Positions 1 through 33,358 of a stretch of 33,358 bases of DNA are shown piece after piece; within the stretch, counting starts at the first letter, position 1; each line of letters starts with the position of its first letter. The notes beneath the pieces are model-generated. The model did no database searches. It was given only the letters and a program-made list of their open reading frames with translations, and was not told the DNA's origin. The stretch comes from an uncultured bacterium (GTDB lineage: Bacteria > Verrucomicrobiota > Kiritimatiellia > PWTM01), in NCBI GenBank assembly GCA_938005705.1, contig CALLML010000130.1:1-33358 (forward strand). Direction: 5' to 3'. A program made the translations under genes and the position numbers.

Positions 1-981
1 GCCTATCCTCCGTTTTACCGTCTGCGGCTTCCATCTGATTGGGAGCAGATGGAGCGCTATTTCCAGCGCCCATGGCTTGAGCACGTGACCTCCTGGATCC
101 AGCAGCAGTTGAACCCGAGCGAAAACCAGCCCAACTACGGGCGTGAGCATGCCCGCTTGGTCTCATTGGCCAGCCTGATGCTGCATCTCGACGTACCGCC
201 GGAACGAAAGGAAAAGCTACTCATCGGACTCGTGCAATACGGGCTGGACATCTCGGCTCTCGCGAAAGCGGGCGTCAGCTGGAACTGGGGCGGGGGGCAC
301 ACCAGCGGGCGAAAGTGGCCGATGATCTTCGCCAGCCTCATGCTGGACGACCCCGCCATTCGGGAGGTTTCCGAGCGAGCCGTGTTCCACGAGGATGCGC
401 AGACTTATTACGGGACCGGGTGGCATGGTCAAACCGCACTTTACTGGATGGTGGAACACCATGGACCGCGCGCTCGATATGAAGAAAAACCTCCGGAAAA
501 ATGGGACCGTTGGGACAAGGCCTCGGAAAGCTATCGACTGTGTTGTAATGCCGTGGGGTGGGTGGGCATGGCTCTGGCAGCCCGCTTGATCGGGGCCGTC
601 GCTGTATGGAACCACGACGCCTTCTTCGATTATTGCGATCGCTGGATGCGAGCGGACGACCCCTATGCGGAGCATCGGGCGCCTCATCGCAGACCGGCGG
701 AAGAGGGAAAGACGTTCGATCCGTTCGTGGACGCCATGTGGAAAGCGTATCGCGACCGCGCGCCCGCTCAGCCCAGAGCGGGAAACCCGCGCATGTTTGT
801 CCGGAACGAAGGGGGAAACTGGGCATGGGTCCCCAATCCGCTTCCGGATGCCGAGGCCGTGCAACGCCACATGGCTGCTATTCGCGCGGAGCGGGAAAAG
901 GCCGAACAGGAACGACGAGAACGCGAGCGAGAACAGGATCGTCGCGCTCACGAAAAACATGGCCCTGTCGTGGATCGCTAG
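1..981 (+). CDS. Secreted-type hypothetical protein, 5' end outside window
   Basis: The reading frame is open from the first base, so the gene begins upstream; the ATG at 49 is only the first internal methionine. I do not recognise the family with confidence. The visible 326 residues are rich in aromatic residues and alternate helical stretches with Gly/Trp-rich loops (SWNWGGGHTSGRKW, TYYGTGWHGQTALYWM), which resembles the alpha/alpha-toroid domains of polysaccharide lyases and glycosidases; this is an impression, not a motif match. The C-terminus turns into a highly charged Arg/Glu helix (about codons 295-315) and stops at 979-981. A carbohydrate-binding module follows within 40 bases in another frame and lacks its own signal peptide, so this may be one toroid-linker-CBM protein broken by a frameshift between about 955 and 981. 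Downstream genes are also secreted and partly carbohydrate related. Confidence 0.7.
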   Translation, partial: AYPPFYRLRLPSDWEQMERYFQRPWLEHVTSWIQQQLNPSENQPNYGREHARLVSLASLMLHLDVPPERKEKLLIGLVQYGLDISALAKAGVSWNWGGGHTSGRKWPMIFASLMLDDPAIREVSERAVFHEDAQTYYGTGWHGQTALYWMVEHHGPRARYEEKPPEKWDRWDKASESYRLCCNAVGWVGMALAARLIGAVAVWNHDAFFDYCDRWMRADDPYAEHRAPHRRPAEEGKTFDPFVDAMWKAYRDRAPAQPRAGNPRMFVRNEGGNWAWVPNPLPDAEAVQRHMAAIRAEREKAEQERREREREQDRRAHEKHGPVVDR

Positions 982-1019
982 TTGCGCGAAGCCGCAAGGC
1001 ACGAGCCCCGGAAGGGGCC

Positions 1020-1436
1020 GTGATTCTTATAGAGGGGGAAAACCCGGGCGCCCACGGACGAATTTTCATGGAGTGGAACAAAACCGGTCACTGGCTCGAA
1101 TACGAAATTCACGTTCAGCACGCCGGTTACTATCAGATCGTCTTCCGCTACGCGCGCGGCGACGCTGGCGATGGCGTACGGGCAATCAGAATCGACGGGG
1201 AGTTTCCGTTCGAGGGAGCAGACGCCATCTCCTTCCCCTCGACCAACGGATGGGCCAACTGGCGTTTCATTCGATTGAGATGGCCAGATTTCGTGGATCA
1301 GCCGTTTCTAGTGAAATTGGAGCCTGGGGCGCGCCGGTTGCGCTTGGAAAACGTGAATGGCGGTGGAGTTAATCTCGATTATATTGCTGTTGCTCATCCG
1401 AAGGTGGAAATCACCCGAGAGGCGTTGGAAAAATAA
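1020..1436 (+). CDS. CBM6/CBM35-like carbohydrate-binding module (possible frameshifted 3' part of the preceding gene)
   Basis: The 138 residues read as a CBM6/35-type beta-sandwich. The features in order are an opening ILIEGEN strand, W-x-EYEI after GHW, AGYYQIVFRYARG, an IRIDGEFPF strand, FPSTNGWANW, a LEPGARRLRLEN strand, and the closing VNLDYIAVAHP. This order is typical of modules that bind polysaccharide chains or ends. The GTG at 1020 follows a G-rich AGGGG and is the best local start, but sequence before it (RKARAPEGAV) also looks like natural protein. The frame is open upstream to 558 as a shadow of the previous gene. A lone cytoplasmic CBM without signal peptide would be odd, so I favour a frameshift joining it to the preceding gene. 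The fold call is fairly safe; the independence of the gene is not. Confidence 0.6.
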   Translation: MILIEGENPGAHGRIFMEWNKTGHWLEYEIHVQHAGYYQIVFRYARGDAGDGVRAIRIDGEFPFEGADAISFPSTNGWANWRFIRLRWPDFVDQPFLVKLEPGARRLRLENVNGGGVNLDYIAVAHPKVEITREALEK

Positions 1437-1497
1437 ATATCCGGCGGAAAACTGGATAGAAATCAATTTCAGAATCGGGTTTCGAACCGCTCGTGCT

Positions 1498-2484
1498 ATG
1501 GGAATGCGAACACAAGAATGGCCGCTGCGCCATGTGGATGGAACTCTGGCGATCCTCCGCCTGCTGGCGCTGGCGTGGGCGACGGCTCTTTCGCCGTCCG
1601 CGAAGGCCGAGGCGGGCATGAGATTCGGACGCCCCTTGCCCCCCTCCGCTCTACCGGATAAGTTGCGGCTGGAAGACGTGCTTCCCGTCTCCGATCCGGT
1701 CTCGTTAAAGGCGACATCCCTTTTTTTGGAGCGCGGCGACAAGGAGGGAGAACGGTACGGGCCTTTTGAGATGGCGGATGGAACGCCAGTGCGATTGGGC
1801 CGCACTCTTTTCGATCTGCGCACGGACAACCGGGATTCGTTTTTCCTGGTGCGTCGCGCCGACGGTTGGACCCAGGGCCCGTTTCCCGCGGCGGACGGTT
1901 CGGTCGCGCGGCTTGCAGGTGTGGAATTGCGCGTTCGGCGGGCGCCATCGTCTATCATCGGACGCGTATCGCTGGAAGGCGTCGGCGCAACCCGTGTTCA
2001 GGTGTCGTTGGTGAAGATGGAGGACGAAACCGCTGCTCGATTGGTCCGTATGCGGGTTGAGTTTTGGCAGATTGAGGCGGAGCTGGATGAACGCACCGCG
2101 CGGCGGCGTTTTGATGCGCCGGTCATACGGGATTCGAGTGGGAGGACCATTTTTGAACCAGTCGTCAACCGCAGCGGAGCCGATATCGCCCGCGCCACAG
2201 CTACAGCGGCGCGAAACGCGCGGGAAAATGTGGAAATCTTTCTACGCGAGAGCCAGTTCCAGTCCGTGGCCTGCGACGCTCCTCGAGGGACGTTCGCTTT
2301 CAGCGCTTTGCCTCCCGGCCGTTACTTCGTCTGCCTGATCGCCGAGGCGCGCGACCCCGAATCCGGACGGATCCCCCGCATCGAACCGCGCTTCTGGTGG
2401 GCGGACGTCGAACTGGATCTGCACGAGACTGCTGAGGTCGTTTTTGAAGGGACCGGACGCTCCTGGAAGAATCTGTATCCCTGA
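1498..2484 (+). CDS. Secreted protein of unknown function with a carboxypeptidase-regulatory-like end
   Basis: I place the start at ATG 1498 (328 residues) because it gives a signal peptide: a charged start, then LAILRLLALAWATALS and an AKAEA cleavage region. The open frame continues upstream to 1357, but that part overlaps the CBM and is not signal-like. No clear Shine-Dalgarno is seen. The mature part has short beta-rich repeats (GPFEMADGTPVRLGRTLFDL; GPFPAADGSVARLAGVEL) and a GRVSLEG strand. Late in the protein comes GTFAFSALPPGRYFV, the usual closing strand pair of a transthyretin-like/CarboxypepD-regulatory or Cna-B-like domain. That suggests an envelope or extracellular beta-sandwich protein; substrate and partner are unknown. 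It ends 8 bases before the convergent beta-helix gene. Two nearly duplicated GPF segments hint at an internal repeat. Confidence 0.65.
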   Translation: MGMRTQEWPLRHVDGTLAILRLLALAWATALSPSAKAEAGMRFGRPLPPSALPDKLRLEDVLPVSDPVSLKATSLFLERGDKEGERYGPFEMADGTPVRLGRTLFDLRTDNRDSFFLVRRADGWTQGPFPAADGSVARLAGVELRVRRAPSSIIGRVSLEGVGATRVQVSLVKMEDETAARLVRMRVEFWQIEAELDERTARRRFDAPVIRDSSGRTIFEPVVNRSGADIARATATAARNARENVEIFLRESQFQSVACDAPRGTFAFSALPPGRYFVCLIAEARDPESGRIPRIEPRFWWADVELDLHETAEVVFEGTGRSWKNLYP

Positions 2485-2491
2485 ATCCACC

Positions 2492-4396
2492 TTAGGGCGT
2501 CCGCCATTCGACGGGCGGAGGGGGGACATTGGCGCCCGCCTCCATCATCGGTCCGCCCGGCCGTCGCCGGTAGTCCCCCTTTTCAGGATCGAGAAACAAC
2601 ACTTTCGGATCACTGACCACGGTGCCGCCGGTGCCGCGGACGCGCGCATCCGGCTCCCGCATGAAAATATTATTCTCGATGACGCCCGGCATAGGCGGCG
2701 TGAGCCGGTCGAGGATGTTGTTTTTCACAACCAGCCCCGTCGGCGGACTAGCGCCCCGCCCGGTCTGCACGAAGATGGACGTGGACCAATTCTGCTCCAG
2801 ATTCGTGTTGATGAACGTATTGTTGAGAAACTGAATATTTCGAATGGCCGTACCGCCCGCTCGCCCCGTGACCCACATGGCCGAGTTGACGGCGGCGCGC
2901 CCCTGACTGTCAATGACGTTGTTGCGAATCGTGATGTTCTCGGCGTTGCGATTGATTGCCAGGGTGTTGTGCATGTAGTTCCCTTCGATCACCACATCCG
3001 CGCAACCTTCATACACGTTGATCGTGCTGGAGTGCATTCCGTAATGGTTCAGAATGACATTGCCCTCGATCCGTCCGCGCTTGCACTCGTAGTGGCGGAT
3101 GCCGCTGCCGGAGTTTTTGTCGAGTCGGCAATTCTGAACCACATAGTCATTCACCCGGTTCAGAAAGATCCCGGTCGTCCAGCCCGGACAATGGTGAATA
3201 TAGCAATTCTCGACGGTGAACTGGTCGGTGTAATGCGGTCCGATGCCCGCGTGTCCGCTCACAAAACGAATTTCGCAGTTTGAGACCGCAATATCCTTCG
3301 ACCGCGGATTGTTCCGCTCCACGGCCACGGCGCCGTTGCCGCCGGAAAAACGCTGGATCAGAAAGCCCTGGATCCGATAGTGCGACGCCCCCGACGCCAA
3401 TTGAATGCCGGTTTCAAACACGGGAAAACCGATATTGACCGGTTGCCCTCTTTCCACCCGATCCGCCAGCAGATAAAACCGCGTGCGTCCCGGCCCGGCC
3501 GGCTCTACGGCCCATTCGCCCGGCTGTTCAATGAATCGGACGGAGTTGAAATAGGCGTAGGCCGTCGTCGGATAGGTGGATTCCTTGAAAAAGGGAAAAT
3601 GAATCTGACCGGTCGCCGGATCGTATTTTTTAACGACAGCAAAATAAACATGATTATTGCCGCCGTGCACGCCCAGGAATGCGCCCTCGAAGAAATCGGG
3701 CGCGCGGCCCTTGAGGTTTTGCTCGTCGGTCAGCACTGTGATGTTTTCCTCTGAACGCGCATCGAGACGATTCGGGGAGCGGAAAAAATCTTTTGGCAAG
3801 TCGGGGTAAAAAGAATCGGAAGGTTTGGGAATCTGTGCAATCGGCAGGAGTCGACGTTCGCCGTCGAACAGGATAATGCGCTGCCAGGGCGCCTGACGAT
3901 CGCGCGGCGCCTGGCGGTGCAGGACGATACCGCCATGATTGAAATTGGTGCTGATGTCAAGATCAATGTCGGCGATGAATATGTCTTTCCAACGCGGATT
4001 TCCTTTGGCTTCCGACGCCGATGCACAACGCCGCCATTCGCGAATCACACGGCCGCCGTCAATGATGGCCCGCCCCTTGCCGAAGGTTCCCGCCGTATTC
4101 CCGTCCAAGGTTATGGGATTCTGGGGCGAACCGGACACGGTCAGCCGGATCGAGCCGTAATAAGCCACGCCGCCCTTGAAAACGACTGTGTCACCGGCCG
4201 CGAGAACGGCGGACTTAGGCAGATCGGTCGCGTTCGGGTCGCCGGGGGCGTGTTTCCATGCGCTTCGCGGGGATCGCCCATCGGCGGTGTCGTTGCCCCC
4301 CTCGTAATCCACATAATAGGTCGCTGCCCCTGCCAAAGGTGTGCAACAGAGAAATAGTGCCCATAAACCGATCCCAAAGCACGTTACACAATTCAT
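2492..4396 (-). CDS. Secreted right-handed parallel beta-helix protein, polysaccharide-lyase-like
   Basis: This 634-residue protein has a classic signal peptide (CFGIGLWALFLCCTPLAGAA at about 5-24) and a well placed ribosome site (AAGGAG, 8 bases before ATG 4396). The mature start TYYVDYEGGNDTADGRSPRSAW matches the opening of many right-handed beta-helix proteins, for example chondroitinase-B/PL6-type lyases and NosD-like proteins. From about residue 330 there are regular coils with Asn ladders and repeated VENCYI, VQNCRLDKN, IEGNVILNH, IEGNYMHN, ITIRNNVID and IQFLNNTF units. The role is probably binding or cleavage of an acidic or complex polysaccharide outside the cell or in the periplasm; no catalytic residue can be assigned by eye. 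The neighbouring CBM supports a carbohydrate role. Confidence 0.85.
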   Translation of the reverse strand: MNCVTCFGIGLWALFLCCTPLAGAATYYVDYEGGNDTADGRSPRSAWKHAPGDPNATDLPKSAVLAAGDTVVFKGGVAYYGSIRLTVSGSPQNPITLDGNTAGTFGKGRAIIDGGRVIREWRRCASASEAKGNPRWKDIFIADIDLDISTNFNHGGIVLHRQAPRDRQAPWQRIILFDGERRLLPIAQIPKPSDSFYPDLPKDFFRSPNRLDARSEENITVLTDEQNLKGRAPDFFEGAFLGVHGGNNHVYFAVVKKYDPATGQIHFPFFKESTYPTTAYAYFNSVRFIEQPGEWAVEPAGPGRTRFYLLADRVERGQPVNIGFPVFETGIQLASGASHYRIQGFLIQRFSGGNGAVAVERNNPRSKDIAVSNCEIRFVSGHAGIGPHYTDQFTVENCYIHHCPGWTTGIFLNRVNDYVVQNCRLDKNSGSGIRHYECKRGRIEGNVILNHYGMHSSTINVYEGCADVVIEGNYMHNTLAINRNAENITIRNNVIDSQGRAAVNSAMWVTGRAGGTAIRNIQFLNNTFINTNLEQNWSTSIFVQTGRGASPPTGLVVKNNILDRLTPPMPGVIENNIFMREPDARVRGTGGTVVSDPKVLFLDPEKGDYRRRPGGPMMEAGANVPPPPVEWRTP

Positions 4397-4735
4397 GATG
4401 CCACTCCTTTCGGCGCAAACAACGCCAGAAGCTTAAGGTCAGCATAACATGCCTTAATGTATGAAGATTGTGCAATCACAAAAAAGCTCCATTCAACGCT
4501 CCATGACAGCGCCTGTGGGCGGTGAAGAGTAAAAATGGATCGTCGACTTGAAACCCTCGGCCACGCTCGCTTGATTATCCAAAAAGCTGAACCTTACGCC
4601 GGGGACCGCGGGGCCAACGCCGAAGACCCGCGAATAGGGGTGGATGCCTTCACGCTAGGCCCTTAGGCCGCCATTCACATTGGATCGGTATCTCCGAACT
4701 TTATATTCGATCGAAAGACCTTTAAAATACGGCTT
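4397..4735. other. Intergenic region between divergent genes
   Basis: This 339-base gap separates the beta-helix gene (leftward) from the DUF502 gene (rightward). Next to the beta-helix gene it holds an inverted repeat, TTAAGG (4433-4438) with CCTTAA (4452-4457), and a short dyad, GATTG-TG-CAATC (4466-4477); either could be an operator. At the right end lies the promoter described separately. No open frame or RNA gene is convincing in between. Confidence 0.45.
4700..4728 (+). promoter_or_regulatory. Candidate leaderless promoter of the DUF502-recO pair
   Basis: TTTATA (4700-4705, 4 of 6 matches to the sigma-70 -35) is followed after 17 bases by TAAAAT (4723-4728, 5 of 6 to the -10). The ATG at 4736 begins 7 bases after the -10, where transcription normally starts, and no Shine-Dalgarno is present. 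An overlapping TATATT (4702-4707) is an alternative -10 that would leave a leader of about 22 bases. Confidence 0.45.
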
Positions 4736-5509
4736 ATGAAAAACAAATTGCAACGCTGGGCGACCGCGATACGGCGTAATGTGATAATCGGGCTGATCGC
4801 GCTGGCGCCCGTCGCGTTCACAATCGGCATTCTTGCTTATGTCTTCCGCCTGCTGGTCGCCAATCGATTCACGGAATGGACGGCCGCCCGCTTGTTGCGT
4901 CTCTGGCCGCTCGATGTCAGTTCCACCTGGCGAGGGTGGGCGCTTGAACGCCTGGCTCAATTTACGGCGTTTTTGCTGATTCTGCTGGGAGTCGCCCTTC
5001 TCGGATTCTTTGTCCGCAGTCTGTTCGGGAGACGGTTGTACCGTCTCGGCGAGCGCGTGATTGAAGGCATTCCGGTGGTCAATCGCGTTTACCTTTTCGT
5101 TCGGGGAGTTGCGGAAGCCGTATTCGCCCAGCGGCGCACACTCTTCCGAGAGGTCGTGATCGTCGAGTATCCGCGCCCTGGACTCTATTCCATCGCCTTC
5201 ATTACAGCGCATACGCCGGAGGCTTTCCGGCATGAAGTGACCGGCGAAAAAGAATCATTGCTCGCCTTGTTTGTGCCGACCACGCCGAATCCGACGTCTG
5301 GCTTCCTCGTATACGCGCCGGAGAGCCGGGTACGTCGCCTGACTATGTCCACCGCCGAGGCGATGTCGCTTATCCTTTCCGGAGGCACCATCTATCCGGG
5401 CGGTGACCTGTCCGCTTCACGCCCCCGCCTCCTGGATTTGCTGCAGGAAAAGGAGGCGGACATGAAATCTCCTCGCCCTGTCGAACTTCCCACCCCGCCA
5501 CCGTCGTGA
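4736..5509 (+). CDS. DUF502 family membrane protein
   Basis: This 257-residue protein matches the DUF502 family in length and layout. It has a basic N-terminus, a first TM helix (NVIIGLIALAPVAFTIGILAYVF, about 15-37), and a second (FTAFLLILLGVALLGFFV, about 76-93). Next comes the signature loop RLGERVIEGIPVVNRVYLFVRGVAEAV with the invariant IP and Y, then a soluble domain with EYPRPGLYSIAFIT and FVPTTPNPTSGFLVY. The family is widespread in bacteria and has no settled biochemical role. Its stop overlaps the recO start (GTGA at 5506-5509), so the two are co-translated. There is no ribosome site before ATG 4736, and a promoter sits right against the start codon. Confidence 0.9.
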   Translation: MKNKLQRWATAIRRNVIIGLIALAPVAFTIGILAYVFRLLVANRFTEWTAARLLRLWPLDVSSTWRGWALERLAQFTAFLLILLGVALLGFFVRSLFGRRLYRLGERVIEGIPVVNRVYLFVRGVAEAVFAQRRTLFREVVIVEYPRPGLYSIAFITAHTPEAFRHEVTGEKESLLALFVPTTPNPTSGFLVYAPESRVRRLTMSTAEAMSLILSGGTIYPGGDLSASRPRLLDLLQEKEADMKSPRPVELPTPPPS

Positions 5510-6258
5510 TCGAGAAGGATCAGGCCATTGTCCTGCGCACCGCGCCCTATTCAAACACTTCGCGGTTTGTCCTTTGGCTGACGCGCGAACACGGCCGGAT
5601 AGCCACACTCGTGAAAGGCGCTCTCCGCCCGAAAAGCGCCTTCATCGGCCAATTTGATCTCTTCTACACGTGCGATTTGCTGTATTACACGCGGAACCAC
5701 GGCGGTGTGCATGTGGCGCGCGAGTGTGCGCTATTGAAACCACGGACAGCCTTTCGGACTCAATGGCGCGCATGTCTGTTTGCCTCGTATCTGGCGGATC
5801 TGGTGTCCCGCGTGCTGCCGGACGGCGCGCCGGCACCGGCGGTATTCGACTGGCTTGACGACGTTCTCGACGAACTGGCCACGGGCGAAGCGGCAGCAGA
5901 GACGACGCTACACGCCGAGTTGACATTCTTCGATCGTCTTGGATGGCGGCCTGTTTTTGATCGCTGCGCCATCTGCGGAGGGCCGGCGAACCAGACCGAG
6001 CGGCGCGCATTCTTTGCCGCCGCGAGGGGGGGGCGTGTCTGCGCCATGTGCGCCCCTGACGTACGCGATGCCCAGCTCGCGCCGGCCGACGCACTCATCA
6101 TCCTCGCCGGCTGGCAGGGCGCGCGCACTCCCCGGGAGGCCAAAGCCATTCGGTGTTCCCCACGCCAGGCTCGGGATATCGCCCAATTGCTCGGTGCGTT
6201 CATGCGTCATCATCTTGATCTTTCGCCTGAAAGCCGATCCATCGCGTTTATAGGTTGA
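5506..6258 (+). CDS. recO: DNA repair protein RecO
   Basis: RecO anneals single strands and loads RecA with RecR in the RecFOR gap-repair pathway. The 250 residues show the family layout. An N-terminal OB fold begins KDQAIVLRTAPYSNTSRFV, with the ALRPKSAFIGQFDLF segment. A helical domain follows, with the LTFFDRLGWRPVFDRC motif just before a zinc site made by C154, C157, C179 and C182 (CAIC and CAMC). The length is normal. Translation starts at GTG 5506, inside the stop of the DUF502 gene, with no separate ribosome site, so translational coupling is likely. A run of eight G (6026-6033) sits in the zinc loop and is a potential slippage point. Confidence 0.93.
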   Translation: MIEKDQAIVLRTAPYSNTSRFVLWLTREHGRIATLVKGALRPKSAFIGQFDLFYTCDLLYYTRNHGGVHVARECALLKPRTAFRTQWRACLFASYLADLVSRVLPDGAPAPAVFDWLDDVLDELATGEAAAETTLHAELTFFDRLGWRPVFDRCAICGGPANQTERRAFFAAARGGRVCAMCAPDVRDAQLAPADALIILAGWQGARTPREAKAIRCSPRQARDIAQLLGAFMRHHLDLSPESRSIAFIG

Positions 6259-6328
6259 TGAGAACAGAAAAAGGCGTACTTTTGTAAGTGTCGGCACGGC
6301 GTCGGCCACGCATGGCAGGAGAATTGAG

Positions 6329-6811
6329 ATGAAAAAAACAATGTGGTTGGTGATCATAGCAGGAACGTTGGCGATCGCTCTGCCCCATCGGGGCGCTGCC
6401 GAGGGCGGATTTGTGGGACAAAAACTGCCGGAATTGAAACTGGATTACCTTGAACAGGCGCCGGATATCGTTGGCAAGCCTCTCTTGCTCGAGTTTTGGG
6501 CAACCTGGTGCCCTCCTTGCCGTAAATCCATCCCCCATCTCAATGAAATATACGCCCAATACCGCGACCGCGGCCTGGTCATCATCGGCGTGACCAACGA
6601 AAAAAAATCCGACGTGAAAAAGTTTCTAAAAGAGGTCCCGATTCATTATACCGTCGCTTTTGACGACGGAAAACTGGGCACGCATTTCCAGATTCGCGGC
6701 ATCCCGCACGCTTTTCTTGCCAATGCGGAGGGCGAAATTGTTTGGCAGGGACATCCCATGACGTTGCGCAAGGCGGATATCGAGAAGGTTCTGAAACCCC
6801 GGAACCCGTAG
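6329..6811 (+). CDS. TlpA/ResA-like exported thioredoxin-fold protein
   Basis: This 160-residue protein has a signal peptide (MKKTMWLVIIAGTLAIAL with cleavage near GAAEG) and one thioredoxin-fold domain. The active site is W60-C61-P62-P63-C64 in LLEFWATWCPPC, and the cis-proline loop is RGIPHAF. This is the TlpA/ResA subclass (PELKLDY opening, IPHLNEIYAQY helix, VIIGVTNEKK strand), which reduces or exchanges disulfides in the periplasm. A clear AGGAG lies 7 bases before ATG 6329. The substrate is unknown. The next gene, convergent, encodes a probable exported protein with a very high cysteine content, which would be a natural but unproven client. Confidence 0.9.
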   Translation: MKKTMWLVIIAGTLAIALPHRGAAEGGFVGQKLPELKLDYLEQAPDIVGKPLLLEFWATWCPPCRKSIPHLNEIYAQYRDRGLVIIGVTNEKKSDVKKFLKEVPIHYTVAFDDGKLGTHFQIRGIPHAFLANAEGEIVWQGHPMTLRKADIEKVLKPRNP

Positions 6812-6851
6812 CAGGGCTGACGCCTTTACCATGGACCGGGTGGAAGAGGAT

Positions 6852-6879
6852 GGCGGAAAACCATTCCCGATCTTCCGCC
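6852..6879. terminator. Possible hairpin between convergent genes
   Basis: GGCGGAA (6852-6858) pairs perfectly with TTCCGCC (6873-6879) across a 14-base loop. It lies in the 117-base gap between the ends of the TlpA-like gene and the zinc-motif gene, where a bidirectional terminator would be expected. No long T run follows on either strand, so termination is only a possibility. Confidence 0.3.
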
Positions 6880-6928
6880 CGGCAACGGATGGGTTTTCTG
6901 ATCGCCTCTCGCGCCAATGATGTTCGTC

Positions 6929-8143
6929 TCACCGTCGGCGCGTGACGCGACCCGCGCCTTGGCAGTTCGGGCAAAGCACAACACCTTGGCCGCCGCAGGC
7001 TATGCATGATTGGCCGCGCACCTCACCCTTTCCCGCGCAGCGGGTGCAGACAAGGAATCCCTGTCCCTCGCACCGATCACAAAGCGGAGCTTCGCCGGCG
7101 CCCCGACAGGCGGCACACAGACTCTCCCCCCGTCCGTCACACCGGTCGCAGACCAATTCCCCCTTGCCGTGGCAAACCGGACATTCGCGCTTGCCAAGGC
7201 CGTTACAGGCCTCACAGCGCTTCTGGATTGCGCCCGAGTCCGTCGCCGTGCGCGAACGGCCCGTGCCATTACAGACAGGACAGATTTCCGTTCCCTGTAC
7301 GCAATTTTTGTTCGTGCAGCGGATCCGTCCCGCGCCTGAACACTGCATGCAGCCAATGGCGCCGAACCCCAAACAGGTCGCGCAGGGCGTCCCTGCGGCA
7401 ACGCGCATAGCGGCGATGGAACGCACATTCAGTTGATCAGCCGCGCCACGTGGCAGCCAGATGCCACGGTTTTCTTCGCGACCCCGGCGCAACTGTTCCA
7501 CGACAAACGCTCGCCGGGCCGCGGCCTCCGCCCGCGAAAGCTCATCCAGCAACGGGCGAGCATTCCACGTGCCGGTCCCTTTGCAAGATTCACAGAACAA
7601 CGAGGGCAGTTCCTGCTCGATGACGGACCCCTTGAGCGATACGATCTGAATGCGTCGTCGGCCGGTGCCATCGCAGACCGGACAAGGACGCCGCACAACA
7701 AAGAGTCGACGACGACATTCCACCTGCATCACGACCGCCGCGGCCCGCGTTTTGGCGCCCTCTTCGCCTTGAAGTGCGGCCAAGGCCGATACATTTCGCG
7801 CGACAAGAACCGCACCCCATAGTTCTCCCGCGTTGAACAACTGCCGCGTCCACTGCAGTTCCTCCGCGCTTGCACCGTTGGGTAAAATGTTCGGCGCGGT
7901 GGTCGACGGGTGGGACGTGGCTGACGGGCGGGCCGAATCCGCCGGCGGAGCCTCAGTCGGCGGTGCCGCCGGCAGGGGCGGCAACGGCGCGCCGCAGTGC
8001 AAGCACGTGGGCCCGTCATGCAACGCCTCATGTCCACAGACGGCGCAAACACGGATCGGCGCGTCGTCCAGACGCGCGGCCAAAGGCCAACCGGCGGCCA
8101 GCATTAGAGTCTTAAGGAAGAGGCGACGCTTTATCATATTCAC
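6929..8143 (-). CDS. Probable Tat-exported protein with thirteen CxxCxGxG zinc motifs
   Basis: The N-terminus contains KRRLFLKTLMLAAGWPLAA, a good twin-arginine signal (RRxFLK), so the protein is probably exported folded. After it come a double zinc-ribbon (CAVC...CLHC, about 32-50), a Pro/Ala/Ser-rich linker (about 54-90) and a helical segment. Then there are thirteen CxxCxGxG units of the type seen in the DnaJ cysteine-rich domain: two at about 155-190 and eleven packed between about 250 and 400, plus one degenerate CTNKNC. DnaJ has four; there is no J-domain here. The motif normally binds two zinc ions per four repeats and unfolded peptide; the role here is not known. The start is GTG 8143 or ATG 8137; a GATAAT lies 9 bases before the GTG and no Shine-Dalgarno is seen. 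Confidence 0.85.
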   Translation of the reverse strand: MNMIKRRLFLKTLMLAAGWPLAARLDDAPIRVCAVCGHEALHDGPTCLHCGAPLPPLPAAPPTEAPPADSARPSATSHPSTTAPNILPNGASAEELQWTRQLFNAGELWGAVLVARNVSALAALQGEEGAKTRAAAVVMQVECRRRLFVVRRPCPVCDGTGRRRIQIVSLKGSVIEQELPSLFCESCKGTGTWNARPLLDELSRAEAAARRAFVVEQLRRGREENRGIWLPRGAADQLNVRSIAAMRVAAGTPCATCLGFGAIGCMQCSGAGRIRCTNKNCVQGTEICPVCNGTGRSRTATDSGAIQKRCEACNGLGKRECPVCHGKGELVCDRCDGRGESLCAACRGAGEAPLCDRCEGQGFLVCTRCAGKGEVRGQSCIACGGQGVVLCPNCQGAGRVTRRR

Positions 8144-8809
8144 TTAACGTTTATTATCCGTGCTTTCATGCAAGGGAAAAAGAAGAAAAAAAAGACCACC
8201 GCCCTCGCGACTCTCACGCGAAAGCGGTTCAAGTTGGTTCGAGACGTATGTCACGGGTCGCGGCTTTTTCGCGCGGGCGAACCCCATCTCTTTTCGCCAT
8301 CCCCAATAGCCGGCCGACACAGAGCGATAGGAGACCGCTCCTTTCACGGATATTGCGCGGGTCTTCCAAAGCTTGAAATAAGGGGGAAAGCCCCTTAATC
8401 CCACGAAACCAATGTGATCCATGGGCCTCGACGTTTCTTTCGGGCGTCAACTTTCTTCCCTATCGCCGCCTTATATCGGTCCCGTCGCACGCCGCGCGCG
8501 TCGGACAAGAGTGGACAGGGCAGAAGGAGAGAACCCTCCCCACTACTCGCCGTCAGATTCCCGAACGGGGTATGTCACGCCTTGCAGTCGTCCGGGAACC
8601 GTCATCCTGTCCCTCTGCCGCCCTACCGAGACCTATTATGTCAAATATCCGCTCCGTCCCTTGGGAGTGTTGCATCTCTGCCTTCACCATGACGTGTCCC
8701 GGCTATGAAAGAGCGAGGCTCGCTGTTCTTCACCCAACCCCGAAATGCGATTGTTACACCCCTTGTCTGATCACCGTCGCGCAATCGAAACGCCCAATGA
8801 CAGTTCGAA
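8144..8809. other. Long intergenic region without a convincing gene
   Basis: About 670 bases lie between two divergent genes. Frames are open in places but show no coding character and no homology I recognise. I looked for tRNA, SRP RNA, tmRNA and RNase P landmarks and found none. Visible structure: an A/G-rich run near 8172-8197; a hairpin TAAGGGG-GAAAG-CCCCTTA (8379-8397); a degenerate TTCCAAAGCTTGAA just before it, similar to the palindromes at 22219-22274; and a short dyad AGCGAG-G-CTCGCT (8712-8724). It may carry an unrecognised small RNA or be decayed sequence. Confidence 0.4.
8379..8397. repeat. Hairpin in intergenic region
   Basis: Perfect 7-bp stem TAAGGGG/CCCCTTA with a GAAAG loop. 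There is no T tract, so a structural or regulatory role is as likely as termination. Confidence 0.4.
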
Positions 8810-8838
8810 TTGACCCGCTGCGGCGCTCAGTCTATTGT
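8810..8838 (+). promoter_or_regulatory. Sigma-70-type promoter giving a leaderless mRNA
   Basis: TTGACC (8810-8815, 5 of 6) is followed after exactly 17 bases by TATTGT (8833-8838, 4 of 6). Transcription would start about 7-8 bases later, at or next to the A of ATG 8846. There is no ribosome-binding site before that ATG. The TTG of the -35 is also the first possible start of a longer frame, but residues from it are not signal-like. Confidence 0.6.
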
Positions 8839-8845
8839 GCGAAGC

Positions 8846-9820
8846 ATGGTTGTCTTTCGCACATGGTTGTTTGTTTTACTGGTTTTACTCGTCGCCCCAG
8901 ATTTCACAGACGCGGCGGAACGCGGCCTGTTCGTGGAAGCCGAGGGGCCGAGGCCTTGGTATACCATGCTGCGTCCTGCGCGGCGGGACCCCGCCGCCCA
9001 GCTTGCCTATGCGCGCGAATTGCGCGACCGCGGCTCGAGATGGTGGGCGCGGCGTCATTACCGGGCGTTAATTGCCAGCTGGCCGTCATCCCCCGAAGCG
9101 TCTATCGCGCAGTTGGAGTTGGCGAAAATGCTCGAGGAGGCTGGTGCCCATGAAGAGGCATTCGCCGCTTATCAGCATTTAATGGAGCGCTATCCGGGAC
9201 GATTCCCCTTCGACGAGGTATATGATCGCCAGCTCCAAATTGCCGAACAGATGCTGACTCAGCGGCACTTCCGCTTTTTGTTTGGCGGATTCACAACGCC
9301 GGAGCGCGCCATACCCCTCCTTCAAAAGGTCGCAGCCAATGCTCCGTCTCGCGAGACGGCCGGTCGGGCGCAGCTTCTCCTCGGCAATGCATACCGCGAG
9401 ATGAGCGAAATCGAATCGGCCATCGCGGCCTACAGCGAGATCGAACGGCGCTTCGCGGAAACGCCCATCGGCGTGGAGGCGGCATTTCGCCGCGCCGAAT
9501 GCCTGGCCGAGAAGTCACGACGCGCTCCGAGCGATCGTCAACGGCTGGATGACGCCTGGTTTGCGTTTCACCGTTTCGTACGGCTGTTCCCGGAGTCCCC
9601 CTTCGCCGCCCAAGCCATTGAGCAGCGTGATAGTCTGCAGCAAGCCCGGGCCTGTGCGGCGTGGAAGGAAGCACGTTTTTACGAGCATCGCGGTTTAATG
9701 GGTGCGGCCATCAACGCATACGAGCGCTTTCTCAGGGATTTTTCCCAAAGTGAAAAGGCGTCAGATGCCCGCGCCCGCCTGGAGATATTGCGGCAGCAAC
9801 GGGAGAATCAAAGGCCATGA
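8846..9820 (+). CDS. Exported TPR protein, BamD-like
   Basis: The 324-residue product begins with a signal peptide (WLFVLLVLLVAPDF, then AAERG). It continues as a chain of tetratricopeptide hairpins of the YfiO/BamD and CpoB kind: SRWWARRHYRALIASWPSSPEA, HEEAFAAYQHLMERYPGRFP, IESAIAAYSEIERRFAETPIGVEA, AWFAFHRFVRLFPESPFAA and GAINAYERFLRDFSQSEKASDARARLE. It lacks a lipobox cysteine, unlike true BamD, so it is probably a soluble periplasmic protein. I chose ATG 8846 because the signal peptide and promoter geometry both point to it. Its stop overlaps the start of the LptE-like gene (ATGA), which suggests joint work in outer-membrane assembly. Confidence 0.75.
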   Translation: MVVFRTWLFVLLVLLVAPDFTDAAERGLFVEAEGPRPWYTMLRPARRDPAAQLAYARELRDRGSRWWARRHYRALIASWPSSPEASIAQLELAKMLEEAGAHEEAFAAYQHLMERYPGRFPFDEVYDRQLQIAEQMLTQRHFRFLFGGFTTPERAIPLLQKVAANAPSRETAGRAQLLLGNAYREMSEIESAIAAYSEIERRFAETPIGVEAAFRRAECLAEKSRRAPSDRQRLDDAWFAFHRFVRLFPESPFAAQAIEQRDSLQQARACAAWKEARFYEHRGLMGAAINAYERFLRDFSQSEKASDARARLEILRQQRENQRP

Positions 9821-10335
9821 GCAAGAGACTCGCATGTATCGCTATGGCGCTGGGTCCGGCGCTGATGATCGGAGGGGGCGGCTGCGCCGGTTACCGTCTC
9901 GGGTCCATGTTGCCGCCTGGCGTACGCAGTGTCAGCGTGCCCGTAGCCGTGAATCAGACTGGCGAGCCGATGATCGAAAATGAAATCACGCGCGCCGTGA
10001 TTGCGGAGATTCAACGCGACGGGTCGCTGCGCATCGCTCCCGCCGGGGAGTCCGACGCGGAGTTGAGAATCACTATCCGAGGTCACGAACTATCGCCCAT
10101 CGCCTTTCGGAGCCATGCCAGGTCCGAACCCGATGAGTACCGACTACAACTGAGCGCTACTTTCGCGCTGGTGCGATCGGGTTCGGACATCGTTATCGCC
10201 GAACATCCTGGAGCCATCGGCGAATCCACTGTCCGGTTAGCGGGCAACTTCGCCGCTGCCAAACATGAAGCCCTGCCCGCGGCAGCCCGTGACCTGGCTC
10301 GCGACATCGTGCGAAAACTGGTTGAAAACTGGTGA
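9817..10335 (+). CDS. lptE: LptE-like LPS-assembly lipoprotein
   Basis: The 172 residues fit the LptE family: a short signal ending at C23 (IGGGGCAGYRLG), a GYRLGSMLPPGVRSVSVPV opening, and NEITRAVIAEIQRDGSLRI. A beta-rich core follows, and a C-terminal helix (AARDLARDIVRKLVENW). LptE plugs LptD and helps place lipopolysaccharide in the outer leaflet. The lipobox is weak because glycine, not leucine, stands at -3. Translation is coupled to the TPR gene before it. No lptD lies in the window. Confidence 0.75.
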   Translation: MSKRLACIAMALGPALMIGGGGCAGYRLGSMLPPGVRSVSVPVAVNQTGEPMIENEITRAVIAEIQRDGSLRIAPAGESDAELRITIRGHELSPIAFRSHARSEPDEYRLQLSATFALVRSGSDIVIAEHPGAIGESTVRLAGNFAAAKHEALPAAARDLARDIVRKLVENW

Positions 10336-10343
10336 ACGCCGTT

Positions 10344-10658
10344 TCAGGCGGATGCCGGCGCCATGGCGGGAGAGGCAGAGGGCGTCTGCATGGGAGATGG
10401 CGCAACTTTTTTGCGCAGCCGCGCCGCGGCCCGAGCCTTGCGGCGGATGGCCGTGTTTTTCGAGATCACGCCCTTCTTGGCAGCCTTGTCAAGTTCGGAA
10501 CAATAGGTTCGGAAAAGCGCTTCCGCCTCCTCGGTGGCCTCTGCGCCTTTCAAGACTTTCGCGCGGACATGTTTGATACGCGCCTTGACCTGAACATTGC
10601 GGCGCCTCGCTTTCTCAGCCTGCCGCATTCTTTTTGCCGCCTTTTTAATATTGGGCAT
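10344..10658 (-). CDS. rpsT: 30S ribosomal protein S20
   Basis: S20 binds 16S rRNA helices 9 and 44. The start MPNIKKAAKRMRQAEKARRRN is the family signature, and ATG 10658 has AAGGAG 9 bases upstream; the longer open frame to 10736 is leader. The helical-hairpin core ends with ISKNTAIRRKARAAARLRKKV. A tail of about 20 Pro/Ser/Ala residues follows (APSPMQTPSASPAMAPASA), making 104 residues against about 87 in E. coli. The gene stands alone and runs convergent to lptE, 8 bases away. Confidence 0.95.
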   Translation of the reverse strand: MPNIKKAAKRMRQAEKARRRNVQVKARIKHVRAKVLKGAEATEEAEALFRTYCSELDKAAKKGVISKNTAIRRKARAAARLRKKVAPSPMQTPSASPAMAPASA

Positions 10659-10748
10659 GAACGATCCGCTCCTTCCGAGCCTAAAATTGCGGCGCGCCGG
10701 CTTTCGCTTTCGACCGGCCTCGCTCGCGAAAAACAAGTATCGGACGCT

Positions 10749-10776
10749 ATATTACTCACGGGAAATGCTAAGTCAA
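10749..10776 (-). promoter_or_regulatory. Candidate rpsT promoter
   Basis: On the minus strand TTGACT (10776-10771) and TAATAT (10754-10749) are 16 bases apart. The leader would be about 84 bases and contains a small GCCGG/CCGGC dyad (10696-10718). S20 is translationally autoregulated in E. coli; whether this leader serves that role is unknown. Confidence 0.45.
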
Positions 10777-10904
10777 TCACGGATGCGCGCCGAAGACACG
10801 AGATGCGACTAAAAAAACGCCGCCCTCGACGACGCAGGGACCAGAAAGGATAGCGGACAGACGGTTGTTCCTGCCTGATCGGTGCGCAGTTCGCCGGGAT
10901 GAGT

Positions 10905-10933
10905 TTGTGAGGACGAAATCCAATAAGCATAAC
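10905..10933 (+). promoter_or_regulatory. Candidate promoter of the M50-like gene
   Basis: TTGTGA (10905-10910, 4 of 6) and CATAAC (10928-10933, 4 of 6) are separated by 17 bases. The start site would be near 10940, about 29 bases before GTG 10969. Confidence 0.4.
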
Positions 10934-10968
10934 ATTACCCGAAGTCCCGAACAAAAAAGGGGACTCCG

Positions 10969-11706
10969 GTGAGAATGAGCCCAACCCGCCCGCGCGTGAA
11001 ATCGGCGGCGCCTGGAACGTCACGCACTTCTTTTTTCTCGGGCGCCACCGCTATGATGGCAGGCGTTGCGTTGCTGCCGGTATGTGCCGCATTGACGTTC
11101 GCAACGATCGAGGAGTTGCGATCTGCTGTCCCTGCCGCGAGCGAATGGGCCCATTCCTCGCCCCAGTGGGGACTTGCCATCGGTTTTCTACTATGGCTAT
11201 CGCTCTATGCCACCACTCCACGCCCGATTCGCGCGTATGTGCTGGCCCATGAGCTGACCCATGCGTTCTGGGCGCTGCTACTGGGCGAACGTGTGAGTGA
11301 CCTGCGGGTCACGCGGCGCGGCGGAAGTGTTCGAATCGGGCGCAGAAGGTTTCTCGTTCTGCTGGCGCCCTATTTCTTTCCCCTATACACGCTGCTCGTG
11401 CTCGGCGCTTACGGAGTGGCGACGATGATCGGCGATCCGACGCCCTGGACGGTGTGGTGGTTGGCGGGCATCGGCTTCTCGTGGGGGTTTCACCTCACGT
11501 TCACCATCTCGATGCTGGCGGCGGGCCAGAACGACATCCGTGAGGCCGGACCGCTGCCCGCTTACGCAACGATATACCTTGTGAATCTCACCGGTCTCGC
11601 ACTGTGGATATCCGCCATCTCCCCAGCGCATTTTTTCAACATCATCGGGCGCACGATCGACTATCTGAGAGCCTGGGGGGGGGCTGTTTGCCGTTTATTG
11701 ACCTAA
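10969..11706 (+). CDS. Membrane metallopeptidase of M50/M50B type
   Basis: The 245-residue protein has about five hydrophobic helices and the zinc motif H94-E95-L-T-H98 in VLAHELTHAFWALLLGERV. It is followed by VTRRGGSVRIGRR and LVLLAPYFFPLYTLLVLGAYG, which resembles the M50B-like family, where a Gly-rich strand and AP-F/Y-FP-L follow the HExxH. These proteins cleave substrates within the membrane or are relatives of unknown activity. The third metal ligand (Asp in the LDG motif of canonical site-2 proteases) is not evident, so activity is uncertain. Start GTG 10969 has AAGGGGA 5 bases upstream; ATG 10975 is an alternative. A run of nine G (11675-11683) lies near the 3' end. Its stop codon overlaps that of the convergent toroid gene. 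Confidence 0.75.
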   Translation: MRMSPTRPRVKSAAPGTSRTSFFSGATAMMAGVALLPVCAALTFATIEELRSAVPAASEWAHSSPQWGLAIGFLLWLSLYATTPRPIRAYVLAHELTHAFWALLLGERVSDLRVTRRGGSVRIGRRRFLVLLAPYFFPLYTLLVLGAYGVATMIGDPTPWTVWWLAGIGFSWGFHLTFTISMLAAGQNDIREAGPLPAYATIYLVNLTGLALWISAISPAHFFNIIGRTIDYLRAWGGAVCRLLT

Positions 11707-13286
11707 ACCCTTTCGGATATCCGTTGCAACGTCGGATGGGTGATCCACACCCGAGACACCTCAACTTTAAGTTCGTCCTCGACCTTTTCCGTGGGGCGTT
11801 CCTCGATCTGGATGGGCTGATAGGTCGGCAGAAAACGGTAATACACCATCAAGGTCAACGCGCAGAACGACGTGGCATACACCGGCCCATATTCCTTCTC
11901 ATTGCCGTGAACCGGCGTCCAAGACCCGTCGGCGTTCTGTGCGCCGACGAAAGAACGTGCGAACACACTGTTCCATTCGTTCCACACGTTTCCGCCCACG
12001 TGAAAATGCGCCTGCGTGGCGTAGTACCAGACGTAGAGAGGATGCCCGCCCAGAGCCCGCGGGTTGTTATAATCCGCGCTCATGCCCTTCATCGATTCGA
12101 ATCCCGCCTTGGTCTCTGGATCGGCGCCGTGACCCGCCAACTGCAGACAGAGCACCGCCATACAGGTGTTCGGAAGCCGGCCCTTCACGCCGCCTTCCAC
12201 CCCATCGCCGCCGGGCGCATAAGCGAACATACGGCTCTCAGGATCGAAATTGACCTTGTATCCGTTGACGCCCTTTTCCATGGCCTCCTTCAAGCCGGGC
12301 ACTTCGAGCCCCGCGATATAGCCCGCTTTCATGGCCTGGTTCTGCCAGCCCATGACGGAGGAGTCGCGGCGGGTGTGGCTGGGATTCAGACCGTAATTGA
12401 ACGCCCCCGTCTCCTGCTGCCCTCGAATAATTCGCGCCAGAGCCTGTTCAGCGGCGGTTTTGACACTGGGAATACGCGTCAACGCGTAGGCTTCACAAAG
12501 GGCATACGTGGCGATGCCGTGACCGTAATAGCCGTGATCCACGTTTCGAAACCGATCGCCGGACCAATCCTGTTCCACCAGAAATCGAATGGCTTTCTCG
12601 ACGGTGGGTCCGTAGCGTTCTGACGATGGCGTTTCCCCGTGGGCCAGAAAGGCCAGCAGCGCCAGGCCCGTCATTGCCGTCTTGGTCTTCGCCCTGCCTT
12701 CGCCCTCCCAGGAGCCGTCCGGCAACTGGTGTTCCTTCAGCCACTCCAGCGCTTTAATCACTGCCGCTTCCGTCATCCCAAACGTCTTTCCACCGAACCG
12801 TTTTCCCATCGCCGCCCGCCCCTCTGCTGAGCGCCCTGCGAACAACCCCTTCATGACCAGTGGACTTTGCACGTCTGCCTTGATATCCAGCGCCGCAAAA
12901 TCTTCGCGCGGCGTCGGGGTCGCCATCGGCGTCACGTCCGGCGGCTGTTCCATCACGATGTCCGCATCCGGCGGACGGATATCCACATCCACATCCTTGA
13001 TTTTTTCCAGCTCCTTCTGAAGTTCCTCGAGATTGGCTGTCTCCGGCTCCATCATCATCACCTCGATTTCCGCCATTCGCCGCTCCGAGATTCCGGTGAC
13101 GAACCGAATCAGAATCACCAGAATCAGAATGTGCAGAATTATGGAACCGGTCGGCCCCCAGAGATGATCCAACATCACTCTGAGATGCCGGTTGATCCGT
13201 TGGCGGTTTGTCTCTTCAAAAACGGGAATTGCCCCGTCTCCCCCCTCCTGAGGAGGAGTGATTATTTCATCAGCCATACGATTCAT
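11703..13286 (-). CDS. TonB/TolA-like anchored alpha/alpha-toroid protein (squalene-cyclase repeats), copy 2
   Basis: This 527-residue protein is the last gene of operon A. One TM helix near the N-terminus (SIILHILILVILIRF, 48-62) carries S48-x3-H52, the spacing of the TonB and TolA anchor. It is followed by an acidic helix (METANLEELQKELEKIK-like, about 76-95) and a Pro-rich linker (about 100-125). From about residue 165 there are prenyltransferase/squalene-oxidase repeats with QW-type motifs (QLPDGSWEGEG, QQETGAFNYG, QNADGSWTPV). The DxDD catalytic motif of terpene cyclases is absent, so I infer a structural or binding toroid in the periplasm rather than an enzyme. GAGG lies 7 bases before ATG 13286. 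It is a paralogue of the gene upstream; the anchor segment is identical in DNA over 107 bases. Confidence 0.8.
   Translation of the reverse strand: MNRMADEIITPPQEGGDGAIPVFEETNRQRINRHLRVMLDHLWGPTGSIILHILILVILIRFVTGISERRMAEIEVMMMEPETANLEELQKELEKIKDVDVDIRPPDADIVMEQPPDVTPMATPTPREDFAALDIKADVQSPLVMKGLFAGRSAEGRAAMGKRFGGKTFGMTEAAVIKALEWLKEHQLPDGSWEGEGRAKTKTAMTGLALLAFLAHGETPSSERYGPTVEKAIRFLVEQDWSGDRFRNVDHGYYGHGIATYALCEAYALTRIPSVKTAAEQALARIIRGQQETGAFNYGLNPSHTRRDSSVMGWQNQAMKAGYIAGLEVPGLKEAMEKGVNGYKVNFDPESRMFAYAPGGDGVEGGVKGRLPNTCMAVLCLQLAGHGADPETKAGFESMKGMSADYNNPRALGGHPLYVWYYATQAHFHVGGNVWNEWNSVFARSFVGAQNADGSWTPVHGNEKEYGPVYATSFCALTLMVYYRFLPTYQPIQIEERPTEKVEDELKVEVSRVWITHPTLQRISERV
13072..13178. repeat. 107-base segment identical to 14651-14757
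   Basis: This block encodes the TM anchor of the second toroid protein and is base-for-base the same as the block at 14651-14757. Outside it the two genes differ at many positions: seven changes in the next 51 bases on one side and complete divergence on the other. Confidence 0.9.
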
Positions 13287-13317
13287 AGGTGCACCTCATT
13301 GCAAGTGTAATTTACAT

Positions 13318-14859
13318 TCATCCAATAATATCGACTTTCACGTCGTCTTCAGACTGCTGCGTTGGCAGTTCCTCGATTTGAATAGGCTGATAGGTGGGCA
13401 GAAACCGATAATACACCATCAGCGTCAACGCCGCAAAACATGTGCCGTATACGGGACCATAGGGCACCTCGCGCCCAATGGCCGGCGTCCAGCTCCCGTC
13501 CGCGTTCTGCGCTGCCAGATATGCCGCCGAAAACGCACGATTCCAACGATCCCACGCCTTACCGCCGGTGTGAAACATAGCCTGCGTGTGATAATACCAG
13601 TTGTATAGCGTGTCCAACCCGACGCCCGGCCCATTCCAATTAATTTCAGCCGTTGAAATCGTTTCAGCTCCGGCGCGGGCCTCCGGAGCCCCGCCATGGC
13701 CAAGAAGCTGGAGACAAAGCACGGCCTGCATGGTATTGCTCTGCCAGCGGGGCGTCACACCGGGATCGGCGGCCGATGGATCGATGGCATAGGCGAAAAG
13801 GCGGCGTTCGGGGTGATACGCCATTTTCAATCCGCTGGCGATCTGATCCATGGCCTCCTTGAGGCCCGGCACCTCGACGCCGGCCAGATATCCGGCCTTC
13901 ATCGCCTGCGACATCCAACTCATGATGGAGGTGTCGCGCCGCGTGCGATGCGGTTGCATTTCATACGTGTGACCTCCGGTCGGCTGTTGACTGCGAATAA
14001 TGACTTCAAGAGCCTTTTCAAGGGCGGGACGGATGGCAGCCACGCGCGTCAAGGCATACGCCTCGCCGAGGGCATAGGTGGCTATACCATGGGCATAGGC
14101 GCTGACGCGAGCGGGCCCTTCGGATCGGAAGCGGCCGTTCTCGCGTTGATCCTCAAGCAAAAACTTGATCGCCCGCTCGACGGTTGGACCGAATTCTTCC
14201 GAGTGTGTGGTTTCCCCATGCGACAGGAAGGTTAGCAGGGCCAGACCGGTCATGGCCGTTTTGCATTTGGCCAGCCCCTCACCCTCCCATGATCCATCCG
14301 GCAATTGTTGTTCCTTAAGCCATCGTAGGGCCCGCCAGACCGCCGCATCGAGCGCTTTGTCCCGCCCCGGCGGCGCATAGCGCGCGAGCATCGCGGCGCG
14401 CCCTTCCGCTGTCCGCCCGGCGAAGAGGCCTTTCATCACCAGCGGACTACGGACATCGGCACGGATATTCAACTCGGCGAAATCCTCCATCGGGTTCATC
14501 ACCGTGGGCCGGACTTCGGGTGGCTGCTCAACGGGAAGGGCGGTGTCGGTCGGGAGAATATCGGGAATAGTTTCTTTAATACTTTCGAGCTCTTTCTGAA
14601 GCTCCTCGAAGTTGGCCGTTTCCGGCTCAATCATCATCACCTCGATTTCTGCCATTCGCCGCTCCGAGATTCCGGTGACGAACCGAATCAGAATCACCAG
14701 AATCAGAATGTGCAGAATTATGGAACCGGTCGGCCCCCAGAGATGATCCAACATCACGTGAATTTGGCGATTCAGCCGCCAACGCAGCTCGAGAGAGGGA
14801 CTAGTCTTTTCGGCCAGAGGATCAGCCTCTGGTGGGCCCGCTACAGGATGATCGCTCAT
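13318..14859 (-). CDS. TonB/TolA-like anchored alpha/alpha-toroid protein (squalene-cyclase repeats), copy 1
   Basis: The 513-residue product is built like its downstream neighbour. It has a cytoplasmic start, one TM helix with S46-x3-H50, an acidic helix (EPETANFEELQKELESIK), a Pro-rich stretch (about 95-120) and a toroid from about 150. Toroid motifs are QLPDGSWEGEG, QQPTGGHTYEM and QNADGSWTPAI; there is no DxDD. The shared ending MVYYRFLPTYQPIQIEE is strongly conserved. I start it at ATG 14859 (MSDHPV); the longer frame to 14961 is Arg/Lys-rich and lacks protein character. The ribosome site is weak (CAGG). It lies after two ExbD-type genes, so it is the likely energy transducer of this proton-channel set. 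Confidence 0.8.
   Translation of the reverse strand: MSDHPVAGPPEADPLAEKTSPSLELRWRLNRQIHVMLDHLWGPTGSIILHILILVILIRFVTGISERRMAEIEVMMIEPETANFEELQKELESIKETIPDILPTDTALPVEQPPEVRPTVMNPMEDFAELNIRADVRSPLVMKGLFAGRTAEGRAAMLARYAPPGRDKALDAAVWRALRWLKEQQLPDGSWEGEGLAKCKTAMTGLALLTFLSHGETTHSEEFGPTVERAIKFLLEDQRENGRFRSEGPARVSAYAHGIATYALGEAYALTRVAAIRPALEKALEVIIRSQQPTGGHTYEMQPHRTRRDTSIMSWMSQAMKAGYLAGVEVPGLKEAMDQIASGLKMAYHPERRLFAYAIDPSAADPGVTPRWQSNTMQAVLCLQLLGHGGAPEARAGAETISTAEINWNGPGVGLDTLYNWYYHTQAMFHTGGKAWDRWNRAFSAAYLAAQNADGSWTPAIGREVPYGPVYGTCFAALTLMVYYRFLPTYQPIQIEELPTQQSEDDVKVDIIG
14651..14757. repeat. 107-base segment identical to 13072-13178
   Basis: Partner of the block at 13072-13178. It covers the S-x3-H TM helix and the ISERRMAEIE segment just after it. 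Confidence 0.9.
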
Positions 14860-14970
14860 TGCCTGACTCTGTGCTGTTAATACGCCGGATGAATACCATC
14901 CGCAACACATCTTCCATCCGCGGCCTTTTTTTGGACGGCGGCGCCGCGGCTCGCGACCCACAGGGTCCGT

Positions 14971-15381
14971 TCAGTTGGTGCTGATGACCGAGATATTGGA
15001 CAGTTCAGCTTTCGCGCAGAGATCAAGCACCTGAATCAGTTGGGCATGCTCCGAGTAGGCCGATACCATGATCAGCACCGTCTGCTTCTTGTCGAGTTCC
15101 GCCATGCGAATAAGGAGTCGTTCAAGCTCCGCAGCTGTGACCGGACGGTCATTTAAGGTGAACCCCTCTTTAAAGACGTTGATGCGCATCATCTTAGGGG
15201 GCACTTCCATCCGGTCCCGACGATCCTCCGGTGAGGGACGCGAAACATCGAGATGGGCGAAGACATCAATAGGCCTAATTGTGACGAGAAAATAGATGAG
15301 CAGTTGGAATACGACGTCAATCATCGGTGTCATAGGCAGGTCTGCCGGCAACTGCTCGGGCCGTTTGCGTTTGCGAGCCAT
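14971..15381 (-). CDS. ExbD/TolR-type proton-channel subunit (operon A, second)
   Basis: The 136-residue protein has a basic N-tail (ARKRKRPEQ), one TM helix with the functional aspartate D22 in MTPMIDVVFQLLIYFLV, and a periplasmic domain typical of ExbD/TolR. That domain ends with a regulatory helix and strand (IQVLDLCAKAELSNISVIST). ExbD uses this Asp to carry protons through the ExbB ring and drives TonB-type partners. ATG 15381 follows the stop of the previous exbD-type gene by one base (TGATATG) and has GGGAGG upstream. It differs clearly from the other ExbD, so the two may form a heteromer. Confidence 0.9.
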   Translation of the reverse strand: MARKRKRPEQLPADLPMTPMIDVVFQLLIYFLVTIRPIDVFAHLDVSRPSPEDRRDRMEVPPKMMRINVFKEGFTLNDRPVTAAELERLLIRMAELDKKQTVLIMVSAYSEHAQLIQVLDLCAKAELSNISVISTN

Positions 15382-15382
15382 A

Positions 15383-15808
15383 TCAGCCTCCCTCCCGTTT
15401 GGCGGGCTCCTTGATGGCGCCAAATTTGACCGTACGAAGCCCCGCTTCTGAGCAGGCATCCATCACGGCGCGAATAGCCTCGTGGGATGTTCGCATGTCT
15501 CCCCGAATAACTACGGGGAGCTCCCTGCCATACTCGGCGTGTGCTTTGCGCAGATAGGCCCGAAGCACGGGCACGGTCAGCCGCTGGTGCAAGATGGAAA
15601 TACGGCCCTGGGCATCCACATCCACATGGACTGTCCGAGGGTCTTTTGCCTCCACCGGTTTGCCGTGGGGGGCCATGGCCATCTTCAGCCGGATATCCAT
15701 ATCCTTGTTCTGAAGATCAATCGTCGTAATAAAGAAGATGATGAGCTGGAACACGACGTCAATCATCGGCGTCATGTTGACCGGCATCTCCTCGAGCTTT
15801 TTTTTCAT
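15383..15808 (-). CDS. ExbD/TolR-type proton-channel subunit (operon A, first)
   Basis: The 141 residues show the ExbD plan: a short cytoplasmic start, a TM helix with D17 in NMTPMIDVVFQLIIFFITT, and a periplasmic domain (VHVDVDAQGRISI, VVIRGDMRTSHEAIRAVMDACSEAGL, VKFGAI). These last segments correspond to the ExbD region that contacts TonB. The ribosome site is modest (GGAA, 7 bases before ATG). It lies 45 bases after the ExbB-type gene and directly before the second ExbD. Confidence 0.92.
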   Translation of the reverse strand: MKKKLEEMPVNMTPMIDVVFQLIIFFITTIDLQNKDMDIRLKMAMAPHGKPVEAKDPRTVHVDVDAQGRISILHQRLTVPVLRAYLRKAHAEYGRELPVVIRGDMRTSHEAIRAVMDACSEAGLRTVKFGAIKEPAKREGG

Positions 15809-15853
15809 CGGCCGATTCCATTCCTGCGGTCGGACCCGTGGAGGGGAGGATGG

Positions 15854-16663
15854 TTATTCCTCGGCCACCACTTCGACATTTCGCAGCGACTTGATCAGGT
15901 CCATGGTGAGGCTTTCCATGGAGAGGATGATCTTGGTCGCACGGTTTTTAAAATACGTATAGAAACTGATGGCGGGGATCGCGATGACAAGGCCCGCCGC
16001 CGTCGTCCACAGGGCTTGGGCGATGTTTCGGGCCAGCATCGCCTGCTGGAGTGCGCCGGCCTGCATGGTTGCCAGCGTGGCGAAGGCGAAAATCATGCCT
16101 TGCACGGTGCCCAGCAGTCCGAGCATCGGTGCGAGGTTGGCGCAAACATTCAGGTACGCAACCCTCTGCATCAGTTTTTCACTCTCCATGTCGGCGGCAA
16201 CGCCGACCACATCTTGAATGACGTCATAACCTTCCTGCACGTTCGAGAAACCGGCGGTCAGGATGTTGGCCAAGGGAGTGGGATGGTCCTCGCAATGCTT
16301 AAGGGCCTTCATCACGTCGCCCTGCTCCATCGCCTCGCGCACCAGCGTGACGAGGTCTTCCGGAGCGATTTTCTTCTCCTTGATTGTCACAAAAGAGTCA
16401 ATGGCTAACGCCACCGCCGCCACCGAACAGGCCCCCAGCGCCAGCCACAGAACGACACCGACCCAGCCTGAGCTCACCACGACCGTGATGAAGCCCATAC
16501 CGCTGTCCACCTTTTCCTCTTTCTTCTCCGCGTCTTTTTTCTCGGCACCGGCGGCCTCGCCCGCCGGCGCGGCGGGTGCCGCGGCCTCCTGCGCGTCTGC
16601 CCATATCGCCGCGCCGATCACCAAAACCAGTGCCATTGCCAACCAACGCCACGTGTTCTTCAT
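15854..16663 (-). CDS. MotA/TolQ/ExbB-type proton-channel protein (operon A)
   Basis: The 269-residue product starts with a signal-like helix (LAMALVLVIGAAIWADAQ) and a charged Ala/Lys/Glu linker (about 25-55). The three TM helices of the family follow. Hallmarks are LAPMLGLLGTVQGMIFAF (about 177-194) and ALWTTAAGLVIAIPAISFY (about 217-235), with the paired threonines and the GTV-GM motif of ExbB/TolQ. It would form the pentameric ring around an ExbD dimer in the inner membrane. ATG 16663 has GAGGAAG upstream; the longer frame to 16750 is shadow. An added exported N-terminus is common in ExbB proteins of this style. Confidence 0.92.
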   Translation of the reverse strand: MKNTWRWLAMALVLVIGAAIWADAQEAAAPAAPAGEAAGAEKKDAEKKEEKVDSGMGFITVVVSSGWVGVVLWLALGACSVAAVALAIDSFVTIKEKKIAPEDLVTLVREAMEQGDVMKALKHCEDHPTPLANILTAGFSNVQEGYDVIQDVVGVAADMESEKLMQRVAYLNVCANLAPMLGLLGTVQGMIFAFATLATMQAGALQQAMLARNIAQALWTTAAGLVIAIPAISFYTYFKNRATKIILSMESLTMDLIKSLRNVEVVAEE

Positions 16664-16746
16664 CGTACTTCCTCTTTCTTCCGGTTCTCCCTTGCGCTCG
16701 CCGTTCCCCGCCCCGGGGGTCGTTCCCCGGCCAGCGCTGTTCCGCC

Positions 16747-17523
16747 TCAAATCTTTTGTCGCGCCTCCGCCGCCTCCGGCGCCGAGGGAAATTCTTCGAC
16801 AATCCGTCGGTACCAGTCTTTCGCGCGCGAGTCTCTCATCCGCTCCAGCGTCGTCGCGGTCCGCAGCATAGCTCCCGGCATCAAATCCTTCTCGCTGGAA
16901 TAGAACATCACCGCCCGCAGATAATCAAGCACGGCCGCTTCCAATTGGTTGGCCGCCAGCCGGACATCTCCGCGCATGATCTGGGCGCGCGCCGCATCCT
17001 TGCGCGCGCCCTCAGCCACCAGCTTATTCAGCCGCGGCTCCAATTTCGCAAATTCCTTGGCCTGCAGCAGCGCGTTGTAATAATGCCATATCCAATCCGA
17101 ATCCTGTTCCGCCTGAGGAAACATGCGCAGGTGATCCTCAAAGGCTTTGATGGCGGACGGTAGATCGCCTTTCTCAACATAGGCGCGGCCAATCAGCTTG
17201 CTGGCCGTTTCGTCCCACGTCAGAAAACGCGCTTTCTGGATGACGTCACGCAGCAGCTTGATGCCCTCGTCGTAGCGCTTTTCCTGGAGCGCGCGCATGG
17301 CCTGATCGAACTCGGGGGGACGCGGCGCGACGGCCTGCCGAATGCGATCGCGAGGAAACTCCAGCTGGCCTGTGGCCGTCGTCAGAATAATCGTGCCGTC
17401 AGGGCGGGCCCGGATCGCCGTTCCCTCCATCCGACGCCCGTCTGTCGTCACGACATACACCTGCGCCCATACTTCGCCCGCGAGGCCGAGCGCCAGGCTG
17501 ATCGTCAACAGGGCTCTTTTCAT
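16747..17523 (-). CDS. Exported TPR protein (operon A, small)
   Basis: This 258-residue protein has a signal peptide (RALLTISLALGLAGEVWAQ). A small beta-rich part (VYVVTTDGRRMEGTAIRARPDGTIILTT, about 22-50) comes next, resembling the Sm-like or SH3-like strands found before some TPR proteins. TPR hairpins follow (FDQAMRALQEKRYDEGIKLLRDVI; GDLPSAIKAFEDHLRMFPQAE; LEAAVLDYLRAVMFYSSEK). ATG 17523 is preceded by GAGGAG. It takes the same operon position as the 365-residue TPR protein of operon B, and both place a beta part ahead of the TPRs. A role as periplasmic partner of the channel, like CpoB in the Tol-Pal operon, is inferred. Confidence 0.78.
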   Translation of the reverse strand: MKRALLTISLALGLAGEVWAQVYVVTTDGRRMEGTAIRARPDGTIILTTATGQLEFPRDRIRQAVAPRPPEFDQAMRALQEKRYDEGIKLLRDVIQKARFLTWDETASKLIGRAYVEKGDLPSAIKAFEDHLRMFPQAEQDSDWIWHYYNALLQAKEFAKLEPRLNKLVAEGARKDAARAQIMRGDVRLAANQLEAAVLDYLRAVMFYSSEKDLMPGAMLRTATTLERMRDSRAKDWYRRIVEEFPSAPEAAEARQKI

Positions 17524-17575
17524 GGATTTTTCTCCTCGTTCTACAAACCTTTTCATACCCGGACTCTCTCCCCGC

Positions 17576-20407
17576 TCAGGGCTGTGCCGTCACGGCCTTC
17601 AAGCGAGCCTCTTCGCGCCAGCGGCGAAAATCGGAAACCCGTGAACCGTCTGGATAAAGATTTAGATATGTTTCGCAGTTCTCGACGGCGCGGTCAAAAA
17701 ATCCGATCTCCAGAAACAGTGGAACACTGGCGGCCAGCGCATCCTCAATCATCGGGCGAACTTTCGGGTCCTTCGGATCGTTGCCGGAGATAATCACCCG
17801 TTGATAGGAGGCCAAGGCCGCCAGGATTTGTTCGCGTTGTTCCGCCGGGCGATTTTGTTGCTGGAATGCCCTCGCCATACGGATCTGGATTTCGGCCAAC
17901 TCCATATTGGCAGTATTGATGAGCACCGGATCGGTCGCAAAACGAAAGACCTCGTTCAGGGCGTCCACCGCCTCCGGCAGGCGGCCGAGTTCGCGATAAG
18001 CGCGACCAAGCATAAATTTGGCCTGATAGAAAAGCCCGGAACGTGGATAGCGCCGCATCAAATCGGTCAGCGCGGCGACCGCCTCCTCATATTTCTTCGC
18101 GTCATAGGCGGCAGAACTGAGTCCAAAGAGCGCCGGCTCCAGTTGAGTCCGGTCGGCCGTATCGTTTCCGCGCACGAGGTCGTACGCCTGCATCGCTTCC
18201 TCCAGCAGACCCGCCTTCCGCATCAAATCGCCCATGCGGACGATCTGATCGAGCGAAAAACGGGCGGGCTCGCGTCGAACCTCGTTCCACGCCTCCCGCG
18301 CGGTATCCGGACGCCCCAGCTCAACGGCCGCGCTGATGCGCGCGTAATGGGCGCTGCGGCCCTCTTCCGAGGTCGGATATCGGCGGGCGAGTTCGTCGAA
18401 GGTGGACGCGGCCTTGGCGCTGTCCCCCAGCTCAAGGTGGATGCTGCCGATGATGCTCATGGCCTTCGGTGCCAGTTCCGTCTCACCGAATTTGGCAACA
18501 AAATCCTCGAGCATTTTTACGGCGGTGGCGCGCACGGCGCGCTGGCGGTCCGGCGGCACATCCAACCGGGACAGCGAATAACCCAGATAGAAGGTCGCGT
18601 TGCGCAGCAGCTCCCGGTTTTTCGCTATTTCAGCGGAGGTTTGGCCGTAGGCGGGGTTTTCCCCGGTCGGCCCCAGCCACTGTTGTAGCGTTTCGAACGC
18701 CCGGATCGCCTGAGTGAAGTCGTTCATGCGCACATAGGCGTCGGCGAGACTGAACTGGGCCAGCGCGCGGTCGTGACTCGGCGGCGTTTTCTCGATGAGA
18801 AGGCGGAAGGTTTTGACCGCCTCGTCAAATCGCTGGGCACGATAGTGAGACCAGGCCAGATGGTTCAACGCGCGCAGGTAATATTGATCATCGGGATAAT
18901 CGCGGATGATCCGTTGCAGATAGGCGTTGGCCGCCTCTTCATTGCCATTGTTACGCATGATGCCCGAGAGGCTGAACAACACCATCGGCGTGCGTTCTTC
19001 CCGCGGGTACCGGTCCACGAAGAGATTGTAAAGATAAAGATAAGAATCCGCCTCGGCGCGGTCAAAACAGATCTTGGCGGCGGCCAGCAACCCCGTTGGC
19101 GCATCGGCATCGGAGGCATAGCGTTCGACGATGTGCTCGGCGACCGCACGCATAGCCAGGGTGTCTTTTTCGTGGGCGTAACACACGATAAGGTTCGTCA
19201 GCGGCCGCCCCACCCCCTCGAAGCTCGGAAATTGATTCAGGATGCTCAAATACTGAGCTGCGGCTTCGGCATAGCGGCGTTGCATGAACAGGTTGTCCGC
19301 CAGCCGGAAGCGCGCCTGAATGATGTTCTTCATGTAGGGACCGGGATTGATAGTGACTTTGCGTCCCATCGCCTCCAGCCGGGCCTTTAGATCATTGGAT
19401 CTTTCGCCGGCGGGAAAGGCCCATTCGCTTTCGGCATATCGGGCAAAGACATTGAAATACTCTGTCAGGGCCTTAACCAGCAGGTCGACCCCCTCGTCGC
19501 TTCGGCCGGCGGCCAGCGCCGCTTCGGCCTGTTCGCGATAGATCTCACCCAACAGATAGCGAGCGCCCGCCATCGGACTCAGCGCCATCGGAATCTCTTC
19601 CTTTTTCAAGATATCGTCGAGCTGGCGTAGAATATCCATGTAGTCGCGAATCAGCTTCGCCGCCGCATCCTTCTTGCCCCGCACAATTTCTATGTGCGCA
19701 AGCGTGATGACCGACTGTCCAAACCAGAGATCCAACCCCTTCCATTGGATTTCATCGCACAACGCCTTGGCCTTTTTCAGCATCTCCTCGCGGGCCGCAC
19801 CGGCTGGCGCGGATTCAGCGGCGCGCACCCAAAGCTGCGCCAGCTCCGCCGACAACCGACGGGCCACATCCGCTTCTTCCTGACTCGCTTGCAGTACCTT
19901 CTCAAACGCCGCTGCAGCGCCCCGAAGATCGCCCGCGGCCTCCAGCATCTTGGCAAACTGATAGGCGGAATCCATATAGAAGCGACGGAAGTCCGGATCG
20001 GTGGGAATGCCACCCTTGTACTGGGAAAAAAACGCATCGTAGATCGCGCGCGCCTTCTCTATTTCGCCCACGCGATAATATCCCTTGGCGATCGCCAGCC
20101 GGACGGCCTGAGTTCGGGGGCTATCTTTTGGCATCGCCGCCGCGATGGCCTCCGCGTCCGCAAATCTGCGCCGGGCAATGAGGGATTCGGCGAGGATCAC
20201 GCGCCCGCGTTCCGCCTGGTCGGGAAACCGGCGCGCGAGCTGGTCCACGAGACGTTCGGCAAAATCAGCAAGGCCGTTTTCCACTAGCCACGAGGCAAAC
20301 GCATATTCCCGGTCCGCCTCCGAAGACTGTTGGGCCGGCGCGCTCGCGGCGACCGCCAGCACGGCCATGACCCCGGCGACCACGGAACAAATGGGCCTCG
20401 CGCACAT
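17576..20407 (-). CDS. Very large exported TPR protein (operon A, first gene)
   Basis: The 943 residues start with a signal peptide (CSVVAGVMAVLAVAASAPAQQ) and then consist almost wholly of TPR-type helical hairpins, including FADFAERLVDQLARRFPDQ-like units, QRRYAEAAAQYLSILNQFPSF, AANAYLQRIIRDYPDDQYY, FDEAVKTFRLLIEKTPP, YEEAVAALTDLMRRYPRSG and LPEAVDALNEVFRFA. No enzymatic domain is seen. Such proteins act as periplasmic or outer-membrane-side scaffolds. GGGGGAG lies 7 bases before ATG 20407. A promoter with a palindrome at the predicted start site stands upstream. Length and position match the 947-residue protein that opens operon B, but the repeats are not closely similar. Confidence 0.82.
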   Translation of the reverse strand: MCARPICSVVAGVMAVLAVAASAPAQQSSEADREYAFASWLVENGLADFAERLVDQLARRFPDQAERGRVILAESLIARRRFADAEAIAAAMPKDSPRTQAVRLAIAKGYYRVGEIEKARAIYDAFFSQYKGGIPTDPDFRRFYMDSAYQFAKMLEAAGDLRGAAAAFEKVLQASQEEADVARRLSAELAQLWVRAAESAPAGAAREEMLKKAKALCDEIQWKGLDLWFGQSVITLAHIEIVRGKKDAAAKLIRDYMDILRQLDDILKKEEIPMALSPMAGARYLLGEIYREQAEAALAAGRSDEGVDLLVKALTEYFNVFARYAESEWAFPAGERSNDLKARLEAMGRKVTINPGPYMKNIIQARFRLADNLFMQRRYAEAAAQYLSILNQFPSFEGVGRPLTNLIVCYAHEKDTLAMRAVAEHIVERYASDADAPTGLLAAAKICFDRAEADSYLYLYNLFVDRYPREERTPMVLFSLSGIMRNNGNEEAANAYLQRIIRDYPDDQYYLRALNHLAWSHYRAQRFDEAVKTFRLLIEKTPPSHDRALAQFSLADAYVRMNDFTQAIRAFETLQQWLGPTGENPAYGQTSAEIAKNRELLRNATFYLGYSLSRLDVPPDRQRAVRATAVKMLEDFVAKFGETELAPKAMSIIGSIHLELGDSAKAASTFDELARRYPTSEEGRSAHYARISAAVELGRPDTAREAWNEVRREPARFSLDQIVRMGDLMRKAGLLEEAMQAYDLVRGNDTADRTQLEPALFGLSSAAYDAKKYEEAVAALTDLMRRYPRSGLFYQAKFMLGRAYRELGRLPEAVDALNEVFRFATDPVLINTANMELAEIQIRMARAFQQQNRPAEQREQILAALASYQRVIISGNDPKDPKVRPMIEDALAASVPLFLEIGFFDRAVENCETYLNLYPDGSRVSDFRRWREEARLKAVTAQP

Positions 20408-20419
20408 GTCCGATCTCCC

Positions 20420-20435
20420 CCGAATGATCATTCGG
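20420..20435. promoter_or_regulatory. Perfect 16-bp palindrome at the operon A start site
   Basis: CCGAATGATCATTCGG reads the same on both strands and covers the predicted transcription start (about 20433). It may be an operator for a dimeric regulator. In RNA it would instead form a 6-bp stem with a GAUC loop at the very 5' end. Half of it, CCGAATGAT, recurs upstream of operon B (30155-30163). Confidence 0.6.
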
Positions 20436-20440
20436 ATCGC

Positions 20441-20468
20441 AGTTTATGATTTCTACTTGTGCCGTCAA
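20441..20468 (-). promoter_or_regulatory. Candidate promoter of operon A
   Basis: On the minus strand TTGACG (20468-20463, 5 of 6) and TAAACT (20446-20441, 4 of 6) are 16 bases apart. The start would be near 20433, leaving a leader of about 26 bases before ATG 20407. Confidence 0.55.
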
Positions 20469-20494
20469 GCGTGTCCTCACGAAAATCCGTTTTA

Positions 20495-22384
20495 TTATTC
20501 CTTGGGAATCACGACCACCTTCACTTCCAGCGTACCGCGGTTGTCTTTCCGCAGCTTCTCATCCATGCCCTCGTTCACATCCAGCATCAACACGCCGCCT
20601 GTGTACGCCGTCGTCCTGCCTTCGGCGCCGGCCAAGAATATCGGCCCCGGAAATCCGATGCGAAACAGCAGCGCCCCATAGTTCGCATCCCGCAACTGCC
20701 GTGCGGGGGCGGAGGCCCCTTCGTAGTAGTGCTTGAACTGTGGATTCGCACGATCATATCCGTCGGGTCCGCACGCTTCGCCCTGATCGCCGATCCGCCA
20801 TTCCCCAGAGGCAAAGAGGACGATACGATCCCCCGCATTCACGCGCACGCCTTCGACGACTTGCCAGGTCTGGCGCGGATTGACCCGCACCCGTTTGCCC
20901 GGCAGATCGCGTTCGCTCGTAAGCCGTCCGTGCAACTGGCGCAGATCGCGCGCCCGAAATTCCCGAACCACATGATCCACATAGCCCGTCATCCGCAGCT
21001 GGATTTCATGATTTTCGGGCGTGATCCGTATCCGCGCCGGCGTCCGGACCACGCGCCCCCCCTCCCGATATACCCGGCCGTCCACCAAAATCGCGGCCCC
21101 CGGCGGTTCGGACGTCACCTGCACTTCCACCCGGGGCACGGAAGATGCCTCGACCGCATCGGACGCATTGGCACTTTCCGCCGTCTCGCGACTCGCCGCT
21201 AACAATTCAAACCCCACCTGCGCGGGGAAGCGGCTGGCTTGCCGCGTCCGCACCGCGAGCATGCCGCGATTCCCCGGCCTCGGCCACTCCAGAACGTCCA
21301 CCGTCTCATGCTCTTCCATCCTTTTCAGACGCCAAAAATAGCCTCCGACACTTTCCATTTCACGAAGTCGTTCCCACTTCCAAACGGTTTCCCGTTGCGT
21401 GATGGGATTGAGTATTCGCCCTTCCTCCTCACCTATACGGCCCGGTACAGTCAACCGGATAATCTCCGGGCCCATCATTTCTGCGGTCCATCGCCCAACG
21501 ACACTCCAAGACAAGTCATCGTCCGCGTCATTGTCTGAGGCAGCAAAAAACTCCGACGGCGGAGGCGAAGGGGGGGCCGGCTCGGGTGTGTCGCCGGGGA
21601 GAGGCGCTTCAGCTTCGGTCGGCGGCGGAGGTCCGGCGGAGGTCGCCGGTTTTGACGGCGCCGGCGGCCAGCCGCCCGTAGCCCAGCGTTCGAACAACGC
21701 GGCGGCGGAATCGGCTTCCGAAGGCCGTTCCTCGGGCTTGAGCAACGATAGAAAGCGAGCGATCGCCTGCGCACGAAACTCCGCCTCCCGCCGTTCGGCC
21801 TCAGCGAGGGCCGCCTCGGCGGCGGTACGAGCCGCCGCCAGATCCTCCTCGTTCTCACGACGAACATTCTCCGGCCAGACGAGGCGGCCCTCGGCGTCGT
21901 AGGCGGCCAGCACGGACTCCAAGGCCTCCTTCAACCCGCGAGCGATCATCATGGCGCGGACATTGCGGACCCGCTGACGTTCCTGCAGTTCCGCATCGGC
22001 TTTGGCGATCGCAGCCTGCAAGGCGCCGCGCACCGCGCGCGTCCGCGCCTCCGCGAGGCGCTTGACGTTGACTTCGTACGCCGCGCGCAACGCCCGCAAC
22101 TCGGCCGATTCGGATGGCGAGGTTTGAAGCGCTGGAGCGGGAAGGGCCGTTTGCGCCTGTGCCGGCGAGATGCCGAAAACCAATCCACCGACCGCCAAAA
22201 AAGGGAGTATGCCGTAGACCGGTTTCCAAGCCTTGGAAACCGGCGCCGATACTTTTTCCAAGGCTTGGAAAAAGGACGGGGGCGATGCCAGCCGGATTCG
22301 TTCAAAGCGTTCGAGGCCCCCCTCGGCGCCCAACCTGCATGCGGCTGATCCCGCTCTTCCCTGTCTGGAGGCGTGTTGTGCCAT
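20495..22384 (-). CDS. Exported protein with coiled coil, PEGA and PA-IL-like (LecA-like) domains (operon B, last gene)
   Basis: The start is uncertain: ATG 22384 gives 629 residues, TTG 22399 five more, and neither has a ribosome site. A hydrophobic segment (YGILPFLAVGGLVFGISPAQAQ) ends like a signal peptide but begins about 55 residues in. Next come a long Ala/Arg/Glu helix (about 90-215), a Pro-rich linker (about 215-270) and a domain I do not recognise. A PEGA-like region (VQVTSEPPGAAILVDG...TPARIRITPENHEIQLRMTGY) follows. The C-terminal domain reads like the PA-IL/LecA galactose-binding family (VNAGDRIVLFASGEW, GPDGYD, NYGALLFRIG, GGVLMLDVNE). The 5' part contains two strong palindromes. 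It may sense or bind glycans for the vWA system. A secreted location is likely. Confidence 0.75.
   Translation of the reverse strand: MAQHASRQGRAGSAACRLGAEGGLERFERIRLASPPSFFQALEKVSAPVSKAWKPVYGILPFLAVGGLVFGISPAQAQTALPAPALQTSPSESAELRALRAAYEVNVKRLAEARTRAVRGALQAAIAKADAELQERQRVRNVRAMMIARGLKEALESVLAAYDAEGRLVWPENVRRENEEDLAAARTAAEAALAEAERREAEFRAQAIARFLSLLKPEERPSEADSAAALFERWATGGWPPAPSKPATSAGPPPPTEAEAPLPGDTPEPAPPSPPPSEFFAASDNDADDDLSWSVVGRWTAEMMGPEIIRLTVPGRIGEEEGRILNPITQRETVWKWERLREMESVGGYFWRLKRMEEHETVDVLEWPRPGNRGMLAVRTRQASRFPAQVGFELLAASRETAESANASDAVEASSVPRVEVQVTSEPPGAAILVDGRVYREGGRVVRTPARIRITPENHEIQLRMTGYVDHVVREFRARDLRQLHGRLTSERDLPGKRVRVNPRQTWQVVEGVRVNAGDRIVLFASGEWRIGDQGEACGPDGYDRANPQFKHYYEGASAPARQLRDANYGALLFRIGFPGPIFLAGAEGRTTAYTGGVLMLDVNEGMDEKLRKDNRGTLEVKVVVIPKE
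22219..22243. repeat. Palindrome with TTCCAAG core, first
   Basis: CCGGTTTCCAAG, one central C, then CTTGGAAACCGG: perfect 12-bp arms. It falls in the coding frame and is translated as part of KAWKP. Confidence 0.85.
22252..22274. repeat. Palindrome with TTCCAAG core, second
   Basis: CTTTTTCCAAG, one central G, then CTTGGAAAAAG: perfect 11-bp arms, 8 bases from the first palindrome and sharing its core. It is translated as FFQALEK. Confidence 0.85.
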
Positions 22385-22432
22385 CACATTCACAATCAAG
22401 CGCCAGCCAGCGTCTTGCCGCGCACCGGCGTC

Positions 22433-22930
22433 TTATTCGAACGTATGCACGCCGGCGGTCGGCACCTCGATGGTCCATGCGTCTTTGCCGTTCTCCACCG
22501 CCGTAATCCGAAAACGCGCCACTGTCACCGGCGCATTCGTTTGGAACAGTTTCCCGTAGGCCCGCTGGATATCCTCCATACCGAGCGGCACCCAGAAACT
22601 GATGTGCTTATCAAGCTCGGCGACCATTCGGACGTTCTTTTCGCGGTGAACGAAAGTGGCCGGCTCGGCGACGACCCGGCGAACAGTGCCATCTGAACTC
22701 TTCTTCTGGTATTCCTGGCGGAGCACGCATTCGAAGACGATCTGGTCATACTCGCGCGTTTCGGATGGCGTCATCCGAAATGACCACACCTGCTTGCCGG
22801 AGGCGACGGGCGGATCGGATGTCACCTCGACGAGCCGCACGCCGGCGGCGGCGGCGAACGTGGCCGCCCCGACCCACACGGCCGCGCCCAAGACACGCCG
22901 CGACGGGAGAGCGTTTCGACGAGCGCTCAT
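22433..22930 (-). CDS. Small exported protein of unknown function (operon B)
   Basis: The 165-residue protein has an N-terminal signal (RRVLGAAVWVGAATFAAAAG) with SRRVL, which may be a weak Tat motif. The mature part is beta-rich (RLVEVTSDPPVASGKQVWSFRM, YDQIVFECVLRQEYQKKS, ISFWVPLGMEDIQRAYGKLF, TVARFRITAVENGKDAWTIEV). I know no family for it. It starts 2 bases after the stop of the vWA gene, with GGGAAG about 11 bases upstream, so the two are surely co-translated and probably act together. Confidence 0.7.
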   Translation of the reverse strand: MSARRNALPSRRVLGAAVWVGAATFAAAAGVRLVEVTSDPPVASGKQVWSFRMTPSETREYDQIVFECVLRQEYQKKSSDGTVRRVVAEPATFVHREKNVRMVAELDKHISFWVPLGMEDIQRAYGKLFQTNAPVTVARFRITAVENGKDAWTIEVPTAGVHTFE

Positions 22931-22932
22931 GA

Positions 22933-24315
22933 TCAATTCATCTTCCCTACACGGCGGTAGTTGCCGTTGTACTGTTTTGTGAAGGCGCGCAGGAAAGAAT
23001 CACCGTCCTGGTCAATGCCGTAGCCGATGGCGTGGACGACGGGGGGCTTGCGGCCTTTCGAATCGTAGAATTCCTTCTGGAGAATGCCGAAATGCTCAAT
23101 GAAATCGGCGAGCGTCCACCACTGCATACTCTTGGGCATCTCGGGTGGGCGCGGGCGTTGAATCACTCCCCCGTAATGCGACCCACCGCCGTAACGGCCG
23201 ACGGGCACTCGCCGCACCTCCCATCGGCCCGGTTGTGCCGGTTGACCCTCACGGTAAGGCCTCGGCGGGATCCAGACGCGCTCCTCGCGATATTCGATCG
23301 GCCCCGAGGGAGCCGCGGCGGCGGGGGCCGTGGCGGCGGCCGCTGCCGCGCGGGCCAGGGCGGCTTCGTTCTCGCGCCGCCACTGCTCCATGCGGGCGTT
23401 CCATTCCGCGAGTTGTTCCGCCGTCGGCTCCTTGCGCACCAAGGGTTCGCCGTCGCTGATGATGAGGATCGTGTCAGCCCCATGCATGAAGGCCGCCGTG
23501 AGCGCCAGATCGAGGCGCGTCGTGCCGCCGAGCGCCCGCAGGCCCTTGTCGCTGGCCTGGATGTTGCCCTTCACAACACCCGCCTGTTCGAAGCTGGTGT
23601 TGAACGGCTGAAGATAGAGCTTCGCGTCCTGCTTGTTCTTCTGGGTCGCCGGCACCATCTCGGGTTTCCAGGCGGCGGCCTCGTCCGCGAAAACGATGAG
23701 GGAGAATAGGGTCTGTTCGTTCAGCGCGTCAATGACGCGGTTGATGCGCATCTTGACGCGGTTCATGCCCTCGAGTCCGCCGCGTTCCTCCTCGACCATG
23801 CTGCCGGAGACGTCCACCAAAATCGCCACACGCGCGCCACGACCGCGGATGCCAAAGAAGTCGAATTGAGACACCCCTTGTCCGAAGCCGCCGAGCCCCA
23901 AACCCCCGCCGAGGCCGACGCCCATGCCCTGGCCACTGAACGCCTTGAAGTTCGGTTGGAAGGTGGTACGAATGACCTTGGGATCGAGCTTGATTTCCGG
24001 AAGCGAAAGCTGCGAGGGGCGCGTCGAAACCATGCGGGGGGCGATCGTCGGACGGCTGGAGCTGCGCTGGCGCTTCTGCACCTTGACCTTGTGTTCCAGC
24101 TTGCGCGGCTCGTAGGTCTTCAGCGGCGGCGGCGCCACAAACACGGTCCGCTCATCAAGATATGACCGGATCACAACCCACGACCCGAACGCGATCAAGC
24201 CGAAGAGGTGTACCGCAAGACTGACCAGAAGGATGCGCGTGAGCAGCCGACGCCGCTGCTCCGTCATCTTGTAATACCCCAGCCCGGACAGCCAGACCGT
24301 CAGATCGGCTTTCAT
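22933..24315 (-). CDS. TonB/TolA-like anchored von Willebrand A protein (operon B)
   Basis: This 460-residue protein has one TM helix (LLVSLAVHLFGLIAFGSWVVI, about 29-49) with S32-x3-H36, the anchor spacing of TonB and TolA. A Pro/Lys/Arg-rich periplasmic stretch (APPPLKTYEPRKLEHKVKVQ, 61-80) and a Gly-rich loop (about 128-150) follow. The vWA domain from about 162 has a full metal site: D168-x-S170-x-S172, T in GGTTRLD (263-269) and D288 in ISDGE. It is interrupted at about 300-400 by an Ala- and Pro-rich insert (RAAAAAATAPAAAAP, WIPPRPYREGQPAQPG) before YGID and the end. It probably binds a protein ligand in the periplasm and is moved by the ExbB/ExbD channel encoded just upstream. ATG 24267 is an alternative start. 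Confidence 0.85.
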   Translation of the reverse strand: MKADLTVWLSGLGYYKMTEQRRRLLTRILLVSLAVHLFGLIAFGSWVVIRSYLDERTVFVAPPPLKTYEPRKLEHKVKVQKRQRSSSRPTIAPRMVSTRPSQLSLPEIKLDPKVIRTTFQPNFKAFSGQGMGVGLGGGLGLGGFGQGVSQFDFFGIRGRGARVAILVDVSGSMVEEERGGLEGMNRVKMRINRVIDALNEQTLFSLIVFADEAAAWKPEMVPATQKNKQDAKLYLQPFNTSFEQAGVVKGNIQASDKGLRALGGTTRLDLALTAAFMHGADTILIISDGEPLVRKEPTAEQLAEWNARMEQWRRENEAALARAAAAAATAPAAAAPSGPIEYREERVWIPPRPYREGQPAQPGRWEVRRVPVGRYGGGSHYGGVIQRPRPPEMPKSMQWWTLADFIEHFGILQKEFYDSKGRKPPVVHAIGYGIDQDGDSFLRAFTKQYNGNYRRVGKMN

Positions 24316-24390
24316 ATTGCACCGCCTGAATTCATCTGTTCTTCTTCAACCTTTCCCCACCAACTCTGACACCGGCATGCGGTGGGACGT

Positions 24391-24828
24391 TCAATCCGCA
24401 ACCGCCGTGAACGTAACATTTTTGATCTGCGCCTGCGCGCAGGCGTTCATGACGTCAATGGTGCGCTGGTGCGGCACGTTGTCTTCCGCCCAAATCGTAA
24501 TCATCGGCTCGTTACCGGATGCCTCCGAGGAGAGTCGGTAACGGACCAGCAGCGCCACCAACTCGGGCAGGTCCTGGGATTCGGGGCTATCCAGTTCGCG
24601 GCCATTGAGGATCACGCGCCCGTTCTCGCGTATTTCAATCATCTGCTCGTCGGGTAACTCCACTGTCTGCGCCTGTGCCAGCATGCCGGGCAGCCGGATG
24701 CCCAGATCGGCCTCCGACTTCACGAGACTCGCACTCACCATGAAGTACACGAGCAGCAGGAACACCATATCGATCAGCGACGCCACATTGACGTCGGGGT
24801 CATCCATGCCGACCGTTTCGACTTTCAC
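24391..24828 (-). CDS. ExbD/TolR-type proton-channel subunit (operon B, second)
   Basis: The 145-residue product starts at GTG 24828, which overlaps the stop of the previous gene (GTGA) and has GGAGAGG upstream; the open frame to 25164 is shadow. The TM helix carries D20 in VASLIDMVFLLLVYFMVSASLV. The periplasmic part has the ExbD strand and helix order (MIEIRENGRVILNGREL, LVALLVRYRLSS, PMITIWAEDNVPHQRTIDVMNACAQAQIKNVTFTA). It differs from the other three ExbD proteins here. Confidence 0.9.
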   Translation of the reverse strand: MKVETVGMDDPDVNVASLIDMVFLLLVYFMVSASLVKSEADLGIRLPGMLAQAQTVELPDEQMIEIRENGRVILNGRELDSPESQDLPELVALLVRYRLSSEASGNEPMITIWAEDNVPHQRTIDVMNACAQAQIKNVTFTAVAD

Positions 24829-25253
24829 GGCGCCTCTCCCCGGCTCGTACTGGGCGTATAGACCCCGAAAATGAAGTCGTCTATCCCCGCCGCGGCCATC
24901 GCGTTCATCACGCGCTTGATTTCCTTGTGTTTGGCGTTCGCGTCCGCCCGAAGGTAGATTTTCACTCCCGGCTCCGCCTTCACGCGCTCCGTGACCAGCG
25001 CCTTGAGCTGATCGATCGTTACCTCCGTCGCCCCGCTGAGAATGGTTCCGTCGGCCAAAATATTGACGATCCACCGGTCCGGTCGGTCTTTCGGCACGAC
25101 GCCTTTCGACGCGATGGGCATTTCGAGTTTGACGGCCTGTTTTTGGCTGAGCGTCGAGGCGCACATAAAGAAGACGAGCAGCAGGAACACCATGTCAATC
25201 ATGGGGGCCATCTGAAACTTCGCCTCTTCCTCGCCGAATGCCGGCACGCGCAT
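24825..25253 (-). CDS. ExbD/TolR-type proton-channel subunit (operon B, first)
   Basis: The 142 residues show the ExbD plan: cytoplasmic start, TM helix with D20 in APMIDMVFLLLVFFMCAS, and a periplasmic domain (WIVNILADGTILSG, ITEQLKALV-like helix, VKIYLRADANAKHKEIKRVMNAMAAAGIDDFIFGVY). It lies 15 bases after the ExbB gene and overlaps the next exbD-type gene by 4 bases, so subunits are made in step. Confidence 0.92.
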   Translation of the reverse strand: MRVPAFGEEEAKFQMAPMIDMVFLLLVFFMCASTLSQKQAVKLEMPIASKGVVPKDRPDRWIVNILADGTILSGATEVTIDQLKALVTERVKAEPGVKIYLRADANAKHKEIKRVMNAMAAAGIDDFIFGVYTPSTSRGEAP

Positions 25254-25268
25254 GGCTGGACCCTTCCT

Positions 25269-26135
25269 TTAAGACTGGGGCGAGGGGGCGGGCGCCGGGG
25301 TCTGGACCGCCGGCGCTACCTCGCCGGTCGCCGACGGCGCCTGGAGTTGTTCCACCGTAATCTCGCCGGCCTCGATCTTGCGGACAATGGCGGCCAGATG
25401 ATGCGTCAGGTTGCCCGTGACACGTCCGATCTTGGCCATATTCGATTGAAAACGGCTCTTCAGCATGAAGTAGAAGAACATCGTCGGAATGCCGACGATC
25501 AGGCCGAACGCCGTCGTGATCATAGCTTCGCCGATGTCGCCCGCGAGTTTTTCGGGGTCGCCCATGCCGCCGAGTCCGATCTTGTTGAACGCCTTGATCA
25601 TACCGCTGACCGTACCGAGCAGCCCGAACATTGGCGCGATGGAGGCGATGATCGAGAGGTAGTTGATTGGACGCATGCCCGCGACGTTCTCCTCCACGGC
25701 CGCCTCTTCCATCGCTTTCTCGACGTTCTCCACCTCGGTCAGCCCGTCGGCCAGGCGCATCATGCCAGCATTGACGATGTTGGTCATGACGCCAGGCGAA
25801 CCGACGCACGTGCTGGACACTCCGCGGAAATCCAGGCGCGAAATCTGTTCCTGAATCGTCGGGACGAGACCCAGCTGCACCATTTTATCCTCGCGCACGG
25901 CCAGAAAACCATAGACGACGAGGGCGACGCCGGCGACCGAGAGGAGTCCGATGGGGTACATGGCCCATCCGCCCGTCTTCCACATGCCCCACAGCGTCAC
26001 CTCCGCCTTTCGCTGACCTTCCGGTGCGGCGGGCGCCCCTCCAGGCGTTCCTCCTTGCTGACCCCACGCCGTGCTCAGCGCCAGGGCACCGAGCAACAGC
26101 ATCATGACTGCCCATAGCTTCATCATCCGACTCAC
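25269..26135 (-). CDS. MotA/TolQ/ExbB-type proton-channel protein (operon B)
   Basis: The 288-residue product has a signal-like N-terminus (LWAVMMLLLGALALSTAWGQ), a Pro/Gly linker, and the three-helix ExbB core. IAPMFGLLGTVSGMIKAFNKI lies at about 166-186 and AMITTAFGLIVGIPTMFFYFML at about 204-225. The C-tail is Pro/Ala-rich. It starts at GTG 26135, overlapping the stop of the TPR gene (GTGA), with GGAAGGAG 7 bases upstream; ATG 26126 is possible. It is the ring subunit of the second channel set and is clearly different from the operon A protein. Confidence 0.92.
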   Translation of the reverse strand: MSRMMKLWAVMMLLLGALALSTAWGQQGGTPGGAPAAPEGQRKAEVTLWGMWKTGGWAMYPIGLLSVAGVALVVYGFLAVREDKMVQLGLVPTIQEQISRLDFRGVSSTCVGSPGVMTNIVNAGMMRLADGLTEVENVEKAMEEAAVEENVAGMRPINYLSIIASIAPMFGLLGTVSGMIKAFNKIGLGGMGDPEKLAGDIGEAMITTAFGLIVGIPTMFFYFMLKSRFQSNMAKIGRVTGNLTHHLAAIVRKIEAGEITVEQLQAPSATGEVAPAVQTPAPAPSPQS

Positions 26136-27229
26136 GGTTTTTCTCCTTCCGGTTTCGACTCCGCGCCGGGTTCCGTCGCGGGTGCGTCCACGTCAATATC
26201 CTTCACCCCCTCGCTGCCGGCGAGGAATTTCTCGATAACTTCCTTCATGTCCTCGGCGGAACCGAAGAACACAGCAGCGATGTCCGTTTCCTCGGCCTCG
26301 GCGGCGAGATCGTCACGCATGATCCGCCGTAGCCGCGCGCGAGAGCGATCGCCCCAATCGGTGCCGCGGAAGAGACGCGCAACCTCGTAATAGATATCCC
26401 GCGTGCGGTGCATCTCGTTCAATTCCTCGTAGCAACGGGCACTGAGGATCAAGGCATCTGGAAATGATTCGATATCCTTGGTCTCGTAAATCAGCGATTG
26501 GATCGCGGCATCCATGGCCTCCACATACTTTTTGCGCGCAAACAGCAACTCGCCCCGCGCCAGGTGATACACGCCGTAGGTGGCGTCGCCCTTGTCGGGC
26601 TCGCGCACGCGCGCCAATTCCTTTTCCGCCTCATCGAGACGTCCCAGGTCAATGAGGCAGAGGATCGCACGCATACGGGCGGACTCGCCGTAAAAATGCC
26701 ATTCGGCGCGCCCGGCAGCGTTGAGCACGGCATAAGCGCTGGCGAACAAGCGCGGGGCTGTTTCACGCTCTGCCGGACTCCCTTGCGCGGCGGTCTGGGC
26801 GGCCTTGCGCAAATAAACGCCTGCTTTGATCGCCCAGTCGGTCGCATTGTTGTCGGGTAGGTCAAGAAACGGGAGCGTCGGTTGGACGACCGAGAGGATT
26901 TTCTGGGCGGCCTGCAACCACTGGCGCTTCCGTGCGAAAGCAAAGACGGCGTTGTCGTCCACGGTAATATCGAACTCGGCCCGCTGTACCGCGTCCGGCT
27001 TCATGGTGGCGGAGACGCCCGGCGGCGATGTGGGCGTACGATAGAGGATGTCGCCGCCGCTACGGCCCAGCAGGAACACCTCGCGCGTGGCGACATCGAG
27101 CGTGACCATGGTCCGCAGGCCCCCGCCGGCGGCGGGGGCCGCCGGTCCTTGGGCGCGCGCGATCCCCGCCGCGAACGCGAGCGATGCCGCCAACCCCACG
27201 ATGCTCGTCCATTGCCTGCTTCTCTTCAT
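26132..27229 (-). CDS. Exported TPR protein (operon B, small)
   Basis: The 365 residues begin with a signal peptide (WTSIVGLAASLAFAAGIARAQ). A beta-type segment (TMVTLDVATREVFLLGRSGGDILYRT) follows, then helical TPR hairpins (FAFARKRQWLQAAQKILSVVQ, RLDEAEKELARVREPDKGD, FARKKYVEAMDAAIQSLIYET, EELNEMHRTRDIYYEVARLF). The acidic tail is rich in Glu, Pro and Ala. Gene order and the beta-then-TPR layout parallel the 258-residue protein of operon A. It sits 10 bases after the large TPR gene and overlaps the ExbB gene. A periplasmic adaptor role is inferred from position. Confidence 0.78.
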   Translation of the reverse strand: MKRSRQWTSIVGLAASLAFAAGIARAQGPAAPAAGGGLRTMVTLDVATREVFLLGRSGGDILYRTPTSPPGVSATMKPDAVQRAEFDITVDDNAVFAFARKRQWLQAAQKILSVVQPTLPFLDLPDNNATDWAIKAGVYLRKAAQTAAQGSPAERETAPRLFASAYAVLNAAGRAEWHFYGESARMRAILCLIDLGRLDEAEKELARVREPDKGDATYGVYHLARGELLFARKKYVEAMDAAIQSLIYETKDIESFPDALILSARCYEELNEMHRTRDIYYEVARLFRGTDWGDRSRARLRRIMRDDLAAEAEETDIAAVFFGSAEDMKEVIEKFLAGSEGVKDIDVDAPATEPGAESKPEGEKP

Positions 27230-27239
27230 GAACGCATCC

Positions 27240-30083
27240 TCACCCCGTTCTCTGCCGCAGACGTTCCAGAAGATCTTTGGCCTCCTCCACTTCCGGCATG
27301 CCCGCGTAGTCGGGGCTATTGATCAGCTCCTGCAGCGTCTCCATGGCCTTGCGGTGCTCGTACATCCGGCTCAGGCATTTGGCCCGCTCCACATAAGCCT
27401 TCGCCGCCCATTGCCGGTGGCCGGAATACATCACGTAAATGCGCTCGAAGTACACCGCCGCCGACTCGAATTTGCGCTGGGCGATCGCCACCTCGCCGAG
27501 TCGGAACAGCGCCTCAGGTCGATGTGAACGCCATTCGTTCGGCCCGAGCACGTCTTTGAAGGCCTTTTCCGCCTTCTCCAGCTCGCGCCGGTTCAGGTAG
27601 AGCCGGCCGAGCATCAGCAGCGCCTCCGCCGCTTCCGGACTGGTGGCATAGACCTCGCGAACGATGTCCAGGTGCAAAATGGCGGTGGGCGCGTCGTTAG
27701 CCTCGACGGCGTAGCGGGCCAGCAGCATCCGCGCGGAGAGCGCGTAATCGGTTTCAGTGAACTCGCGGATGATTTCCTCGGCCGCGGCCGCCGCCAGGGC
27801 CTTGTCGCCGGCGCGGTCGGCCTCGATCTGAATCATTTCCAACACGCCTACGCTGCCATGCGGGATGCTGTCGGCGCGGACGATCGCCCGCCGAAAGGCT
27901 TCCTTCTCGACGTCCGTCGCAGAGGGATCGAACATCAACATGCGCATGATCCGCAGCGCCAGCGTGCGTTCCCCCTTCTGCAACGCGTTCGACAGCAGGG
28001 CGCGCATATCCGCCCAAGCCGAGCGCGCCACCTCGCGCTCCGCGGCCTTTGCCCGTCCCACCCAGTCCTCGAAGATCAGGTCAATGCCCATCGCGCGCCG
28101 GTCTCGGCCATACTCCTCGATCGCACGCCGGTAATAAGCGAGCGCCCGCTCCTGGTCGCCCAGGTCCCAATAGGACGATCCCACCCAGTAAATCGCCATG
28201 GGCAGGTTCGAATCCTCCCGGTTCTTCTCGATGTAGCGTCGGAAATGCGCGATGATCGCCTCGAGCCAACGCGTTCGTTCCGGTCCTTCTTCGGAACCGG
28301 CCAGCTCTTTCATCATGTCGGCGGCGCGGAAGTACGCGTAGTTGTAGAGTTCGATGTTCAAGTCTTCGCCACGTTCGATGGCCTGCTCATAAAAGCGGAC
28401 GGCCTCGCGGACCTGACCGAAGACACCGGCAATATCCGCCAACATAAGAAAGGCCTCGGCTAGCAGTTTGCTTTCGGGATATCGCCGCACGAACGCGAAC
28501 AGACGTGTCTGGGACTCCTCGAAGAGACTGGCGCCGAACGCGCAGCTTGCCGCGCGGAACATCGCATCCTCGACGAACATGCTGTCGGGAAAATTGCGGA
28601 CGACGCGGTCGAAGTAAGGCATGCCCTCTTCGTATTTTTTGTCAAACAACAACGCCATGCCAGTCCAATAATGGCCGTCGGCCTCGCGCTCGTTGCCGAC
28701 GTAATCCGTATTCATGCGCACGAGGTAGCGCACGGCGTCCTCGAATTTCTCCTCCATGAAGGAGGCGTAGCCGAGCAGGAACAGCACCTCGACGATGCTC
28801 TCATGCTGCGGGCTCACTTCGAGGGCGGTGGTCAGCACCTCGATGACCTTGGGCCAGTCCTTGATGTTGGCGTACATCTGACCGAGCGTCAGCGAAACGG
28901 GGTCATACCATTTGCCGCCGGGAAACCGCTCCATGTACTCGTGGCCGCGCGCAAAGGCTTTCGTCGTCGGTTGAAATTTCGTTGCACTGTGGAACGAGAG
29001 GTAGAGGCATTCCTCGGCGCGGTCGCGGGGACCTTCTTTATAGAGGTCATAGAAGAACTCCGAAGATTCCCGGTAACGGCGAATCTCCATGTAGGCGCGG
29101 GCAATGCGGAAGAAAAGCTCGGGGTCATAATTGGGGATTTTTTTGAGCGCCTCCAGTTCCGCCTCGGCCTCGGCGACGCTCTCCTGCGTACGCAACAGTG
29201 TGCGAATGCGGCCCGGCGTGCGCTGGAGCATCTCCACCTGTTTCTGGAGAATCTCAATCTGCCGCTCGGCGTTGAGCTGGAGGAGGTCATGGGGGTAAAC
29301 GAGGCGATAGACCCAAAGCGCGTCGCGGTACTGCTCATCTGCGAAGAGGTCGTCGCCGGCCTGCAGCGCGGCCATGTTCAGCGCCACGCTGCGCGAGGCG
29401 AACGAGCCGGGTTCCAGCAACAATGGCACCAATCGGTAGACATTTTCCAGCTTCCGCTCATTCAGATAGTAAATCGTCAGCAGCGCCGCCGCCCAGTTGC
29501 GCCGGTGAAAGTCCGGCGCGAAACGGAAGATTTGCACCAGCAGCGGTTCCGTCTCTTTCCATTTTTCCTCCGCAAGCAGACAGCGGACCATAGAGACGAG
29601 CACGTCCACCCACAAATCCTGGTTCTGGAGGTATTCGTTCCGATACTCCTTCAGGGCCTTCCGATAGATCGCCAGGGCCTCTGCCCACTTCTTTTCATAA
29701 CGATGGGAATCGCCAAGAAACGCGGCGACCTCCGCCGCCCGGAAACCGCGACGATAGCGTTTCAGATATTCCTCAAAGACATTCCGCGCCTCGCCGAACT
29801 GGCCGACCAGCAGATAGCAGAGACCCAGGTTGAAGTACACCCCTTCCATTTCCTGAATGATGGAGGGGGTGCGACTGTCCTTGAACCATTCGACGAGCTG
29901 GGTCAGATAGCCGATGGCGTCCACATAGGCGCCTTGCGCGAGCGCCTGGGCCGCCATCTTGCGTACGTCGGCGACAGTATCTTGAGCTCGCGACTGTGGC
30001 GCGACCGCCGCCCACGCTACCAGGAGAGCCAAAAAAACAATGGTTCGCTGTCCGTTGCTGCTCCGACCTTTAGTTCTCGCCAT
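27240..30083 (-). CDS. Very large exported TPR protein (operon B, first gene)
   Basis: This 947-residue protein has a signal peptide (RTIVFLALLVAWAAVAPQSRAQ) and then TPR hairpins over nearly its whole length, including GAYVDAIGYLTQLVEWF, GEARNVFEEYLKRYRRGF, WAEALAIYRKALKEYRNE, YEEGMPYFDRVVRNFPDS, FEESQTRLFAFVRRYPESK, REAVRFYEQAIERGED and FESAAVYFERIYVMYSGH. There is no sign of an enzyme domain. GAGGGAG stands just upstream of ATG 30083. It opens the second Tol/Ton-like operon and probably forms a periplasmic scaffold; it could correspond functionally to the TPR protein CpoB of the Tol system, though far larger. Confidence 0.82.
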   Translation of the reverse strand: MARTKGRSSNGQRTIVFLALLVAWAAVAPQSRAQDTVADVRKMAAQALAQGAYVDAIGYLTQLVEWFKDSRTPSIIQEMEGVYFNLGLCYLLVGQFGEARNVFEEYLKRYRRGFRAAEVAAFLGDSHRYEKKWAEALAIYRKALKEYRNEYLQNQDLWVDVLVSMVRCLLAEEKWKETEPLLVQIFRFAPDFHRRNWAAALLTIYYLNERKLENVYRLVPLLLEPGSFASRSVALNMAALQAGDDLFADEQYRDALWVYRLVYPHDLLQLNAERQIEILQKQVEMLQRTPGRIRTLLRTQESVAEAEAELEALKKIPNYDPELFFRIARAYMEIRRYRESSEFFYDLYKEGPRDRAEECLYLSFHSATKFQPTTKAFARGHEYMERFPGGKWYDPVSLTLGQMYANIKDWPKVIEVLTTALEVSPQHESIVEVLFLLGYASFMEEKFEDAVRYLVRMNTDYVGNEREADGHYWTGMALLFDKKYEEGMPYFDRVVRNFPDSMFVEDAMFRAASCAFGASLFEESQTRLFAFVRRYPESKLLAEAFLMLADIAGVFGQVREAVRFYEQAIERGEDLNIELYNYAYFRAADMMKELAGSEEGPERTRWLEAIIAHFRRYIEKNREDSNLPMAIYWVGSSYWDLGDQERALAYYRRAIEEYGRDRRAMGIDLIFEDWVGRAKAAEREVARSAWADMRALLSNALQKGERTLALRIMRMLMFDPSATDVEKEAFRRAIVRADSIPHGSVGVLEMIQIEADRAGDKALAAAAAEEIIREFTETDYALSARMLLARYAVEANDAPTAILHLDIVREVYATSPEAAEALLMLGRLYLNRRELEKAEKAFKDVLGPNEWRSHRPEALFRLGEVAIAQRKFESAAVYFERIYVMYSGHRQWAAKAYVERAKCLSRMYEHRKAMETLQELINSPDYAGMPEVEEAKDLLERLRQRTG

Positions 30084-30220
30084 GAGGCTCCCTCTGAATC
30101 GTAGCCATATCGGCGTTATTTATGAAAAACATCGCAGGTAAACAAGCAATAAAAATCATTCGGCAAATAATCGGGCCAAGACGCAGGGTGGAAGGAACGA
30201 TGGACATCTATTGGTCTCCA
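30084..30220. promoter_or_regulatory. Upstream region of operon B
   Basis: This 137-base gap lies between the second mgtE gene and operon B. It holds TTGTTT and, 15 bases on, CATAAA on the minus strand, a weak promoter candidate, and the sequence CCGAATGAT (minus strand, 30163-30155). That is one half of the palindrome at the operon A start. A GATGGA/TCCATC dyad (30199-30222) overlaps the mgtE stop codon and has no T tract. Confidence 0.35.
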
Positions 30221-31570
30221 TCATTTGAGCAAACTTGCGGCAATGGTGAAATAGATAAACACGCCGAGAATGTCGGCGATGGAGGTGATCAGCGGCGCGC
30301 TGGCGGTCGCCGGGTCGGCCCGCAGACGGCTGAGCGCGAACGGCAGGAGCAGGCCGATCAGGCTGCTGGCCAACACTGTCGCCACCATCGCCAGCGCGAC
30401 AATCACGGCCACCGACGCCCCGCCGCGCCACCAGCCCAGCGCGAAGACCGCCGCCGCCATGGTCAGGCCCAGCGCCAGCGCAACGCCGATCTCGCGCAAC
30501 GCCAGGCGCCCGGCGTCGCGCAGCTCCACATCGCCGGTCGCCAGCGCGCGCACGACGAGCGTCGCCGATTGCGAGCCGGAATTGCCGCCGCTGTCAATCA
30601 GCAGCGGGAGGAAGAACGCCAGCACCGCGTTCGCGGCGATAAGCTCCTCATACCGTCCGATGACCGCGCCTGAAATCAAATTCACCGCCACCAGCGCCAG
30701 CAGCCACGCCACCCGCCGGCGGGTGAGCAGCCAGACACTCGCTTCGTTGAAGCGCACGCCGAGCGGGCGCACCGTGCCGATGCGATGGAAGTCTTCCGTA
30801 GCCTCCTCCTGTTCGACGCGCAGCACGTCGTCATGCGTGACGATGCCGAGCAAATGATTTTCGGAATCCACCACCGGCATCGCATAGAGGTCGTATTTTC
30901 GGAATTCCCGGACCGCCGTCTCGCGGTCCTGGTCGGCCCGGAGAGCGGCGAAGCGATAGTTCATCAGCGCGCTGATTTTCGTGCCGGGGTCGGCGAGGAT
31001 GACTTGACGCAGGCGGATATCGTCGAGCAGTTTGCCGCGCTCGTCCGTGACGTAGAGCATCGTCAGCGTCTCGCTGTCGGCCCCCCAGCGGCGGATATGG
31101 TCGAGCACCTGCTCGCGGGTCCATTCCGGACGGATGCGGACGTAGGCCGTGGTCATCAGACGGCCGACGCTGTCCTCCGGGTAGTTCAGCAGCGCGAGCG
31201 CGGCGCTCCGCTGGCCTTCGGGCAGCAGCGCGAGCAGTCGGCGGGTGACGCGCGCGGGCAACTCCTCGAGCAGAGCGGTGCGGTCGTCCGGCGTCATCTG
31301 TTGGAGGATCGCCCGGGCTTCCTCGCCGGTCATGTGGGTGATCAGCGCGTTCTGGCGCTCGACGGGCAGCAGGTCGAAAACCTCCTCGGCGAGTTTCCGC
31401 GGCAACAGGCGAAAAACGATCAGCCCTTCGGTCTCGCTGATCACGTCGAGCAGTTCGACAATGTCGGCGGCCGGTTGTTCGCGCAGGACGTCGCGCAGGG
31501 TGGTCCAGTCCCGGCTTTCGATGAGTTCCAGAATGTCGGGCCGCAAGGGATCGCGGAGCACATCGCTCAT
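30221..31570 (-). CDS. mgtE: MgtE magnesium channel, second copy
   Basis: The 449 residues match MgtE throughout: an N-terminal helical superhelix (about 1-125), a CBS pair (about 126-255, with LMTTAYVRIRPEWTREQVLDHIRR and LYAMPVVDSENHLLGIVTHDDVL) and five TM helices. Pore motifs are DSGGNSGSQSATLVVRAL and the final-helix APLITSIADILGVFIYF, whose aspartate lines the pore in the Thermus protein. The cytoplasmic domains close the channel when magnesium is high. Its ATG overlaps the stop of the first mgtE gene (ATGA at 31570-31567). Confidence 0.95.
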   Translation of the reverse strand: MSDVLRDPLRPDILELIESRDWTTLRDVLREQPAADIVELLDVISETEGLIVFRLLPRKLAEEVFDLLPVERQNALITHMTGEEARAILQQMTPDDRTALLEELPARVTRRLLALLPEGQRSAALALLNYPEDSVGRLMTTAYVRIRPEWTREQVLDHIRRWGADSETLTMLYVTDERGKLLDDIRLRQVILADPGTKISALMNYRFAALRADQDRETAVREFRKYDLYAMPVVDSENHLLGIVTHDDVLRVEQEEATEDFHRIGTVRPLGVRFNEASVWLLTRRRVAWLLALVAVNLISGAVIGRYEELIAANAVLAFFLPLLIDSGGNSGSQSATLVVRALATGDVELRDAGRLALREIGVALALGLTMAAAVFALGWWRGGASVAVIVALAMVATVLASSLIGLLLPFALSRLRADPATASAPLITSIADILGVFIYFTIAASLLK

Positions 31571-32937
31571 GGCGCGCCTCCTGCCGCCCAGTGGTGGAGC
31601 ACGAGCGTGGCAATGGAGAAATAGATGAGAATGCCCGATATATCCGCCAGCGAGGTGATCAGCGGCGCGCCCGCCGCCGCGGGATCGAGGCCCAGCGCGC
31701 GGATGCCGACCGGTAGCAGCAGCCCGATCAAGCAGCCCACGAGAACCGTGGCGATCATGGTCAGGGCCGTCACCAGGCCGACCGCCGCGCCCGCCCGCGC
31801 CCAGCCCAGAAGGAAAACGGCGGCGCCCATCAGAACCCCCAGGCAGAGGCCGACCAGCGCCTCGCGCGCCAGCAGGCGCCCCGCGTCGCGCGCACGAATC
31901 TCCCCGAGCGCCAGCGCGCGGATGACCAGCGTCGCGGTTTGGGAGCCGGCATTGCCGCTGCTGTCGATCAACAGCGGCATGAAGGTGATCAGCACCGCCA
32001 TGCGGCTGATGAGATTCTCGAACGGCGACATCGCCGCGCCGGAAAAGACATTCATGAAGACCAGCCCGACCAGCCAGCCGATCCGTTTGCCGTATAACTC
32101 GACGAACGAAGCGCGGCGCAGGCTGGTCTCGATGGGACGCACCTTGGCCAGTTTGTGGAAATCCTCCGTCGTTTCCTCCTCGGCCACGTCCAGAATATCG
32201 TCAATCGTGACGATACCCAGCAACGAGCCATCGGCATCGGTCACCGGCAGCGCGTAGCAATCGAATTTGCGGAATACGCGAACAGCCTCTTCGCGGTCCT
32301 GCAGCGAACGCAGCGCCCGCTCGGGGTGATCCTCCATACACTCCGCCACCCGCGTCTCCGGCGGCGCGAGAATCAATCGGCGCAGCGAAACCGCGGCCGT
32401 CAGGCGCCCGCGGTCGTCCGTGACATAGAGCATCGCGATCGTCTCGCTGTCGCGCCCGTGCAGGCGGATATGTTCGAGGGCTTCGGCGCAAGTCCATTCC
32501 GGCCGGACCGTGACGTAGGCGGTCGTCATCAGCCGGCCGACGCTGTTTTCGGGATAACTGAGCAGGGTCAGCGTTTCCCGGCGCTGGGAATCGGGCAAGA
32601 GGGCCAGCAGCCGTTGCGTGACGCCGGCGGGCAGTTCCTCGAACAGGGCGGTGCGATCGTCGGGGGAGAGGCCGGAGAGCAAGGCGCGAATTTCGTCGCT
32701 CGCCAATCCCTCCAATAATTCGTTCTGCAGGTCGGCGTCCAGCAGGGCGAAGACCTCATCGGCCAGCACGCGCGGCAGCAGGCGAAAAACGACGACCCGA
32801 TCGCGGCGCGCGAGATCGCCCAGCAGCTCGGCGATTTCGGGCGCGGGCTGGGCCGTGAGAAACGCGCGCAGTTCGTTCCATTCGCGCGCCTCGAGCATTT
32901 CGAGAATTTCGGGTTTGAGCAATTGCGCCAGCAACAT
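31567..32937 (-). CDS. mgtE: MgtE magnesium channel, first copy
   Basis: The 456-residue protein has the same layout: N-domain (about 1-128), CBS pair (about 129-258), five TM helices. It has DSSGNAGSQTATLVIRAL and APLITSLADISGILIYF with the pore aspartate. GAGG lies about 9 bases before ATG 32937 and a good promoter stands upstream with a short leader, so the magnesium-sensing leader RNA seen before some mgtE genes is absent. The two tandem copies are similar along their whole length but well diverged, which points to an old duplication. MgtE is a homodimer in known cases; a heterodimer is possible here. Confidence 0.95.
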   Translation of the reverse strand: MLLAQLLKPEILEMLEAREWNELRAFLTAQPAPEIAELLGDLARRDRVVVFRLLPRVLADEVFALLDADLQNELLEGLASDEIRALLSGLSPDDRTALFEELPAGVTQRLLALLPDSQRRETLTLLSYPENSVGRLMTTAYVTVRPEWTCAEALEHIRLHGRDSETIAMLYVTDDRGRLTAAVSLRRLILAPPETRVAECMEDHPERALRSLQDREEAVRVFRKFDCYALPVTDADGSLLGIVTIDDILDVAEEETTEDFHKLAKVRPIETSLRRASFVELYGKRIGWLVGLVFMNVFSGAAMSPFENLISRMAVLITFMPLLIDSSGNAGSQTATLVIRALALGEIRARDAGRLLAREALVGLCLGVLMGAAVFLLGWARAGAAVGLVTALTMIATVLVGCLIGLLLPVGIRALGLDPAAAGAPLITSLADISGILIYFSIATLVLHHWAAGGAP

Positions 32938-32970
32938 GGAATCGCCCTCACCGCCTACGGACGCGGGCGC

Positions 32971-32999
32971 ATCCTAGCTGCTTGCAAAATAGCGGTCAA
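32971..32999 (-). promoter_or_regulatory. Promoter of the mgtE pair
   Basis: On the minus strand TTGACC (32999-32994, 5 of 6) and TAGGAT (32976-32971, 4 of 6) are 17 bases apart. The leader would be about 27 bases. Confidence 0.6.
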
Positions 33000-33045
33000 C
33001 GCGTTCCATATAAGGTGTCAAAACTCGTGAGAAATGTCCCCTTGT

Positions 33046-33066
33046 GGGTCGGGAACGGGGGCGGGG
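33046..33066 (+). other. G-quadruplex-type motif
   Basis: Four G tracts (GGG, GGG, GGGGG, GGGG) with loops TC, AAC and C meet the canonical quadruplex rule. Part of it, GGGGGCGGGGC (33057-33067), is repeated at 33093-33103. It lies between the mgtE promoter and the insertion element. Confidence 0.5.
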
Positions 33067-33167
33067 CGAGGCCGTTCGGCATAAATCGGAGAGGGGGCGG
33101 GGCCGCTGTCACGGAACCTCTAGCCCGGAATATTCACGAAAGGGCATGAAATAGTTGGAAAATAGTA

Positions 33168-33233
33168 TTGGAAAACCTCTGTAACATGCGATCGTTTAGT
33201 CCGTTACACAAAACGGTATGCGAGGTTTTCCAA
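33168..33233. repeat. Inverted repeat enclosing the transposase ribosome site
   Basis: TTGGAAAACCTC (33168-33179) and GAGGTTTTCCAA (33222-33233) are perfect complements across 42 bases. The right arm contains the GAGG ribosome site and the first base of the start codon. A smaller CCGTT/AACGG dyad lies between the arms. Confidence 0.8.
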
Positions 33234-33358
33234 TGACGGATACTCCTACAGACTGTCTGCTTTTTCCAGACCTTTTTCACAAGCCCCTTCACGTCCGCTT
33301 TTCAGACCAGCGTCTCTCCAGCAATGGCGGACTGCTCCTGCTCAAGGCGCGCGACCGC
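33233..33358 (+). CDS. IS1380-like transposase, 3' end outside window
   Basis: The 42 visible codons start at ATG 33233 with GAGG 7 bases upstream. They read FPDLFHKPLHVRFSDQRLSS followed by NGGLLLLKARD, which resembles the opening of IS1380-family DDE transposases (a short beta part, then Ser-Ser/Asn-x-Gly-Gly-x-x-Leu-Leu). The remainder of the element lies beyond the window, so its integrity cannot be judged. The left end of the element probably lies somewhere in 33105-33180, but I cannot fix the terminal repeat without the right end. Confidence 0.75.
   Translation, partial: MTDTPTDCLLFPDLFHKPLHVRFSDQRLSSNGGLLLLKARDR

Follow-up and report, generated by a model that had tools for sequence, protein, structure and literature searches.

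Two adjacent motor operons without a TonB or TolA

ExbB/ExbD-type complexes are proton-driven membrane motors that in many bacteria power nutrient uptake, and TonB and TolA are usually regarded as the two outputs of ExbB/TolQ-type motors. The window analyzed here, a stretch of 33,358 nucleotides from an uncultured bacterium of the Kiritimatiellia, carries two sets of such motor genes and raises the question of what these motors drive. The preliminary description had proposed two minus-strand operons with the common order large TPR, small TPR, ExbB, ExbD, ExbD, and open reading frames, translations, and Pfam scans confirmed both at the coordinates listed below. In operon A, this core is followed by two toroid proteins. 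In operon B, it is followed by a vWA protein, an exported protein of 167 aa, and a PEGA protein; the vWA and PEGA assignments were upheld, the gene between them had been overlooked, and the suggested PA-IL/LecA domain of the PEGA protein was rejected, as it matched neither Pfam nor PDB sequences.

27240..30083, minus strand: operon B large exported TPR protein, 947 aa (signal peptide by inspection; TPR by Pfam; conserved first gene of vWA operons)
26132..27229, minus strand: operon B small exported TPR protein, 365 aa (profile match to operon A small TPR, hhalign 97%)
25269..26135, minus strand: operon B ExbB/TolQ-family motor subunit (PF01618, 99.6 bits; equivalents of E. coli ExbB Ser34, Thr148, Thr181, and Pro190 present)
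24825..25253, minus strand: operon B ExbD-1 (PF02472, 94 bits; transmembrane Asp present)
24391..24828, minus strand: operon B ExbD-2 (Pfam; transmembrane Asp; overlap of the GTG at 24828 with the stop codon of ExbD-1; the extended frame reaching 25164 is probably spurious upstream of this GTG)
22933..24315, minus strand: operon B vWA transducer anchored by a transmembrane helix (Ser32-x3-His36 at 24208-24222; vWA by Pfam)
22433..22936, minus strand: operon B exported accessory protein, 167 aa (homologues after vWA in other genomes)
20495..22399, minus strand: operon B PEGA-domain exported accessory protein (PF08308; homologues at loci L088, L095, L096, L098, and L100)
17576..20431, minus strand: operon A large exported TPR protein, 951 aa (TPR by Pfam)
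16747..17556, minus strand: operon A small exported protein, N-terminal small beta domain plus TPR (AlphaFold pTM 0.75; Foldseek TPR/BamD/MamA)
15854..16750, likely start 16663, minus strand: operon A ExbB/TolQ-family motor subunit (PF01618, 95.6 bits)
15383..15808, minus strand: operon A ExbD-1 (PF02472, 81.6 bits; Asp17)
14971..15459, likely start 15381, minus strand: operon A ExbD-2 (PF02472, 67.7 bits; transmembrane Asp)
13318..14961, likely start 14859, minus strand: operon A toroid transducer 1, anchored by a transmembrane helix (Ser80-x3-His84 at 14710-14724)
11703..13286, minus strand: operon A toroid transducer 2, anchored by a transmembrane helix (Ser48-x3-His52 at 13131-13145; toroid at about residues 154-485)

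An Rfam search gave no matches, and a promoter scan performed no better than on shuffled sequences. Terminator-like sites numbered 28, against 18 expected, and were scattered.

Motor subunits and TPR proteins

The ExbB and ExbD proteins of both operons score far beyond the Pfam cut-offs. In an alignment, the equivalents of Ser34, Pro190, Thr148, and Thr181 are invariant in E. coli ExbB, TolQ, and the ExbBs of both operons, so that both pore threonines are present in each operon, together with the membrane Asp of ExbD. According to Celia et al. (2025), ExbB Ser34 and Trp38 are touched by TonB Ser16/His20, and Trp38 contacts Pro190. Two of these three TonB-contacting residues are conserved here along with the ExbD Asp, but Trp38 is conserved in neither operon. 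The window ExbBs stay below the cut-offs of both named equivalogs, scoring 64 and 89 bits for TolQ (cut-off 221) and 41 and 47 bits for ExbB (cut-off 206), and they are only about 30% identical to each other.

No TonB/TolA C-terminal domain was found in either operon, and no PF03544 (TonB_C) match was found on this contig. The matches in the genome are confined to contigs C62 and C32, where each of the two TonB_C genes has its own ExbB/ExbD. A cognate TonB or TolA nearby, which would have contradicted the preliminary description, is therefore rejected. Among the window proteins scanned, there was also no Pfam match to a TonB-dependent transporter or TolB/Pal partner beside the motor. The operons share with ExbB-ExbD-TonB and TolQ-TolR-TolA the motor family, the pore Thr residues, the ExbD Asp, the SxxxH anchor helix (see below), and its ExbB Ser34/Pro190 partners, but differ from them in having two distinct ExbDs per motor, a pair of exported TPR proteins, and no TonB/TolA C-terminal domain.

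By profile comparison, the large TPR proteins of the two operons are collinearly homologous over 774 columns. Both exceed the NCBIfam cut-off for tol_pal_ybgF (147 and 149 versus 90); since each has five repeat stretches, we read this score as a summed generic TPR signal and rejected an assignment as CpoB.

Effector domains

The Pfam matches of the operon A toroids are weak (E value of 3e-5). The assignment, as given in the preliminary description, was secured by a squalene-hopene cyclase profile match (5e-21) and by an AlphaFold/Foldseek match, for which the AlphaFold alignments were built only from window and related-locus sequences. The proteins share the toroid fold and QW-like repeats with squalene-hopene cyclase and other alpha/alpha-toroid enzymes. 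Unlike squalene-hopene cyclase, they score below the family cut-offs and are tethered behind a TonB-like helix, and none of 52 toroids has the DxDD cyclase motif at the aligned position. An active class II cyclase was rejected on this ground, and because the motif is missing, the toroid most likely serves to grip a ligand and not as a cyclase. Foldseek also found a resemblance to the sugar enzymes of GH76, GH105, and the epimerases.

In the operon B vWA protein (P0005), DxSxS occurs at 168-172. A profile match between toroid and vWA proteins may be driven by chimeras and was left out as independent evidence.

Relation to described systems

Force transducers composed of a transmembrane helix with an SHLS-type Ser/His pair, a linker, and a vWA domain were predicted in 2025 and described from Tichowtungia (Kiritimatiellota) (Williams-Jones et al. 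2025, Mol Biol Evol, PMC12204202). By sequence and gene order, operon B is a member of this family: its transducer has the SHLS-type helix (Ser32/His36), a linker, and a vWA fold, although its vWA Pfam matches lie slightly below the cut-off (E value of 7e-5), and its gene follows TPR, tolQ-like, and paired tolR-like genes, as in about 17 genomes with this layout. The consulted passages of the paper do not mention the second TPR gene or the 167-aa and PEGA accessory proteins. Operon A differs from this family in that its C-terminal domain is a toroid, not vWA. PMC12204202 contains none of the words toroid, prenyl, squalene, and cyclase, and nothing relevant turned up when the literature was searched for toroid or squalene-repeat proteins in connection with TonB/ExbD.

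The core set also has a precedent. The AglRQS-GltDEG core of Myxococcus (PMC3169522) has the same makeup: a single TolQ-like subunit, a pair of TolR-like ones, two exported TPR proteins, one large and one small, and a bitopic, TonB-like transducer. The preliminary statement that no system of this composition was known therefore fails for operon B and for the core set, but the toroid transducer of operon A, which we did not find described, appears to be new.

This likeness opens another reading, in which the operons are Agl-Glt/Nfs-type motors for surface transport or gliding that drag envelope or surface glycan complexes, with the vWA and toroid domains gripping the cargo. The Agl motor is reusable, serving either Glt or Nfs as partner complexes, and Agl-Nfs moves glycan (PMC3858216); the toroids, as noted above, resemble sugar enzymes. 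PilC-like genes, in several cases with PilT-like ones, are found upstream of operon A in six genomes from other classes, but this linkage is absent from the window's own class. Moreover, GltG carries FHA and TonB_C domains, whereas the window operons have no match to either, and among the window proteins scanned there was no GltG-like protein, outer-membrane barrel, or Glt accessory gene. We consider a transport or gliding motor of this kind possible but rather unlikely.

Anchor helix and SxxxH motif

Ser-x3-His, the motif with which TonB and TolA bind their motors, was found in the N-terminal transmembrane helix in 44 of 61 toroids and 20 of 22 vWA proteins, compared with 3 of 134 background N-terminal transmembrane helices. 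This is an enrichment of about 30 times (Fisher 5e-26 for toroids and 5e-20 for vWA, among rows that are related to one another). Compared with the full SHLS pattern, Ser and His are present in all three window transducers and the last Ser is absent; the residue at His+7 is Leu in the toroids and Phe in the vWA protein. His52, Leu54, and Leu59 are invariant in 10 toroids down to 25% identity, Planctomycetota included. In the toroid pair of the window, the two copies of the 40-residue anchor share 100% identity (99% of DNA) and the toroids 59%, as though the motor interface had been homogenized. Of eight tandem toroid pairs, three show the reverse, with an anchor that has diverged further than the toroid.

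The toroid and vWA proteins might instead be ordinary membrane-anchored periplasmic enzymes or binding proteins, with the SxxxH motif incidental and ExbB-ExbD energizing something else. In 10 of 52 toroids the His is indeed missing (Asn in five, Pro in three, Gly in one, and Val in one), some of them in complete motor operons, and there are toroids with no motor nearby, such as one of 347 aa that is exported and lacks SxxxH (L070) and one beside a sigma-factor-like gene (L073). The enrichment of the motif, its presence in four or more kinds of toroid-linked anchor, and the position of these genes directly 3' of the motor in dozens of genomes argue against this explanation, which we regard as improbable.

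Conservation of gene order and natural effector swaps

The exact order TPR-TPR-ExbB-ExbD-ExbD-toroid occurs in 21 genomes of the same class, with a small deviation in 5 more, and the toroid layout is also present in 7 genomes from other classes of the phylum; the vWA layout, as noted, is present in about 17. Both layouts are kept beyond this genome. The operon A ExbB was found in 49 of 58 relatives and 120 of 289 genomes of the phylum, in several without an adjacent toroid. Because the gene order recurs in dozens of genomes, it is not due to chance: two unrelated look-alike clusters, an idea that the generic TPR matches and the low identity of the two ExbBs might invite, are hardly conceivable and are refuted by the conservation of order in two genome sets and the collinearity of the large TPR proteins. 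The conserved flanking genes belong mostly to one family beginning like MutL, seen in 10 loci; this, like the PilC- and PilT-like genes, is too weak to assign a role.

Natural exchanges of the effector were also found. A vWA-type anchor and linker are fused to a toroid in genomes G025 and G037, and in G037 a distance of about 4.6 kb separates the fusion from TPR-TPR-ExbB-ExbD. In G033, G020, G025, and the planctomycete Pla163, ExbB-ExbD is followed by a giant SxxxH-toroid protein; in all four, SxxxH lies in a transmembrane helix between the N-terminal part and the toroid, and three have PD40 by Pfam. In addition, a toroid and a YfbK-type vWA are joined in one protein of 1208 aa. These swaps support a modular nature of the effectors.

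Proposed machine and implications

The preliminary description had interpreted the operons as energy-coupled machines in which a vWA or toroid domain replaces the C-terminal domain of TonB/TolA. The gene order, the lack of TonB_C on the contig, the SxxxH motif, two of the three ExbB contacts, the ExbD Asp, and the effector swaps speak for this interpretation. Against it speak the lack of conservation of Trp38, the missing last Ser of SHLS, the toroids without the His, the tandem pairs with the more diverged anchor, and the operon A motors with no toroid next to them. Judging from sequence, we think it likely that each operon encodes a trans-envelope machine driven by the proton motive force. 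In such a machine, an ExbB pentamer with an ExbD-1/ExbD-2 heterodimer would use the proton gradient, and the anchor helix would dock on the side of ExbB, its Ser/His against the ExbB Ser and Pro (E. coli Ser34 and Pro190). The long linker after the helix would carry force to the periplasmic vWA or alpha/alpha-toroid domain, which may pull on or remodel a partner that the large TPR solenoid holds, much as TonB acts on its receptor or Agl on Glt. The effector would be a swappable module on a common motor interface.

On balance, we also favor the toroid as a new TonB/TolA-like class of force transducer. It would have at least four SxxxH anchor forms (operon-A, vWA-type, planctomycete, and giant, the last with a PD40 propeller in three of four) and belong to two or three machines of shared design in Verrucomicrobiota and Planctomycetota, in which a single proton motor could bear either a vWA or a toroid tip. 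The toroid would then add another motor output beyond TonB, TolA, and the vWA tips of 2025 across an entire branch of poorly cultured bacteria, the natural domain swaps pointing to a modular output domain, and it would supply a candidate function for many proteins of these phyla annotated as "prenyltransferase/squalene oxidase repeat."

Results

Contig C130, one of 149 in the 2.76-Mb draft genome, carries two consecutive operons in the window, identified from ORFs, translations, and Pfam scans:

30083 to 20495, minus strand, operon B: large TPR, small TPR, ExbB, ExbD, ExbD, vWA, 167-aa exported protein, PEGA protein
20431 to 11703, minus strand, operon A: large TPR, small TPR, ExbB, ExbD, ExbD, two toroid proteins

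The preliminary description gave both gene orders correctly but overlooked the 167-aa gene of operon B, and its PA-IL label for the PEGA protein was without support. The ExbB and ExbD matches are well over the Pfam cut-offs. Although single Pfam models match the vWA and toroid proteins weakly, the toroid assignment is firm because a profile match to squalene-hopene cyclase (5e-21) agrees with the predicted fold (pLDDT mostly 80-95 over toroid residues), whose best PDB matches are squalene-hopene cyclases, GH76, GH105, and sugar epimerases (target TM-score ≤0.66). In the residue alignment, the cyclase DxDD is absent from the toroid; since Tyr254, Glu265, Tyr298, Asp308, Trp314, and Tyr421/422 are nevertheless kept, these polar and aromatic residues make a bound ligand plausible. 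Elsewhere in the window, two MgtE-family Mg transporter genes lie side by side upstream of operon B (30221-32937), and a minus-strand protein (6929-8143) has CxxCxGxG-like zinc motifs (DnaJ/BSD2).

TonB and TolA dock through a transmembrane helix with the motif Ser-x3-His-x6-Leu-x3-Ser; Ser16 and His20 of TonB touch ExbB Ser34 and Trp38, and Trp38 touches Pro190 (Celia et al. 2025, PMC12215075). The N-terminal helix, or anchor, of each of the three window transducers carries Ser-x3-His (SxxxH), joined in the toroids by Leu at His+7. SxxxH is present in 44 of 61 toroid proteins and 20 of 22 vWA proteins versus 3 of 134 N-terminal helices from other proteins encoded at these loci; the rows of this comparison are related, so that P-values overstate independence. 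By position, the toroid family has Ser in 40/52, His in 42/52, and Leu in 40/52, and the vWA family has Ser in 17/18 and His in 16/18. The His is replaced in 10 toroids, by Asn in five and by Pro, Gly, or Val in five; a His20Asn variant of TonB has been reported to be functional. Between the window toroids and planctomycete toroids, at about 25% identity, the anchor His is invariant. In the alignment of ExbB (E. coli numbering), the positions of Ser34, Pro190, Thr148, and Thr181 do not vary, and Trp38 is not conserved; the anchor motif is answered by two of the three docking residues. The membrane Asp of ExbD is invariant.

Neighborhoods of related loci were retrieved and profile-scanned, and the gene order proved to be kept beyond this genome. 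The exact order TPR-TPR-ExbB-ExbD-ExbD-toroid occurs in 21 same-class genomes, with small deviation in five more and interrupted by contig ends in several others; outside the class but within the phylum, the toroid layout occurs in seven genomes (five exact). The vWA layout occurs in about 17 genomes. Operon-A ExbB was found in 49 of 58 related genomes and, across the phylum, in 120 of 289. The ExbB tree places operon A in a single clade (support 99/99), and likewise operon B except for one long-branch row, both separate from E. coli ExbB/TolQ and the genome's other ExbBs. Apart from the window, the operons stand side by side in a single further genus (G005, L088); because they are on separate contigs in other genomes of the family, their adjacency is probably local history and no part of the system. 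At six loci outside the class (L161, L166, L168, L169, L172, and L174), PilC/GspF-like genes, in several cases with PilT-like genes, lie upstream of the operon-A motor, hinting at a link to type IV pili or type II secretion.

The assembly, which is 92% complete, contains only two TonB_C genes, on contigs C62 and C32, each adjoining its own ExbB/ExbD; by sequence inspection, a TBDT-like gene lies upstream of that on C62. This agrees with the earlier proposal of replaced TonB/TolA C-terminal domains, in that neither operon has a TonB_C gene, although at this completeness there may be a further unlinked tonB. The C62 locus (L068) also has two tandem ExbB-like genes, of which the first is extended by a long N-terminal stretch.

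Effector swaps occur naturally. In genomes G025 and G037, a toroid is joined to a vWA-type anchor and linker (EPRKLE..RSSRP..PRM..LPEIK), and the G037 genes are located upstream of TPR-TPR-ExbB-ExbD-ExbD-ExbD, at a distance of about 4.6 kb. A third motor layout, in G033, G020, G025, and the planctomycete Pla163, consists of large TPR, ExbB, a single ExbD, and a giant protein of 1084-1297 aa:

L193, 8124-16448
L195, 4453-12559
L196, 2791-10278
L189, 6788-15200

All four giant proteins have an internal SxxxH helix, then a linker and a C-terminal toroid, and three have a PD40 propeller. In G011 (L194:6691-10317, on C82), both effector domains are fused in one protein of 1208 aa, a toroid coming first and a YfbK-type vWA (PF12450, PF00092, PF12034) after it; sigma-factor-like and anti-sigma-like genes lie upstream of its gene. 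A third toroid protein of the window's own genome (L073:8156-9775, on C74), adjoining a sigma-70-like gene, has an anti-sigma-like N terminus, a TM helix with His (AxxxH), and a toroid, and is possibly a FecR-like signaling variant.

The anchors of the window toroid pair are identical over 40 residues (119/120 bases), and the toroids are 59% identical. An exact identity of 107 bp (approximately 13073-13179 and 14652-14758) spans the TM anchor, outside which the genes are about 60% identical; such a pattern suggests gene conversion at the motor interface. The anchor is also more alike than the toroid in the tandem pairs of L115, L125, and L127, a trend absent from L117, L120, and L107; the L124 pair is identical end to end.

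Discussion

The observation of two operons is real, and their earlier interpretation was largely right but half anticipated in the literature. Williams-Jones et al. 2025 (PMC12204202) described vWA force transducers with SHLS helices, whose genes in PVC bacteria often follow a TPR gene, tolQ, and a tolR pair. Tichowtungia, their vWA case, belongs to Kiritimatiellota, so that the class of the window's genome may be Kiritimatiellota-like. Operon B matches these transducers in every feature tested and is placed among them. The suggestion that no system of this composition had been described is therefore not tenable for operon B, and it also overlooked the Myxococcus AglRQS-GltDEG core (PMC3169522; PMC3858216), which has the same composition. 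For toroid transducers, a search of open-access papers yielded no description.

In these operons the key residues of the motor subunits are intact, the two ExbDs differ, the TPR pair is exported, and the fold of the tip can be assigned. We suggest that an ExbB5-ExbD heterodimer, driven by protons, would move the anchor, and that the toroid or vWA tip would pass the force to a partner that the large TPR presents. The new part is the toroid machine.
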